IMG/VR virus record: IMGVR_UViG_3300005288_000006
Coordinates: 1-48,477 of that record
Strand: one strand, 5' to 3'
DNA: 48,477 bases
Source of the DNA: a virus
A model generated the notes under the pieces. The model saw only the letters and a list, made by a program, of their open reading frames with translations. It was not told the DNA's origin and made no database searches. This document shows, piece by piece, positions 1-48,477 of the stretch. A program made the position numbers and the translations under genes. How positions within the stretch are numbered: the first letter of the stretch is position 1; each line of letters begins with the position of its first letter.

Positions 1-110
1 GCCTTGAGATTATTGCGAACGGTGTTCAGCCCTTTGACTGGCATCATGCGGCCCTCATTCGGAAAGACGGTGGCACCACTGCTGACAGTTGAGCAAAGGC
101 GACCGTGCCC
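1..110. repeat. Terminal direct repeat, left copy (identical to 48368-48477)
   Basis: Bases 1-110 are identical to the last 110 bases of the window. A gene ending at 44 overlaps by ATGA with the gene starting at 48414 (equal to position 47 in this copy), so sequence and translation are continuous through the joint. This shows a complete circular assembly or circularly permuted genome of about 48,367 bp. A genuine short terminal repeat on virion DNA cannot be excluded from sequence alone. Confidence 0.97.
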
Positions 111-661
111 CACGGCGAGGGGGCCGCACCAGCCATACTGGAAGACTGCACTAGTGCAGTGGCGTATGAGGTGCCGCTACCGTCAGCGGTGATCATGCCG
201 AATTGTTTAGCGCTGGTCAGCGGCACGCCGCGAACACTCACCGCCACACTCGCGCGGATTGCCAGCCAATAGGTTTTGCCAGCCTCGAATGTGAAGCTAA
301 CGGTCGCCTCCTTGATGCCCGTACTGGTAGTGGCCAGCGCTGAGGTCGACAGGAGTTTAGCGCCCGGCCAGCCGTTGGCGAGGCATTCGTAAATATGCAG
401 ATCGGCCGTGCCGCTGGCTGCCAGTGTCGTAACCACGATGCCGAGGCGATCAATGGTCATAGCGGTTGCAGTGCAGAACGGCACGGCGGCGATCAGCCCC
501 GCGCTTGCGGCTAGCGTCGCGGAACCTGCACCTAGATAGGCGTTGTCGTAATAGACGCCGGTTATCAGCCCGCCCGAGTTACAGGCAGACTGTCGTCGTA
601 AAGTTTTGACGTCCCCAGCCAAAGCGGCAAAGGCGGCGGTCAGTCTGCTGACTAGCGACAC
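44..661 (-). CDS. Putative virion protein, fibre/decoration-like, N-terminal module shared with neighbour
   Basis: A 205-aa protein rich in Ala, Ser, Thr and Gly with beta-type sequence and no recognised enzyme motif. Its first 20 residues (MSLVSRLTAAF...GDVKTL) closely match the start of the next upstream gene (1066), so the two appear to share an attachment module and differ behind it. The GTG start is chosen because it reproduces that shared N terminus and follows AAGG at good spacing. The stop overlaps the start of the gp10-like neck protein by ATGA across the contig ends. Its position between head-tail connector genes and tail completion genes suggests a structural protein, perhaps a head or neck fibre. 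Function is inferred from position and composition only. Confidence 0.8.
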   Translation of the reverse strand: MSLVSRLTAAFAALAGDVKTLRRQSACNSGGLITGVYYDNAYLGAGSATLAASAGLIAAVPFCTATAMTIDRLGIVVTTLAASGTADLHIYECLANGWPGAKLLSTSALATTSTGIKEATVSFTFEAGKTYWLAIRASVAVSVRGVPLTSAKQFGMITADGSGTSYATALVQSSSMAGAAPSPWGTVAFAQLSAVVPPSFRMRAA

Positions 662-664
662 GGC

Positions 665-1066
665 TCAAGCCTTCGCCGCGTTGTATGCGGCCAGGAAATC
701 GGTGTCGGGGTCGCCAATGCCCAAGTTGGTGCAGGCCTGCAGCATTTGCGGAGTTGTGAGGGTTTGCGAGGCATCGAAGCGCACACGGTTGTTGACTGCT
801 GTTGCAAGGGCCGCGGCGGTAGACTCGTCGGTGACGATGATGTTCTGCAGCTCGAGTAGGGTATCGTAGGCCGCCGAGGCGCCGCCGAGGATATCGGTTT
901 TGACCTGAGCAATCGCGGCTGTAGACTTCTGAGCCGACCAGGTCGTCGTCGTACTGGTTGTCGACGCGTCGTTGATCGCAGCGCCACCGCCGGCACCGGC
1001 CTGCAGGGCTTTGATGTCCGCGGCGATCTGGTTGAATGTGGCAGTCAAGCGGCTTACAAGTGACAT
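665..1066 (-). CDS. Putative small virion fibre-like protein
   Basis: A 133-aa protein with three visible parts. Residues 1-20 form the MSLVSRLTATF-type module shared with the following gene. A Thr/Ser/Ala-rich middle follows. The C-terminal motif DTDFLAAYNAAKA resembles the end of the preceding gene product (ETDFLALYLLARG). A strong ribosome site (GAGGG) lies 7 bases before the ATG. It sits in the connector part of the late operon, so a structural role is likely. No enzyme signature is visible. The modular sharing of both ends with its two neighbours suggests they form one assembly or arose by duplication (inference). Confidence 0.8.
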   Translation of the reverse strand: MSLVSRLTATFNQIAADIKALQAGAGGGAAINDASTTSTTTTWSAQKSTAAIAQVKTDILGGASAAYDTLLELQNIIVTDESTAAALATAVNNRVRFDASQTLTTPQMLQACTNLGIGDPDTDFLAAYNAAKA

Positions 1067-1070
1067 GGGT

Positions 1071-1472
1071 TCACCCTCGGGCGAGTAGGTAGAGCGCTAA
1101 AAAGTCCGTTTCCGGTTCGGTTGTAGGCGCTCCGGCCTCGAAATCTGAAATCATTTGCTGTAACTGGTCGACCAATGGATCCCGCGGTGCGGTCGTCTGC
1201 TGGACCATTATAAGCTGGTTCAGGCTCGCAGGGGCCACGTCAGGCGCGACGGTGATCATCCCGATATCAACGTAGCCGCGATCGCTCGTCAGCACCGACA
1301 CGCGGTAGAGGCCCGGCGGAACGGTAACAGAGTAGGCACCGGCCTGATCAGTCTTGAATTCAGCGTCGGCAGTGCGCAGGACGGATCCGGCGGTCAGCAC
1401 AGAGGTAATCCGCACCGATTGACTCGCCCATGGGGTGCTGTCGGGACTGAGTAGGGTTCCGGTGATAATCAT
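1071..1472 (-). CDS. Putative virion protein with transthyretin/Ig-like beta domain
   Basis: A 133-aa protein. Residues about 1-75 read as a beta-sandwich of the carboxypeptidase-regulatory/transthyretin kind: a start of the form ITGTLLSPDSTP, then a central AGAYSVTVPPGLYRVSVL, the usual strand-proline-strand pattern of these domains. Such domains are common on phage surfaces and bind carbohydrate or cell surfaces weakly. The C terminus ETDFLALYLLARG matches the C-terminal tag of the next gene. The start overlaps the upstream stop as TGATG. Probably an accessory capsid or neck decoration; the fold call is by pattern only. Confidence 0.78.
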   Translation of the reverse strand: MIITGTLLSPDSTPWASQSVRITSVLTAGSVLRTADAEFKTDQAGAYSVTVPPGLYRVSVLTSDRGYVDIGMITVAPDVAPASLNQLIMVQQTTAPRDPLVDQLQQMISDFEAGAPTTEPETDFLALYLLARG

Positions 1473-1819
1473 CAGGTCACCAGGCTAAAGTCAGGGCTAT
1501 CGGCTTCGTCGAACGGGCTCATGTCCCAATTGGTCACGTCGCGAATCTCCTCGGCGCCAGCCACTTGCGGCGTGAGCGCAGACAGGTCCCCTTTGACGAT
1601 CATGTCCCGGTATTTGGGCCGTGCGTCTTCCGTCCAATAGGTATCGCGGGCCACGAACTCGTTGCCGGTCGCGTCGCGGTGCTGGGTAGCTTTGCCGGTC
1701 CAGGTGCAGGCGATCGTGTAGGGCACGTCGTAAATGATCGTGCCACTGTAGGGGTCCTCCGACAGGAAAGGCCATACGGTGGCGATATTGCGGTAGCTCC
1801 AGCGCGCGATGCTCGACAT
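1472..1819 (-). CDS. Putative head-tail connector / head-closure protein
   Basis: A 115-aa protein starting MSSIARWSYRN; the ATG overlaps the upstream stop as TGATG. It has the length and place of the second head-tail connector (stopper) in HK97-like phages: after the adaptor gene and before the neck and tail-completion genes. The middle contains a strand-rich section (VPYTIACTWTG) and a charged stretch around EDARPKYRDMI, as in small beta-barrel stoppers. There is no diagnostic motif, so the assignment rests on gene order and size. Confidence 0.7.
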   Translation of the reverse strand: MSSIARWSYRNIATVWPFLSEDPYSGTIIYDVPYTIACTWTGKATQHRDATGNEFVARDTYWTEDARPKYRDMIVKGDLSALTPQVAGAEEIRDVTNWDMSPFDEADSPDFSLVT

Positions 1820-2220
1820 CAGCAGCACCCGCTGTCAGGCTTGCCGATGAAGAACGCGCAATTGGCCGCAGTTGGGTCGGTCGGGATCATCTCGCCGAAG
1901 CAGCCGTATTTATCGAGGCCGGTGAGCAAACCGTAGTACTGTTTGTAGCCGTCCGAGAGTGTGCCGAAGGCGTAGGAGCGGGAGGCGCCGGAGGGCGCAC
2001 GCTCAGCGGTGATGTACTTGTTACCCTGGGTCACGCCGAGCAGTGCCAGCAGGTAGTACTTCATCAGCAGCGCGTCGTCAGGCGATACGCCGTTCGCCGT
2101 CAGGCAGTCGTCGACCGAGTTCAGCTTGTTGACGATCAGTTGCAGGACCGGATCGGGGATCGAAAGCCCGAGCGAGGCAAGCCATTCTTTCGCAGCTGCT
2201 AAAGTCAATTCCACGGGCAT
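1819..2220 (-). CDS. Putative head-tail adaptor (gp6-like) protein
   Basis: A 133-aa, largely helical protein (VELTLAAAKEWLASLGL..., DALLMKYYLLALLGVTQG...) ending in Cys-Cys. Helical adaptors of HK97 gp6 / SPP1 gp15 type occupy this place after the capsid genes. Longer reading upstream is possible, but ATG at 2220 follows GGAGAG directly, and a GTG two codons later has GGAG at an ideal 8 bases; either may be used. It is separated from the capsid genes by the plus-strand cassette at 2277-3287, so late transcription must cross that cassette. Confidence 0.7.
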   Translation of the reverse strand: MPVELTLAAAKEWLASLGLSIPDPVLQLIVNKLNSVDDCLTANGVSPDDALLMKYYLLALLGVTQGNKYITAERAPSGASRSYAFGTLSDGYKQYYGLLTGLDKYGCFGEMIPTDPTAANCAFFIGKPDSGCC

Positions 2221-2276
2221 CTCTCCGGCTAATGGGCGTAGCGTACCACGGCGTGACGAGCGGGTAAAAATAACGC

Positions 2277-2305
2277 TTGACGATAGGCGCAAAGGCGAAT
2301 AGCCT
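2277..2305 (+). promoter_or_regulatory. Phage early-type promoter (repeat family), drives plus-strand cassette
   Basis: TTGACG, a 17-base spacer ending AAAGGCGAA, then TAGCCT. It is one of eleven matching sites in this genome. It points rightward into the five small genes 2339-3258, opposite to the surrounding capsid operon. Confidence 0.8.
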
Positions 2306-2338
2306 AGGCTCATCAAATCAACAGCTAGGAGCAAGACG

Positions 2339-2491
2339 ATGATCAGAATGTATAACGTGATTTGGGTTCGGGACGATAAAGACACTCGCGGTCGACTGAA
2401 CGCTGCGCCCATGACACACGCCGAGGCTTGCAGCTTCAAGTCAAAAATTACGGCCTGCCCTTGGCGTCGGGTGTTACTTGAAGAGTGCTAG
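2339..2491 (+). CDS. Small hypothetical protein (50 aa) of accessory cassette
   Basis: First gene after the promoter at 2277-2305, with a good ribosome site (TAGGAG, 8 bases before ATG). It starts MIRMYNVIWVRDDKDTRGRL and has three Cys (CSF..., TACPW, EEC) in the second half. I recognise no family. It overlaps the next small reading frame by 14 bases. Function unknown; its location in a self-contained cassette inside the capsid operon suggests an accessory host-interaction gene. Confidence 0.65.
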   Translation: MIRMYNVIWVRDDKDTRGRLNAAPMTHAEACSFKSKITACPWRRVLLEEC

Positions 2492-2597
2492 GCCGACCCA
2501 ACCCGCAGCGCCCGGCTATTGCTGGGTGCGCATCAAAGGCGGCCGGCGTGACGGCGAGTGGATCCAGGTTCTACGGCGGGAGTATGAGAGCAAATGA
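2478..2597 (+). CDS. Possible small protein (39 aa, TTG start)
   Basis: Reading frame from TTG at 2478 to a TGA that overlaps the next ATG (ATGA). The C-terminal half, with YCWVRIKGG and GEWIQVLRREYESK, has the look of the short phage proteins with a WVR...GEW core. No ATG is available and the start is weak, so translation would depend on coupling to the upstream gene, whose stop lies 12 bases inside. A frameshift product of the upstream gene is an alternative. Confidence 0.45.
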   Translation: MKSARPTQPAAPGYCWVRIKGGRRDGEWIQVLRREYESK

Positions 2598-2956
2598 AAC
2601 GCACCGACGAAATGAAGCTCGGAGAAAAGCTGAAGCGCCCGCGTGACCTTCGCGACGGTGCAGAAAACGCCGAGGATCAATACGAGGAACTAATCGGCAT
2701 TCGAATCGTCCCCAATCACTCCCCTAGCACGGGCCCCGTACTTATAGGCGAAGTGTCGTTCAAAGATAAAAACTTTTCTTGGGACGGCCCTGAGCTTCCG
2801 GATTTGCAGTTCCTACCGCCGCCTACAACCGAGTGCCCCAGCGACCGCCGCAAGGAGCCGATCGAGCGTTTCAGTATCGCGGCGCAACTCCAACTGATGA
2901 AAGCGCTCGCCATTCTCGGCTGGGCGGCATTTATTCTTGAACTGCTGAGGGTTTGA
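2594..2956 (+). CDS. Hypothetical protein with C-terminal membrane helix
   Basis: A 120-aa protein: charged N terminus (about residues 1-30, KLGEKLKRPRDLRD), a central beta-type and Pro-rich part, and one hydrophobic helix at the end (ALAILGWAAFILELLRV), which predicts tail-anchoring in the inner membrane. The ATG overlaps the preceding stop. Within the accessory cassette, a membrane protein next to a signal-bearing protein (3076) would fit a role at the host envelope such as superinfection exclusion (inference). No family recognised. Confidence 0.75.
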   Translation: MKRTDEMKLGEKLKRPRDLRDGAENAEDQYEELIGIRIVPNHSPSTGPVLIGEVSFKDKNFSWDGPELPDLQFLPPPTTECPSDRRKEPIERFSIAAQLQLMKALAILGWAAFILELLRV

Positions 2957-3079
2957 ATGATGGCTAAAATCATGTTGCACCCAATCATGCGCAACTACTG
3001 GTCAATCGCGATCGTCGAGCAGACCACCGGCCGCACGGCCGTTATCCGTAACGGCTATATCGAATTGGTGAAGCTGTGA
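2957..3079 (+). CDS. Small hypothetical protein (40 aa)
   Basis: Starts MMAKIMLHPIMRNYWSIAIV, with GAGGG 5-6 bases upstream, directly after the stop of the membrane-protein gene. Its stop overlaps the GTG start of the next gene (GTGA). The short beta-rich sequence EQTTGRTAVIRNGYIELV gives no clue to function. Tight coupling on both sides supports that it is translated. Confidence 0.6.
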   Translation: MMAKIMLHPIMRNYWSIAIVEQTTGRTAVIRNGYIELVKL

Positions 3080-3258
3080 TTATCGTATTTACGCTGTGCT
3101 TAGGGCTGTTCAACTGTCAGCCGATTCAGACTTTTGAAAGCAAGGAGGGCGACGTCGACTCGATTGTCGAGGCGAAACAGCGTTGCAACGAGCAACGAGA
3201 AAAGCTTGATCCTGAAGTTGACTGGGCTAAGTGCGTCCGAAGTTCTAAAAACCCCTGA
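3076..3258 (+). CDS. Small exported two-cysteine protein
   Basis: A 60-aa protein with an N-terminal hydrophobic segment (MIIVFTLCLGLFNC) resembling a signal sequence, followed by a hydrophilic part with two Cys 16 residues apart (QRCNEQREKL...WAKC). GTG start coupled to the preceding gene. The same plan (short signal, then C...N...C) recurs in the products at 32976 and 33696, so this may be one member of a set of small periplasmic phage proteins. The sequence LFNC is not a good lipobox. Last gene of the cassette; a strong terminator follows 8 bases after the stop. Confidence 0.7.
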   Translation: MIIVFTLCLGLFNCQPIQTFESKEGDVDSIVEAKQRCNEQREKLDPEVDWAKCVRSSKNP

Positions 3259-3265
3259 ACGACAA

Positions 3266-3287
3266 AACGGGCTCCTAGGAGCCCGTT
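3266..3287. terminator. Bidirectional terminator, 22-bp perfect palindrome
   Basis: Two 11-base arms (AACGGGCTCCT and its complement) with no unpaired centre, followed on the plus strand by CATTTTAC and on the minus strand by TTGTCGTT. It ends the plus-strand cassette. It would also hinder minus-strand readthrough from the capsid gene toward the connectors. Confidence 0.85.
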
Positions 3288-3307
3288 CATTTTACAGCGT
3301 GCAGCCT

Positions 3308-3637
3308 TTACTCAGCGCCGCCAGCGGCAGCCGCCATCAACTCAGCGGCATCGGCGTTAGCCTTCTCGACGATAGCCGCGGCATCTTCCTTGGCTTTGGC
3401 GATGATCGTTTTGGCTTCGGCTTTCGCTTCCTTGACGATAGCTTTGGCGTCGCCGCCGTCGCCTTCACCCGACAGGTCTTCACCCAGTGGCCGTACGCGC
3501 GAGCGCAGCAGCTCGGAAGTAGGGAGGTTATCGTCGCCCACTTCCAGTTTCAGAACATCGCCGCGCTTGGCGTCCGGGTAGTCCGGATGGCCGACGAGCG
3601 AACCCAACAGCTCGAATTGCTTTTTCTTGGCGGTCAT
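3308..3637 (-). CDS. Hypothetical structural-operon protein with Ala/Lys coiled coil
   Basis: A 109-aa protein. Residues about 1-55 form a compact polar region with RGDVLKLEVGD and two Pro-turns. Residues about 62-100 are a repetitive Ala-Lys-Glu helix (AKAIVKEAKAEAKTII...) typical of a long coiled coil. It begins at the stop of the capsid gene. Such genes after the capsid often encode head-completion or capsid-associated proteins, but I recognise no family. It is the last late gene before the terminator at 3266. Confidence 0.75.
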   Translation of the reverse strand: MTAKKKQFELLGSLVGHPDYPDAKRGDVLKLEVGDDNLPTSELLRSRVRPLGEDLSGEGDGGDAKAIVKEAKAEAKTIIAKAKEDAAAIVEKANADAAELMAAAAGGAE

Positions 3638-4674
3638 TATGCAGATGCTCCATAAGCCACACCGGAGCGGCCGGCTTGGTCTGCCTTGATCAGCAGGCCC
3701 GACGCGCTCCAGGTCATCCAGTGGTAATCCGCAAACGGCACCTGACGCGGAACCGGTACGGTGTTGATTGCCATGCCGGTCACTGGCTCGATGTACGCGC
3801 GGTTCAGCACGACGCCGACCATTTGGTTGCCGGTGAGAAGGCTCGAGGTCTTGATCGCGGCAACGCCCGGGGTGTCCTGCAGCATGGCGGTGTAGAACGA
3901 ACGATCCATGGTCGTTGCGCCGCTGGTGCGTGCCAGGTTCACTTCGATTTCAGCCGAGATGTAGACGGTGATCGGGGCCGTTACACGGTTGTTCGGGCCG
4001 CGCAACGCCTGAACGAAGGTCAGCATCTGCGCCGACAACTGGGCGTAGGTGGCAGCCGCCGAGGTCATGTCCTGGGTCAGGACAACGGCCTTGGTGTTCG
4101 GGTTGGTCTTGATGCCGTACGCGCTGGCGCCCTGATAGTTGATCAGCGGGTTGCCGTTGATCATGTTTTCAGTCATCAGGCGAGTGACTTCGCGAGCGGC
4201 CGCAGCCTGGTTCTCGGCGATATCGTCGGCGCCGATGGTGCGCTTGCCTTCCAGTTCGCGCCACTGCACGCCGAAAGTCTTCTCATGGATCGGGATCACG
4301 ATGCCGTCGTAATCGGTCGCCACTTGGCCCATCAGCTTGGTGCCTTGACCGGACAGGGTGGTCGAACCCTGGTCCATCGCGCCGATACGCTTGTAGGCAG
4401 CGACCAGTTTGCCGATGCCGACCGAACGGCTCAGGGCGTAGATGTCGTTGAACATCACGTCCGATTCTTGGCCGATCAGGTTGACCAGTTGGTTGTCCAG
4501 GTCCAGCCAGGCACGAGCGCTCAGATCCGGCAGGGCGTTGACCGCCAGGCCAGCGTTACGCGCAAGCGATTGGTTCCAGTGGAAGCCCAGTGCGCGCATC
4601 TGCTCACGCTGGTCGTACTGGGTACGGATAGCGTCGCTGTTCGCGTGCAGCTTTTTGGTGATGATCAGCGACAT
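3637..4674 (-). CDS. Major capsid protein (DUF2184-like)
   Basis: A 345-aa protein with the features of the DUF2184/encapsulin-related HK97-fold capsid group: a helical N terminus, a region AARAWLDLDNQLV, a long central section with TYAQLSAQMLTFVQAL and RVTAPITVYIS, and a C-terminal beta section MAINTVPVPRQVPFADYHWM. It directly follows the decoration gene (TAATG overlap), which follows the protease/scaffold gene. This is the normal order, and it has a strong ribosome site (GAGGATC). It forms the icosahedral shell. Family identity is from pattern and gene order. Confidence 0.85.
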   Translation of the reverse strand: MSLIITKKLHANSDAIRTQYDQREQMRALGFHWNQSLARNAGLAVNALPDLSARAWLDLDNQLVNLIGQESDVMFNDIYALSRSVGIGKLVAAYKRIGAMDQGSTTLSGQGTKLMGQVATDYDGIVIPIHEKTFGVQWRELEGKRTIGADDIAENQAAAAREVTRLMTENMINGNPLINYQGASAYGIKTNPNTKAVVLTQDMTSAAATYAQLSAQMLTFVQALRGPNNRVTAPITVYISAEIEVNLARTSGATTMDRSFYTAMLQDTPGVAAIKTSSLLTGNQMVGVVLNRAYIEPVTGMAINTVPVPRQVPFADYHWMTWSASGLLIKADQAGRSGVAYGASA

Positions 4675-5114
4675 TATTTGATCCTCATGTCGATCAGGGT
4701 ATCGACCGCGGCAGACGCCGAAGCGAACACCGAGTAGCCGATGATTGGGTCGGTGCCCACGACGCCCAGTCGCACACGGCCGGCTGCATCAGCGGCGAGT
4801 GGCGAATCGGCGGCGAGGGCTTGAGCGGCGGCAACGCGCACCAGGTACACGTCACGGCTGCGCGGGATGTAGGCTTGGCCCATCTCGTTGGCCGCATAGC
4901 TGTAGGTCAGGGTGTTCTGATGCATCGGGGCATTCAGGATGTAGATGAACGCAGCGGTTGCAGCAGTGCCGTTGACCAGGGTAGTAGCGGTGCGGGTCAC
5001 GATGTTACCGGCTTTCATACCGGCAGCGGCGACAGGCAGCTCCAGGATCTGAGGGGTGTTTTCTTCAACCCCGCCCCGGTAGATTTTGCGTTTTGGACCG
5101 ATATCGATAGCCAT
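4674..5114 (-). CDS. Head decoration / capsid-stabilising protein
   Basis: A 146-aa beta-rich protein of the size and place of lambda gpD-type decoration proteins, between the protease and the major capsid gene. The text has alternating strands (IVTRTATTLVNG, YIPRSRDVYLVRVAAA, GRVRLGVVGTDPIIGYSVF) with a rise of small residues. ATG at 5114 is chosen because GGAG lies 9 bases upstream; a TTG two codons earlier is less likely. Function inferred from context. Confidence 0.75.
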   Translation of the reverse strand: MAIDIGPKRKIYRGGVEENTPQILELPVAAAGMKAGNIVTRTATTLVNGTAATAAFIYILNAPMHQNTLTYSYAANEMGQAYIPRSRDVYLVRVAAAQALAADSPLAADAAGRVRLGVVGTDPIIGYSVFASASAAVDTLIDMRIK

Positions 5115-5120
5115 GCTCAA

Positions 5121-6494
5121 TTACTCCGGCAGTTCGGTGGCTTTGAAGCCATCGGTGGTCGAGTTGCCCTGGAAGCCGCCGATGATCGGCGCAGCGCCTA
5201 CCAGCTTGGCGTGGCATTCGTCGAGGGCATTACCGGTCAGCGCATCGGCTACGCCCTGGCCGAGCTTCTCGGCGACGAGCTTGCGCTTGTCGGCTTCAGC
5301 AGCGCGGCTGTTAGCGGTCAGGCTGTCGGAGATGGCCTTGTGGTTGGTTTCGAGCGCGGTGAGGCGTTCAACGATTGGGGCAAAGAGCTCTTTCAGCGCT
5401 TCGCCTTGTTTGTTGGCGTTGGCGGCCAGCGCCTCGTCAAGTTCTTTACGATCCATATCAGGAACATCCTCAACAGGTGGTTTGGTGTCAGGGCCCGAGT
5501 TTAACTGGTTTTTAACCCATTGCAAAATTCTATTGACAGCGGGGTTCTTATCGACCCATTCGGTTTTTTGCGTAACCGGCTTTTCGGCATCCGCAAATTG
5601 CACGACGCCCTCTTTGATCGAGTAGTCGACCGCGCTGGATTCCTTGTCGCGATGCACGATGGCCGTGCTGTCGTTGAAATCTTCAACCCACACCCATTTA
5701 TCTGCGCCGCCCCATTTCAGATTGGCCGCATCACTCAGCATTCGAGAGAGGTTCCCGTAACTCGAAGCCCCCAGGACGTCGTTAGTCGTCAGCGGCTCGG
5801 CGTCCTCGATATCGGCGGTGTTGACCAACAGGCCTACCCCATCTTCAGGCGTTGCGGCACCGATCTCGCCGATCAGGATGGCGTCATGGTCCATCACCAT
5901 CTGAGTAGCAGCCGCGCGGTACTTCTTGCCGTTGGCCGTGATGCCGTTCACCGAAGTGTCGGCGTGCAGGAAGATACCGGTAGAGGTATGGATCGGCTCG
6001 CCAGCGTCCAGGGCCTCGAGCAGCTTGCGACCGCCTTCAGTATTGGCGGCATACTCCTCGTCCAGCCATTTTTCGACGAACACTCGATTGCCCCGGCGCT
6101 CGACGTTGCGGTTGAAGGCGCCGACGTGAAAGGCGTTGATCGCCTCGGCGGTGTTGGCCGACACATAGGTGCCGTCGAGCGTCGGATGGCCGAGCGGCGC
6201 AAGCGTACCCTCCAGGCCTTTATAACTGGCCTCGATCTCCTGATGGGTGTACAGCAGGCCGTTCATCACCACCTCATCGGGCAGCGTGTAGCTCGGAATG
6301 ACGGTGTGCTTGCGACCGTTGTGCACCACGCCGCGGCGCACGTCAGCGTTATTGACCTTGTAGCGCAGGTTGACGCGCACAGTCTCGTCGCCGCTGACGT
6401 TGTCTCGATTGACGTGCAGTTGCAGGCTCTGAACAAGCGCCGACGGTGGCGGGGCATAGACAGCGCGGAGGAATCGGCGCAGTGCTTTGAACAT
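5121..6494 (-). CDS. Prohead protease with C-terminal scaffold region (DUF2213-like)
   Basis: A 457-aa protein. The N-terminal two thirds look like the DUF2213 phage protease group: PLGHPTLDGTYVSANTAEA, then a region containing IHTSTGIFLHADT, and MVMDHDAILIGEIGAATPEDG. The candidate catalytic Ser and His lie in the STGIF and MDHD segments. The last about 110 residues (KELDEALAANANKQGEAL...) form a charged helical, scaffold-like domain. ATG at 6494 is preceded by GGAGAG; upstream in-frame sequence lacks a ribosome site and enters the portal gene. First gene of the leftward late operon. Confidence 0.8.
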   Translation of the reverse strand: MFKALRRFLRAVYAPPPSALVQSLQLHVNRDNVSGDETVRVNLRYKVNNADVRRGVVHNGRKHTVIPSYTLPDEVVMNGLLYTHQEIEASYKGLEGTLAPLGHPTLDGTYVSANTAEAINAFHVGAFNRNVERRGNRVFVEKWLDEEYAANTEGGRKLLEALDAGEPIHTSTGIFLHADTSVNGITANGKKYRAAATQMVMDHDAILIGEIGAATPEDGVGLLVNTADIEDAEPLTTNDVLGASSYGNLSRMLSDAANLKWGGADKWVWVEDFNDSTAIVHRDKESSAVDYSIKEGVVQFADAEKPVTQKTEWVDKNPAVNRILQWVKNQLNSGPDTKPPVEDVPDMDRKELDEALAANANKQGEALKELFAPIVERLTALETNHKAISDSLTANSRAAEADKRKLVAEKLGQGVADALTGNALDECHAKLVGAAPIIGGFQGNSTTDGFKATELPE

Positions 6495-6571
6495 GGGTTG
6501 ACTCTCCGGGGTGCGTAAGGTACGGGCTAAGGGTATCATACCCGCATTCCAACGCCACCGGACTCCTTGAC
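6495..6571. promoter_or_regulatory. Divergent control region with GGGTAT-C-ATACCC palindrome
   Basis: The 77 bp separate two divergent virion operons (protease leftward, portal rightward). At 6531-6543 a 13-bp palindrome places TATCAT on the plus strand and TATGAT on the minus strand, each five of six to a -10 box, so both promoters could share one operator. No matching -35 is obvious; TTGACT at 6498 is too far from TATCAT. An activator-dependent late promoter pair is a reasonable guess. Confidence 0.45.
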
Positions 6572-8005
6572 ATGGCAACGACCCACGAGCAACGCCTGCG
6601 CATGGCCTGTAATGCTGCGCTGAATCAGAACGCCATTTTTGGCTCGAACTTCCGCATGGCAATGATGCAAGGCATGGGGTCTGACGATAAGCGCAAATGC
6701 GCCTGGCAGGAATACGGCTGGAAAGAGAACCTGACGTTTACCGATTTTTTCAACCTGTACGAGCGCCAGGGCGTCGCGCACGGCGTCGTCGACCTGCTCA
6801 ACGAGAAGTGCTTTGAGACGAACCCCTGGGTTATCGAGGGTGATGAATTCGACGAGAAGCGCCCGGAAACCCCCTGGGAAAAGAACGTTCGCCTTCTCGC
6901 CAAGAAAGCCAAGTTGTGGAAGGCCTTCAAGACGGCTGACGCCTATCGACTGGTCGGTCGTTACTCCGCCATTATTCTGCAATTGGCCGACGGCAAGGCA
7001 TGGGACTCGCCGGTAGTCGGCGCGCGCCCTGTCATCAAGAAGCTGATCCCGGCTTGGGAAGGGCAGCTGACACCCGACAACATCGAGACTGACCCGCAGT
7101 CGGCCAATTACGGCGAACCGCAGTTCTGGCAGTACAAGGAAGGCGACGTGAAGCAGGCGACTTCCGACGACTCGATCGCGCCGCGTAACCTAAAGATCCA
7201 CCCCGACCGGATCATCATTATCGGCGATTGGCGTGCAGGCTCGAGCTTCTTGAAGGCCGGCTATAACGCTTTTGTCAACCTCGAGAAGATCGAAGGTGGC
7301 AGCGGCGAGTCGTTTCTGAAGAACGCCGGCCGCCAGATGCATGTCGACTACGATAAAGACGTAAACCTCGCTCAAATCGCCAAAGACTACGGCCTCAAGG
7401 AGGTCAGTGAGCTCAAGCAGCTTTTCGACGAGGAGGCCAAGAGCCTGAACAACGGCGGCGATCGGCTGATGATCACCCAGGGGGCCAGGGCCACCCCGCT
7501 TGTATCCGTCGTGCCTGATCCGCAACCGCATTATGACATCAGCATTCAGACCGTAGCAGCGTCGACCCGCATGCCTGCCAAGGTCATCGTCGGTATGCAG
7601 ACGGGCGAGCGCGCCAGCGTCGAAGACCTCAAGCAGTTTAACAAGCGCGGTCAGGGTCGCCGTGTAGCTGACCTCAGTGATGACAGCGATCAGATCGTCG
7701 AGCACTTGATCCGCATCAAGGTACTAGACGCAGCGCCACAGCGCGAATTTACCACTATGTGGGATGACCTGACCGAATCGACCCAGGCCGAGAAACTGGC
7801 ATTCGCCGAGCAGATGGCCAAGATCAATCAGGCCAACGCCGGCACGGGCGAGCCGCCGGTCTACCTCTCGACCGAGATGCGCGAGGTCTCGGGCTTCGAA
7901 AATGACAACGATCTGCAACGGCAGCGTGATGAGTTGGGCGAGCAGATCGATGAAAACGTCGAGCCTGTAACCGTTCCGCCAGCAGCCCCTGCGGCGGTGG
8001 CCTGA
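6572..8005 (+). CDS. Portal protein (DUF1073 family)
   Basis: A 477-aa protein matching the DUF1073 portal group: N-terminal NAIFGSNFRMAMMQGM, then FFNLYERQGVAHGVVDLLNE, GRYSAIILQLADGK, a long ISIQTVAASTRMPAKVIVG segment and the glutamine/glutamate-rich end. It forms the dodecameric ring at the capsid vertex through which DNA is packed. The stop overlaps the next start as TGATG. The ribosome site is poor (CTCCTTGAC before the ATG). It is on the opposite strand to the other capsid genes and far from the terminase, which is unusual. Confidence 0.85.
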   Translation: MATTHEQRLRMACNAALNQNAIFGSNFRMAMMQGMGSDDKRKCAWQEYGWKENLTFTDFFNLYERQGVAHGVVDLLNEKCFETNPWVIEGDEFDEKRPETPWEKNVRLLAKKAKLWKAFKTADAYRLVGRYSAIILQLADGKAWDSPVVGARPVIKKLIPAWEGQLTPDNIETDPQSANYGEPQFWQYKEGDVKQATSDDSIAPRNLKIHPDRIIIIGDWRAGSSFLKAGYNAFVNLEKIEGGSGESFLKNAGRQMHVDYDKDVNLAQIAKDYGLKEVSELKQLFDEEAKSLNNGGDRLMITQGARATPLVSVVPDPQPHYDISIQTVAASTRMPAKVIVGMQTGERASVEDLKQFNKRGQGRRVADLSDDSDQIVEHLIRIKVLDAAPQREFTTMWDDLTESTQAEKLAFAEQMAKINQANAGTGEPPVYLSTEMREVSGFENDNDLQRQRDELGEQIDENVEPVTVPPAAPAAVA

Positions 8006-8916
8006 TGGCCCGCGCCCCGATCCTGCCGACTAATCTCGGCGATCCTACTGGCACCGCGGCTAAAGAGCGGCAGGCTATGGCCGAGTTCGGCCGCCGCATC
8101 GAGCAATGCCGCCGCGCCTATACCGACCTGCTCGGTCAGCTGCAGTTTGAAGAGGTGACGGTGAACGCCAAGCGCTACACCTTCCGCACCCTGCCCGCAG
8201 TGCTGATGCAGCTGCTCGACACAACCAGTAAATTGGTCGACGAATACCTGGGCGCCGATCGGGTTCGCAATTGGTTCTCGATCGGCTATGTGATCCCAGC
8301 CTACGAGAAGGGCAGCGCGCAGACCTGGCGAAACCTCGGCGTGCAGTCGACCGAATACGCGGCGACTCGCCCGACACTGCAAAGTCTGCTGCTCAGCGAG
8401 CCCTATCAGGCGCGCATCGGGCTGATCAACGCTCGCGAGTTCGAGCTCATGAAAGGCCTGAGCGCATCGGTCAAGGATAAGATGACCCAGCAGCTTACCG
8501 CCGGACTAGCGCAGGGCATCGGGCCGCGCGAGATTTCTAAAAACCTCACGGCTCAAGCCGGCATCGAGAAGCGCCGCGCTAACATGATCGCCCGGACGGA
8601 AATCAATCAGGCCTTGCGCACCGCGCGACTGGACGAGACGCAAGACGCCTCTACGCGGTTGAATATCAGGGTCAAGGTTCTGCACATCTCGGCGTTGAGC
8701 CCTACCACGCGGGTCACGCACGCCGCACGCTCGGGTCACCTGTACACGGTCGAGGAGGAACGCGATTGGTATGCGGTCGACGGCAATGCCGTGAACTGCA
8801 AGTGCACCACGAGCGAGGCGATTGTCGATGAGAAAGGGCAACCGGTCAGTAAAGGTCTTGTCGACCGGTTGCAGAAGGCGGCCGCAGCTTGGGAAGAGAA
8901 AAACGGCGCCGAGTGA
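8005..8916 (+). CDS. Minor head protein, SPP1 gp7 / MuF-like
   Basis: A 303-aa protein with the MuF C-terminal signature: ARTEINQALRTAR, then the core HISALSPTTRVTHAARSG, and near the end a DWYAVDGNAVNCKC segment. The N-terminal 170 residues are helical. Proteins of this family ride on the portal and are thought to be injected or to help assembly. It directly follows and overlaps the portal gene. The reading frame ends inside a perfect stem-loop (8908-8928). Confidence 0.85.
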   Translation: MARAPILPTNLGDPTGTAAKERQAMAEFGRRIEQCRRAYTDLLGQLQFEEVTVNAKRYTFRTLPAVLMQLLDTTSKLVDEYLGADRVRNWFSIGYVIPAYEKGSAQTWRNLGVQSTEYAATRPTLQSLLLSEPYQARIGLINAREFELMKGLSASVKDKMTQQLTAGLAQGIGPREISKNLTAQAGIEKRRANMIARTEINQALRTARLDETQDASTRLNIRVKVLHISALSPTTRVTHAARSGHLYTVEEERDWYAVDGNAVNCKCTTSEAIVDEKGQPVSKGLVDRLQKAAAAWEEKNGAE

Positions 8917-8928
8917 CTGTCACTCGGC
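8908..8928. terminator. Stem-loop at 3' end of MuF gene (no U-tract)
   Basis: Perfect 10-base arms GCCGAGTGAC and GTCACTCGGC around one base; the stop codon TGA lies in the stem. It separates two converging operons. No run of T follows on the plus strand, so termination strength is uncertain. A second palindrome, TGTGAC-G-GTCACA, follows at 8944-8956. Confidence 0.5.
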
Positions 8929-8951
8929 TGAGAGGTTTGAGGATGTGACGG

Positions 8952-9365
8952 TCACAAAGTCATTAGCTGCGACCGAACTTCAGGTGAGGGTTCTGTAGTT
9001 TGGTACCACTCATTACCGGATCTCACCTCCCACTTAAACCCCTCTACCTTAAAGAATTCTTGCGTTTTCGGCCAATAAAAGCTTGCACCTTTCGGCACAT
9101 TGGCCATAGCCAAGCTCAACGCTTGACCTTGCAAAGAAGTTACGTCTGTCTGAAGCGTGCCGTTCTGCTCAAACTCGATCAGCATGTCGATGCAATGCTT
9201 GGCCTTTTCCAAATCAGCGATCCCGCCCTTATCGCGGAAGCGCGTGATGTATTTGATAGCCGTGTGCTGGCAGGCGTCGAGGCCGTTCGCCATGCTGTAT
9301 TCCATCGGCTGGATCTTGTACTTCTTATAGTGGTCGCCGCCCACCTGCACGTCTAATGCACTCAT
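8952..9365 (-). CDS. DUF3310-family protein (SaV-like)
   Basis: A 137-aa protein whose first 75 residues fit the DUF3310 pattern: VGGDHYKKYKIQPMEYSMANG, HTAIKYITRFRDKGGI, LEKAKHCIDMLIE (written here in pieces). In other phages this domain is found alone or beside nucleotide-metabolism enzymes, and T7 gp1.7 carries a related region with nucleotide kinase activity. Whether this copy has that activity is not known. The C-terminal half (FYWPKTQEFFKVEGFKWEV) is a separate beta-type part. The start overlaps the upstream stop (ATGA). Last gene of a three-gene operon from the promoter at 10189. Confidence 0.8.
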   Translation of the reverse strand: MSALDVQVGGDHYKKYKIQPMEYSMANGLDACQHTAIKYITRFRDKGGIADLEKAKHCIDMLIEFEQNGTLQTDVTSLQGQALSLAMANVPKGASFYWPKTQEFFKVEGFKWEVRSGNEWYQTTEPSPEVRSQLMTL

Positions 9366-9631
9366 GCCGTAGCCCTCAATTGCTGTTTGATGAATGCCCG
9401 GCGCCGGTCGATCTTGGCCTGGGCTTCGTTGATTACCCGTTGTTTGCCGTCCAGGTATTTGCCGGCAGCCGCGAGGGCCTCAGCCTTGGAGGTGAATAGG
9501 CGGCGCGCTTGCCACAGCTCCCCCTTGCTGTCCTCCGCGAAGCTGCGCAGCCCGTTCCACGCAACCTGGCCGACCTTGGTAGCCTCGCCGGTCGCCTTGC
9601 TGAATGTCCAGTAGATCGGGCCGGAGGTCAT
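9362..9631 (-). CDS. Hypothetical phage protein (89 aa)
   Basis: Short protein with WTFSKATGEATKVGQVAWNGL at the start and a basic helical C terminus (AKIDRRRAFIKQQLRA). Coupled on both sides by ATGA overlaps in the operon 10155-8952. I recognise no family. The helical basic end would suit nucleic-acid or protein binding, but nothing more can be said. Confidence 0.7.
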   Translation of the reverse strand: MTSGPIYWTFSKATGEATKVGQVAWNGLRSFAEDSKGELWQARRLFTSKAEALAAAGKYLDGKQRVINEAQAKIDRRRAFIKQQLRATA

Positions 9632-10155
9632 GCCTTACTGCCTTCACCCGGCATGCGGGCGCCTGCGTTGTAGAGCTTAGCGGCGTGCGTGTAGGTAATC
9701 GGCGGAAGGCCGTCACCGCCCGAGGCTTTTTGAATTGCTGCGATGGCCCTATCGCGCTCTTCGGCTGCCAGTTGCTCGGCGGTGCGGATTGGGCGGAAGC
9801 AGTTAGTAAGGGCCAATCCGGCGTACATTTCATAGGGTTTACCGCGAGTAAAAACCGCTACTTCGCGACTCCCGTTCATTACGTGGGCAACGATCGTACA
9901 ATCAGTGTCGAGCGGGGCATCCTCGCCACTTTTCTTCACTACCCGGCACACCGTGCCTACCGGCGGCAAACCGTCCTCGGGGCCGTTCCAGGTGGCCGTC
10001 TTCAGTACCTCAATTGGCCCGCTTACGTGTTCGCCTTGCCAGTACCACGCGGATTCTCGCCAAATGCACCAGCCGCCGCCGCAAACCTGTCGCAGATAGT
10101 GGGGCTGGCTGCCTGGAGTCCATACGTGCGTTGCGCCTTCAGGAATTTTGCTCAT
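9628..10155 (-). CDS. Hypothetical phage protein (175 aa)
   Basis: Starts MSKIPEGATHVWTPGSQPHY. It has a Trp/Tyr-rich N-terminal section (GGWCIWRESAWYWQG), then a segment LPPVGTVCRVV...CTIVAHVMNGSREVAVF that is widespread in small phage proteins of unknown function, and a helical C terminus with AAEERDRAI. First gene after the promoter at 10189-10217, with an untranslated leader of about 30 bases. No catalytic motif identified. Confidence 0.75.
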   Translation of the reverse strand: MSKIPEGATHVWTPGSQPHYLRQVCGGGWCIWRESAWYWQGEHVSGPIEVLKTATWNGPEDGLPPVGTVCRVVKKSGEDAPLDTDCTIVAHVMNGSREVAVFTRGKPYEMYAGLALTNCFRPIRTAEQLAAEERDRAIAAIQKASGGDGLPPITYTHAAKLYNAGARMPGEGSKA

Positions 10156-10188
10156 CTCAGTAACGCCTTTTCGGTTGATTGAGCCTGT

Positions 10189-10217
10189 AGCCTATTCGCC
10201 TTTACGCCTACTGTCAA
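10189..10217 (-). promoter_or_regulatory. Phage early-type promoter (repeat family)
   Basis: On the minus strand TTGACA, 17-base spacer ending AAAGGCGAA, TAGGCT. It drives 10155-8952 and starts right behind the terminator at 10223-10250. Confidence 0.82.
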
Positions 10218-10222
10218 GCAGG

Positions 10223-10250
10223 CAATAAAAAGCCCCACTGAAGGGGCGAA
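10223..10250 (-). terminator. Rho-independent terminator
   Basis: On the minus strand GCCCC-TTCAGT-GGGGC is followed by TTTTTATT. It closes the transcript that starts at the promoter 10395-10423, leaving about 165 nt between them with no convincing gene. Confidence 0.85.
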
Positions 10251-10388
10251 TTCATCTCCCGCTTATCGCCATCGGTGGGGAGGCGCCGAGTGAAAGCCGT
10301 GCTACTGCGTGGCTCGACCCATTCCCTGACTTGTCCCGCCGCGTTACAGCGAGAGGGGCGTAGCTTGTCAGAGCGATGGCTGGGCCGT
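10223..10388 (-). ncRNA. Candidate small structured RNA (promoter-to-terminator unit)
   Basis: A consensus phage promoter (10395-10423) and a strong terminator (10223-10250) bound about 165 nt that contain no reading frame with a ribosome site. The minus-strand sequence can form a long-range helix between GCCATCG (near the 5' end) and CGATGGC (before the terminator), enclosing smaller pairings such as CTGAC with GTCAG. It is not a tRNA by inspection. It could be a regulatory RNA, or just the leftover leader/trailer of an operon. Expression needs testing. Confidence 0.5.
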
Positions 10389-10394
10389 GGTCGC

Positions 10395-10423
10395 AGGTTA
10401 TTCGTCTAGGGGTAGGGCGTCAA
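10395..10423 (-). promoter_or_regulatory. Phage early-type promoter overlapping end of upstream gene
   Basis: Minus strand TTGACG, 17-base spacer ending CTAGACGAA, TAACCT. The last codons and TAA stop of gene 10398-10679 lie inside the promoter. It reads into the gene-free unit 10388-10223. Confidence 0.68.
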
Positions 10424-10679
10424 GTACTGAGATGAACTCAGTAGCTTGGCCGACGGCGATTTCCGCCATTGTCCGTGGCCCAGTAGCGACAATCTGCGGA
10501 TCGGGATTGGCCAAGAGGCCCGCAAGGACGTGCACGGCGATACGCTCGAGGCGCTGTTTCTGTGATTCAGGTTTGCAGCTCATGGGAATCTCCGGTAGTT
10601 CGGGCATTAGAAGGGGTGCCGGTACTTCGATTGGGCCGAGTGAAAGGCCGGCAAAAATGAGCGGGCTAAACGGGGTCAT
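10398..10679 (-). CDS. Hypothetical protein (93 aa)
   Basis: Starts MTPFSPLIFAGLSLGPIEVP; ATG at 10679 has GAGGG 8 bases upstream and overlaps the end of the previous gene by 14 bases. The second half is helical (QKQRLERIAVHVLAGLLANP). No family recognised. It is last in a four-gene operon (11269, 11114, 10914, 10679), and its stop codon is embedded in the next promoter. Confidence 0.7.
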   Translation of the reverse strand: MTPFSPLIFAGLSLGPIEVPAPLLMPELPEIPMSCKPESQKQRLERIAVHVLAGLLANPDPQIVATGPRTMAEIAVGQATEFISVLDALPLDE

Positions 10680-10914
10680 TGCTCCGGCCCTCGTAAATGT
10701 TGATATAGGTCTGCGCCTGGTCGATAAGGTGCTGTTCGCTGAGGTCAACGCCCACACGGTCGGCAAGGCGGACCAGGTGTGGCAGCAGGTCCATCAGCTC
10801 GGTTAAGGCCGACTGGCTTTCAGTCAATCGCGCTTCATACCAAGTAGCAGCCTCATTAGGCGAGCTCCAGCCGATGTTGCGCCCTTGGTCCCAAACGTAG
10901 TTGTCGTTCTGCAT
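10666..10914 (-). CDS. Hypothetical helical protein (82 aa)
   Basis: MQNDNYVWDQGRNIGWSSPN followed by long helices (NEAATWYEARLTESQSALTE and LLPHLVRLADRVGVDLSEQH). The start overlaps the upstream stop (TGATG). Composition suggests a soluble helical adaptor. No family recognised. Confidence 0.72.
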   Translation of the reverse strand: MQNDNYVWDQGRNIGWSSPNEAATWYEARLTESQSALTELMDLLPHLVRLADRVGVDLSEQHLIDQAQTYINIYEGRSNDPV

Positions 10915-11114
10915 CAGCCCTCCCTCCTCAGCACCACGCCATTTTTACCCTCAATCAGCAGGTCTTTAACCGTGGACTGCTGAGGGTTTCGCCACAAGGC
11001 CGTGCCCTCCTCGCGTGCGTTCTCGGCCGCTACCCGACGGGCGCAAGCCCTGCAGGCGGCACGGACAACCTGGCCTATGCGGCCGTCAGTTGATTCGATC
11101 AGGAAGAGGGGCAT
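10914..11114 (-). CDS. Hypothetical protein (66 aa)
   Basis: Starts MPLFLIESTDGRIGQVVRAA with a basic, Cys-containing helix (CRACARRVAAENA) in the middle and a short beta hairpin at the end (LLIEGKNGVVLRREG). Overlaps the upstream small gene by 16 bases and the downstream one by 1. Unknown function. Confidence 0.68.
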   Translation of the reverse strand: MPLFLIESTDGRIGQVVRAACRACARRVAAENAREEGTALWRNPQQSTVKDLLIEGKNGVVLRREG

Positions 11115-11269
11115 TGGCGGGCCTCGGCCGAAAGCTTTTTAAGTTCTGCTTTCTGTTCATCGGTAAAGACCACTTCAGAACAGTAGTCACCGATTTGATC
11201 GACATAATCGATACTTTCGCAGTCTTTAATATGCGCCATATATTTTTTAAGGAGCTCCAAATAGTCCAT
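11099..11269 (-). CDS. Small hypothetical acidic protein (56 aa)
   Basis: Starts MDYLELLKKYMAHIKDCESI, with GAGG 9 bases before the ATG. It is a helical, Glu/Lys-rich protein containing VDQIGDYCSEVVFTDEQKAE. It is the first gene after the promoter at 11301-11329. No family recognised. Confidence 0.7.
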   Translation of the reverse strand: MDYLELLKKYMAHIKDCESIDYVDQIGDYCSEVVFTDEQKAELKKLSAEARQCPSS

Positions 11270-11300
11270 AACGCTTGCCTCTATCGGTTAATGTCCCCGA

Positions 11301-11329
11301 AGGCTATTCGCCTTTAGCCGATCTGTCAA
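11301..11329 (-). promoter_or_regulatory. Phage early-type promoter; -35 fused to a stop codon
   Basis: Minus strand TTGACA, 17-base spacer ending AAAGGCGAA, TAGCCT. The TGA of the upstream gene (11326-11514) is inside TTGACA. It drives genes 11269-10398. Confidence 0.82.
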
Positions 11330-11514
11330 GGCAGGCGCATGACGATCGCTTCGAACTCACCCTCGGCCGTAACCTGGGTGACGAAAGGCAGCTCAGGCAT
11401 TGGCTGAATTTCGCCCGGCTTGTAGGGCAGTCGCTGCATCACCACGACATCTCCGTGCTTATCCATCTCAGCCTGTAGGGCTGCAATCACTTCGCTGATC
11501 AGTACCTGGGCCAT
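11326..11514 (-). CDS. Hypothetical protein (62 aa) behind a structured leader
   Basis: Starts MAQVLISEVIAALQAEMDKH (GAGG 8 bases before the ATG), then GDVVVMQRLPYKPGEI and a beta-type end. The alternation of a helix with a short strand and a GD turn resembles small phage 'MSxxLxxKxGD' proteins, but I assign no family. It lies 16 bases beyond the poly-T of the terminator at 11530-11562, so it is probably made only when that terminator is read through. Confidence 0.72.
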   Translation of the reverse strand: MAQVLISEVIAALQAEMDKHGDVVVMQRLPYKPGEIQPMPELPFVTQVTAEGEFEAIVMRLP

Positions 11515-11529
11515 CTCATCACCTCGAAA

Positions 11530-11562
11530 AATAAAAAGCCCCGCGCTTATGGGCGACGGGGC
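11530..11562 (-). terminator. Rho-independent terminator / possible attenuator
   Basis: Minus strand GCCCCG and CGGGGC arms around a 13-base loop, followed by TTTTTATTTTT. It lies between the promoter at 11919-11947 with its structured leader and the small gene at 11514. Confidence 0.88.
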
Positions 11563-11912
11563 AAGGGGGTCACAGGGAGCGCTTGGTGTGCTAGGTGGTG
11601 CAACGCCCTCGCAACTGGGCCTTTTCGTCTAACGGGGAGCGGGGCGACAATCTCCCCTGAATTGCACCAGATGAACGGCCTAAGCGATGCAGTTCCGACC
11701 TGATCCGGGTGCGACCCTTATACTGACGGCCTCTTTCTCAACCCGTTCATCTGGTGCAACTCGCCGCGTGTGCGGCCCCTAGTCTTTGGCGCTGGTTGTT
11801 CTAGATCCACTCTTCTTCGGTTTCAAGCATCGCTGCAAATACCTCGGTTGGCGTTGATCGGATCGCCCGAAGCTTGGAAGACTTCGGTTAAAGCTCGCTG
11901 AAAGCATCGACA
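11530..11912 (-). ncRNA. Candidate structured RNA or attenuating leader (about 380 nt)
   Basis: The promoter at 11919-11947 and the terminator at 11530-11562 enclose about 380 nt without a supported gene. Bases 11662-11678 (TTGCACCAGATGAACGG) pair perfectly with 11743-11759 across 64 nt. A third segment, TGGTGCAA at 11596-11603, could instead pair with TTGCACCA at 11662-11669, so two exclusive folds exist. A smaller CGAAG/CTTCG hairpin sits near the 5' end. The downstream terminator and gene make a regulated leader possible; a free-standing RNA is the alternative. A 43-aa frame near the 5' end lacks a ribosome site. Confidence 0.55.
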
Positions 11913-11918
11913 GGCGTC

Positions 11919-11947
11919 AACTTATCCGCCTATAGGCTATCTGTCAA
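11919..11947 (-). promoter_or_regulatory. Phage early-type promoter; -35 fused to terminase stop codon
   Basis: Minus strand TTGACA, 17-base spacer ending ATAGGCGGA, TAAGTT. The TGA of the large terminase gene is inside TTGACA. It reads into the structured unit 11912-11530. Confidence 0.72.
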
Positions 11948-13221
11948 CGCCTTTTTCCCATCAGCATGCCAACCTGACGGCCTTTCGACTTCATCACCTT
12001 CTCCACCGCATAGCGCAAGGCGTCGATGTAGTGATTGTACTTGTCGACGATTGTGCGCGTGACCTCGCCCGTGAGCCTGTCCACCTTGAAGCTGTAGCGC
12101 TTGAGCTCGTTCTGCACCTGCTGACAGGCCGGGTGCACGATGATGCTGTAGGTCTTCAGGTGGTCGATGCCATCCTCCACGCTGCCCGGACCTTTCACCG
12201 CGCCTTCGATCCGCTGCAGGTAGTCGTCTTTCGGCAGGCCGTTCGGCGTTTTGGCCTTACCCAGGTGGCTGATGGACTCGGGCCGCGCGCTATCGGCGAT
12301 CACCTCATGCTTGTCGATGCCCGGGATTCCCGCCTTGAGGAATTTAGCCGTGTCGTCGAGCTCTAGGCCGATCTTGCCGGCCTCCTTATCGATGTACAAC
12401 TCGGTTTCATCCGGCGATATCCAGCAGCGCACCGCGGCCGTCGGGTCCATCGCAAAGCCGAAGTCGAGGCCGTGATAGGGGCCGTGCCAGCTATCGTCCG
12501 GCCGCCGAATACCTTCGACCCATGCGCCTGCAAAGATCTTCGACTCATCGTTGGTCAGGTAGGCGCCCTTCCAGATCCAATCGAATTTAGCCGCGTCGAA
12601 TTTAGCCTTTTGCTTATCGCGCAGCTTGCGCAGGCCGATCGGGAACCATGGGTTGTCCTCGGCGTTCATCTCGACGATAGCGTAATCGGGATCGTTGGCC
12701 GCTACGTCAACCCGGAACCTGGTATCCGTCGGGCTACCTTCGTCTTTCGGGTTCCAGATCACCCATATCTCCGACTTAAGCTTACGCAGCACGGTGGCTT
12801 CGAGGGCCACCCAAGCGTCTTCGCTGATGTCCTCAGCCTCCTCGACGACCGTTAGATCGATGTTCGCCAGGGACTTGACGCTGGTGAGGTTGTTGTACAG
12901 GCCTTTGAACAGAAATTCTGTGGTGTTGATCGTCGATCGCAAATAGTCGATGCCGACGTCATAGGCTTTGGCTAACCATTCTTCCGAGGCGATAGCCGCT
13001 TTCAATTCAGCGTGAAACGAATCCTTGATAGACGACTGGATTTCACGCACGCACAGGATGCGCAGCGGCTCCACCACGCCCCATATGGCTGCCATCTTGG
13101 CGAAGGACATCGATTTCCCGCTCCCACGGCCGCCATGGGCCCCGCGGTAGGTCAGCGACCCCCGAGCCTTGGCGAACACCGGGACGAGCTTTGGCGGCAG
13201 CTTGACGACGGCGTTACTCAT
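11944..13221 (-). CDS. terL: Terminase large subunit (PBSX/Terminase_3 type)
   Basis: A 425-aa ATPase-nuclease that drives DNA into the prohead. Walker A GGRGSGKS is at residues 30-37 and Walker B-like DLTVVEEAED at about 125. The C-terminal RNase H-like nuclease shows HGLDFGFAMDPTA, VIADSARPESI and DKYNHYIDALRYAVE. ATG at 13221 overlaps the small-subunit gene by 8 bases. This terminase group usually packs by headful, consistent with a circularly permuted genome. It is unusually distant from the portal gene and on the opposite strand. Confidence 0.93.
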   Translation of the reverse strand: MSNAVVKLPPKLVPVFAKARGSLTYRGAHGGRGSGKSMSFAKMAAIWGVVEPLRILCVREIQSSIKDSFHAELKAAIASEEWLAKAYDVGIDYLRSTINTTEFLFKGLYNNLTSVKSLANIDLTVVEEAEDISEDAWVALEATVLRKLKSEIWVIWNPKDEGSPTDTRFRVDVAANDPDYAIVEMNAEDNPWFPIGLRKLRDKQKAKFDAAKFDWIWKGAYLTNDESKIFAGAWVEGIRRPDDSWHGPYHGLDFGFAMDPTAAVRCWISPDETELYIDKEAGKIGLELDDTAKFLKAGIPGIDKHEVIADSARPESISHLGKAKTPNGLPKDDYLQRIEGAVKGPGSVEDGIDHLKTYSIIVHPACQQVQNELKRYSFKVDRLTGEVTRTIVDKYNHYIDALRYAVEKVMKSKGRQVGMLMGKRR

Positions 13222-13993
13222 CGGCGGCAGGCTCCACAACTTCGGTCTGCGCCACCAGGGTGATCATCGTCGGCATTTGGGACAGCGGCGCCCCATTCTT
13301 GCCGGTCAGCTCCTTGCGATCGATCTGATAGCCGCACAGCTGCGCGTAGAAGACCCGTGCGGCCTGTTGGTCGTGCATCAGTACTTCGATATTGCCGTTA
13401 CGGTCGGTCTTGGCCCCCTTGTACAGCGCGCGACCGGCCTCGGACAGATCGCGGGTATCCGTGACGATCGTGACCTTCACGCCCTGGCCGTGGCACTTAG
13501 GGCAATCGGGATGAGGGTCAAGCGTCGAATTGAAGCCCATGCCGCCGGCCCAATCGGGCATTGAGGCGGCCACTCGCTTGCCCTTCTCATTGATGCGGAA
13601 GCCTTCGTCTGCCTCCGTCACGGCCTTCTCGAACTCGAACTCGCGCCACTGATACCCAAATCCCTCGCCGTGGCAATGACGGCAGCAGCGGGCCTCTACG
13701 CGCGTCAGCTCGTTAGGGTCGGCGGTGGCGATCAGCCAGGTTTTGTGTTTGAGCTCTTCGGCGCCGACATGGAAAGCCTCCAGTCGCTTGGCCCGTCGGG
13801 CCATCGCCGTCTCATATAGGGCCGGCTTGAGATGGGGCTGCCGCATCCAGCTATAGGAGCACTTCCTCGCATTGTCCCGACTGTAGCCGGCGGCGAGTGC
13901 GCTGTTGTACGGGTCGAGCGTCTCTTCGTAGCGCAGAATAAATTCCTGCTCACGGGCGTTCAGTTCCTCGAACCGGTCTCGGTAGTCGGCCAT
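13214..13993 (-). CDS. terS: Terminase small subunit with zinc-binding insert
   Basis: A 259-aa protein. The N terminus has the Terminase_2 helix-turn-helix pattern (LNAREQEFILRYEETLDPYNSALAAGYS, in parts) that recognises the packaging site. It is longer than the usual 150-180 aa because residues about 100-175 contain two Cys-pair knuckles, CCRHCHGEGF and CPKCHGQGV, of the DnaJ-type CxxCxGxG form, likely binding zinc. TAAAGGC precedes the ATG. It is followed by the large subunit. Long zinc-containing small terminases occur in some Pseudomonas and Burkholderia phages (general knowledge). Confidence 0.85.
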   Translation of the reverse strand: MADYRDRFEELNAREQEFILRYEETLDPYNSALAAGYSRDNARKCSYSWMRQPHLKPALYETAMARRAKRLEAFHVGAEELKHKTWLIATADPNELTRVEARCCRHCHGEGFGYQWREFEFEKAVTEADEGFRINEKGKRVAASMPDWAGGMGFNSTLDPHPDCPKCHGQGVKVTIVTDTRDLSEAGRALYKGAKTDRNGNIEVLMHDQQAARVFYAQLCGYQIDRKELTGKNGAPLSQMPTMITLVAQTEVVEPAADE

Positions 13994-14026
13994 CGTCTTA
14001 AGCCTTTAGGCGGTAAATTACAGCCA

Positions 14027-14035
14027 AATATACCA
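14027..14035 (-). promoter_or_regulatory. Possible extended -10 promoter for terminase genes
   Basis: Minus strand TGG-TATATT fits an extended -10 (TGn-TATAAT) about 35 bases before the small-terminase start. No -35 box is seen, and it does not belong to the early promoter family. Confidence 0.3.
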
Positions 14036-14051
14036 TCCCTAGAGGTTCCGC

Positions 14052-14354
14052 GACTGCAGGGGATTGAATTTTGATCCCCTGCAGTCTACAGGCCACGTAA
14101 TCCGCGGGCTCCAGCCATTTCTGCAGGGGATTGCAGGGGATGCAGGGGTGGTTTCGCCGCCGCGCCAGCTGGCAGCCCACGGCCTACCGGCGCTGCCCTA
14201 TATTTATAATATCTAATCTATATCTACTACTTAAAGTAATACTCTGCATCCCCTGCAGAATCGCTACAGGCCACGTATTTAAAGGGCTCCAGCTGCAGGG
14301 GATCGATTTTAGCATCCCCTGCAAAACCGTTTTGATCCCCTGCATCCCCTGCAG
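14052..14354. repeat. Iteron cluster, candidate replication origin
   Basis: Nine full copies and one partial copy of TGCAGGGGAT occur in both orientations at about 14055, 14074, 14122, 14132, 14141 (partial), 14248, 14294, 14314, 14335 and 14344. The first pair forms a perfect 13-base inverted repeat (14052-14064 with 14074-14086). A composite unit, CTACAGGCCACGTA then GGGCTCCAG at identical spacing, is present twice (14086-14114 and 14264-14292). There is no gene here. AT-rich tracts at 14196-14245 and 14355-14420 flank it and the primase is adjacent, as expected of an initiator-bound origin. Confidence 0.7.
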
Positions 14355-14420
14355 ATCAATTATAAATTTAAATCGAACCGGCCTAATCGATTATAAATTT
14401 TACAAATTACATAAATTACA
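14355..14420. other. AT-rich tract beside iterons (candidate unwinding element)
   Basis: About 65 bp made mainly of A and T, with repeated TATAAATTT/ACAAATTACATAAATTAC motifs, lying between the last iteron and the primase terminator. A similar AT-rich stretch occurs at 14196-14245 between the two iteron groups. Such DNA melts easily; the role is inferred. Confidence 0.5.
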
Positions 14421-14450
14421 GCAATAAAAAACCCCGCTCGATGGCGGGGC
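14421..14450 (-). terminator. Rho-independent terminator after primase
   Basis: Minus strand CCCCGC-ATCGA-type loop-GCGGGG followed by TTTTTTATT, directly behind the primase stop codon. It protects the iteron region from primase-operon transcription. Confidence 0.9.
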
Positions 14451-14456
14451 TATAAT

Positions 14457-17102
14457 TTAAATTTCTACCAGTCTCCAGACTATTCGCTTTATTCGATCAG
14501 GCAGACCGACGAATTTCCGACCGTTTAACGCCCTCCCTTTCATGTCGCGAAGGAACCACCCAAGACGTTGAGGGTTCGGCCGACCGTGCTTGTCGGTGTT
14601 CACCAGCTCAATGGCCTCAAGCCACGAAGGGCAGGCAACAGGGTCGACTGGCTCGTGGGTGATCTGGTGAGTCGTGCGGCCCTCATCGCCGAACCGCTCA
14701 AGCCAGGCGTTCATCAGCATCTCGAGCTTCTGTACTTCCGGGTCCGCCTGTTGCTGTGCCTGCATCTCCTCGATCGGGTCACCCCAGCCCAGCCACACAA
14801 CCGCACCACGCACCAGGCCATTCCACTCCTCGAACGACGCGTAACCGCCAATCTTGCGCCGCGTCTCCTCACGGCCGTATGCCGAATAGGTGATGAGCAG
14901 GTCGATCAGGTCACCGCGCAGGCTGTCCATATTGGCCCGGATCACCTCTACCGGGTCAAAGCCGTGCTTGCGGAGCTCCGGCGCCTCATCACTGCAAAGG
15001 TTGATCGGCAGCAGCCGGCGCACCATGTCACCACTGATCGACACGTTGTTGCCGTTGAGCACCCACATCGCCCGGTTCGGCAGGCGCAACATCACCGACT
15101 TACCCAATAGGCGGCTGTTGTACTCCTCACAGGTCAGCGCCATGCAAAGCTCACTGGAGGCGTCGAGGTAGCGCATTACGTTGTCAAACATGATGGTTAG
15201 CGGCCCCTGATCAAGGATCGAGGTCAGCACCTTGGCCTGCTCGGCCTGCTCGCGCCCAATGGCCGACATCCTTGGCTTCTCTCCGGTCAGCCAGAGCAGC
15301 GCTGAGGAGAGAAGCGTTTTACCGGTGCCGAACACCTGAGCATTAACCAGGAAAGCCGGCGCGGTCGGGAGGGCTGGACGGCACACCGCCGTAAACATCG
15401 CCGCCAGGCACACCGACTTGGCCGACTGATCGGCAAAAGGAAACTCTGCAAACGGCGCCCACACCCGCTGCAACGCTTCCGCCATCTCATCCGTCGTCAA
15501 CAACCGAGGTGCCCGCACAGCCCCGCGCTGCACATAAAGGCCGGTGCGCTCGTCGAGCCCCTGCTGCGAGGCGACCGACCCATCCGCCCGCACTACCGGC
15601 AGCGGCACCGCGGCCTTAATCTCACCGACACCCGGGAACCACTCACGCTCAACCACACGGCGCATCAATTCGCCCGGCAACTTAGCCGGAGCACCCTTGC
15701 CGCCCTTCTCCACGCGCATATGCGTCTCAACTTCAGAAGCGAGGGTGTTCAGAGTGTGCTTGAGGATCCGCCCATCGCCCAGCACCGAGACCAATTGCTG
15801 ATTGCGCTGGAACAGGTTAGGGAACGCCGGCAACGCCTTGACGATTGCACGCTCTGCGCTGACCAGTTTGCCGTCGTCAACCTCTATACGCTCACAGCCG
15901 GCTGCCACCTGCTCAGCCGTCAATCGGCCCACGGTCGCCCAGGTTGTGCGGGTAGCGCAGTTGTGCGCAATCCACGCACGCAGCTCGGGCGTATCGGCGC
16001 AAGCCGGATGCATCAGCAGCATTTCGAGCACAACCTGGCAGTTGCCTCCGGCTTTCCACGCCAGATCATCGAGCAACGTGCCCACATCACCTGCAGCCCA
16101 CCGCGCGGAGAAATCACGGGTATCGCTGTTCTGCAGCTCAGCCAATAGTTCGGCCGGATCGGTGCTGCCCTTGAAGAGGGGCACCGGTTCGGTTGTCCAG
16201 TCGATAGCTCGCGGTGTCGCAGCCAGTACCGGCGGGAATGAGTTAAACACAGCAGCCGCATCGACCGGGGCACGTTGAGCGGCGGTCATGCCCGCCTCGT
16301 GCAACAGGCTGCCCAGCGTACGGGCGCCCGGCTTAAAGCTATCCCAGGTGTGCCATTTATCCTCAAAGGCGCCGTCATCGTGCTTGTCGGAAGTGGCCGA
16401 CCACTCGCGGGCCAGCTCAAAGCCAATACCCTCGGCCCCCTCGGTGTGATCTTCCCAGTGTTTGACTGAGGCAATCGCATGCACCCAGCTGTGATAGTCC
16501 TCAGGATCGCGGCCTGACAGCGCCTGCATCACTAGCTCAACGTCATCGAGCTTGCCCGCATAGTCGACAGCCTCACGCGTTGCGCGCGGTTGGCGCACCT
16601 GCACGAGCCATTGCGGTATGGGGTCAGCACGCACCACCGACGGCAGACCACCGGCCCACTGATAAAGGCCGCCATTAGGGTGCCGGCTCGGCGGCAGCAC
16701 CGCATAGCCGTTGTACTTGCCGTCGATGCCCACCGCAGGCTGACTGCTGTAACTGGCGTCATCGCGGCGAGGCGCCGCATAGTAGTCGTGAAATCCGCCG
16801 CCAGGGCTATCGACGCGTAGCGGCGAACCGATAGGCCCGTGCTGTGCCTGCAGCGCCGCAAAGCTCTCGTTGCCGCCGTTGCGTGGGTCAACATCGAACA
16901 CATACAGGCCGCCGGCAGACGGCCGGGTGCCGATATTCGCGTCAGGGTGTGACGACCACCACGCATCTATCTGAGCCAGATCAGTGGTCGCCTCACTGGA
17001 GCCGTGGGAATCCTTGAAGGGTGACTTTGTACCGGCGACAAGTGGAAAGACGTGCCAACCCAAGCCGGCGTAATAACGGGCCCACTGGTGCAGGGGGCTC
17101 AT
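14457..17102 (-). CDS. Bifunctional prim-pol primase / D5-like helicase
   Basis: An 881-aa replication protein. Residues about 1-180 form a bifunctional primase-polymerase (prim-pol) domain: WHVFPLVAGTKSPF, then IGTRPSAGGLYVFDVDPRNGG with the metal-binding DVD, and GGGFHDYY. A PriCT-like section follows (DYHSWVHAIASVKHW). The C-terminal part is ATPase-like with FGTGKTLLSSALLWLTG (Walker A) and a region TIMFDNVMRYLDASS. It makes primers and probably unwinds DNA at the adjacent iteron origin. ATG at 17102 overlaps the preceding stop (ATGA). Residues near the end also contain AAAGCGAATAGTCT-like DNA resembling the promoter family, but without a -35. Confidence 0.85.
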   Translation of the reverse strand: MSPLHQWARYYAGLGWHVFPLVAGTKSPFKDSHGSSEATTDLAQIDAWWSSHPDANIGTRPSAGGLYVFDVDPRNGGNESFAALQAQHGPIGSPLRVDSPGGGFHDYYAAPRRDDASYSSQPAVGIDGKYNGYAVLPPSRHPNGGLYQWAGGLPSVVRADPIPQWLVQVRQPRATREAVDYAGKLDDVELVMQALSGRDPEDYHSWVHAIASVKHWEDHTEGAEGIGFELAREWSATSDKHDDGAFEDKWHTWDSFKPGARTLGSLLHEAGMTAAQRAPVDAAAVFNSFPPVLAATPRAIDWTTEPVPLFKGSTDPAELLAELQNSDTRDFSARWAAGDVGTLLDDLAWKAGGNCQVVLEMLLMHPACADTPELRAWIAHNCATRTTWATVGRLTAEQVAAGCERIEVDDGKLVSAERAIVKALPAFPNLFQRNQQLVSVLGDGRILKHTLNTLASEVETHMRVEKGGKGAPAKLPGELMRRVVEREWFPGVGEIKAAVPLPVVRADGSVASQQGLDERTGLYVQRGAVRAPRLLTTDEMAEALQRVWAPFAEFPFADQSAKSVCLAAMFTAVCRPALPTAPAFLVNAQVFGTGKTLLSSALLWLTGEKPRMSAIGREQAEQAKVLTSILDQGPLTIMFDNVMRYLDASSELCMALTCEEYNSRLLGKSVMLRLPNRAMWVLNGNNVSISGDMVRRLLPINLCSDEAPELRKHGFDPVEVIRANMDSLRGDLIDLLITYSAYGREETRRKIGGYASFEEWNGLVRGAVVWLGWGDPIEEMQAQQQADPEVQKLEMLMNAWLERFGDEGRTTHQITHEPVDPVACPSWLEAIELVNTDKHGRPNPQRLGWFLRDMKGRALNGRKFVGLPDRIKRIVWRLVEI

Positions 17103-17233
17103 ACACAAATGCCCCAAGCTGCGTAGGTCGAAGCCAATCTACGGTAGGGCGCCCATTCAATCGCCATCGGGTAACGAGTGCCGGCAAAAACAAAAGCCCC
17201 GAGCAAGGCAATAGAAAATTTAGTTGCGGTCAT
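17099..17233 (-). CDS. Small hydrophobic protein (44 aa)
   Basis: MTATKFSIALLGAFVFAGTR begins with a hydrophobic helix that could be a signal or membrane anchor, then a short polar tail (RRLASTYAAWGICV). It is joined to the DNA-binding gene before it and the primase after it by ATGA overlaps, so it is translated in line with them. Function unknown. Confidence 0.6.
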   Translation of the reverse strand: MTATKFSIALLGAFVFAGTRYPMAIEWAPYRRLASTYAAWGICV

Positions 17234-17604
17234 TTCGCACCCCGCGCCCAAAGCATCATGGCGTAATTGGCCACGTCGACCCATTCACCGCCCGATTGAG
17301 CATTAACCATCAACCCTTTTAAACAGTGGTCAGTGCACCGCTCCGGATCGTCCCACCCCTCCTTACCCTTAGCCCGGGCCTGCGCCATCTTGGCGTGCAT
17401 GGCAGCGGCGAATTTATCGACCGCCTCATCGTCGGGGTGCTGGTTTACGGCCGTGCGGGCCAGTACATCGGGCAGGTTATAGCGGATCGTGCGGGCGCCA
17501 ATGCGGTGGAAGGGCAGCAAGCCGTCACGCGTCATCTTGCGAATGGTTTCAACATCGAGGCCCAGGGTCTCGGCCAGTTGTTCGGCGCTCAATATGCAGG
17601 TCAT
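17230..17604 (-). CDS. Helix-turn-helix DNA-binding protein (MerR/excisionase-like)
   Basis: A 124-aa protein. Residues about 4-45 form a winged-helix/HTH_17-like domain: LSAEQLAETLGLDVETIRKM followed by the wing with GLLPFHRIGARTIRYNLPDVLA. The C-terminal half is helical and acidic and contains CTDHCLKGL. ATG at 17604 has GGAG 10 bases upstream; a GTG ten codons earlier is less well supported. It heads the operon that includes the primase and lies near the iteron origin. It may regulate that operon or bind the origin (inference). Confidence 0.72.
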   Translation of the reverse strand: MTCILSAEQLAETLGLDVETIRKMTRDGLLPFHRIGARTIRYNLPDVLARTAVNQHPDDEAVDKFAAAMHAKMAQARAKGKEGWDDPERCTDHCLKGLMVNAQSGGEWVDVANYAMMLWARGAK

Positions 17605-17690
17605 AGGGGGTCTACTCCGGTCAATTGCGGTCACGATACGGCGCCAAGCCGCACCGCCGCAAGCGGTATAGCTAAAATCAATCAGGCATT

Positions 17691-17712
17691 AAAAAGCCCC
17701 AGCTAAGGGGCT
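17691..17712 (-). terminator. Rho-independent terminator
   Basis: Minus strand GCCCC-TTAGCT-GGGGC followed by TTTTTAATG. It ends the long operon 19955-17711; the stop codon of its last gene touches the stem. The 90 bp from here to 17604 hold no clear family promoter. Confidence 0.88.
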
Positions 17713-18004
17713 ATCGCTTCAAGCGTCTACAGAGTTTGCACCTGGCCCCGCACCCTGACGCTCGATCGTCATCGGTCCAATAGGCCTCCAGCTCTCGGGC
17801 CGTGCCGCAACGGGCGCACCGCTTGGCCAGAATTCCTCCGATGTTGATCATCTGCCCGGTCATGAATCGATCGATGTCACTCACTGGCAGCAGCGCGCAT
17901 ATGGTGTCCTTGCGAACCCCATACAGCCGCCCGACCCTGCGGCGGGAACCTAGCCGGTACATATGGAATCGCAGCTCGGCCGGGGTCGCCTCGATACGCG
18001 TCAC
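17711..18004 (-). CDS. Zinc-ribbon/HTH small protein
   Basis: A 97-aa protein with GTG start overlapping the upstream stop (GTGA). The N terminus (ELRFHMYRLGSRRRVGRLYG plus VRKDTICALL) resembles a helix-turn-helix. The C terminus has Cys pairs CARCG and CKLC about 27 residues apart around a polar loop, matching the treble-clef zinc knuckle common in phage HNH or recombination-endonuclease relatives, but no catalytic His-Asn-His is visible. Probably nucleic-acid binding. Confidence 0.68.
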   Translation of the reverse strand: MTRIEATPAELRFHMYRLGSRRRVGRLYGVRKDTICALLPVSDIDRFMTGQMINIGGILAKRCARCGTARELEAYWTDDDRASGCGARCKLCRRLKR

Positions 18005-18744
18005 GATTTCACCCCATTCAGCGCTGCGGTGGCGTCGAGGCAGGCGCGAGCAAGCCACCCTTTCAGCGCGAATTTCTCCTGCTCCGCGGTCATTTCGTCG
18101 CGGCGCTGCACTTTCGCCAGTCCACGCATGCCGATGACTTCGTGCGTCCAGTTTGCGAAAGCTTGCTGCTCGTCGATTACCTGCGCAACCGGCGCTGGCG
18201 GGGCGGTGAACAACTCCTCCTCGATCTTGTACGGTCCTACGATTTCGGCAAGTTGTTCTTTCGAATACAGCACGCATGCCGGCCACCACTCTGTGACTTC
18301 ACCTCCAACGGTTACTTTTGGCGCTTGAATTCGATAGTAGGCCGGCTCACCCCGCCCACTTTCCAGCTCTGCGAGCCGATCCCGCGCAGCCTGATACGTC
18401 GCAGCGGCGAACTCGGCCTCGGCTTCAAGCTGCGTTATCCGCGCTTCGAGGCGGGCGTTCTCGGCCTGCAAATTGTAGGCGACTTCGGATGCGTTCTTGA
18501 TCGGTTGCCGCTCGACCGCTGGCGCATCAAGCAGTGGTCGGCTGTTCCAGTAGGAGCGTGCATCCGCATGGGTATTGAAAGTTTTAGTGAGGATGCGACA
18601 GCCCAGGCAACGAACTTGGGATTGCGTTCTACGGCCTCGATCCGTGTCATAAACGTCCCACGCCAGCGACACTTCGCTCGAGCCACAAAACGGGCACGGC
18701 AGCAGCTCCCGCGACACGCCGTCAATCGTTGGTTTATTGGTCAT
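18001..18744 (-). CDS. Lar-like restriction alleviation protein with coiled coil
   Basis: A 247-aa protein. Residues about 14-70 match the Lar pattern: LLPCPFCGSSEVSL, a second Cys pair RCLGCRI, and the closing HADARSYWNSRP. Lar-type proteins counter type I restriction in other phages and prophages. A Glu/Ala coiled coil (ENARLEARITQLEAEAEF) and an additional C-terminal domain follow, so it is much longer than plain Lar (about 60-70 aa). It may protect phage DNA from restriction, in line with the methyltransferase at 21379; activity untested. Confidence 0.72.
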   Translation of the reverse strand: MTNKPTIDGVSRELLPCPFCGSSEVSLAWDVYDTDRGRRTQSQVRCLGCRILTKTFNTHADARSYWNSRPLLDAPAVERQPIKNASEVAYNLQAENARLEARITQLEAEAEFAAATYQAARDRLAELESGRGEPAYYRIQAPKVTVGGEVTEWWPACVLYSKEQLAEIVGPYKIEEELFTAPPAPVAQVIDEQQAFANWTHEVIGMRGLAKVQRRDEMTAEQEKFALKGWLARACLDATAALNGVKS

Positions 18745-18952
18745 GGTCAGTCCTCGCCTCTTTGAAGGCCTCTCGGGATTTCAGAAGTTTGGCGTTGTAA
18801 TTCGTCAGCCAGTTCAGGCAGCTCTTGCAAGTCACCTCGCTTTTTAAGCGCGTGCTTTCCCATTCCTCGCCTTCTCTATTTCCATTGCCCACACCACAAG
18901 CTGAATACGACCAATCTTCACCGCCTGCCGCTGCCCAATGCACCTTACTCAT
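18734..18952 (-). CDS. Small cysteine-containing protein (72 aa)
   Basis: Starts MSKVHWAAAGGEDWSYSACG and has a CKSC pair plus one earlier Cys and a His, which could make a zinc site of the type seen in many short phage proteins with the form 'H-A...C...VTCxxC'. The C terminus is charged and helical. GGGGAGAG precedes the ATG. Function unknown. Confidence 0.7.
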   Translation of the reverse strand: MSKVHWAAAGGEDWSYSACGVGNGNREGEEWESTRLKSEVTCKSCLNWLTNYNAKLLKSREAFKEARTDHDQ

Positions 18953-19118
18953 GACTCTCCCCCTCGGATTTTTGGTTGAGGGCGGCGTCTCGTTGCGATT
19001 TTCGCTCTGGATGACCTATCCGTAATTCACAATTAGGCAACCCCTCGCACGAATTCAGGCGGCTGGCGTCCTTGCAGCCACAAAATGATTTTTTGTATTC
19101 GGCCCATTTATCCTTCAT
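18945..19118 (-). CDS. Small cysteine-rich protein (57 aa)
   Basis: Starts MKDKWAEYKKSFCGCKDASR and contains four Cys (CGC, then SCEGLPNC) followed by a polar tail. GGGAG lies upstream; the ATG overlaps the preceding stop (ATGA), and the end overlaps the next gene by 8 bases. The four Cys suggest metal binding. No family recognised. Confidence 0.62.
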   Translation of the reverse strand: MKDKWAEYKKSFCGCKDASRLNSCEGLPNCELRIGHPERKSQRDAALNQKSEGESHE

Positions 19119-19519
19119 GGCGCAGTTCTCCCGTCAAATTCTGCCTCGGGGCTGGCGGCGCGTGCGATGGCTTCCTTTGCGTAATGTTCAGCCTGTTGGT
19201 GATTGGTTGCACCCATACATCCGCAGTCAGCGCCGCTGCAACAAATTCGATCATCCGGTCTCGAATAGGCATCTAGCAGATTATCCAGCGCGGCTTTCAT
19301 CTCCGTAATGCGCTGCTCGGCGGCGATCAATGCATCCGAAGTCCGGAGCAAGTCAGCATCAGCCGTATCGGCGCGCAGGCGTTGGGCGTCCCACATGGGC
19401 GCGATATTGCGCTCAAGGTCAGTGATCACTGACCAGACGTCTGCCAACTTCTGACCGCGGTTCGCCGCGTCTCGGTAGCTGTCCGCATAAACGAGAACTG
19501 GATTTTTTACTTCACTCAT
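19115..19519 (-). CDS. Hypothetical helical protein with C-terminal Cys cluster
   Basis: A 134-aa protein starting MSEVKNPVLVYADSYRDAAN. The middle is a predicted long helix (DALIAAEQRITEMKAALDNL). A cluster CCSGADCGCMG follows, then a His-containing helix. ATG at 19519 overlaps the stop of the preceding 26-aa gene (ATGA). No family recognised; a metal site is plausible. Confidence 0.7.
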   Translation of the reverse strand: MSEVKNPVLVYADSYRDAANRGQKLADVWSVITDLERNIAPMWDAQRLRADTADADLLRTSDALIAAEQRITEMKAALDNLLDAYSRPDDRICCSGADCGCMGATNHQQAEHYAKEAIARAASPEAEFDGRTAP

Positions 19520-19596
19520 GACATGCACCATTGAATAAGTTGAGGGAGGCCCGTATTGGCCCATATGACGATGGCAGCGATTGCGGGTTGGCTCAT
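19516..19596 (-). CDS. Micropeptide, hydrophobic (26 aa)
   Basis: MSQPAIAAIVIWANTGLPQL then six residues. Start and stop both form ATGA overlaps with neighbours, the same coupling used along the whole operon, which is the main support for translation. Too short to classify; a single membrane helix is possible. Confidence 0.45.
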   Translation of the reverse strand: MSQPAIAAIVIWANTGLPQLIQWCMS

Positions 19597-19664
19597 GATG
19601 CGATCCACCAGAAGAAGGGCGCCCAAACGAACACCAGGCAAAACAGAATGCATTTAATGATCAT
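19593..19664 (-). CDS. Micropeptide, single membrane helix (23 aa)
   Basis: MIIKCILFCLVFVWAPFFWW then three residues: almost entirely hydrophobic, with two Cys and four aromatic residues, typical of a one-pass inner-membrane peptide. AGGAG lies 8 bases before the ATG, and ATGA overlaps occur at both ends. It may modify a host membrane protein; no evidence beyond form. Confidence 0.52.
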   Translation of the reverse strand: MIIKCILFCLVFVWAPFFWWIAS

Positions 19665-19813
19665 GTCTGCTTCTCCTGCCGAGCGCGATACGCCTTGTTC
19701 CAGCCGTCAATCCAGCGCTTTAACGAAAACGAACACTTCTCTGCGTCGAACGGGTTTTCTTCACGCTTCAGGCCGCGCAGGAATGCGTCATAGCCTTGCT
19801 CAAATGCGGTCAT
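19661..19813 (-). CDS. Rmf/CrpP-like small protein
   Basis: A 50-aa basic protein with the ribosome-modulation-factor style pattern: G7-Y-D-A (EQGYDAFLRGLKR), N20-P-F, then W34-I-D-G-W38 and a basic end AYRARQ. In host Rmf this fold binds 16S rRNA and dimerises 70S ribosomes, and short CrpP-like relatives occur in pseudomonads and their phages (family knowledge). Here it might act on host ribosomes or be a structural relative with another job. The start overlaps the preceding gene by 14 bases. Second gene after the promoter at 19984. Confidence 0.62.
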   Translation of the reverse strand: MTAFEQGYDAFLRGLKREENPFDAEKCSFSLKRWIDGWNKAYRARQEKQT

Positions 19814-19955
19814 TGGACACCTCGAATTCAACGGGGCAGTAGGGCGAATTGAACTCTTCGCTGTATAAAAAGACCAATTGACCAGAGGGCACGCGCCACG
19901 CATGAACCCACTGCACGTAGCCTTCAAGCATTATCGGTGTGATGTAATGAGACAT
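19800..19955 (-). CDS. Small hypothetical protein (51 aa)
   Basis: Starts MSHYITPIMLEGYVQWVHAW and continues RVPSGQLVFLYSEEF. GGGAG lies 8 bases before the ATG. It is a compact mixed protein with four aromatic residues and no recognised family. It is the first of nine tightly overlapping genes controlled by the promoter at 19984-20012. Confidence 0.66.
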   Translation of the reverse strand: MSHYITPIMLEGYVQWVHAWRVPSGQLVFLYSEEFNSPYCPVEFEVSNDRI

Positions 19956-19983
19956 TTTTGCTTCTCCCGTTGCTGACAATCAC

Positions 19984-20012
19984 AGACTATTCCCCTTTGC
20001 ACCTACCGTCAA
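19984..20012 (-). promoter_or_regulatory. Phage early-type promoter (repeat family)
   Basis: Minus strand TTGACG, 17-base spacer ending AAAGGGGAA, TAGTCT. It drives 19955-17711. The divergent plus-strand fibre gene starts only 19 bases behind it. Confidence 0.82.
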
Positions 20013-20030
20013 GCTAAAAGGAACTCGGCT

Positions 20031-20276
20031 ATGCCAAATATCATCAACGCTAGCACCGGATGGATGGACCTTTATGGGCTCAGCGGTATCGCTCCCGGCG
20101 CCCCACTCAACGTTCAAAATCAAGCCGGCCCCCTCCTGCAAATCCGCGAGAACACGGTCGACCCTATAGGCAAGGTCGTAGAGACTTATCAAAGTCAGGA
20201 TTGCAGCGGCTCGGCAGTCCTGCAGGTTCGTAGTAGTGGCGGTCTCAACTTGTTCGTCCAGGAGCTGCCAGTATGA
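20031..20276 (+). CDS. Hypothetical virion-associated protein (81 aa)
   Basis: Starts MPNIINASTGWMDLYGLSGI, with AAAGGA before the ATG. It is a beta-rich protein with the segment GAPLNVQNQAGPLLQIRENT and a C-terminal strand LNLFVQELPV. Immediately followed and overlapped by a tail-fibre-like gene, so it may be a fibre base or decoration protein. No upstream plus-strand promoter of the known family is seen. Confidence 0.68.
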   Translation: MPNIINASTGWMDLYGLSGIAPGAPLNVQNQAGPLLQIRENTVDPIGKVVETYQSQDCSGSAVLQVRSSGGLNLFVQELPV

Positions 20277-21016
20277 CCATCCTAGACCCAGGTCACGGCA
20301 AACCGAAACCGGCCCCACAAGTTCAAGCGGACTGGAATGCCTCAACAGGCCCGGCGGCCATCCTGAATAAACCCTCGACGATGCCGCCCGCCCCACACCC
20401 GCACCAATGGTCGGCGTTGAGCAGCACTCCTACAACTCTAGCCGGATACGGCATTACTGACGCCGCCAGTTCAAGCCAGCTCGGGGCAAAATTCAACACG
20501 CCTACAGGCTCAACAGGGCAATACCTGCGCGGTGATGGTTCGCCGGCTGCTTTCCCGAGCACCATGCCCCCATCCGCCCATACACAGCCGTGGAGCACGA
20601 TCACCGCGACGCCTACGACCTTGGCCGGCTACGGCATTACCGATGCAGCCACCTCGGCGCAATTGGGCGGCAAATTCAACACACCTACCGGAACGGCGCA
20701 ACAATACGTCAGGGGTGATGGCAGCCTGGGCACCTTCCCGGCAGCTCGACGGATTGAGGCCTATGCTGGCACCACAAACGCCCAAGGACAGATTAGCGTC
20801 ACCTATCCGACGGCCTTCGCGGCGGTTCCTCTCGTTCAACCTCCAGCACCTGCCGCCGCAAATCAGGTGTGGACAACAGTTAGTAGCACAACCACCGGCT
20901 TTACGCTTCAGCTCAATCAGCGCAACACCGTCACACTGCTATCGATCGAGGTTCTGCTCGGCGCTACTGTCCCGGTGGTAGGCACCGCGGCGACCGTATT
21001 GGTGGTAGCTCAGTAA
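20273..21016 (+). CDS. Tail-fibre-like protein with two tandem 61-residue repeats
   Basis: A 247-aa protein. Residues 35-95 and 96-156 are tandem repeats, each with STPTTLAGYGITDA or TATPTTLAGYGITDA, then QLGxKFNTPTG and YxRGDGS. The LAGYGITDA motif is common in trimeric phage tail fibres. The C-terminal 90 residues form a beta-rich tip (TYPTAFAAVPLVQPPAPA...). It likely contributes to receptor binding. It lies on the plus strand inside early minus-strand genes, far from the main tail block, and its end overlaps the opposing gene (20964) by 53 bases. Confidence 0.78.
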   Translation: MTILDPGHGKPKPAPQVQADWNASTGPAAILNKPSTMPPAPHPHQWSALSSTPTTLAGYGITDAASSSQLGAKFNTPTGSTGQYLRGDGSPAAFPSTMPPSAHTQPWSTITATPTTLAGYGITDAATSAQLGGKFNTPTGTAQQYVRGDGSLGTFPAARRIEAYAGTTNAQGQISVTYPTAFAAVPLVQPPAPAAANQVWTTVSSTTTGFTLQLNQRNTVTLLSIEVLLGATVPVVGTAATVLVVAQ

Positions 21017-21371
21017 GCTCGTCACCCGGCGCCGGCTCATCGCCAAGGAGGGCGAAATAGTGGTTTAGGCTATCGGTCGCGATAGTGACCGTCACTCGTG
21101 TGAGTGCATCAAATAGCTGACGGTCACCAGCAGCTAACAAGGCATCAAGCCTGCGAATCTGCAGGTCGAGGAGCTCGCGCGGATCCTCAAACCCACCGGC
21201 AGCGCACACCCTATCGAGCGCCGCTTTGATACCCGGCGGCAACGGAAGCACCAGGGTCGGATCGGCCTTGGCGCGGCTCGCCTGCTTGCACAGCTTATTG
21301 TTGTGGCGCTTGAGGTCGGCCGGCATGCCGTCGAAGGGCTCGCCGTTGCGGTCGCGTAATATGGTCGTCAT
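20964..21371 (-). CDS. Hypothetical protein (135 aa)
   Basis: Starts MTTILRDRNGEPFDGMPADL, with GAGG 5 bases before the ATG. The N-terminal part is basic (KRHNNKLCKQASRAKAD), the middle is helical (KAALDRVCAAGGFEDPRELL) and the rest acidic. No family recognised. Last gene in the operon from the promoter at 22690; its 3' end is antisense to the fibre gene end. Confidence 0.68.
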   Translation of the reverse strand: MTTILRDRNGEPFDGMPADLKRHNNKLCKQASRAKADPTLVLPLPPGIKAALDRVCAAGGFEDPRELLDLQIRRLDALLAAGDRQLFDALTRVTVTIATDSLNHYFALLGDEPAPGDELTELPPIRSPRCLPPGQ

Positions 21372-21378
21372 AGGCACC

Positions 21379-22221
21379 TCAAAAACCGCAGATAGAAAGA
21401 ACGCGCTCGTCAATCAAGGCAGCATATTCAGGGTTTAATTCACAAATAACGGCGTTTCGTCCATTTTTCATGGCGACGCCGGCAGTCGTGCCGCTCCCTC
21501 CGAAAGGGTCGAGGACGGTCCCCCCTTCCGGGCAACCCGCCAGGATACAGGGTTCGATCAGTTCGGCCGGAAAAGTGGCAAAATGGGCACCTGGGAACCG
21601 CCGAGTTTGGACCGTCCAGACACTGCGTTTACGACGCAATTCGCCATTTTCTCCCACCTCCCTGATCGGCTCATGATCAAACCAGTAATGTGACTTCTTT
21701 GTCAGGAGAAAAATGTGTTCGTGAGACCGAGTACAACGGTCAGTAACTTTTTCAGGTGTCGGATTTGGCTTGTTCCAAATAATTTCTTGACGAATTAGCC
21801 AACCGTTTGCCCTTAGAGCGAAAGCCAGCATCCACGGGATACCGATAAGCTCCTTTTCCCGAATACCCTCGAGCTTTGTCGCCCTCCGGAGGCACCCTAC
21901 CGCCTTATCTGGTTTGCCGAATTGTTGACCAGAATGAAAAGTTTGCCCGGGCATCCCCCCGTTATGCCCGGTACGGTGGTTGTAATAGCTGTCTCCCATA
22001 TTCAGCCAAAGCGTCCCGTCGTCTCGCAGAACGCGGCGTACCTGATTAAAAACTTCAACCATACCGCCCACATATTCTTCCGGTGTAGCCTCTAGGCCCA
22101 ATTGGCCGTCGACGCCGTAGTCCCGCAAGCCAAAATATGGCGGACTTGTTACGCAACAGTGCACCGACTGATCGGGCATTTTTCGCATTGATTCCAGGCA
22201 ATCGCCTACGTGCACAATCAT
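21379..22221 (-). CDS. DNA methyltransferase (N4-cytosine/N6-adenine, beta-type order)
   Basis: A 280-aa enzyme. Catalytic motif IV TSPPYFGLRDYG is near the start (residues 25-29 TSPPY) and the SAM-binding motif I DPFGGSGTT near the end (238-246), the circular order of beta-class amino-methyltransferases. Other recognisable parts are LWLNMGDSYYN and EIIWNKPNPTP. ATG at 22221 is supported by the ATGA overlap with the small gene before it. With no restriction partner nearby, it likely modifies phage DNA against host restriction. Target sequence unknown. Confidence 0.9.
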   Translation of the reverse strand: MIVHVGDCLESMRKMPDQSVHCCVTSPPYFGLRDYGVDGQLGLEATPEEYVGGMVEVFNQVRRVLRDDGTLWLNMGDSYYNHRTGHNGGMPGQTFHSGQQFGKPDKAVGCLRRATKLEGIREKELIGIPWMLAFALRANGWLIRQEIIWNKPNPTPEKVTDRCTRSHEHIFLLTKKSHYWFDHEPIREVGENGELRRKRSVWTVQTRRFPGAHFATFPAELIEPCILAGCPEGGTVLDPFGGSGTTAGVAMKNGRNAVICELNPEYAALIDERVLSICGF

Positions 22222-22361
22222 ACCAAATGCCATCCGTTGCAATGGTGGCAGGGCTCAACCAGGCGCCCGGCCCGTACGCCGGCAGCGCGAGCGGACTCAG
22301 CGGTCGAGAAGCGTTTTCGCGGGGCGCAGAGTGGTGTAACGGCGTGACGTACGAGGCTCAT
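22218..22361 (-). CDS. Small zinc-finger-like protein (47 aa)
   Basis: Starts MSLVRHAVTPLCAPRKRFST and ends EPCHHCNGWHLV, the CxxCxxWH ending typical of very short phage proteins thought to bind zinc and nucleic acid. Both ends overlap neighbours by ATGA. Function unknown. Confidence 0.66.
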   Translation of the reverse strand: MSLVRHAVTPLCAPRKRFSTAESARAAGVRAGRLVEPCHHCNGWHLV

Positions 22362-22651
22362 TGCACACGCTCGGCTTGACGCACTTGCGCCGGTTGCTCG
22401 TCGCCTTTGAGTGGCATGAGGTTGCGCTCAAGCGCCCCATAACCTACAGGAAAAAACTGATTCGGTTCGACTTCCCAGCCTCGAATGCAATTTAGTTCGT
22501 CAGCGTCCGCTACGCGATAATACCTCGAGCTACCTTCCAAGGGTGCCACTAGGTGTAGTGTTTTCAAGGTAACCACTGAGCCTACACACTCAGGACACGT
22601 CAGCGAGCTGATTACCAGCGCCAAATCACCCGGTTTAAATTCGTGTGCCAT
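22358..22651 (-). CDS. Hypothetical protein with SH3-like N terminus (97 aa)
   Basis: Starts MAHEFKPGDLALVISSLTCP. The order of FKPGDLALVI, CVGSVVTLKTL and YYRVADADEL resembles small beta-barrel (SH3/KOW-like) phage proteins. It has two Cys four residues apart (CPEC). It is the first gene behind the promoter at 22690, and its ribosome site (AGAGGA) lies in the second arm of the leader hairpin at 22660-22689. Confidence 0.72.
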   Translation of the reverse strand: MAHEFKPGDLALVISSLTCPECVGSVVTLKTLHLVAPLEGSSRYYRVADADELNCIRGWEVEPNQFFPVGYGALERNLMPLKGDEQPAQVRQAERVQ

Positions 22652-22659
22652 AAATAAAA

Positions 22660-22689
22660 ATCCTCTGTAGGAGTGAACTTACAGAGGAT
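22660..22689 (-). promoter_or_regulatory. Leader hairpin covering the ribosome site
   Basis: Perfect 10-base arms ATCCTCTGTA and TACAGAGGAT around a 10-base loop, followed in the minus-strand RNA by UUUUUAUUUAUG. The second arm includes AGAGGA, the likely Shine-Dalgarno of gene 22358-22651. It could block translation, stabilise the 5' end, or act as an attenuator because it is followed by U residues. Confidence 0.65.
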
Positions 22690-22718
22690 AGGCTATTCGT
22701 CTTTGTGTTGTGCGTCAA
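22690..22718 (-). promoter_or_regulatory. Phage early-type promoter (repeat family)
   Basis: Minus strand TTGACG, 17-base spacer ending AAAGACGAA, TAGCCT. Transcription would begin at or just before the leader hairpin and cover 22651-20964. Confidence 0.82.
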
Positions 22719-22719
22719 G

Positions 22720-23232
22720 CTATTTTGCCGCGGCTGCCTTGATCTTTTCAGGGCTGCCATATTGCTGGCCGATCTTGAACTCTGCCGCCAGGCAGTTGTT
22801 GCCCGAGCGCTGGGCCAGGGCCACCACCTCCTGCCGCAGACCGTCGACACTGCCGAAATAATTGCGCAGGGTGCCGACGCTAAAGCCGGTCTCGGCGGCC
22901 ACCTTTGGCAGCGACAGGGAGTACAGCCCATCGGCGACTGCCTTGCGGTAGGCGGTCTGCACAATATCCGCGCGGTCGTGTTTCTTCCACAGGTTGGAGA
23001 GCGTGGGCACCCGCTCACCTGGCACCAGGGCCAGCCGGTCTTTAGCCTCGACGATTTGATCGATCAGCTCGGCCATCTTGCCCTCGTTGATCAGCCAATT
23101 GGTGGTGCGCGCCACGTCCTTACCCCAATCCGGCTGGGCGGCGAGCTCTTCGGCTACAAGCTTTCGGGTAATATTGCGATACCCGACTCGTCGGGCGACC
23201 GCTACAGCGGCATTGAATACTTCGGTCGTCAT
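22720..23232 (-). CDS. DNA-binding protein with two TetR-like HTH units
   Basis: A 170-aa protein. The second half has a TetR-type helix-turn-helix: KVAAETGFSVGTLRNYFGSV, preceded by the helix AYRKAVADGLYSLSL. The first half repeats the plan: VFNAAVAVARRVGYRNITRK then LVAEELA. There is no room for the usual TetR ligand domain (family length about 200). It is probably a DNA-binding regulator or origin/chromosome-binding protein with paired binding domains. It has its own promoter (23264-23292). The tandem arrangement is inferred by eye. Confidence 0.65.
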   Translation of the reverse strand: MTTEVFNAAVAVARRVGYRNITRKLVAEELAAQPDWGKDVARTTNWLINEGKMAELIDQIVEAKDRLALVPGERVPTLSNLWKKHDRADIVQTAYRKAVADGLYSLSLPKVAAETGFSVGTLRNYFGSVDGLRQEVVALAQRSGNNCLAAEFKIGQQYGSPEKIKAAAAK

Positions 23233-23263
23233 GATAGAGACTCGCTATTGCTCATTTGGCGCA

Positions 23264-23292
23264 AGACTATTCCTTTATGCGTCAGGGTTCAA
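23264..23292 (-). promoter_or_regulatory. Phage early-type promoter (divergent -35)
   Basis: Minus strand TTGAAC, 17-base spacer ending ATAAAGGAA, TAGTCT. The -35 region overlaps the last codons of gene 23282-23476. Drives the double-HTH gene. Confidence 0.68.
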
Positions 23293-23476
23293 GCCTTAAT
23301 ACAAAATCACTCACGGCGAAATCCGCGTAGGTGATCAGCCTGGGATGCCAACTCAGCCAGTCATCACCGAACATCTCGACAGCGGCCTCCAGGTCCGGCA
23401 AGCCGCAATCTTCGCTCGGCGCCGTAGGCAACTTGGCCGGGTGCGCTCGGTCGTATGGCGTCACGTAGACGGTCAT
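23282..23476 (-). CDS. Small hypothetical acidic protein (64 aa)
   Basis: Starts MTVYVTPYDRAHPAKLPTAP and contains DLEAAVEMFGDDWLSWHPRL. It overlaps the preceding stop (ATGA) and ends within the next promoter. No family recognised; possibly a small binding partner or inhibitor given its acidity, but this is only composition. Confidence 0.66.
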   Translation of the reverse strand: MTVYVTPYDRAHPAKLPTAPSEDCGLPDLEAAVEMFGDDWLSWHPRLITYADFAVSDFVLRLEP

Positions 23477-23691
23477 TGCTCGCGCTCCTTGAAGTGCACG
23501 GCGACGGCCTGCTGCGTGTAGAAGAGCGCGCCGCAGTTGCAACGGTGGCCGGTGGCATGCTTGAGCAGACGCGTGTAACCGAGCTTTCCGCAGAACGGAC
23601 AACTAAAACGGTCACCATAAATATGGGGCACATCACGGCGCTCGGTCTTCTTGAAGTTGCCGGCGACATCCGCCCAGGTTGGCCCCATCAT
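23473..23691 (-). CDS. Zinc-ribbon protein (72 aa)
   Basis: Starts MMGPTWADVAGNFKKTERRD; the second half holds CPFCGKLGY and CNCGALFYT about 18 residues apart, a classic two-knuckle zinc ribbon. Tight ATGA overlaps on both sides place it in the operon 24992-23282. Probably nucleic-acid binding; no closer family. Confidence 0.72.
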   Translation of the reverse strand: MMGPTWADVAGNFKKTERRDVPHIYGDRFSCPFCGKLGYTRLLKHATGHRCNCGALFYTQQAVAVHFKEREQ

Positions 23692-24215
23692 AATTGCGGC
23701 GCCTGATTGGTGAGTGCCGGAAAGCGAACGCCCGCCGGTAGTTGCCCGGTGCTGAAGCCCGCAATGCCCCCGGCTGCCGCTACCATGTTGATAGCGCGTA
23801 ACTGGGCAATCTCGTGTTTGTCGTTCGGGTTATAGGCCCAGTTCGCACGCTTGCACTCGATCATGCTGAACACCGCGACTTTGACAGGCTCCAGGGTCTC
23901 GAAGTCTCGAAACCAGCCCGATTGCAGCCCTAGCAGGTCACCAGTTTTGCAGACATTGTTCAGCTGCGCCGAGTCATTCAACCAGCCGTATCGCACCGGG
24001 ACTCCGCGCTCGTCGGGCAGCGCCCCGTTGTTGTTGCGGCCGAGCAGATACCCGGCGGTCGGCGCGGCCAGGCGGATCGCCGATTGTACATACGCCTCAT
24101 TCTTACCGGTCAGCTCGACCGGCGTGTCGGGCGTGAAGCCGAACAGCTGAATGAATTCGGCCCGGGCATGGTCGCTGACGTCGTGACGGTTAAACCAGTC
24201 GTGTAATTGGCTCAT
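23688..24215 (-). CDS. VRR-NUC-like nuclease
   Basis: A 175-aa protein. The segment VFSMIECKRANW followed by HEIAQLRAINMVAAAGGIAG matches the PD-(D/E)XK type VRR-NUC core (E-C-K, then a Q-containing helix and a G-rich strand), which in other phages acts as a structure-specific or junction nuclease. The N-terminal region (MSQLHDWFNRHDVSDHARAE) is helical, and GRNNNGAL / RYGWLNDSAQLN form the strand part with a candidate Asp. Likely functions in phage recombination or replication-fork processing. Family call by motif only. Confidence 0.65.
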   Translation of the reverse strand: MSQLHDWFNRHDVSDHARAEFIQLFGFTPDTPVELTGKNEAYVQSAIRLAAPTAGYLLGRNNNGALPDERGVPVRYGWLNDSAQLNNVCKTGDLLGLQSGWFRDFETLEPVKVAVFSMIECKRANWAYNPNDKHEIAQLRAINMVAAAGGIAGFSTGQLPAGVRFPALTNQAPQL

Positions 24216-24370
24216 TTTGCTCTATCTCCACGGTTGGACGATATGAGCCGGCGCTGTCCAGGTTTCAGGCGCCAGCGTGTGTATTTGTTGCAATCCGGGC
24301 AGTAAACAACCTGACGCGTACTGAGACGGACAACGTCAGGGTTTCCGCACTTGTAGCAGGGCGGGGTCAT
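24212..24370 (-). CDS. Small zinc-ribbon protein (52 aa)
   Basis: Starts MTPPCYKCGNPDVVRLSTRQ and has a second knuckle CPDCNKYTRW, giving a CxxC...CxxC ribbon, then a basic tail (KPGQRRLISSNRGDR). ATG at 24370 overlaps the upstream stop (ATGA). Likely a nucleic-acid-binding protein of unknown role. Confidence 0.7.
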   Translation of the reverse strand: MTPPCYKCGNPDVVRLSTRQVVYCPDCNKYTRWRLKPGQRRLISSNRGDRAK

Positions 24371-24588
24371 AACAAGCGCCCCCGGTTTTCTGAAAGGTAT
24401 TTCGCCGCTCCTCGAGCGTTGCCCAAGTAGTCCCAAGGACAATGGTAGGCGTCCTCCCACTTACCACTTAAAGTCAGCACCTCGACGGCGTAGCTGCGGT
24501 GTTTTGGCCACCGCTCAGGTTTGTGACGCACAACGCGAACCCCGTTCGCGTATTCGCTATAGACCTTGTCGGCAGCCGCCGCGGTCAT
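24367..24588 (-). CDS. Hypothetical protein (73 aa)
   Basis: Starts MTAAAADKVYSEYANGVRVV, then HKPERWPKHRSYAVEVLTLS and a helical end with GNARGAAKYLSENRG. The mix of a beta hairpin with aromatic and basic residues could suit RNA or DNA binding. No family recognised. Coupled by ATGA on both sides. Confidence 0.7.
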   Translation of the reverse strand: MTAAAADKVYSEYANGVRVVRHKPERWPKHRSYAVEVLTLSGKWEDAYHCPWDYLGNARGAAKYLSENRGRLL

Positions 24589-24992
24589 TTGCCCGCTACC
24601 CCTGCATCATTCTTATCAAAATGAGAGTAGATCAGACTGACAGCGAGCCGAGTCCACAACGAAGTGAGCAGGTAGGCCCCAGCAGTTACAGCAAACCCGG
24701 TGAAAGCTGCCAGCACTACGGTAATCAGTAAAGACGACCAGCTGATCGCTTTAGCGAAAGCCCCCGGACGGTCTTTAAACCAAGCCGCCTTGCTTTCCTG
24801 CCAGCAATCATCGGTAGGTTTCATAAGGAGTACAGCGGTCATAGCAACTGTCGTGGTAAACCCGACTGCCAGCAGCACAGCCCACATCAGAACCGCGGCT
24901 ACGCGTGCCAGGTCGGCGCTCTGCATATAGGCGGCGCCACCGAGAATTGCGGGAACGCCGAACCAGATCCAAAAACGATTAAATGCTTTCAC
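24585..24992 (-). CDS. Multi-span membrane protein (135 aa)
   Basis: GTG start with GGAG 8 bases upstream. Four hydrophobic segments are visible: FWIWFGVPAILGGAAYM, VAAVLMWAVLLAVGFTTTVA, AISWSSLLITVVLAAFTGFA and the helix around AGAYLLTSLWTRLAVSLIYS. Expressed early from the promoter at 25022, so not an obvious holin. A role in altering the host membrane or blocking superinfection is possible (inference). Confidence 0.72.
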   Translation of the reverse strand: MKAFNRFWIWFGVPAILGGAAYMQSADLARVAAVLMWAVLLAVGFTTTVAMTAVLLMKPTDDCWQESKAAWFKDRPGAFAKAISWSSLLITVVLAAFTGFAVTAGAYLLTSLWTRLAVSLIYSHFDKNDAGVAGK

Positions 24993-25003
24993 TGTTGTTG
25001 CTC

Positions 25004-26956
25004 CTATTGATTTGAAGCCTGATCGTATTCGGCTATGTCGATGCCGTCAAGCAATAATTTCTCGGCGATGCGCAGCCGCAGGACTTCGGCGTCTGCACGC
25101 TTCAAAGCCTGAGCGCTGACCACGTCCACGCCGAACAGGTGGAAGAACCGCCGCTGCATCATCGAGTCGGTGTCCCCCTGGTGCTTGCGCCAACCGCCCC
25201 AAAAGCCCATCACCCGGCGCAGTTCGGCAATCTCGGCCAGTTTCTCGCCATGCTGGCTCATCAGCTTGGAGATGCCGATATTGGGCGTGCGCACCTGCAG
25301 CAGGTACTGGTTGTATTGCTCCAAAGGCAGCAGCTCTTTGCGCACCGTGGCGTAAAGCTCTTCCAACTTCTCTGGCGTTAGCAGCTCGAGGTCGCCCTCG
25401 ACGTGCTCGGGATCGGTCCGGGTTTGGGGTTCCGGGAAAAACCCGCAGTGGGGACAGGCTTTATAGATCCGCTCGTAGGGCTGCGCGCAGGGCAGCGGGA
25501 TCTCGGTCAGGTGTCCGGCGGCCAGCATCGCGTTATTGGTCCAGCCCACATCACGGAATGCAGACCAGGTAGGGCCGGCGGCGTTGGCCAGGCGCAGACC
25601 AGGGTTTGCGCACACGCGGTAGGGCACTGTTTCACCGGCAACTGAGCGGCGGCTTGATCGGCCCAGTTGCCATACGCGGTGCGGCGCTTCTGGCGGCCCA
25701 TTGAACCGAATAATGTTCGAACCATGGTCGATGAGAATGCCGAAGGGTTTAGGGCTAGCCGCGATACGCGCCCGGCGCCCGGCGCTGTCGAGAGCGTCAT
25801 AGCCGATCTTCTGCTCGTCGGTCAGCAGCAGGCGATAGAGTCGGCCGACCATCTGCATAAAGCGCGGCAGACTGGCGGTGCCGGTCCCGAGAATTACCAC
25901 CTCAAGGGCGGGGAGGTCGTTGCCCTCCCCGAAAATGCCCACGTTTACGAGCATCTTGAGCTTGCCGGTTTCGATATCCTGCCCCGCCTGATCGCGTATC
26001 TCCGGGTCCGTCTCGCCGTCGAGCGCCAGCGCCGGCACGCCGATATCTCGGAATCGCTTTGCCGTCTCCTCAGCCTTAGCACGGCTCGACACAAAGCAAA
26101 TACCTTTCTTGCCGGGTGCGTACTGCATGTATTTTTCGACGATATCGCCAACCAGGTCGGCGTCCTCCTCGGCGGCGATCAACTTGGCCTGCACGAACTC
26201 GCCCCCGGAACCGATCGCGATATTCTCGTAGGCAACTTTGCAGGGCACCGAGTAAATCTCGTACGGGCAGAGATACCCGTCCTCGAACAGCTCCAGCAGC
26301 GTCGGGCCCATCACCATGGCGTCGAACAGGCCGTCACTGTCGCGGCTCAACCCGCCACCGTCCGCCCGTGCCGGCGTGGCGGTAACGCCCAAGCCTTTTA
26401 CTTGCGGATGCGTGAAGATTTGCGCGGCCTTGGCCCACTGGTTGCCCTTGCCGTTGGGATCGCCGTCGCCTTGCTGGTGGTGGGCCTCGTCGCACACCCA
26501 TAACGTGACGCTGGCGAAGTATTTGGCATATTGCGCGGCCTGCTTGCCGGTGGGGATACGCCACAGGGTGCCCACGCTCGCCACGCTGATCGGCGCATTG
26601 GTGTTGTGGTGGCAGACGCCCTGCTTTTTAAGAATCGACTTGATGATCGTTTTGCGGTCTTTCGGGTCACAGATCAGTCGAAAGGGGATTGCGAACTCAT
26701 TCAGCGTCGCGGCGATCTGGCCCACCAGTTCTTTGCGATGGGCAAAAATACAGGCGGCGCCCTGGTGCTTGGAGATGATCGAGGCGATAAGCCGAGTCTT
26801 GCCACCACCGGTCGGGATGACACATAAAACGTTCTGATGGCCGACGTCCCACTCGAGGTAAATGCCGGTCTCGCATTTCTGTTGGTAGCCGCGAAGACTG
26901 ACGGGCGTCCGCGTCGCCCCGGCCAATAGACTGGCCTTGAAGTCGAATGCACTCAT
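25004..26956 (-). CDS. SF2 DEAD/DEAH-box helicase
   Basis: A 650-aa helicase of the SSL2/type III restriction helicase group. Motif I PTGGGKT is at residues 48-54, motif II DEAH (CDEAHH) at about 158, motif III VTATPAR, and motif VI QMVGRLYR, followed by a C-terminal zinc-like CPHCGFFPEPQ and a helical tail. Unwinds DNA during phage replication or recombination. ATG at 26956 has GGGGA 9 bases upstream; an ATG five codons earlier is possible. Divergent from the replication operon on the plus strand. Its last codons contain the next promoter. Confidence 0.9.
   Translation of the reverse strand: MSAFDFKASLLAGATRTPVSLRGYQQKCETGIYLEWDVGHQNVLCVIPTGGGKTRLIASIISKHQGAACIFAHRKELVGQIAATLNEFAIPFRLICDPKDRKTIIKSILKKQGVCHHNTNAPISVASVGTLWRIPTGKQAAQYAKYFASVTLWVCDEAHHQQGDGDPNGKGNQWAKAAQIFTHPQVKGLGVTATPARADGGGLSRDSDGLFDAMVMGPTLLELFEDGYLCPYEIYSVPCKVAYENIAIGSGGEFVQAKLIAAEEDADLVGDIVEKYMQYAPGKKGICFVSSRAKAEETAKRFRDIGVPALALDGETDPEIRDQAGQDIETGKLKMLVNVGIFGEGNDLPALEVVILGTGTASLPRFMQMVGRLYRLLLTDEQKIGYDALDSAGRRARIAASPKPFGILIDHGSNIIRFNGPPEAPHRVWQLGRSSRRSVAGETVPYRVCANPGLRLANAAGPTWSAFRDVGWTNNAMLAAGHLTEIPLPCAQPYERIYKACPHCGFFPEPQTRTDPEHVEGDLELLTPEKLEELYATVRKELLPLEQYNQYLLQVRTPNIGISKLMSQHGEKLAEIAELRRVMGFWGGWRKHQGDTDSMMQRRFFHLFGVDVVSAQALKRADAEVLRLRIAEKLLLDGIDIAEYDQASNQ
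25022..25050 (-). promoter_or_regulatory. Phage early-type promoter inside helicase 3' end
   Basis: Minus strand TTGACG, 17-base spacer ending ATAGCCGAA, TACGAT. It lies in the final codons of the helicase gene and would drive 24992-23282. Less conserved in the spacer than other members, but spacing is exact and the -10 is the best of the family. Confidence 0.6.
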
Positions 26957-26970
26957 TGAAAAATTCCCCA

Positions 26971-26999
26971 TTGACAATACCGTCAAGGATGAATACCTT
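26971..26999 (+). promoter_or_regulatory. Phage early-type promoter for replication operon
   Basis: TTGACA, 17-base spacer ending AAGGATGAA, TACCTT. It drives 27039-30084. It sits in an 82-bp divergent gap; no family promoter is visible for the helicase on the other strand. Confidence 0.75.
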
Positions 27000-27038
27000 G
27001 CAGTCCTCAGTCAAGCAAAACAACCGAGGAATCGAAGA

Positions 27039-27395
27039 ATGAAACGAATTTTAGGATTGGCGGCGCTGCTCGGCCATGCACTTGGTGCGGCGACCGGTAT
27101 TACGTCTTACGGTCTTCGCCGTCAGCGGCCCTCGGCTAACCCGTTCGCCTACCGGGGCATGGCGCCCGAAGTGGGCCGCTACTGGCATCAAGGAATTGTC
27201 AATGCTGACGCTATTCAGAAACAACTTATCGTTTCTGCGCATGCTAAACGCCAACCCCGGGCCGAAAAGCTGCAGCGCGATATGGCCGCGAGCACCAACG
27301 CAAATTGGGCTCACGGCATCGGAAAACGCGGTGTTCATCTTTCCCCGGTTCCGCAGCTGTGCGGGCGCCTCAACCCCTTCTACGTCAATAAGTGA
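27039..27395 (+). CDS. Hypothetical protein with N-terminal hydrophobic helix (118 aa)
   Basis: Starts MKRILGLAALLGHALGAATG, signal- or anchor-like, then a basic polar region (RRQRPSANPFAYRG, KRQPRAEKLQRDMAASTN). ATG at 27039 is preceded by GAGG at 8 bases; longer upstream reading would run through the promoter and is rejected. First gene of the replication operon. No family recognised. Confidence 0.72.
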   Translation: MKRILGLAALLGHALGAATGITSYGLRRQRPSANPFAYRGMAPEVGRYWHQGIVNADAIQKQLIVSAHAKRQPRAEKLQRDMAASTNANWAHGIGKRGVHLSPVPQLCGRLNPFYVNK

Positions 27396-28129
27396 GTAAA
27401 CCGACCATGCAAATCACCATCAATCCTGCAGACGAAACCCCGAGCACCCTGCGCGCCGTGGCGCTCATGCTCAGCTCGATCGCTTCCGATCAAGACGGCG
27501 GCAAATCGACCGCGGTCTCTGTTGCGTACGACGTCAAGCTCGATCATATCGCCGTCCTGCCGGCCAACCCGGGAAACGCCCACGATGCGCCTGGTGCCTG
27601 CGACCAGTCGCAAATCCCGCCTCCGCCGCCGCTTGCTGGTGCGACTGCGCAAACCGACGCCAATGGCTCACCGACCGAACTGGACGCCAACGGCCTACCG
27701 TGGATCGCCGAAATCCACTCCACGAGCAAGAATAAAAATCAGGACGGAACCTGGCGCTACATCCGCGGCGGTGACCCGGAAGTGCGTGCACAGGTAGAGG
27801 CCCGCGTCCGTGCCGAGATGGCCGGCGGCGCTCAGGCATCCGACGACACTCCGCCACCTCCACCGCCGCTGAACACTGCGCCGCGCGACGATACCCCACC
27901 GCCTCCGCCACCTCTTGCCGAGCCGCAAGCCGATGCGCCGCCGGCCAATCAGGTAACCATGCAACAAGTATTCAGCCGTGCCAACAAAATGCCGATCGAA
28001 GAGCGCAATCAAGCGCTTGAACTGGTAGGCCTGGCCTCGATGACCGAGTTCCTGAAAGCCGTCAAAGCTGATCCGTCCATTGCCGGTGCCTTGAATGACG
28101 CACTGTCAGCCATCTCGGGGGAAGAGTGA
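27392..28129 (+). CDS. Hypothetical protein with polyproline linkers (245 aa)
   Basis: N-terminal beta/helical domain (residues about 1-65), then QSQIPPPPPL, a module LPWIAEIHSTSKNKNQDGTW followed by RYIRGGDPEVRAQVE, two further PPPPPP tracts (DTPPPPPPLN, DTPPPPPPLAEP) and a helical C-terminal domain. The WIAxIHS...GTWRxxRG module is seen in other phage proteins of unknown role. GTG at 27392 overlaps the upstream stop; ATG at 27407 is an alternative. It precedes the nuclease and ssDNA-binding genes and may work with them, since the same proline tracts occur in the latter. Confidence 0.72.
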   Translation: MSKPTMQITINPADETPSTLRAVALMLSSIASDQDGGKSTAVSVAYDVKLDHIAVLPANPGNAHDAPGACDQSQIPPPPPLAGATAQTDANGSPTELDANGLPWIAEIHSTSKNKNQDGTWRYIRGGDPEVRAQVEARVRAEMAGGAQASDDTPPPPPPLNTAPRDDTPPPPPPLAEPQADAPPANQVTMQQVFSRANKMPIEERNQALELVGLASMTEFLKAVKADPSIAGALNDALSAISGEE

Positions 28130-29286
28130 GCGCGCATAGCCGCCTAGCTCCGTCGAGTGCTTTCCGCTGGGTTCCGTGCCCGTTGTCGGTAGCGCTCGGT
28201 GAACAATTTCCGGCCCTGACGCAAGACCCGTCAGGGCCGGAGGGCACCGCGGCGCACGAGGTTTGGCTGATGATGCTCAACGGCATCGAGCCGGCTGTAG
28301 GTGACTCGACATCCGAGGGCATCCTGATCAGCGACGAGATGATCGAGGGGGCCCAGCAGTTCGTCGATAAAGTGCGCTCGATCGCAGAACGGCACGACGC
28401 CATGGGCCGGGTCCGGCTTGAAGAGCGCGTAGAAATGCGCGGGATTCATCACGTCATGTTCGGCACGTCGGACGCATCGATCGACCTGCTCGAGCTGTGC
28501 GGCGAGTGGCACATGATCGATTACAAGTTCGGGCACCGCGCCGTAAGCCCGTTCGAGAATCTGCAACTGGCCGCGTATTTCTACGGTGAGTGCGAGCGTC
28601 TGCAGCTGACCGATGAGCAGATCGATAACGCTAAGGTGTTTTTCCACATCGTTCAGCCGCGGTGCTTCTACAACCGGCCGGCCAGTCAGACGTGGGAGAC
28701 GACCGGCAAAGAGCTGCGCAAGTTGTGGGCCAAGATGAAAGAGTCGGCGCTAGACGCCATTACGCACGAGCTCAGCGCCCGTCCGAAAGTTGGACCCTGG
28801 TGCCGAGACTGTCCGGGGCGCCGTGCTTGCCCCACGCTGCGCACCAATGCCGGGGCGAACATCGACTGGATCAACCGGAGCTGGCCGACCGAAATGCCGC
28901 TCGACGCTGCAGGCCTAGAGCTGAAGTTTGTCGAGGCGGCGTTGGCGCAACTGGAAGCCCATGCAAGCGGTTTGCGTGAGCAGGTGCAGCACGGCATTGA
29001 AGCCGGTCAGCATTGCCCGGACTGGGCCATGTCACCGCAGCCGGGTCGTGGCAAGCACTGGCTCGTACCGCCGGAGGATATTTTCGCGCTTGGTGACTGC
29101 CTCGGCGCTGATCTGCGCAAGAAGCAGGAGCCGGTTACACCGAACCAGGCTATCGATTTGTTGAAAAAAGCTGTAAAAGGCTTTGACGCATCACTCATAG
29201 AAGAATATGCTAAACCCAACCCCGGATCGGTCAAACTGATCGCCCGGACTGACACTCTCGCACATCGCGTATTTGGAGCAAAATAA
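28126..29286 (+). CDS. DUF2800 PD-(D/E)XK nuclease with Cys cluster
   Basis: A 386-aa Cas4/RecB-like nuclease of the DUF2800 family. N-terminal SRLAPSSAFRWVPCPLSVAL and EGTAAHEVW, the core GTSDASIDLLE then HMIDYKFGHRAVSP (D and DYK) and ENLQLAAYFYGE (QxxxY). A C-terminal WCRDCPGRRACP, with the Cys near the N terminus, could hold an iron-sulphur cluster. In related phages it stands beside a DUF2815 ssDNA-binding protein and polymerase, as here, implying a role in replication-linked recombination. GTG start overlaps the previous stop. Confidence 0.85.
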   Translation: MSAHSRLAPSSAFRWVPCPLSVALGEQFPALTQDPSGPEGTAAHEVWLMMLNGIEPAVGDSTSEGILISDEMIEGAQQFVDKVRSIAERHDAMGRVRLEERVEMRGIHHVMFGTSDASIDLLELCGEWHMIDYKFGHRAVSPFENLQLAAYFYGECERLQLTDEQIDNAKVFFHIVQPRCFYNRPASQTWETTGKELRKLWAKMKESALDAITHELSARPKVGPWCRDCPGRRACPTLRTNAGANIDWINRSWPTEMPLDAAGLELKFVEAALAQLEAHASGLREQVQHGIEAGQHCPDWAMSPQPGRGKHWLVPPEDIFALGDCLGADLRKKQEPVTPNQAIDLLKKAVKGFDASLIEEYAKPNPGSVKLIARTDTLAHRVFGAK

Positions 29287-30084
29287 ATGGCTTGGACTGA
29301 TGATTCTCACGTAATTACCTGTGACGGCATCGTCATCTGGGAAGCGTTGACTAACCCGGATATCAGCGACAAGGACGGCAGCAAATCATGGAACCTGCGT
29401 ATTGCCGTCGACCCGGCTGCGCCCGAAGTGGCCGAGCTGAAACAGCTGCACGAGAAAGCGCTGCGCGAAAGCAAGAAACCCGGCGTTACTCTGCAGCGCC
29501 CGGGCAACAACCCGATCAGCGTGATCGATGCGGCCAAGTTTCCTGAAATTCCGTCCCACTGGGTTTGCTTCAGCGCAGGCACGAAACAAGGCGCTCCGGT
29601 CGTGATGAGCATCGACGGCGCTGAAATGCAGCCGATGGCTTACGGCCCGCTGATGTACAACGGCACGAAGGTACGTTTGCTGGTGCACGCCTATGCATAC
29701 GACAACGTGCAGAAGGGCGTTAACTTCGGCCTCGACGGTGTTCAGATCATCGACGGCACCGCGCCACGCCTGAGCATCGGCGCTGCGGGCATGTCGAAAG
29801 ACCAGGTCAAGGCAGCATTCGGCGCCGTAGTTGGCGGCGGTCAGCAACAGCAAACCCCACCGCCTCCGCCTCAGCAGCAAGCGCCAGCCGCGCATCAGCC
29901 GCCGCCTCCACCGCACACCGGCTACATGGGCGCCGATCAAACCCCACCGCCTCCGCCACCACCTGCCGCAGCACCTTTCCCGCCTGCCGGCTGGTATGCG
30001 CACCCGCAAGCACCTGGCAGCTTCTATAATGCTGCTAACGAAGTGCTCACCGAAGCCCAGTTGCGCGCCCGGGTCGGCGCGTAA
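29287..30084 (+). CDS. DUF2815 ssDNA-binding protein with polyproline tail
   Basis: A 265-aa protein. Residues 1-180 fit the DUF2815 single-strand-binding (OB-fold, T7 gp2.5-like) group: WEALTNPDISDKDGSKSWNL, NNPISVIDAAKFPEIPSHWV, TKVRLLVHAYAYDN. The tail is unusual: several PPPPP(PP) tracts separated by Gln/Ala (QQQQTPPPPPQQQAPAA) and the end APGSFYNAANEVLTEAQLRA, a short motif found at the end of related SSBs, rather than the typical acidic tip. Protects replicating ssDNA and recruits partners. ATG starts right after the nuclease stop. Confidence 0.82.
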   Translation: MAWTDDSHVITCDGIVIWEALTNPDISDKDGSKSWNLRIAVDPAAPEVAELKQLHEKALRESKKPGVTLQRPGNNPISVIDAAKFPEIPSHWVCFSAGTKQGAPVVMSIDGAEMQPMAYGPLMYNGTKVRLLVHAYAYDNVQKGVNFGLDGVQIIDGTAPRLSIGAAGMSKDQVKAAFGAVVGGGQQQQTPPPPPQQQAPAAHQPPPPPHTGYMGADQTPPPPPPPAAAPFPPAGWYAHPQAPGSFYNAANEVLTEAQLRARVGA

Positions 30085-30102
30085 ACTTCAACCGATATCC
30101 AG

Positions 30103-30125
30103 CGGCTCCTACGGGGGCCGTTTTT
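30103..30125 (+). terminator. Terminator with UACG tetraloop
   Basis: CGGCTCC-TACG-GGGGCCG followed by TTTTT, between the ssDNA-binding gene and the polymerase gene. One G-U pair in the stem. No separate promoter is obvious before the polymerase, so it may lower rather than stop polymerase expression. Confidence 0.8.
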
Positions 30126-30140
30126 CGTAAGGGAATAGCC

Positions 30141-32489
30141 ATGCTCGCTCCTCCGCCACCTCCTGCGCTGCCCTACGGCTTTCAAATCCCGGTCGGCCCG
30201 GGTATCAGCACTGTCATTGCAGACTGCGACTTCGAGACCTATAGCGCCGCCGGCTTCCACTGGTGCGGCCCCACCCTTAAAAAACCGCTCGGCTATTGGA
30301 CCGGCCCGCCGGGTGCGGCACAGGGCAAGAAGGGCCTCGGCGTGATCGGCGTACGCGTCTACGCGGAGCATCCCTCGACCGAGGTGCTGACATTCAAATA
30401 CGACTTGAAAGACGGCCGGGGTAAGCGGGGATGGAAGCCCGGCCAACCATTGCCCCAGGACCTGTTCGACCATTTTGCCGCCGGTAAGCTTTGCGAGGCG
30501 CACAACGCCGGGTTCGAACAGACGATTTGGGAACAGGTCTGCGTTCCAAAATACGGTTGGCCATCGATCGATCCGAAGCTCTGGCGCTGTTCGGCTGCCA
30601 AGTCGCGTGCATTCGGCCTGCCTTCCTCATTAGCCGATGTGGGGCAGGCCCTGAAGCTGGACACACAAAAGGACGCTGACGGTAAGCGCCTCCTTAAACT
30701 GTTCAGTTGGCCCAAGGATCCGACGAAGAAAGATCCCCGCTGGCGCGTACTGCCCAGTGAAGAGCCGGCGGACGCCCTGAAGCTTGACGACTATTGCGAG
30801 ACGGATATCGCGGTCGAGGGCCACGTCTCGGCGCGCTGTCCCGACCTGCCTCCGCAGGAGCTCGCCTATTGGCTGGCTGACCAGGCCATCAACCGCCGAG
30901 GTATTGGCGTCGACATGTCGGCCGTGCGCGATTGCATGGCGGTCGTCAACGAGGTGCTAAAGGCCTATGACGAGGAGATGTTTAACCTGATCGGCCTGCG
31001 CACCAGTCAGGCGAAAAAGCTTGTCGAGTGGATGGCCGATAACGGCGTGCGCGGCAGTGATGGCCGGCCGGTGAAGTCCCTGGCGGCCGAAGAGCTCGAA
31101 TTCCTTTACGAACAGCGCCACAACTACGCGCATCCGGTCGGCCGCGTGCTGGAGATTCGCGGGCTGACAGCCTCGGCCAGTGTCAAGAAAGTTTTCTCGA
31201 TGGCCAATCACGCGAGCCGCGACGCTCGGCTGTGTGACCTGTTCATTTACCACGGGGCCCGCACCGGGCGCGACACCCACGCCGACGTTCAGCCCGGCAA
31301 CCTGCCGAAGGCCGGGCCGGACCTGCGCTGGTGCGACAATCAGGGGATCTGCCGCCGACCCTACGCCAAGCACCTGGATAACTGTCCATGGTGCGCCTGC
31401 TCGGCGGCGTTCAGCACAGAAACAAGCCCCGAATTGCCGAACGACGAGGGTAAAGAACGCGGCTGGTGCTACCAGGGCGTCGAGTACGTGCTTGAGATTT
31501 TAAGCTTACGCTCCATGTCTGCCCTCGAATATTTCTTTGGCGATGCGCTGCTGTGCATCTCCGGCGTTGTGCGCTCGCTCCTGGTGGCGCGCGAGGGCTA
31601 CCGGCTCATCTGTTCGGACTACGCCAGTATCGAGGCGGTCGTCTCCGCGGTGTTGACCGGCGAGCAGTGGCGTGTCGAGGCGTTCGAGCGCAAGGAGGAC
31701 ATCTACCTCCACGGTGCCGCGGGCGTTACCGGTAAGACCTACGAGTGGTATCAGGCCAACGGCTTCAAGAAGCACCCTGATCGCCAGAAGATCGGCAAGC
31801 CGGCTGAGCTGGGCCTGGGCTTCGGCGGTTTCAGCGGTGCACTGTTCGCGTTTGGCTTCGAGGGCGAAAAGAAAGAAGCCGATCAGGTGTGGATGGCATG
31901 GCGCAAGGCCAGTCCGGCATTCGAAGAAATGTGGGGCGGCCAGTATCGCGGCGTGCCCTGGGCGCCGACGAGCCGTGAGATGTTCGGCCTTGAGGGTGCG
32001 GCGGTTCAGGCGGTATTGAGCCCCGGCAGCGTGCACGGCTATCGCGGCATCACCTACCAGGTTATCGACGACGTGCTCTATTGCACGCTGCTCAGCGGCC
32101 GGCGCATGGCCTATCACCAGCCGCGCCTATGGTACGGCGCCAAGCGCGACGGCTGGGTCGAGTGCTACTCGCTCACCTATATGACTTGGAACACAAACGC
32201 CAAGATGGGCGCAAAAGGCTGGGTGCGGATGGAAACCTACGGCGGCCGGCTATTTGAAAACGTTGTTCAGGCCACCGCCCGCGACATCATGGCCCATGCT
32301 GTGGTCAAGCTCGAGGCGGCAGGTTACCCGGTGGTCCTGCGCGTGCACGACGAAGTAGCAGCGGAGGTACCCGATGGCTGGGGCTCGCTTGAGGAGTTCG
32401 AGGCGATCTTGACAGACCTGCCCGAGTGGGCTCTCGGTTGGCCAATCCGTGCCGCCGGATGGGAGGGGCAGCGATACCATAAAGACTGA
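30141..32489 (+). CDS. DNA polymerase, family A, with 3'-5' exonuclease
   Basis: A 782-aa replicative polymerase. The exonuclease motif DFETYS is at residues 30-35, with further acidic motifs in CEAHNAGFEQTIWEQ. Motif A CSDYASIEAVVSA is at about 491, motif B KPAELGLGFGG at about 550, and motif C VHDEVAAEV at about 735 (HDE). An insertion with CPWCAC and its partners (about 407-420) may bind zinc. The start begins MLAPPPPPALP, another proline tract. AGGG precedes the ATG. The protein copies the phage genome together with the prim-pol and helicase. Confidence 0.93.
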   Translation: MLAPPPPPALPYGFQIPVGPGISTVIADCDFETYSAAGFHWCGPTLKKPLGYWTGPPGAAQGKKGLGVIGVRVYAEHPSTEVLTFKYDLKDGRGKRGWKPGQPLPQDLFDHFAAGKLCEAHNAGFEQTIWEQVCVPKYGWPSIDPKLWRCSAAKSRAFGLPSSLADVGQALKLDTQKDADGKRLLKLFSWPKDPTKKDPRWRVLPSEEPADALKLDDYCETDIAVEGHVSARCPDLPPQELAYWLADQAINRRGIGVDMSAVRDCMAVVNEVLKAYDEEMFNLIGLRTSQAKKLVEWMADNGVRGSDGRPVKSLAAEELEFLYEQRHNYAHPVGRVLEIRGLTASASVKKVFSMANHASRDARLCDLFIYHGARTGRDTHADVQPGNLPKAGPDLRWCDNQGICRRPYAKHLDNCPWCACSAAFSTETSPELPNDEGKERGWCYQGVEYVLEILSLRSMSALEYFFGDALLCISGVVRSLLVAREGYRLICSDYASIEAVVSAVLTGEQWRVEAFERKEDIYLHGAAGVTGKTYEWYQANGFKKHPDRQKIGKPAELGLGFGGFSGALFAFGFEGEKKEADQVWMAWRKASPAFEEMWGGQYRGVPWAPTSREMFGLEGAAVQAVLSPGSVHGYRGITYQVIDDVLYCTLLSGRRMAYHQPRLWYGAKRDGWVECYSLTYMTWNTNAKMGAKGWVRMETYGGRLFENVVQATARDIMAHAVVKLEAAGYPVVLRVHDEVAAEVPDGWGSLEEFEAILTDLPEWALGWPIRAAGWEGQRYHKD

Positions 32490-32510
32490 CGAACGGTATG
32501 CATAAAGTCT

Positions 32511-32539
32511 TTGACAGGGAAGTTAAAGACGAATAATCT
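32511..32539 (+). promoter_or_regulatory. Phage early-type promoter (repeat family)
   Basis: TTGACA, 17-base spacer ending AAAGACGAA, TAATCT. Drives 32574 and 32758, and by readthrough the CsrA-like gene group. Confidence 0.82.
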
Positions 32540-32573
32540 AGCTCTATCGAAACGAACAACGGAGCAAGACGAG

Positions 32574-32741
32574 ATGACTCACAGCCAAGCCGAGCAATTC
32601 AAAAACGAGCTGTGGTTTGTAAAGATCACTTGCCCTGAAGTTGGCGTGTACGTCGTCCATGCGCAGAGCTGGCTTGTAGACTGCTGCGTTCACCAATTCA
32701 CCAGCTACGCCGAACTGCGTGCGTGGGCTGCAACGTACTGA
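32574..32741 (+). CDS. Small hypothetical protein (55 aa)
   Basis: Starts MTHSQAEQFKNELWFVKITC, then VGVYVVHAQSWLVDCCVHQF and a short tail. GGAG lies 9 bases before the ATG, and the promoter at 32511 directly precedes it. Three Cys and aromatic residues. No family recognised. Confidence 0.68.
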   Translation: MTHSQAEQFKNELWFVKITCPEVGVYVVHAQSWLVDCCVHQFTSYAELRAWAATY

Positions 32742-32757
32742 CCAACAGGGTTTAAAA

Positions 32758-32904
32758 ATGACCAAACAGCAAATCATTGAAGCAATCAAGAAGCTCGCCA
32801 ACGACGTGACCATTGCGCCAAGCGAACGGCAATCGGCGATGGAAGACATAGAGTTCGCCGCACAAGATCAGCGAGAGAAGCTTGAAGAACATTGGGACGA
32901 TTAA
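32758..32904 (+). CDS. Small acidic helical protein (48 aa)
   Basis: MTKQQIIEAIKKLANDVTIA followed by a Glu/Asp-rich helix ending REKLEEHWDD. Strongly helical and acidic, as in small phage inhibitors or DNA mimics, but nothing more specific is visible. A terminator-like hairpin follows 18 bases downstream. Confidence 0.65.
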   Translation: MTKQQIIEAIKKLANDVTIAPSERQSAMEDIEFAAQDQREKLEEHWDD

Positions 32905-32921
32905 CCAACCACGCCCACCTC

Positions 32922-32943
32922 AAGCCCATTAACTGGGGCTTTG
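32922..32943 (+). terminator. Weak terminator-like hairpin
   Basis: AAGCCC-ATTAACTG-GGGCTT followed by only three T. It may partially separate the two upstream small genes from the group at 32976-34459, for which no own promoter is seen. Confidence 0.55.
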
Positions 32944-32975
32944 CCAGTACAACCACAACGCTAGGAGCTTGAACC

Positions 32976-33143
32976 ATGTACGCCGTCGTTACTGCAATCC
33001 TCATCGCTACAGCGCCCGGCACCGCGCCGGAAAGCAAAGCCGCGTATTTCACCGCCGAAGGCCCGGAGCTGTGCTATGCGGCCGCCGACAAGCTGAACGA
33101 TCGCGACGACTCAACCCTCTACGTCTGCAAGGTGGCCGAATAA
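32976..33143 (+). CDS. Small exported two-cysteine protein (55 aa)
   Basis: MYAVVTAILIATAPGTAPES is a signal-like start with a likely cut after Ala; the mature part has ELCYAAADKLNDRDDSTLYV then C. The pattern C-Y-x-x-A...N...Y-x-C is shared with the product at 33696 and loosely with that at 3076. TAGGAG lies 8 bases before the ATG. Stop and next start overlap (TAATG). Likely periplasmic with one disulphide; role unknown. Confidence 0.68.
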   Translation: MYAVVTAILIATAPGTAPESKAAYFTAEGPELCYAAADKLNDRDDSTLYVCKVAE

Positions 33144-33472
33144 TGAGCAAGCTGATCCTTACCCGCAAAGGCGGGCAGTGCGTGCGCCTCGAGATGTTCC
33201 CGGGCCTGTTTATGACGTTGATTGTTGCTTACGTCGGCGGCGATCAGGTCAAGTTCGAGCTGACGGATCCACTTGGCGGCAATCTAGTTACCCGTGTGAA
33301 TGTCGGTGAGGCGTTCCCGGTCAGTTACCACGACTGCGGCCCAACTGGCCCCCGCACCGCGGCGCTGACCATTGCCGTTATTTCGATCAACTTCCGTAAC
33401 GTCAAACTCGGTTTCGACGCGCCTCTCGACATCAAGATCGTGCGGACCGAACTACTGGAGCGTGCACAATGA
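33143..33472 (+). CDS. CsrA/RsmA-like protein with large internal insertion
   Basis: A 109-aa protein. Residues 4-16 (LILTRKGGQCVRL) match the first strand of CsrA/RsmA (LILTRRVGETLMI), including the RNA-contacting L-T-R. Residues 75-109 match the rest: AVISINFRNVKLGFDAP, then IKIVRTELLERAQ, equivalent to GVNAP...VHREEIYxRIQ with the key Arg kept (R101). Residues 23-40 look like an extra copy of strands 2-3 (LIVAYVGGDQVKFEL), and about 35 residues lie between. Host CsrA (about 60 aa) is a dimer that binds GGA in mRNA leaders. This version may act alone or interfere with host Rsm regulation. Starts at TAATG with the previous gene. Confidence 0.72.
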   Translation: MSKLILTRKGGQCVRLEMFPGLFMTLIVAYVGGDQVKFELTDPLGGNLVTRVNVGEAFPVSYHDCGPTGPRTAALTIAVISINFRNVKLGFDAPLDIKIVRTELLERAQ

Positions 33473-33699
33473 TTACCGACCTCGCAATTGACCAAGCGCT
33501 GATTGAATTGAAACGTACCGAGTACCACCTGTTGGCTCTGCGTTCGGAGCGCCGCATGGCTTTGGCAGAAGGCAAGGTAGCGTGTTCCGCCGCGGGCCGT
33601 GGCGACTGGACATATTTCCGCTCAAAGCACCACGCCGCAGCCAAGCGCGCGTCGATGGACCTGACCCGTAAACTGGCAGCCTTGAGGGCGGGACGATGA
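33469..33699 (+). CDS. Basic helical protein (76 aa)
   Basis: Starts MITDLAIDQALIELKRTEYH and continues as two basic helices (LLALRSERRMALAEGKVACS, then HHAAAKRASMDLTRKLAALR) separated by GRGDWTYF. Overlaps the CsrA-like gene and the next gene by ATGA. The high positive charge suggests nucleic-acid binding. No family recognised. Confidence 0.68.
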   Translation: MITDLAIDQALIELKRTEYHLLALRSERRMALAEGKVACSAAGRGDWTYFRSKHHAAAKRASMDLTRKLAALRAGR

Positions 33700-33968
33700 G
33701 CGCGCTAACTCTGTTACTGGTCGTGGGCCTGTGCAATGCCGCTGACGGCGGCGACCGGGTATGCAGTTACATGGACGTCACCGCGCGGATGGAAGTGCGC
33801 AGCGATGCCGAGTGCTACGACCTGGCCGTCGAAGCCAACCGCTATAATATCGAGCTCGGGGAAACGCCGCGCTACAGCTGCGTTACGCCGGCCAAGTTTC
33901 TGACACTGGTGGGCGAGAAGCCGCCGGTTCGGCCGGTGGTAGCCGCAAAGCCTGGGAGGGTGTTGTGA
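33696..33968 (+). CDS. Small exported cysteine protein (90 aa)
   Basis: Signal-like start MSALTLLLVVGLCNAADGGD, with likely cleavage after CNA, then RVCSYMDVTARMEVRSDAEC, YDLAVEANRYNI and RYSCVTPAKFL. The section AECYDLAVEANRY...RYSC parallels the 32976 product. Probably periplasmic with disulphides. ATGA and GTGA overlaps on each side show translational coupling. Confidence 0.7.
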   Translation: MSALTLLLVVGLCNAADGGDRVCSYMDVTARMEVRSDAECYDLAVEANRYNIELGETPRYSCVTPAKFLTLVGEKPPVRPVVAAKPGRVL

Positions 33969-34459
33969 GTGGACTTGTGATCGCAGCGACTGGCCACCGG
34001 CCGAGCAAACTCGGGTGCGGCTATGGCAATAATATGCACCTGCCTTTGACCCAGCTGGCATATGATTACTTGGCGCGGTTAGGCCCGGATTCGGTAATCT
34101 CGGGCATGGCGCTTGGCTGGGATCAGGCATTTGCTGATGCAGCCCTATTGCTGGGCCTGCCGGTTCATGCAGCAGTGCCATTTAAAGGTCAAGAAAGCCA
34201 ATGGCCGACTAAAGCTCGTGCCCAGTGGCAGCGAATCATTGACCGATGCGCGAGCGTTACGGTTGTCTCCACGGGTGGTTACCATCCCGAGAAAATGCAG
34301 GTCCGTAACGAGTGGATGGTCGATCGTGCAGACCGCCTTTGCGCGTTATGGGACGGCTCGACGGGCGGCACGGGCAATTGCATTCGGTACGCCGCAAACG
34401 ATCCCAAGGTAGTAATCGACAACCTTTACGATCAATGGTTATTGCGCAGGCCGTCATAA
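33965..34459 (+). CDS. SLOG/Rossmann-fold protein, YpsA (DUF1273)-like
   Basis: A 164-aa protein. It starts IAATGHRPSKLG (TGHRP at residues 9-13) and continues VISGMALGWDQAFADAALLL (SGMALGWDQ), AVPFKGQESQWP, then RNEWMVDRADRLCALWDGST. These are the hallmarks of the YpsA/DUF1273 branch of the SLOG superfamily, which binds nucleotides or NAD-derived ligands. Some SLOG proteins act in phage defence signalling, so a phage copy might bind or remove such signals (inference). GTG start overlaps the previous stop. Its end overlaps the Rz end from the other strand by 28 bases. Confidence 0.78.
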   Translation: MSGLVIAATGHRPSKLGCGYGNNMHLPLTQLAYDYLARLGPDSVISGMALGWDQAFADAALLLGLPVHAAVPFKGQESQWPTKARAQWQRIIDRCASVTVVSTGGYHPEKMQVRNEWMVDRADRLCALWDGSTGGTGNCIRYAANDPKVVIDNLYDQWLLRRPS

Positions 34460-34947
34460 GCCGCCTCGCACGCAAGCCCAGCTATTCGAGCTCGTTCAAA
34501 CGCGCTGCTGAGCTCTGTGAGTCGGCCCTGACAGCTTCCGTACATGTCGGAGAGCACCATTGCGGCGCGGGTTGCTGACGCGCTGCTGACGGGAGTGCCG
34601 CTAGCCTTGCCGGTTCCACTGAGTCGGGCTTGCAGGTTGGCGAGTTCGCCGCGCAGCCGCTGAGCATCAGCAAGAGCCCCATCAGCATCAGTCCGGACTT
34701 TCTCAAGTGCTTGAGTTGCATCGCGCTGTACCCCTGCCGCCCAATCTGCACGGCGCTGTTCTTCGGTTCGTTGAATACGCTCGGCATCAGCCCGCGCTAC
34801 CGCATCAGCTGCGGCGATCTCGGCGACCGATTGATCCCATTTGCCCTGCACCTGATCAGCCCCATGGTGGTCACCGTGAAGCCACACACCGGCAACCAAT
34901 AGCACAACGCCGATCGGCTTCCAGTATCGCAGCACGAGCGGCCACAT
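34432..34947 (-). CDS. Rz: i-spanin (Rz-like)
   Basis: A 171-aa protein: MWPLVLRYWKPIGVVLLVAG begins one N-terminal membrane anchor, followed by a long periplasmic coiled coil (ADAVARADAERIQRTEEQRR...) and a C-terminal part with two Cys (SCQGRLTELSS, GLACEAAYDG). This is the inner-membrane spanin that joins with Rz1 to fuse the outer membrane during lysis. The start overlaps the lysin stop (TAATG), with GGAG 8 bases upstream. The Rz1 gene is nested inside in another frame. Confidence 0.85.
   Translation of the reverse strand: MWPLVLRYWKPIGVVLLVAGVWLHGDHHGADQVQGKWDQSVAEIAAADAVARADAERIQRTEEQRRADWAAGVQRDATQALEKVRTDADGALADAQRLRGELANLQARLSGTGKASGTPVSSASATRAAMVLSDMYGSCQGRLTELSSAFERARIAGLACEAAYDGLRNNH
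34482..34721 (-). CDS. Rz1: o-spanin lipoprotein (Rz1-like), nested in Rz
   Basis: A 79-aa lipoprotein in a different frame entirely inside the Rz gene. MQLKHLRKSGLMLMGLLLML leads to lipobox LSGC, then a Pro/Cys-rich mature part (PTCKPDSVEPA, QQPAPQWCSPTC). AGGGG lies about 10 bases before the ATG. It is anchored in the outer membrane and complexes with Rz. Full embedding is the lambda-type arrangement. Confidence 0.82.
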   Translation of the reverse strand: MQLKHLRKSGLMLMGLLLMLSGCAANSPTCKPDSVEPARLAALPSAARQQPAPQWCSPTCTEAVRADSQSSAARLNELE

Positions 34948-35414
34948 TAAGCATGCTCCAGCGCAAAGGCCCAAGACTCGGTCCACTTCTCAGGATGCGG
35001 TTTGCCCGGTCGCCAAAGGCGATCAGCGTACATCGTCCAGCCAGCTTCCTTGGTCGTGGGCATGGCGAAAGGATCCGTGTAGATGAGCATGGCGGCGAAC
35101 GCTGCGCCAATAACATCGTCTGTTTCCATTGCTTTCCATACGGCCATGCGCTCAGGCTGAACGCCGCGCGCTTCACACACCGATCGAGCCATTGCCTTGG
35201 TGGCTTTGTGATTCAAAACGCCGTTGATGGCCGCCAGCCGCCCGTTCTCGAACTGCCAATAGCTGCGCGCCGGGCCGTTGTTGTACTGGAAGCGGGTAAG
35301 GTAGGACGTTTCCTGATAGCCGGTGGCGGCGATGAGGATCCGGCGCTCGCGACTGTTCAACTTGGCCGGAAGCAGATCGAATGCGGCTTGGACGGCGGCT
35401 TTTGGATAGCTCAT
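34947..35414 (-). CDS. Endolysin, lysozyme/transglycosylase-like
   Basis: A 155-aa soluble protein with no signal peptide. TGYQETSYLTRFQYNN holds the likely catalytic Glu (E35), followed by ARSYWQFENGRLAAINGVL, as in lysozyme-fold peptidoglycan hydrolases of phages. The C-terminal half is helical (AAFAAMLIYTDPFAMPTTKE, GWTMYADRLWRPGKPHPEKW). It cleaves the glycan strands once holins open the membrane. Overlaps the second holin-like gene (ATGA) and Rz (TAATG). Confidence 0.8.
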   Translation of the reverse strand: MSYPKAAVQAAFDLLPAKLNSRERRILIAATGYQETSYLTRFQYNNGPARSYWQFENGRLAAINGVLNHKATKAMARSVCEARGVQPERMAVWKAMETDDVIGAAFAAMLIYTDPFAMPTTKEAGWTMYADRLWRPGKPHPEKWTESWAFALEHA

Positions 35415-35716
35415 TGGGCCGACCTTTCTTGGCGAGGGGAAACCATCTTGGCGACATTACCCCGAGCTTTTGCCACCAGTCCTAACACTGCTCCCCAGCC
35501 GGCAATATGCAACCATTGGGGTGCCGCAAAGGTCGGGCTGATTACTCCGGAGATTATGAAGACCGCGAAACCGACGGAACTACCCGCCAATACGATGGCG
35601 AGTATCGATACCCCCCAGCGCTGTCGGGCACCCTTAGGGCGATAGCAATAGATGATCAGGAATGTCGCTACGTGGATACAGAAGCGCACCCACATCAGGA
35701 TCGTATCAAGGTCCAT
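35411..35716 (-). CDS. Holin-like membrane protein (3 TM)
   Basis: A 101-aa protein with hydrophobic segments ILMWVRFCIHVATFLIIYCY, VSILAIVLAGSSVGFAVFII and WLHIAGWGAVLGLVA, and a basic C terminus KARGNVAKMVSPRQERS. Size, three membrane spans and the location before the lysin fit a class I holin or an antiholin partner of the gene before it. ATG at 35716 has GGAG 8 bases upstream. Two holin-like genes in tandem are common. Confidence 0.72.
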   Translation of the reverse strand: MDLDTILMWVRFCIHVATFLIIYCYRPKGARQRWGVSILAIVLAGSSVGFAVFIISGVISPTFAAPQWLHIAGWGAVLGLVAKARGNVAKMVSPRQERSAQ

Positions 35717-36089
35717 CGCTGTTGCTCCGTTGCTTAACGAACGGGACATAGCCGAGAATATCGTTTACCCATTTCGGCAGCCCGGCCTTGTTCTCTACCA
35801 TTGCCCCTGCTGCGGTGAATACTGTCGCAATGAGCGCTGCAATACCACCCGACACCAACATCGCCTGTTCGTTCCATGGCGGCCCGCCAGGGTAGAAGAA
35901 CACCCCGCCGCCGAACCCCATGCCACAAGAAAAAAGGCCGAGATAGACCTTTTGCCCAAGCGTTGTGGCCGATGGTCGGCTGAGTAAAAAGCAAGTCCCT
36001 ATGAGGGCTCCAGCGACCGCGAAAGGGTTGATGACCCCGCCGATCGCGCATAACCAGGCCCAAAAAATAACCGTGCATTGTTCGCGCAT
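35706..36089 (-). CDS. Holin-like membrane protein with possible dual start
   Basis: A 127-aa protein. Hydrophobic segments are VIFWAWLCAIGGVINPFAVA, AGALIGTCFLLS, VYLGLFSCGMGFGGGVFF and MLVSGGIAALIATVFTAAG. It is the first gene of the lysis cassette, after the tail spike. Two in-frame ATGs three codons apart (36098, giving MIAMREQ, and 36089) lie behind AGAGGGG, which is also part of the stem at 36094-36120. This resembles the dual-start holin/antiholin layout of lambda S (known case), here only inferred. A GTG at 36125 is less likely. Confidence 0.72.
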   Translation of the reverse strand: MREQCTVIFWAWLCAIGGVINPFAVAGALIGTCFLLSRPSATTLGQKVYLGLFSCGMGFGGGVFFYPGGPPWNEQAMLVSGGIAALIATVFTAAGAMVENKAGLPKWVNDILGYVPFVKQRSNSDGP

Positions 36090-36093
36090 GGCG

Positions 36094-36120
36094 ATCATCC
36101 CCTCTGGTTTAGGGGATGAT
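36094..36120 (-). promoter_or_regulatory. Hairpin over lysis-gene ribosome site
   Basis: Perfect 10-base arms ATCATCCCCT and AGGGGATGAT with a 7-base loop. In the minus-strand RNA the second arm carries the AGGGG ribosome site and the upstream ATG of the first holin-like gene. It lies 35 bases after the tail-spike stop. No U-run follows, so translation control or RNA stability is more likely than termination. Confidence 0.6.
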
Positions 36121-36155
36121 ACCACGCTGCGGGCTGGCGCAAAGCTATCGGTTTG

Positions 36156-38360
36156 TCAGAGGTTATTGGCTACGACCTTGGAAACCGCGCCAGTCAAGTC
36201 ATTTACAACACCGGTAGAGACGATGCCCGCGCCGATGTTATTGGTGACGTTGAAGACGTTGCACGTTGAACCGATCTGGACCGTGTACTTACTGAAGTTG
36301 CCAGTGACGCGGTCTTGGCGGTTATCCGTAAAGCTGAAGCGGGTGCACGCACCGAACTCTACAGCAGCCCCCGATTGATTGTTGTTGTCGCGGATGATCA
36401 CGCCGTCGACAGTAACCCCAACGCACCCTTGGAAGTTCATGGTCTTGCCCTGAGCCAACTGCCAGTTGCCGCCAGTAATCGAAATCCCCCCTATTGAGCC
36501 GCCCGCGTTGGAGAACGCAAGAAGCTGATCCAATGCCGGGTTCAAGTTTCCGCCCGCCACATAGCACTGCACAAAGTTGATGTCATCAACCACGGAACCT
36601 ACTCCGCTGGATGCAATGTAGATATCCTGATTCGAGTTACCGTCCCATTGGCAGTTTGTGAACCAGATGTCGGCGATACGGCTGCCGCTTCCCGCCAGTA
36701 GCATGACTTTCTTGTCCGACTGATAGAAGTCACATTCGTTGAATTTGATACCGGCAATCATGTTGAAAGGTGCGCCGGTCGAAAGGCCAACATCCGAGTT
36801 GATCTTGACCGACGCATTACCCGCAACACCTTCATTCGAAACGAACTGGCAATTGTTGAAACGCAAATCACCGGTAAAGTTACCCGCTTGACGGATCAGC
36901 AGAGCATTCGAAACGCCTGCAACGGTAGTGGCCCAACCTGAACAACGGTTGAAATCGATCAGCCGCGCGTGAACGATATCCCAGCAGTTTGTAAAGTTTG
37001 TCACCACCACGTTCTCGATCACGTTGCAGTGAAAACCCTCAGTGCGATAAGTGCCTAGCGGCGTGCCCACCGTCATGCCGGACGTTGCCCCGCCATTGCC
37101 TGCTGGGTTGTGCGCCACCCGAAAGTCTTTGACAACGAAGTCACCGGCCTGCTCCGTAGCGATGTTCTGCCCGAGCAGGTAGAAGACTGGACCGCTCGTA
37201 AAGGTCAACAGCGGACGCAGCCGGGTGCCGCCAATTTCGCCAGAGCCTGCCCCGATAAACCGCAGGTTGTTGGTTGCCCCAGGTTGAAACGAAAACGGCT
37301 GACCGAAGGCGTAGGTTTTAGCCATTGCGTTTAGGGTCAGCGGCCCCCCTTGGCTAGTCGAAGTGTTGATCAGGCAAGAATGTGCCGCTTGGAAAGCAGA
37401 AACGTCGTCGTTGACACCGTTGCCAACAGCGCCCCACCATTCCGGCCACACGTTACGAATGCCCGTTACGGGGCCGGTGCCATAGAACAGACGCCCGAAG
37501 CCCACAGAATGAAAAGCCCCCTGAAATGAAACAGAGCCAGTGCCCGTGACAAACACACTGGCATTGGTTTCAAAGGTGACATTTTTACCCGGCCCGAAAG
37601 TGATAGGCGAGTTAATTCGAAACTGACCCTCAGGGAAAATAAGCTCACTGCTGGCCGTGGCATACGCAATCATTTGAGGGACGGCATCAGTGGTGCCAGA
37701 TGCGTCAGCACCGAAGTCGACCAGAGTCAATGGGCGATTATTGATCCGCTTCCACAATGCGCCATCATTGGCTTGGATAATCGTCCCCCCGTTTGCCGGA
37801 CCAACGACGTCCGACAAATCGACACGGAAGTACCCGCCCCCACCTTTGACGTTTGGGTAATAGCTCTGCACATATACAACCGGGCTGCCAGTTTTAGGCA
37901 AAGCCTTCAATGCAGCGATGCTGGCCACGGTGCGCACGGAACCGTTTACGAGGGTGGCGCCGAGGCTTCCACTGGTGCTTGCCAAATCCGCTTTCAGCGT
38001 GGTGTCGCCCGTCATGACAAACTTAGGCGCATCCGTTGCCCAGTTATTAACGGTTGTGTACGGCAATACCAGGTCAGGGCCAGCGCGCCAATAAACGCCC
38101 GCATGGGTGAATACCTGGTTACGCCGGGTAATCGTCAAAGGTCCGTTCAAGTCATAGTCGCCGATATCCTGAAAGCCACTGGACAACAGGAAGTCGTCAA
38201 ACGCCTGTTCCATACCGGCCATGGTTTCACGGCGACGACCGAAACGGTCGGTAGTGCTCGGCAGCTCGGAATTGACGTAGTCGTCAATCACCTGCGCGTT
38301 GTCGTACAGGTCCTTTGGCGCCGACGAAGGCATAGGGTTCAGCGTATTGTAAGTGGTCAT
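36156..38360 (-). CDS. Tail spike / receptor-binding protein with pectate-lyase-like fold
   Basis: A 734-aa protein. Residues 1-60 (TYNTLNPMPSSAPKDLYDNA..., DRFGRRRETMAGMEQAF) form a virion-anchor module nearly repeated in the next gene upstream. The section LTLVDFGADASGTTDAVPQM is the usual entry to a right-handed parallel beta-helix of the pectate-lyase/polygalacturonase kind, and the later third shows regular beta-helix rungs (IRDNNNQSGAAVEFGACTRF). Likely a trimeric spike that binds or degrades surface polysaccharide. GGGG precedes the ATG. Last structural gene before lysis. Confidence 0.85.
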   Translation of the reverse strand: MTTYNTLNPMPSSAPKDLYDNAQVIDDYVNSELPSTTDRFGRRRETMAGMEQAFDDFLLSSGFQDIGDYDLNGPLTITRRNQVFTHAGVYWRAGPDLVLPYTTVNNWATDAPKFVMTGDTTLKADLASTSGSLGATLVNGSVRTVASIAALKALPKTGSPVVYVQSYYPNVKGGGGYFRVDLSDVVGPANGGTIIQANDGALWKRINNRPLTLVDFGADASGTTDAVPQMIAYATASSELIFPEGQFRINSPITFGPGKNVTFETNASVFVTGTGSVSFQGAFHSVGFGRLFYGTGPVTGIRNVWPEWWGAVGNGVNDDVSAFQAAHSCLINTSTSQGGPLTLNAMAKTYAFGQPFSFQPGATNNLRFIGAGSGEIGGTRLRPLLTFTSGPVFYLLGQNIATEQAGDFVVKDFRVAHNPAGNGGATSGMTVGTPLGTYRTEGFHCNVIENVVVTNFTNCWDIVHARLIDFNRCSGWATTVAGVSNALLIRQAGNFTGDLRFNNCQFVSNEGVAGNASVKINSDVGLSTGAPFNMIAGIKFNECDFYQSDKKVMLLAGSGSRIADIWFTNCQWDGNSNQDIYIASSGVGSVVDDINFVQCYVAGGNLNPALDQLLAFSNAGGSIGGISITGGNWQLAQGKTMNFQGCVGVTVDGVIIRDNNNQSGAAVEFGACTRFSFTDNRQDRVTGNFSKYTVQIGSTCNVFNVTNNIGAGIVSTGVVNDLTGAVSKVVANNL

Positions 38361-38369
38361 GTGTTCCCC

Positions 38370-39218
38370 TTAGTACCAGCGCCCTTCGGCCTGTAGATAG
38401 ATTGTGCCGCCAGTGCCGGACGAAGAAGTGTTCCGGGTGCTGTAGGAGCCCCATGCCGAACTGGAGGGGGCGCTGTCCATGGCTGCCCAGCCACTACCGG
38501 CGTTGTCTGTACCGGAGCACTGCACGCGCGGCGCTTCGCCAACAAACGCAAAAGGGAAGTTCCCTGCGCTGATAGACGAAGACGCGAACAATGTGCCTCG
38601 AGCTGTGGTCGAACCGGTCGCCATGGCCAACGTTTTAGTCACTGTCATTCGGCTGTCGGCGTACTTCACATAGACGCCTGTCCCGCCAGCGGTCCCACCT
38701 GTTTCAAAAATAGCGCCTGTTGGCGTGCCGCTACTGTTCCCGACGGTGCCGAGGATGTTCGCCCGACCATAAGCCCCTGCACCCAGTAATGCAGTAACGA
38801 GGGCGGCGAGTGATGTCACGCCCGTACCGCCCTGTGCGACCGTCAATGCAGTAGTCAGCCCGGTGATTGAGGTTATGTCACCATTGGCACCACGTGTTGC
38901 GGCGCCGAGTGTTGTCAGCATGGCGGCAAAAGTAGTGTCGTCGAGCAATGCTCGTGCTGCCGCCGTGAAGGTCGCTAACGACAGGGCGCCGGGACCGGTA
39001 AAGTACGGCAAACGATCAGCGGCCCCAGTGAGGGCGTCAAGCGCTGTCGAGTTCGAGCCGTAGAGCGCCTGAATGGCGTGAAGGGTTTTCCGTTGCACGC
39101 CAAAGCGATCCGGTTCAGCGGACGCAGTCGAGTTACAGAATCGATCAAGCGCCTCAGCATTATCGTCCAAGTCACGCGGATCGTCAGACGGTACGGGGTT
39201 TCCAGTGTTGTAGGTCAT
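38370..39218 (-). CDS. Tail fibre / second receptor-binding protein
   Basis: A 282-aa protein. The N-terminal module (TYNTGNPVPSDDPRDLDDNA..., DRFGVQRKTLHAIQALY) matches that of the spike gene. It is followed by a typical fibre shaft motif LTVAQGGTGVTSLAALVTAL and a Gly/Ser/Thr-rich tip ending GTIYLQAEGRWY. The shared module means both proteins probably dock at the same tail site, or that one competes with or supports the other. ATG at 39218 overlaps the upstream stop (ATGA). Confidence 0.82.
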   Translation of the reverse strand: MTYNTGNPVPSDDPRDLDDNAEALDRFCNSTASAEPDRFGVQRKTLHAIQALYGSNSTALDALTGAADRLPYFTGPGALSLATFTAAARALLDDTTFAAMLTTLGAATRGANGDITSITGLTTALTVAQGGTGVTSLAALVTALLGAGAYGRANILGTVGNSSGTPTGAIFETGGTAGGTGVYVKYADSRMTVTKTLAMATGSTTARGTLFASSSISAGNFPFAFVGEAPRVQCSGTDNAGSGWAAMDSAPSSSAWGSYSTRNTSSSGTGGTIYLQAEGRWY

Positions 39219-39730
39219 GGCAGTGGCCAATCCTCGTTGATTGCTGTGTCAAAAACCTCGGCATAAATTTGCCATTGGTTCAGTGGCCATTCGCGATTGA
39301 CAGCGAGGTCAATAATGCCCGCCTCCAAAATGAAGTCAGGGAACTCACCCCATCCCGATGCTAACGCTGGGCGCTCTCTGAGCTCCAGTTCGGCCGAATA
39401 CGTCCAAAGGCTAGGGCCGACTCGGTCCGGGCCGCTATACACATCGGTGAACCGGCAAGTGTAAAGGTCGTAGCCCATAGGGTGGTCGAGCGGGCATTCA
39501 AACCATAGTGACCCATCGACCAAAGCGTCGCGCCACCAGGCCTCAAAGGCTTGACCTTGAGAATCAGTAAACAGCCAGGTCACGCCTACCGCTTCCGGCA
39601 CACTGGTGAACTTACGCCGCTGTCGGGCCCGGCCGCTCGCCAGATCGGAGCGCATCAGCGGCGAAATCAATTGGTACTTTCGGCCGGAATGTAGGCCCCG
39701 CGGCAAGCCTTCTGGATAAACTGGGTTCAT
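39215..39730 (-). CDS. Hypothetical tail-tip-associated protein (171 aa)
   Basis: Starts MNPVYPEGLPRGLHSGRKYQ and has VTWLFTDSQGQAFEAWWRDA and DLYTCRFTDVYSGPDRVGPS, a pattern I associate with small tail proteins placed between the tip protein and the fibres. C-terminal half has two WPL motifs (NREWPLNQW, NEDWPLP). Coupled by ATGA overlap to the tip gene before and the fibre gene after. Function inferred from position. Confidence 0.72.
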   Translation of the reverse strand: MNPVYPEGLPRGLHSGRKYQLISPLMRSDLASGRARQRRKFTSVPEAVGVTWLFTDSQGQAFEAWWRDALVDGSLWFECPLDHPMGYDLYTCRFTDVYSGPDRVGPSLWTYSAELELRERPALASGWGEFPDFILEAGIIDLAVNREWPLNQWQIYAEVFDTAINEDWPLP

Positions 39731-42417
39731 GGCGCTAGGGCATCATCCGAGAGGTAAACGCGTTCATCATAACCCACCGCTTCAACCGACGCCTCCTCAA
39801 TTCCTTTTGGCGAAACAGAGGTAACCAGTACTCGATAAATCCACGTAGTTACCGGGCCAAAAAGCAAATGAGGGGGCTCAAGATTATTTTCCCAGTCTGT
39901 ATCGGGAGTGAAATCTGGTAGTGGAATGCTCAATCGGTAATCATCGATGCGAGTAGCCGCATAGGGGCCTGAGAGTGTGCCGTCCTGTCGACGGATTGCG
40001 ACTGCGTATGCCCCCCCAGCCGACCAGTCAAGTGGCTCTGAGGAGGTCAGCACGGCTATCAAGCCTTGCACTAGATAGCCTAGAAGCAAAGCTGACTGGC
40101 CGTACCCCGGAATGTCGGCAGACACTGCACAATAGGAAAGGTAGCGACTGTTCATTGCGTCGCCAGGGGTCGAAAAATTGAAAGTATCTCGGCGGTACTC
40201 GTGAATCCTGCGGCGCCGCATGCCGAATTGATAGGCCTTATTGCGATTTGTCACCCCGGGAGCGGTGACCTTTTCAACTCGCCGACCTTGAACCGGATCC
40301 GTCGATAAGCGGCAGTAAACCACCTCTTCTGTCCAGGTGCGGGCGTCCGTGTAGGTCACCTCTACACCGTCAAAATCATTATCCGATTTAAGTTCCGAGT
40401 CCATGTTCAAATCGTCGATCATGTTCTGTGCACTGTACCCATGCTCAAGGGTCGCTCGCGCTTCGTCACGAACTGGCCTGATAACGCCGCGGTCCAGGGT
40501 TAGTTCGGCGAAACCGCAGCCTAAAATATTGTTCAGGACTTCTTTCACCGTCGATTCTTCGGTGATCGCCATGTTGAACTCGTCAGCGCGCATCGACCAA
40601 ACACCGTCTGAAAGCCGATCAAACTCGGCAAGATCGATATCGACGTCAGTCAGCCCCACGGACTTGATAACGTACATGGCCGCCGGAGAAAGCTTACGGG
40701 TCGGTACTGGTGGGTTCCAATTACCCAAGCTATGAACCGGCAGTATGCGCGTCGCTATGACGTTAATCTGGCTTTCAGACTGCGCTGAAATTCGATCGGA
40801 TATTTGCACCCGGCCACTTATGGTTGTGCAGCCAGGGTAGGTCACGGGCGCGAGAATATTGCTCTTAAGAGCTAGCCATTCGATCCTATTTCGCCATTCC
40901 ACCTCATCAACCAGGGGATAGGTTTTACGCAGGCGGAATTCCGGACGCATCAGGTAGGGCAGCGCTATCAGTTCAGTAAAACCGATCTGATCCGGCGTTA
41001 CGTCGGTCACGGTTTTGGAGAGCGTCGTCCATCCACCACTTATTGCCACGTCGCGGTACTGGATCTCATAGGTCGACGTCAGGGCATAGGGGCTGCCCTT
41101 GGCGTTATAGCCCACCAGGCCTTCAGGAAACCAGATATCGATCTCTACCAGCCGCGTTAGCTCGCCTACTGGGCACGCGGCGAAAGGCCCCCGCCAACCG
41201 CCTTCTAGGCTACCGGAATCCAGGCTGATCGACCCTGAACTAGTCGTCAGGGCATTGAATCCCGGGAAAGAACTATCAGGCGACCCGGAAGAGTCGAGAC
41301 GCTGCACCGTGATACTTGAAGAACTCTTGGCAAGGATCTTGAATCTTAAACCGACAGGCCCGATCGCCGCGTCGCCTGTACCGGTTACCAATCCATTGGC
41401 AGGTGCGCCGCCGGGGAAGTCGAGTCGTAAATTTGTGCCATCCCAACTATTGATCACATACTGGCCGGCATTGGTCCCGACTACCTCGATCGACTGACCT
41501 ACGACCGGCGCGAGCATGCTAAGGGGGCCTGTGATCACATCGCGCGCGCTGCCGCCGCCGTCGGTTACGGTATAGGGGTAGGGCGCGACAACTTTGATTA
41601 TCAGCCCGACAGTCCAGTCGCTAGGAAAACCCCCAGCACCTGCAGGGATACTGATCGTGTAACCGCTAAAGACCAGCGAGGCAGCCGCTACGGATGCGGT
41701 TAGGGAAGTGGAGGCAGTCAGCTCAAGACCTGCGGCCCCTGTAGAGCTGGCCCCGACCTCCGTTGCGGTGTGCCACCAGCCAGCCGACGGACTCGCCCCT
41801 ACGTACGCCCCTGGCGGGTAGATCTGATATTCAGCCTCAGCGCCCAAGGCCAGTAGCGCGGTCTCGCCAATCTTCACATCGAGCGCGTTGATCTGGAAGG
41901 CCCCAACGCCGATGTTCATCAGGAACCGAGTTTGCTGAGTGCGTTTATCGGAGAAATATTTGTGTGGTGGCACGAGATAGTCGGGGTAAATGCGCTGCGT
42001 ACCGAAAGACTCGCGCACGACTTCGCCCAATTTTACTTTGTTACCGCGAACACTGCCCTGCGAAAGGCCTTCACCCTGCCCGGGTGTATTGGGCGTTCCC
42101 GGCAGCTTCGGCATCAGCATGCCGAACACCGCTTTTACCCCAACAAAGAGTGCCGCAGTAATCGAAAAAGGGTCCGTGCCTTGAGGGACGGCACGTACTT
42201 CGAGACGATCTCGGGGACGAAAATAAGTGGCTGGCCATTCCTGCTCTGCGATTATTTCATCTTCCAGCTTGATCAGCGCCGGCATGTAATCGCCAGGCTT
42301 GTAGCCACCGGTTTTTACACAGTAATCGTTCAGCCACTCGGCAATCGACATGCGGCGGTCAGTAGTTCGAGTGTCACAGGGGCCGCCGTCAAGCAGGTTC
42401 GGGTAGATTTCGATCAC
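39727..42417 (-). CDS. Tail tip / host-specificity protein, J-like
   Basis: An 896-aa protein. The GTG start (MIEIYPNLLDGGPCDTRTTD) has AAGGTGG 9 bases upstream and begins inside the NlpC gene by 29 bases. N-terminal part: IAEWLNDYCVKTGGYKPGDY and RDRLEVRAVPQGTDPF, as in tail-tip attachment proteins; a long beta-rich middle; then ADEFNMAITEESTVKEVLNN and NDFDGVEVTYTDARTW, typical of central tail-tip hub proteins. A hydrophobic stretch FSITAALFVGVKAVFGMLMP is near residue 120. It forms the end of the tail and carries the fibres. Confidence 0.8.
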   Translation of the reverse strand: MIEIYPNLLDGGPCDTRTTDRRMSIAEWLNDYCVKTGGYKPGDYMPALIKLEDEIIAEQEWPATYFRPRDRLEVRAVPQGTDPFSITAALFVGVKAVFGMLMPKLPGTPNTPGQGEGLSQGSVRGNKVKLGEVVRESFGTQRIYPDYLVPPHKYFSDKRTQQTRFLMNIGVGAFQINALDVKIGETALLALGAEAEYQIYPPGAYVGASPSAGWWHTATEVGASSTGAAGLELTASTSLTASVAAASLVFSGYTISIPAGAGGFPSDWTVGLIIKVVAPYPYTVTDGGGSARDVITGPLSMLAPVVGQSIEVVGTNAGQYVINSWDGTNLRLDFPGGAPANGLVTGTGDAAIGPVGLRFKILAKSSSSITVQRLDSSGSPDSSFPGFNALTTSSGSISLDSGSLEGGWRGPFAACPVGELTRLVEIDIWFPEGLVGYNAKGSPYALTSTYEIQYRDVAISGGWTTLSKTVTDVTPDQIGFTELIALPYLMRPEFRLRKTYPLVDEVEWRNRIEWLALKSNILAPVTYPGCTTISGRVQISDRISAQSESQINVIATRILPVHSLGNWNPPVPTRKLSPAAMYVIKSVGLTDVDIDLAEFDRLSDGVWSMRADEFNMAITEESTVKEVLNNILGCGFAELTLDRGVIRPVRDEARATLEHGYSAQNMIDDLNMDSELKSDNDFDGVEVTYTDARTWTEEVVYCRLSTDPVQGRRVEKVTAPGVTNRNKAYQFGMRRRRIHEYRRDTFNFSTPGDAMNSRYLSYCAVSADIPGYGQSALLLGYLVQGLIAVLTSSEPLDWSAGGAYAVAIRRQDGTLSGPYAATRIDDYRLSIPLPDFTPDTDWENNLEPPHLLFGPVTTWIYRVLVTSVSPKGIEEASVEAVGYDERVYLSDDALAP

Positions 42418-42802
42418 GGTAAAAGGCCACCTTGTAATAGGTCTGCAGGAAGCGGTCCAAGTGCATCCACCGTACACCGCTACCGGGGTTTGTCTCAATG
42501 AGCGCAATCCTACCATCTATTTCGAGCGCGACCGCTACGTGCACCAGAACGCCGGCCTTGAATACCGCGGCCACGTCGCCGGGCAGCAGGCCGTCACAAG
42601 GCTCTAACGGCCCTGACGTGATCGACCGATAGAGCCTCTGCATGGCCAATGGGTTATCGCGGTTTGCATCGATCGGCCCGTCTAGTATAGGCAGTCCCAG
42701 CTCCGCACGGATCAGCAGCACCAGCCCCCAACAGTCGAACCCGTGCAATTCCCGGCCGCCCTTCACATACGGAGTAAAAAGGTACTTTTCTACGTCGATC
42801 AT
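42389..42802 (-). CDS. NlpC/P60-type tail assembly peptidase
   Basis: A 137-aa protein of the NlpC/P60 family. ELHGFDCWGLVLLIRAELGL holds the catalytic Cys (C24); GLLPGDVAAVFKAGVLVHVA contains the His (H88); IALIETNPGSGV follows. In phage tails (lambda K-like) it processes or plugs the tip and may locally cut peptidoglycan. ATG at 42802 overlaps the upstream stop (ATGA), so a longer N terminus is rejected. Located in the standard place between the tape-measure side proteins and the tip. Confidence 0.87.
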   Translation of the reverse strand: MIDVEKYLFTPYVKGGRELHGFDCWGLVLLIRAELGLPILDGPIDANRDNPLAMQRLYRSITSGPLEPCDGLLPGDVAAVFKAGVLVHVAVALEIDGRIALIETNPGSGVRWMHLDRFLQTYYKVAFYRDRNLPEPA

Positions 42803-43287
42803 GTTAAGTATTTGATCCCGGGGGAAAAATCGGTTGTATACCGAAAACGCGGCCATGCCGAAGCGATTAGGTTGAAGTAGCCGCCTTGCAATTCGACCGT
42901 AGGACCTTTTGCACTGAAACTCAAAACTTCCATGTCCATTGGACGTTCGGCCGGCGCGGTGGGATCTGATTCAAGGTAGACCCGGTAGGTCATCAACACC
43001 TCGACGCCTGCAGCCTTGGCAGCATCAAGGCGGCGTTGCGCCTCACCTCGCACATTATCAATCGCCACCCCCAGCACCTGCGACCCCTGGTTGTCCTTCT
43101 TGGGCAACGTGGCATCCAGGCCGCTCGCTTGAAAGGTGATTACGCGACCGTCCTCAAGCTCAAAAACCTGATCAAAAAATCCCGCACATAGAAATAACGA
43201 GTCCGCCCACGCAGAGGAGCGCAGCTCAATGGTGGGGATTTCAACGTCGGTCCCGCCGCTCGACCGGAGAATATCAAGTGGATTCAA
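42799..43287 (-). CDS. Minor tail protein, DUF1833-like
   Basis: A 162-aa protein with the plan of DUF1833 tail proteins: IPTIELRSSAWADSLFLCAG, VITFQASGLDATLPKKDNQG, VLMTYRVYLESDPTAPAERP and MDMEVLSFSAK. It is the counterpart of distal-tail/lambda L-type proteins next to the tape measure and NlpC gene. Start overlaps the tape-measure stop (ATGA). It likely builds the tail-tip ring. Confidence 0.82.
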   Translation of the reverse strand: MNPLDILRSSGGTDVEIPTIELRSSAWADSLFLCAGFFDQVFELEDGRVITFQASGLDATLPKKDNQGSQVLGVAIDNVRGEAQRRLDAAKAAGVEVLMTYRVYLESDPTAPAERPMDMEVLSFSAKGPTVELQGGYFNLIASAWPRFRYTTDFSPGIKYLT

Positions 43288-46061
43288 TTGCCCCTCCTAC
43301 TGGTGCCGGTCACGTTATTAACTGCGTTGCCGAGTTTACCGCCGCCCATTACATCGCCCACTGTAACGTCAATGATGTAAGCGCGGTCGGCCTCACTGTA
43401 GCGACTCGTAGCCGTAGCGGCCTGACCGGTGTAGTTGTTGACATTGACGATCGGCGCGGCTGCGCCACCTCCGCCGGCCATCATGTCCTGCGAATTCTTG
43501 TTGCTGACCACTTCGCCGCGCTGGTTGGGGATCATGTACTGTTGCCCGCCTGCCGTGAAGATTTCCGGTGCCCCGCCTTCGTTTACGCGATATACGCTGT
43601 TGCCCGACACCGCGCCACCCGCGCGCCGTCCGCCACCAAATGATTTAGCGAGCAACATGGTCGCCAGCAGGGCCGCGCCCCCGATCACCGCCGCACCGCC
43701 GAACGATGCGATAGACGAAAGGCCCGCAGCAGGTGCCATACTGGTCGACACCGCCGTACCGGTAGTGGCCGCCGCAGTAGTGGTCTCAGTTGCAATGGCT
43801 GCCGTAGCGCCAGATTGTGCGGCAGCTACTGCGGCAATGCCGCCAGTTTGGGCGTTTGTGGTGCCTTGTGCGGCGGCAGCCATCATGATTTGTTGCTTAA
43901 CCCAGTCGGCGCCCATTTGGACGAAAGCCCCGACTACCGTGTTCAGCACAGTATTGGCGATCCCCCCGAGAGCTTCTTGCAGGCTGCCGGTGCCGGACAA
44001 TATTCCGGCGATACCTTGGGTAGCCGACTGGCTTAGGGCGTCGATGCTGCTGAGCAGAATTTCGTTACCCAGCGCCTGAGCCTTGAAGTTCTCTTCTTGC
44101 AGAACACGCATCTGCTCGGCATGAGCGGTTTCGGCCTGACCCTTGAGCTCCAGATACCGAGTATCGCTGAGCAACTTCTGATCATTGAGGGTCTGGAGCT
44201 GCTTAAGCTGATCCTCGTAATTCTGCGACTGTGCAGCGATTGGGTCTGCCTGTGCCAATGCGGCCCGTGCACCCTTGAGGTCGTACAGGGCGCCGGCCAT
44301 GTCCCTGATACGCTGTACTTCATCAGGGGTGGCAAACTTGGACAGGCTGAGCTGCGCAGCGTCCTGAGCAGCCTCGCGCGCGGTCTGTCCAACGTTGGCG
44401 ATCGCCTGACCCAATTGGGCGAACTGCTTTTGATCGGCGTCGGCAGCGGTTTGGCGCTCCTTGGCAGCGCGGCGAATTTCGGCCTGGGCTTTTGTCTCAA
44501 GCTTCGAAGCTTCCGAGGCGCCCTCGCGTTTGGCTTTGGTGCGGGCTTTCTCGGCCTCGCTCAATCGGTAGTTGTCAACAGCCAGCGCTACGGCCAGGTC
44601 TCGTTCCTGCTGAGTCGCGGAAGTCCCGAGCTTTTGTAGTGCTGCGATCTTGGCGCGCTCTTCCCCTTGCGCACGCAGCAGGGCATTCTGCTCGCCCAGT
44701 TGTTCGAGTGCTTTCTGGCCCTCGGTCGTGTCGGTCTTAGCGGCCCGAGGTTTCGCGCCCGGCCCGGCGCCGGATTCTCGTTTCTGTTCTTCGACACGTG
44801 CGTCCTGCATCGCCTTGATTTCTTTGTTCAAGGCATCAATACGGAGTTGAGTAGCGGCCGCCGTGGTTTTCAAGCCGTTGGCGACCTGCACCTGATACTG
44901 CTCTTCGGCGATCTGACGTTCGCGGATCAGCGTGTTGAATTTTTCTTGGCCCTGAAGGTTGCCTGCCAGATCATTGGTCGTGCGCGCGATCGAGTCCAGT
45001 GCGCGGGCCAGTCGTTGGCTTGCGCCTATTGCTTGATCGAGTTTTGACAGCGCAGCGCCGAAGGCTACGCTGACTGCGTTACCGGCATCCGACGCGGATC
45101 GCGGAATCTTTTTAAACTCCTCGTCCACCTGCGGAACGCGCTGCAGGAGCAAGTCGAACAGCTGCTCAGACGAAATTTTACCGTCGAGCATGGCCTGACG
45201 AAATTGACCCATCGACATTTTCGAGGCCGTCGCCAGTTGCCTGATCAGCTCCGGGGTCTGCTCTACGATGCTGTTGTACTCTTCAGCGCGCAGGGTCCCG
45301 CCGGCCAGGGATTGGCCTAATTGCCGCAAGGCGCTCGCGGTCTCTTCAGCGCTTGATCCGCCAATCTTGCCGATCTTTTGCAGGGTGCCGGTCAGCACTA
45401 GAACCTGATCGTTAGTTGCCCCGAGGCTTTTCAGACTGGCCGTCAAAGTCTCCCACAATTTAACCGTCGCCGGGACCGTTTGACCGGTCTGCGCGGCGAT
45501 CCGCAACAGCGCCTGATAATTGGTAGCCGCTTCTGTGAGAGAAGGGCTCAGGCGCGTTACTCGGGCTTCCAGCAGCGTGAACTGTTCGGCCGTCTGCCCC
45601 CAGGTCTTGAGGGTTTGAACCGTAATGACGCCAGCAATGACCGCGGCCAGTGGTGTAAGCGAAGTACCGAAGTTTCTCGTCTTTTTCTCAACAGAGCCCG
45701 TGGAACCATCAAGCTTTTTATATTGCGCATCGAGTTTTGCGAGGTACGACTGGTATTGCGCCGCGCTCAGCTGCCCCTTATTAAATGCTGCGCTGAGCTG
45801 GTCTTGCATCTCGTCGAGGCGCCGGGTAGCGGCAACGACCGGGTCTATCTTCCCGAGCAGGGCGCTGAGCGCGGCGGCCTCCTTATCAGTCGCGCGGGCC
45901 GTTTTATCCATTGTCTTGGCGTTGCGGTCGGCCGCCCGGTCGGTTTTGTCGAACGCGGTCTGCAAAGTGTCGAGGGTGTCTACGGCGCGTTTGCCGGCGT
46001 CGATAACCTTGTCGGTCTTGGCATCGACCTCATAGAAGATGGAGCCGGCATTTTCGGCCAT
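43284..46061 (-). CDS. Tail tape measure protein
   Basis: A 925-aa protein. N-terminal coiled coil (DKVIDAGKRAVDTLDTLQTA), then the tape-measure domain with TLEARVTRLSPSLTEAATNY-like and EETASALRQLGQSLAGGTLR / EEYNSIVEQTPELIRQLATA. A long Gln/Ala/Glu coiled middle follows. A Gly/Ala hydrophobic region (AAGLSSIASFGGAAVIGGAA, LLATMLLAKSFGGG) near residues 790-830 likely crosses the host membrane at DNA entry. At about 0.15 nm per residue it predicts a tail near 135-140 nm. Its length and lack of sheath genes indicate a siphovirus. Confidence 0.92.
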   Translation of the reverse strand: MAENAGSIFYEVDAKTDKVIDAGKRAVDTLDTLQTAFDKTDRAADRNAKTMDKTARATDKEAAALSALLGKIDPVVAATRRLDEMQDQLSAAFNKGQLSAAQYQSYLAKLDAQYKKLDGSTGSVEKKTRNFGTSLTPLAAVIAGVITVQTLKTWGQTAEQFTLLEARVTRLSPSLTEAATNYQALLRIAAQTGQTVPATVKLWETLTASLKSLGATNDQVLVLTGTLQKIGKIGGSSAEETASALRQLGQSLAGGTLRAEEYNSIVEQTPELIRQLATASKMSMGQFRQAMLDGKISSEQLFDLLLQRVPQVDEEFKKIPRSASDAGNAVSVAFGAALSKLDQAIGASQRLARALDSIARTTNDLAGNLQGQEKFNTLIRERQIAEEQYQVQVANGLKTTAAATQLRIDALNKEIKAMQDARVEEQKRESGAGPGAKPRAAKTDTTEGQKALEQLGEQNALLRAQGEERAKIAALQKLGTSATQQERDLAVALAVDNYRLSEAEKARTKAKREGASEASKLETKAQAEIRRAAKERQTAADADQKQFAQLGQAIANVGQTAREAAQDAAQLSLSKFATPDEVQRIRDMAGALYDLKGARAALAQADPIAAQSQNYEDQLKQLQTLNDQKLLSDTRYLELKGQAETAHAEQMRVLQEENFKAQALGNEILLSSIDALSQSATQGIAGILSGTGSLQEALGGIANTVLNTVVGAFVQMGADWVKQQIMMAAAAQGTTNAQTGGIAAVAAAQSGATAAIATETTTAAATTGTAVSTSMAPAAGLSSIASFGGAAVIGGAALLATMLLAKSFGGGRRAGGAVSGNSVYRVNEGGAPEIFTAGGQQYMIPNQRGEVVSNKNSQDMMAGGGGAAAPIVNVNNYTGQAATATSRYSEADRAYIIDVTVGDVMGGGKLGNAVNNVTGTSRRGN

Positions 46062-46676
46062 TTACTTTTTCCCCGAGCGCAGAGCGTTGATTTTCGCAAG
46101 TCGCGTCAGTGTAGCGTCAACGTCGCCCACGGTCATCGGTTTAGGGCCGGGCTTCGGCGGATACTTGGCACGCATCACCTGTACGAAACTCGTCATCGTC
46201 ATGTTCCACGCATCTGACTCGCTCATGTTGAGATGGGCGATCGCCGCAGCCACGTATTCCGCCGCCTTGAATTCTTTCATTGGCTCGCCCACTCGCCCGG
46301 ACTCCGGCTCAACGTCACCCATAACACCGTGACGGATCAACCCCTGCGCCAGGGCCACGATGTCGTAGAGCGGCATCTTGCCGGCTGCGTAGGCGATTCG
46401 GCCGCGACCGGTCGGCACCATGCCGCCGATCAAATCGCCCAGGTCCTGGTCCCCTGCGCAGGCATAGAGCACGGTCAGCGCCCACTCGAAACGCGCCTTG
46501 CGGAACTTGCTCAGCACATAGGCGTTGTCAGGCTCAGGGCTGAGCAGTATTGCGGTAGCTTCAACGATATCGGCCGGCGTGCCGATTTGGGACATAGAAA
46601 AAAGGGACGGGCGCAATAGATACGACCGTCCCCCTGCTTCTATCCCGACTTCGCCGATGGCGGTCAGGGCACGCAT
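46062..46676 (-). CDS. Tail assembly chaperone-like protein (DUF6246-like)
   Basis: A 204-aa protein just before the tape-measure gene, the usual place of tail assembly chaperones. It starts MRALTAIGEVGIEAGGRSYL and contains LRPSLFSMSQIGTPADIVEA, FEWALTVLYACAGDQDLGDL, and a C-terminal AWNMTMTSFVQVMRAKYPPK. I associate this pattern with DUF6246-type proteins. No obvious -1 frameshift into a second frame is needed. Binds the tape measure during assembly (family inference). Confidence 0.72.
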   Translation of the reverse strand: MRALTAIGEVGIEAGGRSYLLRPSLFSMSQIGTPADIVEATAILLSPEPDNAYVLSKFRKARFEWALTVLYACAGDQDLGDLIGGMVPTGRGRIAYAAGKMPLYDIVALAQGLIRHGVMGDVEPESGRVGEPMKEFKAAEYVAAAIAHLNMSESDAWNMTMTSFVQVMRAKYPPKPGPKPMTVGDVDATLTRLAKINALRSGKK

Positions 46677-47036
46677 TTACACCCCGACGAGCCAGGCCGT
46701 AACGTCGGTAGCCAAGGAAACTGCCAGGGTCACCGCGCCCAGTAGGTAGGCACGATAATTCTCGAGCGGGATGGCCACGAGGGCACCCGCCGCAACAACA
46801 ATCGATGCTCCCGCCGCGGTGCTGAACGCCGAACCGGTGCCCGGCACTTTGACAGAGGCCGGAGCATCGGCGCCGTCCAGGGTCAAGGTAACGCTTGCGC
46901 CGGAGGCATTGCGAACGTACAGCACCTGCTTATAGGCAGGATTGTAGGTCAGGGTATTGGACACGCCGACGGCGATAGGTGCCACGACCGTAAAGCCCAC
47001 GGCTTCGCGTGGGCGGACTGCTGGGATATTGGCCAT
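46677..47036 (-). CDS. Hypothetical virion protein, beta-rich (119 aa)
   Basis: Starts MANIPAVRPREAVGFTVVAP and continues VLYVRNASGASVTLTLDGAD, AGASIVVAAGALVAIPLENY: a beta-sandwich type protein with many Ala, Val and Thr. It lies between tail tube and chaperone genes, starting at the stop of the tube gene. Could be a tail decoration or capsid-associated protein; only position supports it. Confidence 0.72.
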   Translation of the reverse strand: MANIPAVRPREAVGFTVVAPIAVGVSNTLTYNPAYKQVLYVRNASGASVTLTLDGADAPASVKVPGTGSAFSTAAGASIVVAAGALVAIPLENYRAYLLGAVTLAVSLATDVTAWLVGV

Positions 47037-47527
47037 TATGGAACCACCGGAGTGTCAGTCACGATCAGGCCGAACGGCGAGTTGGCCGCCGAGGCTTCGA
47101 ACGAACGGGTAACCAGGTCGGTAGTTGGCGCCGACAGCGAAATGTTCGTGATGATCATGAAGCATTCGTAGGTCAGATCCGGGCCAGTCAGGCGGATCCA
47201 CGCGTAGGGCTTGCCGCCGGTAGCCGTGCCTTGAATCACGTGCTTGACGAGCATGATCTGGTTGAACCGGCCAACTTCGTCGGCAGCGCGCGCATTCAGG
47301 TCGCCGCTCAGCGAGTAGTTGAGGTAGCTCGCCGCGGTGTCCTTGATATTGCCGGTCGACGAGTCGTCGGTCGAATCGAGCGTGTCCCACTCAACTGTCT
47401 GTTCTTTGCTGGTAAAACCGCCGATTGGGATGTAGTCGCCCGAGTCTGGTCTGACGTCGCCACAGCCGATGAAAAACTCCATCGCATAATCGACGCCCGT
47501 CAGGGGCTGGTTGGCACATACTGGCAT
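47036..47527 (-). CDS. Major tail (tube) protein
   Basis: A 163-aa protein with the place and pattern of small tail-tube subunits: MPVCANQPLTGVDYAMEFFI, IGGFTSKEQTVEWDTLDSTD, AASYLNYSLSGDLNARAADE and the end MIITNISLSAPTTDLVTRSF, EASAANSPFGLIV. These strands, including the 'tt-sslSG..d' turn, are typical of TP901-1/lambda V type tube folds. It polymerises as hexamer rings around the tape measure. AGGG lies about 10 bases before the ATG. Confidence 0.8.
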   Translation of the reverse strand: MPVCANQPLTGVDYAMEFFIGCGDVRPDSGDYIPIGGFTSKEQTVEWDTLDSTDDSSTGNIKDTAASYLNYSLSGDLNARAADEVGRFNQIMLVKHVIQGTATGGKPYAWIRLTGPDLTYECFMIITNISLSAPTTDLVTRSFEASAANSPFGLIVTDTPVVP

Positions 47528-47602
47528 TTTCTTGCCCTCTATCTGGATGTTCAGTTATGCCCGAGAGGGCGCGTATCATGTTAACGCATCGGCGGCAAGC
47601 CG

Positions 47603-47995
47603 TCAGCCTATAATCAATCGCAGGGTAAACTCGTACCAGACACGTTCCTCGACCGTAAAACCGGGGCCGACCGGGCCGCCAATCATCCGAAACTGCACCA
47701 CGTCACAATTGCGGTTGTCGGTCTCAAGGCGGTCGCGAATGCCGTAAACGATCGAGCGCAGCGGATTGGTGTCGGCATTGCCGTTACGTGCACTGAGCAG
47801 GATCACCCGGACGGAATCATAGTGGATGTCGAGGCTGTTACTACTCGACGGTTGCATCGCGGTCAGCACACAGAGCCGTTTACCGACATTCGTTGCATTG
47901 TCGCGCCAAATACCTTGGTGCACTTCAAAGCCATAGCTCAGCCACGCCGGGTCGTCTTCCAGCCAATTTTTCACCGCTTCAACTGGAATGGTCAT
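47603..47995 (-). CDS. Tail terminator-like protein
   Basis: A 130-aa protein starting MTIPVEAVKNWLEDDPAWLS and containing DIHYDSVRVILLSARNGNAD, PLRSIVYGIRDRLETDNR and TVEERVWYEFTLRLI. The size, mixed alpha/beta pattern and position between the neck protein and tail tube fit the lambda U/HK97 gp10-type terminator that caps the tail. Overlaps the neck gene (ATGA). The 75 bp following it up to the tube gene contain no gene. Confidence 0.75.
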   Translation of the reverse strand: MTIPVEAVKNWLEDDPAWLSYGFEVHQGIWRDNATNVGKRLCVLTAMQPSSSNSLDIHYDSVRVILLSARNGNADTNPLRSIVYGIRDRLETDNRNCDVVQFRMIGGPVGPGFTVEERVWYEFTLRLIIG

Positions 47996-48414
47996 AGCTG
48001 CATCTCTCGCTTGATCGCATCTTTGATCTCGGCCAAGCCGTCACGCTCGAAGCCCTTTGTCAGAAACCCCGGTTCCGCACCGTTGGCCCCCATGCTGTTA
48101 TCCCACACGTTGCCCAGGGTCGCCGGGCTACGCGGCGTGTTGGTCCCCTTGAGTGTGCCCGGCTTCTCGTGCACCGCTGCTGCGTAGGCGGCCGTGTAGC
48201 CGTAGCGGCCGGTCCAGCCGTCACCCGTACGCTCGACACGGCGAAATCGACTGTTTACCAGGGTGCTCAGCGCCATTGGCGTCAACGCGTCCGCATAGCC
48301 GCCGCCGATAATCAGCACGGTTGTCAGGCAGTTCTCGGTCATCGGCCCAGCGATGTCATCGAAAACCGCCTTGAGATTATTGCGAACGGTGTTCAGCCCT
48401 TTGACTGGCATCAT
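47992..48414 (-). CDS. Neck / tail-completion protein, HK97 gp10-like
   Basis: A 140-aa protein: VKGLNTVRNNLKAVFDDIAG at the N terminus, then TGRYGYTAAYAAAVHEKPGT and a conserved C-terminal FLTKGFERDGLAEIKDAIKR. The pattern 'YAxxVHexpgtl...kFLtkaf' is diagnostic of gp10-like minor capsid/neck proteins that join head and tail. Its ATG (also at position 47 of the left repeat) overlaps the stop of the 44-661 gene, so the gene bridges the contig joint. Confidence 0.85.
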   Translation of the reverse strand: MMPVKGLNTVRNNLKAVFDDIAGPMTENCLTTVLIIGGGYADALTPMALSTLVNSRFRRVERTGDGWTGRYGYTAAYAAAVHEKPGTLKGTNTPRSPATLGNVWDNSMGANGAEPGFLTKGFERDGLAEIKDAIKREMQL

Positions 48415-48477
48415 GCGGCCCTCATTCGGAAAGACGGTGGCACCACTGCTGACAGTTGAGCAAAGGCGACCGTGCCC
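48368..48477. repeat. Terminal direct repeat, right copy (identical to 1-110)
   Basis: Exact copy of the first 110 bases. It includes the first codons of the neck gene. Remove one copy to obtain the circular map. Confidence 0.97.

Follow-up and report, generated by a model that had tools for sequence, protein, structure and literature searches.

Repressor-bound operators present in many copies across early regions are known from mycobacteriophage L5, as the gp71 stoperators, and from phiC31, as conserved inverted repeats. Both phages are temperate and use other repressor families, whereas in the phage described here all 12 copies of the candidate operator are promoter-like. The operators of phage P1 overlap -35 elements. 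For C1 of P1, 22 operators dispersed over the genome are described, with a 17-bp asymmetric consensus (PMC8546580). Our locus would resemble P1 C1 in that one phage protein serves many putative operators genome-wide, its own promoters included: operator-like copies at promoters number 12 in the window (the whole 48,477-nucleotide stretch analysed, IMG/VR record IMGVR_UViG_3300005288_000006, from a bacterial virus) and 10-12 in each relative (n=7). It differs from P1, which is temperate and in which C1 keeps lysogeny, in that no PF00589 integrase was found in this phage and the protein is of the TetR_N-type HTH kind.

A TetR-family protein acting on a TTGAC-N6-GTCAA dyad is known from E. coli, where the RutR operator is TTGACCANNTGGTCAA. 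RutR, whose role is metabolic, has a ligand domain, which the phage TetR_N-type proteins lack; the dyad TTGAC-N6-GTCAA is what they would have in common with it. In phage T4, the MotA-dependent middle promoters have an extra conserved element near -35 and miss a good -35. The promoters described here are likewise a phage-wide set with an extra element, yet their TTGAC is nearly invariant. Jedunavirus and Peatvirus (JD001 gp45, PEAT2) have a homologous protein, and the dyad promoter is at its sharpest in them; theirs is a single HTH with a near-palindromic operator, whereas the window clade has a tandem HTH with an asymmetric operator plus GAATA.

Class promoters in the window and its relatives

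Computation established the promoter class and how far it is conserved, the presence of the dyad in phages outside the clade, the association of dyad and protein, and the position of the protein's gene after a class site. The original prediction listed eleven copies of one promoter class, and all eleven were found again in the record, with 17-base spacing and TANNNT in 11/11 and TTGACR in 10/11, the exception being TTGAAC at 23264. The copies listed are thus real, while their total was one short, as a twelfth lies at 29183-29211 (+). The coordinates given are left ends, with eight sites on the minus strand (Table 1). The pattern TTGANN-N17-TANNNT has 13 matches in the record, namely these twelve and an outsider at 42896 (-), and its backwards-read version has none. 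A genome-wide scan with a PWM built from the eleven listed sites gave 12 sites of at least 27.0 bits (27.0-37.8), followed at 12.7 bits by the reverse strand of site 26971; the maximum score in simulated genomes (n=30) was 16.8, and under leave-one-out the eleven sites rank 3-12 in the genome. Together the 12 sites form a single class of sigma70-type promoters, with a spacing of 17 in 12/12, inside the sigma70-type range of 16-18. Because the -35 is of sigma70 type and the 17-base spacing is invariant, host RNA polymerase would be their natural reader.

The class is kept in seven relatives. Scanning the eight clade genomes (accepted sites score 19.4 or more, rejected ones 13.3 or less) gave 89 sites in total, 10-12 per genome. 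In the -35, TTG is present in 89/89 and A4 and C5 in 80/89 each; in the -10, with the consensus TARYCT, T24 is found in 89/89, A25 in 88/89 and T29 in 87/89. The spacer has C14 in 72/89, A15 in 86/89, A/T16 in 88/89 and G18 in 70/89, and both G21 and A23 in 89/89. Beyond the clade, an exact search for the window-class pattern returned 42 stretches, of which 12 belong to clade contigs already known. A re-scan of sixteen other records with the pattern showed a single copy in each and the TetR_N-type protein in none, and the search therefore added no member to the clade.

The claim that the class maps all early/middle operons was too strong, as the helicase and HTH_17/primase operons fall outside it. 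The helicase promoter keeps its offset and reads TTGA(C/T)N-N17-CANNNT in 7/7 genomes examined. The HTH_17/primase operon (17634-14457 -) is preceded by a terminator-like hairpin and lacks a class site. On the gene map made here it is true that no class site precedes a structural operon except the accessory cassette at 2277, where each of the seven relatives has a class site matched by order and downstream sequence. Downstream of 10395 no ORF starts close by, and a terminator-like hairpin follows about 190 nt on; this site is probably the promoter of a structured RNA ending at that hairpin. No conserved ORF is evident in the stretch into which site 11919 reads, a T-run hairpin comes directly after 22690, and 29183, with a same-place site in 7/7 relatives, feeds the genes for the ssDNA-binding protein and DNA polymerase.

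Table 1. Class promoters, candidate regulator genes and the helicase promoter in the window.
Feature	Position	Strand	Remarks
Class promoter, accessory cassette within structural region	2277..2305	+	37.3 bits; ATG 33 nt past -10
Class promoter, left early small genes (10155-8952 -)	10189..10217	-	37.8 bits
Class promoter, probable structured RNA	10395..10423	-	30.5 bits
Class promoter of 10914-11114 (-) and neighbours	11301..11329	-	35.7 bits
Class promoter overlapping terminase gene end	11919..11947	-	30.8 bits
HTH_17/excisionase-like protein gene, rival candidate regulator	17230..17634	-	Pfam HTH_17 1.7e-7
Class promoter, small-gene operon (19953 downwards)	19984..20012	-	34.6 bits
Class promoter just beyond TetR_N-type gene	22690..22718	-	35.7 bits
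TetR_N-type protein gene, candidate class regulator	22720..23232	-	170 aa; Pfam TetR_N 9e-7
Class promoter (TTGAAC variant) of TetR_N-type gene	23264..23292	-	27.3 bits; start codon 60 bases on
Class promoter, genes after helicase (24992 downwards)	25022..25050	-	28.3 bits
Class promoter, exonuclease/ssDNA-binding/DNA polymerase operon	26971..26999	+	27.4 bits
Helicase promoter outside class, TTGACT-N17-CATCCT	26986..27014	-	divergent, overlaps 26971-26999
Twelfth class promoter, near exonuclease gene 3' end	29183..29211	+	27.0 bits
Class promoter, small genes right of DNA polymerase	32511..32539	+	33.3 bits

The dyad and the TetR_N-type protein

The spacer sequence TCAWAG mirrors the TTGA of the -35, which gives an imperfect dyad in the window clade. 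Column-composition symmetry is highest at the centre joining TTGA and TCAA (0.39, with 0.17-0.31 at other centres). The right half is exact in 1/12 window sites and agrees with GTCAA at three or more of its five positions in 8/12; 26971 is the sole class site in the window with a perfect TTGAC-N6-GTCAA dyad, and three places within the window's tail genes also carry an exact TTGAC-N6-GTCA. The invariant GAATA lies outside the dyad. A longer dyad, ATTC...GAAT, seemed persuasive at 26971 and in L009 but was dropped, as the outer positions show no excess and the left ATTCCCC at 26971 looks like the Shine-Dalgarno sequence of the helicase gene, which diverges there.

Other phages have a sharper dyad, TTGAC-N6-GTCA, over the -35. 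Strand matches number 18 against 0.7 expected in JD001, 23 against 0.7 in PEAT2, 19 against 0.5 in KsaM-C1, 8 against 0.2 in MR14, 5 against 0.2 in Scuro and 2 against 0.2 in SppYZU01, and several of these non-clade dyads stand at 17 spacing to TANNNT. The dyads are near-palindromic in JD001, PEAT2 and KsaM-C1 and degenerate in the window, the right-half consensus being GTCAA or GTCAT in phages outside the clade and TCAWAG within it.

The protein encoded at 22720-23232 (-) matches Pfam TetR_N (PF00440) with 29 bits against a cut-off of 24. AlphaFold2 (pLDDT 89) predicts two four-helix modules, the chain being made up of two HTH modules and two short helices. Foldseek found nothing in the PDB at E ≤ 0.001, and VIA-align against TetR-family chains gave Z up to 11.6 for residues 82-163 only; the N-terminal module therefore rests on prediction and homology. 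The C-terminal ligand-binding domain of the TetR family is absent, and on its modelled fold the protein is classed as a TetR_N-domain protein, not as a full TetR family regulator. Many of its relatives are single-HTH proteins of 92-113 aa, and homologues include JD001 gp45 (E 7.5e-23) and an unannotated protein of PEAT2 (E 2.8e-22). In TPWB-08, a protein of 223 aa has HTH repeats as read from its sequence, with weak profile support. Scanning GTDB genomes with the window's TetR_N-type protein turned up no relative, and a single-protein search of viral contigs with Scuro gp24 gave no match. In 14 genomes the gene begins 50-63 bases past a class site: 60 in 8/8 clade genomes and in MR14 (annotated start), 50 in Scuro, 63 in SppYZU01, 61 in KsaM-C1, and about 58 to the ATG in JD001 and PEAT2.

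All six complete non-clade dyad phages share five genes with the window, those for the TetR_N-type protein, a nuclease, the helicase, gene 27392 and the exonuclease, and the first is the sole recognised HTH protein among them. In a reverse test, IMG/VR records were picked only by one match to TTGACG-N4-CGTCA-N8-TANNNT, and the TetR_N-type protein is encoded in 13/20 and 14/23 of them (27/43), compared with 0/20 control records picked by other patterns (Fisher p 8e-7, which is too strong if read as counting independent events, because a large share of the 27 positive records may come from phages that are kin). The protein is present in 24/27 picked records with at least two dyad places and in 3/16 with one. 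A related protein occurs without clear enrichment of the TTGAC-N6-GTCA dyad in B2, Vib367.14, SFCi1, R9Y1, PD0307 and AeroV348, and vsMR has dyads and no TetR_N-type ORF.

A Gly in the recognition helix accompanies the dyad in most lineages. We rejected it as a predictor of the dyad: L084 and L086 have the Gly and no dyad, Psp6 has the Gly with exact dyads inside genes, and within the clade the Gly is missing from G004, G005 and G010. The survey of Gly against dyad left out the eight clade genomes, L063 and L064 (copies of JD001 and PEAT2), TPWB-08, B2 and L093, and its counts, observed and expected alike, are strand matches. GAATA was also considered as something that the polymerase itself may need. 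In G004, G005 and G010 the recognition helix differs from that of the rest of the clade, and G stands at position 22 in 14/31 of their sites versus 4/58 in the other clade genomes; in these genomes, which are kin to each other, the shift alongside the altered helix is suggestive of a protein contact at this position.

Proposed regulation of the class promoters

We consider it probable, at roughly 0.64, that the phage TetR_N-type protein binds over the class promoters, most likely repressing them. The promoters, read by host RNA polymerase, would carry a built-in operator for the phage protein, a dyad with the -35 (TTGAC) as its left half and the conserved part of the spacer as its right half, and the binder would be the tandem-HTH chain without a ligand domain. 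Placed on the -35 and spacer, the protein would most likely block RNA polymerase, and its accumulation would shut down early/middle transcription, that of its own gene included because a class promoter precedes it. Comparison with related phages suggests that a small phage-made DNA-binding protein switches the early promoters, its own among them; binding, repression and timing are all what we infer, and so is repression over activation. As neither a PF00589 integrase nor a GTDB relative was found, lytic shut-off fits better than a prophage repressor.

The idea that the spacer end is a regulator site is supported and sharpened, as TCAWAG mirrors the -35, the dyad is strong elsewhere and the TetR_N-type gene, just past a class site, is the HTH gene that the complete dyad phages share. 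Of the two alternatives left, a phage or a host regulator, the phage one is favoured and the host one less probable, since the dyad goes with the phage gene in phages that infect Klebsiella, Pectobacterium, Acinetobacter, Shewanella and Pseudomonas; the CGAA of the spacer end stays outside this explanation.

The sites might instead be plain sigma70-type promoters of one stock, with a spacer end that reflects host polymerase preference or inheritance and no regulator at all. The -35 and the 17 spacing are near consensus, GAATA, which abuts the -10, is the most invariant part of the spacer, and covariation between the dyad halves was not detected (51 non-redundant sites, joint z 0.2), all of which agree with such an origin. 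However, the strong conservation falls at spacer positions that sigma70 promoters seldom conserve, it is missing from the helicase promoter and the TPWB-08 promoters, and the dyad and the phage protein co-occur in records picked by DNA alone, which makes plain promoters unlikely. Rather less likely again is that the same TetR_N-type protein activates the class by aiding polymerase at weak -10 elements. LuxR/SmcR are TetR-family proteins that activate, and the -10 of the class is far from TATAAT while the rest is nearly fixed; on the other hand, the dyad covers the -35 itself, an unusual place for activators, and the protein's own promoter belongs to the class. Least probable is that some other phage regulator binds the spacer end together with GAATA, for example the HTH_17 protein, whose HTH domain is above the Pfam cut-off, whose gene is kept in 6/7 relatives and which could account for the GAATA that the dyad leaves over, but whose own operon has no class site and whose spread is too narrow, only MR14 among the seven other dyad phages having it.

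Repression by the TetR_N-type protein may reach further, and we put forward as a tentative and somewhat doubtful extension that mini TetR_N-type proteins without a ligand domain are general early shut-off regulators across a wide set of lytic phages (Jedunavirus, Peatvirus, relatives of Scuro, SppYZU01 and MR14, and the window clade), in which operator symmetry followed HTH copy number, a single HTH going with a near-palindrome and a tandem with a less symmetric site. Our search of the literature found no paper on this regulon. Transcription control is unknown for many lytic phages, and a number of them carry "TetR family regulator" genes to which no target is assigned; here a protein and its candidate operator are both named, in phages with culturable hosts, Klebsiella Jedunaviruses included. 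If true, the tandem fusion of a DNA-binding module with a matching change in operator symmetry would be a tractable case of regulator-operator co-evolution.

The promoter class and the units it serves

The eleven promoters of the original prediction, 29-base sites with N17 between -35 and TANNNT (TTGACR in ten of them), were all borne out as real in the window sequence. The motif scan proposed with them, covering the window and its relatives, set the class apart, with 12 window sites and 89 overall. Using a matrix built from the 11, we found that 12 window sites stand apart at 27.0 bits versus 12.7 for the next, and simulated genomes scored at most 16.8 bits. An iterated matrix, applied also to seven relatives found through their DNA polymerase, gave 89 sites in the 8 genomes (10-12 per genome), again with a clean score gap. 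The promoter class is confirmed. By reading, most sites match one to one across genomes in order and downstream sequence, and the consensus is TTGACA/G-N7-TCAWAG-N2-GAATA-R-Y-CT. A start codon lies about 28-39 bases beyond the -10 at 9 of the 12 window sites (by reading), among them site 22718 with its hairpin, which may be the terminator of the candidate regulator gene or an attenuator of the next unit. By the same reading, the stretches downstream of 10423 and 11947 have no start codon at such a distance, and the start from 29183 falls inside a gene.

The window record, classed as linear in IMG/VR (48,477 bases), has a siphophage-type gene map: genes for terminase, portal, head, tape measure, tail and lysis, plus a replication region that encodes helicase, primase, exonuclease, a Gp2.5-like protein and DNA polymerase. 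Judged by DNA polymerase, the named phages closest to it are vsMR, TPWB-08 and MR14 (53-57% identity), and megablast of bases 1-25000 found no phage record. The helicase promoter and the HTH_17/primase operon lie outside the class, which therefore serves most early/middle units rather than the full set that had been predicted. The helicase promoter keeps its offset in 7/7 genomes examined (the relative G005 being left out), in the form TTGA(C/T)N-N17-CANNNT, and because its -10 adjoins that of the class promoter at 26971-26999, the two probably exclude each other. The HTH_17/primase operon begins past a terminator-like hairpin, with no class site there. By reading, no class site is placed on-strand to directly serve head, tail or terminase genes, in agreement with the prediction.

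Three other elements were seen. Within the stretch downstream of 10423, the window and relatives G001, G003 and G006 keep CGCCCCTC...GGACAA within a 7-bp stem, which pairs in 4/4 genomes with changes on both sides; the stretch has no Rfam match at gathering score and is probably a new structured phage RNA. The GCAGGGGAT repeats are iteron-like and mark a candidate replication origin. In G001, the early transcript downstream of its 11947-like site, at 19883 (-), holds a tRNA-gene-like sequence; ARAGORN found no tRNA in the window.

Features of the window
Feature	Position	Strand	Remarks
Twelfth class site	29183-29211	+	matrix scan; within 3' end of exonuclease gene
Divergent helicase promoter	27014-26986	-	TTGACT-N17-CATCCT; outside class
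Candidate regulator gene	22720-23232	-	product matches Pfam TetR_N, 9e-7, above cut-off
Hairpin	22660-22689	-	immediately downstream of class promoter 22718; ATCCTCTGTA...TACAGAGGAT, then T run
Putative RNA	10394-10225	-	~190 nt from class promoter 10423 to terminator-like hairpin; no evident ORF
Repeat stretch	13901-14500		GCAGGGGAT 9x, both strands counted, none elsewhere in record; between primase and terminase

A dyad within the promoters

Counting from the -35 start, the TCAW at class positions 13-16 is a mirror image of TTGA in the -35, and of 30 centres tested, the one joining these two has the most symmetric column composition (0.39 versus 0.17-0.31 for the rest). Since the dyad halves show no covariation within sites and exact TTGAC-N6-GTCAA occurs in the window only at 26971, the operator case rests on phages other than the window's clade. 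In JD001, PEAT2 and KsaM-C1 the dyads are near-perfect palindromes, TTGACG-N4-CGTCAA, of which 7, 6 and 5, respectively, have TANNNT at 17 spacing. The GAATA element, with G21 and A23 in 89/89 sites, adjoins the -10 and falls outside the dyad; AATA at this place is common to Scuro sites. Position 22 drifts to G in G004, G005 and G010 (14/31 sites versus 4/58 elsewhere), and the C-terminal recognition helix of the regulator differs in these three relatives.

SFCi1, Vib367.14 and PD0307 are related phages, all with a TetR_N-type gene, whose promoters carry other repeats (GCCCTC-N6-GAGGGC; GTTAGCA); these may be operators that have shifted in specificity. In TPWB-08 the promoter motif is a different one, longer and asymmetric; its spacer includes AAAAG and its -10 reads TATAGT or TAAAGT. 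The 31 kb circular record of vsMR retains DNA polymerase and structural genes alongside its dyad promoters; neither helicase nor primase nor a TetR_N-type ORF was detected in it, which raises the question of a deletion derivative or satellite.

TTGAC-N6-GTCA strand hits (observed/simulated expectation) and TetR_N-type proteins in other phages
Phage	Hits	Protein
JD001	18/0.7	single HTH
PEAT2	23/0.7	single HTH
KsaM-C1	19/0.5	single HTH
MR14	8/0.2	single HTH
Scuro	5/0.2	full-length tandem, gp24
SppYZU01	2/0.2	full-length tandem, gp43
Psp6	5/0.2 (inside genes)	single HTH
vsMR	5/0.1	ORF not detected
TPWB-08	1/0.3	223 aa, 41941-42612 (-), about four TetR_N-like HTH repeats by eye
Vib367.14	1/0.3	single HTH
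SFCi1	2/0.5	single HTH
PD0307	0/0.3	single HTH
R9Y1	0/0.1	single HTH
AeroV348	0/0.1	single HTH
B2	0/0.1	
G008	4/0.6	
G009	1/0.3	

The TetR_N-type protein as candidate regulator

An AlphaFold2 model of the candidate, built from seven clade sequences (pLDDT 89.4), has four-helix modules at 3-63 and 83-143, two short C-terminal helices and no ligand domain. Residues 82-163 match TetR-family chains in VIA-align (Z up to 11.6); Foldseek E-values against the PDB were not significant. Scuro gp24 matched 86 phage records by tblastn, 65 of them Klebsiella phages by name.

Conserved window genes present in 6/6 complete non-clade dyad phages are those for the TetR_N-type protein, nuclease, helicase, gene 27392 and exonuclease, the first being the recognised HTH protein among them. 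A class site precedes the gene for this protein by 60 bases in 8/8 clade genomes, by 50 in Scuro, by 63 in SppYZU01 and by 61 in KsaM-C1; measured to the ATG, the distance is about 58 in both JD001 and PEAT2. The distance in MR14 is 60 bases from site 37006 to the annotated start 37066, with none when a longer ORF is taken, and Psp6, the fifteenth genome compared, has no class site ahead of the gene.

In a reverse test, IMG/VR records were picked solely by one TTGACG-N4-CGTCA-N8-TANNNT match. Among the matches listed, profile A3 detected the protein in 13/20 and 14/23 such records, and in 0/20 controls picked by other patterns; the Fisher p of 8e-7 is a guide only, because records were hand-chosen among the matches listed and many may be related. 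Records with at least 2 distinct dyad places had the protein in 24/27 cases versus 3/16 with one place (among the matches listed), the three negatives of the former being fragments under 24 kb. From these sequence comparisons, the TetR_N-type protein is likely the regulator of the class.

A proposed circuit

Dispersed phage operators occur in L5 and phiC31. They are already known for P1 C1 too (PMC8546580). Our literature search found no paper that links the TetR-like proteins encoded by these phages with a regulon. A protein sitting on TTGAC-N6-GTCA would cover the -35 and half of the spacer, which would sterically be a repressor's position. Host polymerase would fire the class promoters at entry, and the regulator would accumulate and then close them; because its gene sits in its own class, such delayed negative feedback would be the simplest circuit. 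The regulator's own site is a TTGAAC variant in 5/8 clade genomes and TTGAC in the other three, and with the variant the regulator might evade its own control for the longest time.

Follow-up and report, generated by a model that had tools for sequence, protein, structure and literature searches.

What is encoded directly 3' of the terminase large subunit gene in this phage genome, where an initial annotation had described a promoter, a long inverted repeat, and a terminator, and had suggested either a switch or an independent RNA? The window, meaning the whole stretch of DNA analyzed, is a 48,477-base IMG/VR virus record with the gene content of a tailed phage. It encodes the large and small subunits of terminase, a tape-measure protein, and a tail fiber, as well as DNA polymerase A and a primase-polymerase. 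The capsid protein showed 49% and 39% identity with those of Pseudomonas phages vsMR and MR14, respectively, and because the relatives include these two phages, the host is likely to be Pseudomonas-like. The terminase large subunit gene (11944-13239, minus strand) is the upstream neighbor of the RNA unit examined here; the flanking genes and the RNA are all encoded on the minus strand.

The transcription unit after the terminase gene

A promoter of the RNA unit was predicted at 11919-11947 on the minus strand (TTGACA-N17-TAAGTT, containing the palindrome GCCTATAGGC), and its motif extends into the final codons of the terminase gene. As the initial annotation had proposed, this promoter belongs to a family: the motif recurs in the window at 11329-11305 and 10217-10193, whereas 0 occurrences were expected in shuffles. 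The same motif was found directly 3' of the terminase gene in the related loci L002, L004, and L007. The family, TTGAC-N9-AWRGGCGRATA, is located at 2277 (plus strand) and at 10217, 11329, and 11947 (minus strand) of the window and is common to several related records. The locus L173 was rejected: the promoter family is present there, but L173 has no match to the window terminase, and its promoter heads protein genes.

The promoter is followed by a leader (11783-11918, minus strand) with no detectable structure (z = +1.8). The unit ends at an intrinsic terminator at about 11527-11562 (minus strand; GCCCCG.CGC-loop-GCG.CGGGGC-TTTTTATTTTT). Folding gave a probability of 0.97-1.0 for its stem, which agrees with the strong terminator initially described before a 62-aa gene; a consensus terminator scanner missed it because of a bulge in the stem. 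The 62-aa ORF (11326-11514, minus strand) is located directly 3' of the terminator, lacks its own promoter, and is outside the conserved unit. No homologue of this ORF was detected in any relative locus searched, and it had no PHROGs or Pfam match. A 42-aa ORF at 11779-11907 had no match among the relative loci searched, and no protein is supported in the RNA region, just as the initial annotation had held.

The P1-P2-third-arm element and its homologues

The region contains the perfect 17-bp inverted repeat that had been noticed from the sequence (arms TTGCACCAGATGAACGG, at 11662-11678 and 11743-11759), and the repeat extends to 20 bp with one G-U pair (11659-11678 / 11743-11762). When the whole window was simulated 60 times with a Markov model, the longest arm was 15 bp, against the 17 bp observed, and the inverted repeat is not a product of chance. 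On the minus strand, a P1 hairpin (11763-11776, GCCGC-ACAC-GCGGC) directly precedes P2, a clamp consisting of a 5' arm (11743-11762, GAGTTGCACCAGATGAACGG) and a 3' arm (11659-11678, CCGTTCATCTGGTGCAATTC), inside which a variable insert of 64 nt (11679-11742) is held. A third arm at 11596-11603 of the same strand (TTGCACCA) repeats the outer part of the 5' arm and can pair with 11662-11669 (P3); its plus-strand letters, TGGTGCAA, complement the left arm, as had been claimed. The third arm alone is weak in the window (p of about 0.014, a borderline coincidence), whereas three of the other four instances have a strong one (p <= 0.0005). The fold z-scores against shuffles were -5.0 for the minus strand and -2.8 for the plus strand.

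In the window, no Rfam match above the gathering cut-off was obtained (GOLLD, ROOL, and others), and none was meaningful at a relaxed E-value; the insert likewise matched nothing known in the Rfam search, including that at the relaxed E-value. Neither a tRNA (by ARAGORN or Rfam) nor an abiF RNA (RF03085) was detected in the window.

Relatives comprised 79 loci from a protein search with the terminase, together with MR14 from a DNA search (blastn), in which a marginal match proved real on closer comparison. The same frame was found directly after the terminase gene in L002 (terminase 91% identical), in two tandem copies (E1 and E2) in MR14, whose terminase differs, and in L007, where the stem sequence is wholly unrelated; the element is known from five instances in all. 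The frame consists, in order, of P1 (CCGC-NNNN-GCGG), the P2 clamp of 17-30 bp, a spacer of 45-65 nt (measured in the four cases detected), and the third arm, and a terminator ends the unit. P1 is clear in four of the five instances and was kept as GCCGC-CGAC-GCGGC in L002, CCGC-ACGT-GCGG in MR14 E1, and CCGC-ACAC-GCGG in L007.

Six compensated pairs were observed in P2 across the four letter-related copies. The wobbles in P2 are all G-U in the minus-strand RNA, whereas a plus-strand transcript would have A-C mismatches at these places. Pairing between the third arm and the 3' arm covers 9, 12, 11, 13, and 9 bp in the five instances, and the third arm changes together with the 3' arm, as seen in MR14 E1 (CAGCTGCACCA/TGGTGCAGCTG) and E2 (GATCAATTGCACC/GGTGCAATTGATC). 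The compensatory changes and the minus-strand folding bear out the structured RNA of the initial annotation, and the window region is very probably an independent RNA of this kind, as predicted from sequence. By the same comparison, the P1-P2-third-arm frame appears as a new RNA element among the accessory structured RNAs of phages.

The insert behaves differently from the frame. Between the window and L002, the frame is 90% identical, compared with 82.5% for the terminase DNA, whereas the inserts are unalignable, no better than shuffled sequences. In MR14 E1 the insert is a tRNA-like cloverleaf (RF00005, 30.9 bits against a gathering score of 29) with a 4-nt anticodon loop, and its acceptor stem runs straight into the 30-bp clamp.

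Two-arm pattern searches recovered only L002 from IMG/VR and none from the GTDB species representatives, among which, accordingly, no host RNA similar to the element was detected; a plasmid search gave no match. Several candidates were discarded: among the IMG/VR contigs with the exact 17-mer, four of five had a single arm without a partner and the fifth (L085) ends at the arm; the Rhizobium phage matches of the first blastn covered the terminator region only; and the P. syringae phages Orimi01 and Orisa01-03 have the terminator alone in common, with a different small RNA-like stretch at that place.

The slot after the terminase gene in related phages

In all relatives, the slot is bounded at its other end by a small protein (window 10914-11114). 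L003 and L057 lack the element despite having the same terminase (86% and 78% identical, respectively): in L003 the slot is empty and the small protein directly follows the terminase, and in L057 a short promoter-terminator unit alone remains. The gene downstream of the terminator differs between relatives. In L002 and L004 this gene has its own promoter of the same family, and in MR14 and L007 a TTGAC motif was recognized by eye after the terminator, so that the next gene appears self-promoted. Because closer relatives lack the element, the 62-aa gene was not detected in any of the relatives searched, and the terminator stem forms regardless of the third arm, the RNA unit is, on sequence comparison, independent and accessory.

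The transcription unit of L002 carries, in this order, a tRNA-Asp, an abiF motif (6690-6727, 43.5 bits against an Rfam gathering score of 37), and the clamp element. The same unit contains a tRNA-like RNA (6584-6688) that also occurs in L007 (6644-6748); an extended arm replaces its anticodon loop, and the T-arm co-varies. The abiF RNA is a non-coding antitoxin RNA working in trans, and that of C. difficile neutralizes the AbiF toxin by direct binding (PMC12373285). The motif scored above the cut-off in 12 of 369 sampled gammaproteobacterial genomes, and most of these bacterial motifs lie ~110-160 nt upstream of an Abi_2 gene. Since the bacterial motifs are usually just upstream of an Abi_2 gene and the L002 record contains no Abi_2 protein anywhere, the phage copy is considered an orphan. 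PF07751 was absent from the records of the window, L002, L007, MR14, L004, and L057. Orphan abiF matches were also observed in four bacterial genomes. Near position 1500 of L212, a bacterial genome, an abiF match over the cut-off has no Abi_2 nearby, and the frames around it resemble a type I restriction-modification locus.

The slot of L004 is filled otherwise, by two unannotated RNA families common to very different phages, neither of which had an Rfam match. Family A (L004 5019-5153) is conserved in Pseudomonas phages PAJU2, Shamal, YA3, and P7869, in Cronobacter phage ES2, and in an E. coli phage; in PAJU2 and ES2 it is located between the antiterminator and lysis genes. Family B (L004 5280-5394, AGAACTAAAACGAGGCG...GGTAATCAG) is also present in the jumbo phages Psa21 and D6, Phage TPWB-08, and Vibrio phages, and it adjoins tRNA genes in Psa21 and TPWB-08.

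Proposed role of the RNA

The architecture, the covariation, the strand, the modular insert, the independence from neighbor genes, and the accessory distribution are directly supported. An independent phage RNA, for example a decoy, had been offered as one explanation from the outset, and it gains support from the unit's own promoter and terminator, the compensatory changes, and the presence or absence of the element between relatives. We favor a decoy or mimic, probably directed against host defenses, but hold this reading tentatively, at a little short of an even chance. The stand-alone transcription unit would produce an accessory non-coding phage RNA, in which P2 would stabilize and display the freely exchanged insert and a conserved UUGCACC; what is displayed may, as a decoy or mimic, bind a host factor, probably a defense or toxin protein. 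With the third arm present, one UUGCACCA copy may stay unpaired no matter which of the two the 3' arm pairs with; alternatively, the third arm may pair in trans. We infer the counter-defense role from the company in the slot of close relatives, namely the orphan abiF motif, the tRNA-Asp, the tRNA-like RNAs without an anticodon loop, and the other phage RNA families. For the window this role rests on neighbors in other phages, because the window itself has no abiF motif or tRNA. The slot contents suggest a place for trans-acting accessory RNAs, for which counter-defense would be the best single reading.

The element can be compared with known RNA systems. In the escape of PhiTE from ToxIN, a phage pseudo-ToxI mimics an RNA antitoxin and forms a repeat array; the element is without such repeats. 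The L002 unit is like the AbiF/Abi_2 antitoxin system in its abiF motif (RF03085), which is an orphan there without a toxin gene, whereas the window has no match to the model and its P1-P2-third-arm frame is a different structure. An RNA anti-CRISPR (Racr) is a solitary phage RNA unit that stands behind its own promoter and acts as a mimic (PMC10651486). The element is likewise a solitary phage RNA unit with its own promoter, but it has a much longer perfect helix, and beyond the nine-letter resemblance described below no CRISPR repeat was recognized in it. The cabRNA of staphylococcal phages, a structured RNA, triggers CBASS and has the terminase genes as its template (PMC10686824); the element is also a structured RNA of the terminase region, but its unit is distinct, lies 3' of the terminase gene, and occurs in some members of one phage group. 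The phage RNAs GOLLD and ROOL are large and structured, lie close to tRNA genes, and in some cases contain a tRNA (PMC12286853), and the element is partly like them as a structured phage RNA with tRNA neighbors or a tRNA-like insert in relatives. In contrast to GOLLD and ROOL, the window element is smaller, lacks an Rfam match, and is built on a single long clamp, not on an ornate fold of many helices.

That the element is an accessory structured phage RNA with another role in trans (as a regulatory sRNA, in connection with translation or the ribosome, or as a scaffold), without a link to defense, is a serious possibility, if not a probable one. The covariation, the conservation of the frame, and the minus-strand folding fit it equally; GOLLD and ROOL, which occur near phage tRNA islands, are likewise of unknown function (PMC12286853), and the accompanying tRNA-Asp could serve translation. 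However, an arms-race locus would better account for the orphan abiF motif in the L002 unit and for the exchange of inserts.

An attenuator or switch of the 62-aa gene, in which P2 and the third arm compete as initially suggested, is improbable. Although the third arm is real and co-varies, and no promoter separates the terminator of the window from the 62-aa gene, both conformers of the window (the P2 and third-arm folds) contain the terminator stem, which does not overlap the third arm. Moreover, forced third-arm pairing costs 16.5 kcal/mol relative to P2 in the window and 4.7-10.5 kcal/mol in the other instances, leaving P2 better by about 5-16 kcal/mol. An attenuator should not precede unrelated genes, whereas here the downstream gene varies, as described above for the 62-aa gene and the separately promoted genes of L002 and L004.

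We consider it quite improbable that the locus acts at the DNA level, as a packaging site, an origin, or a mobile hairpin near terminase, although the perfect inverted repeat adjoins the terminase gene and MR14 has two tandem copies. The wobble pairs and the orientation of promoter and terminator favor RNA, and L007 has the same architecture with different arms, which argues against a transposon end. Relatives with the same terminase lack the element; since phages that share a terminase would all be expected to have an RNA required for packaging, the absence in L003 and L057, together with its presence beside a different terminase in MR14, also makes the packaging-related RNA of the initial annotation unlikely. 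A better origin or packaging candidate is a cluster of TGCAGGGGAT repeats at 14050-14370, between the terminase small subunit and primase genes, which is a possible site of this kind. A different repeat, TTGCCGAGTATGCCGAG, was observed near 3970 in L002.

The arm end GATGAACCG resembles, over the nine letters GATGAAC(C/G)G, what we take to be the 3' end of type I-E CRISPR repeats, and Racrs of type I-E act in P. aeruginosa (PMC10651486), but an RNA anti-CRISPR of this type is very improbable in that these letters lie inside a perfect helix, the window has GATGAACGG at this place, L007 is without the letters, and no repeat hairpin is apparent.

To return to the decoy or mimic reading, a wider form of it is possible, though less likely than not: the slot, a single frame of phage promoter and terminator, would be a modular RNA counter-defense site in which abiF mimics, tRNA or tRNA-like decoys, and clamp-held payloads are swapped between related phages, with the clamp and third arm as a general scaffold for decoy display. 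If this is true, phages carry RNA-only counter-defense cassettes that are missed by protein-centered annotation, the slot after terminase would be a place to look for RNA counter-defenses, and stable decoy RNAs would have a natural scaffold in the clamp.
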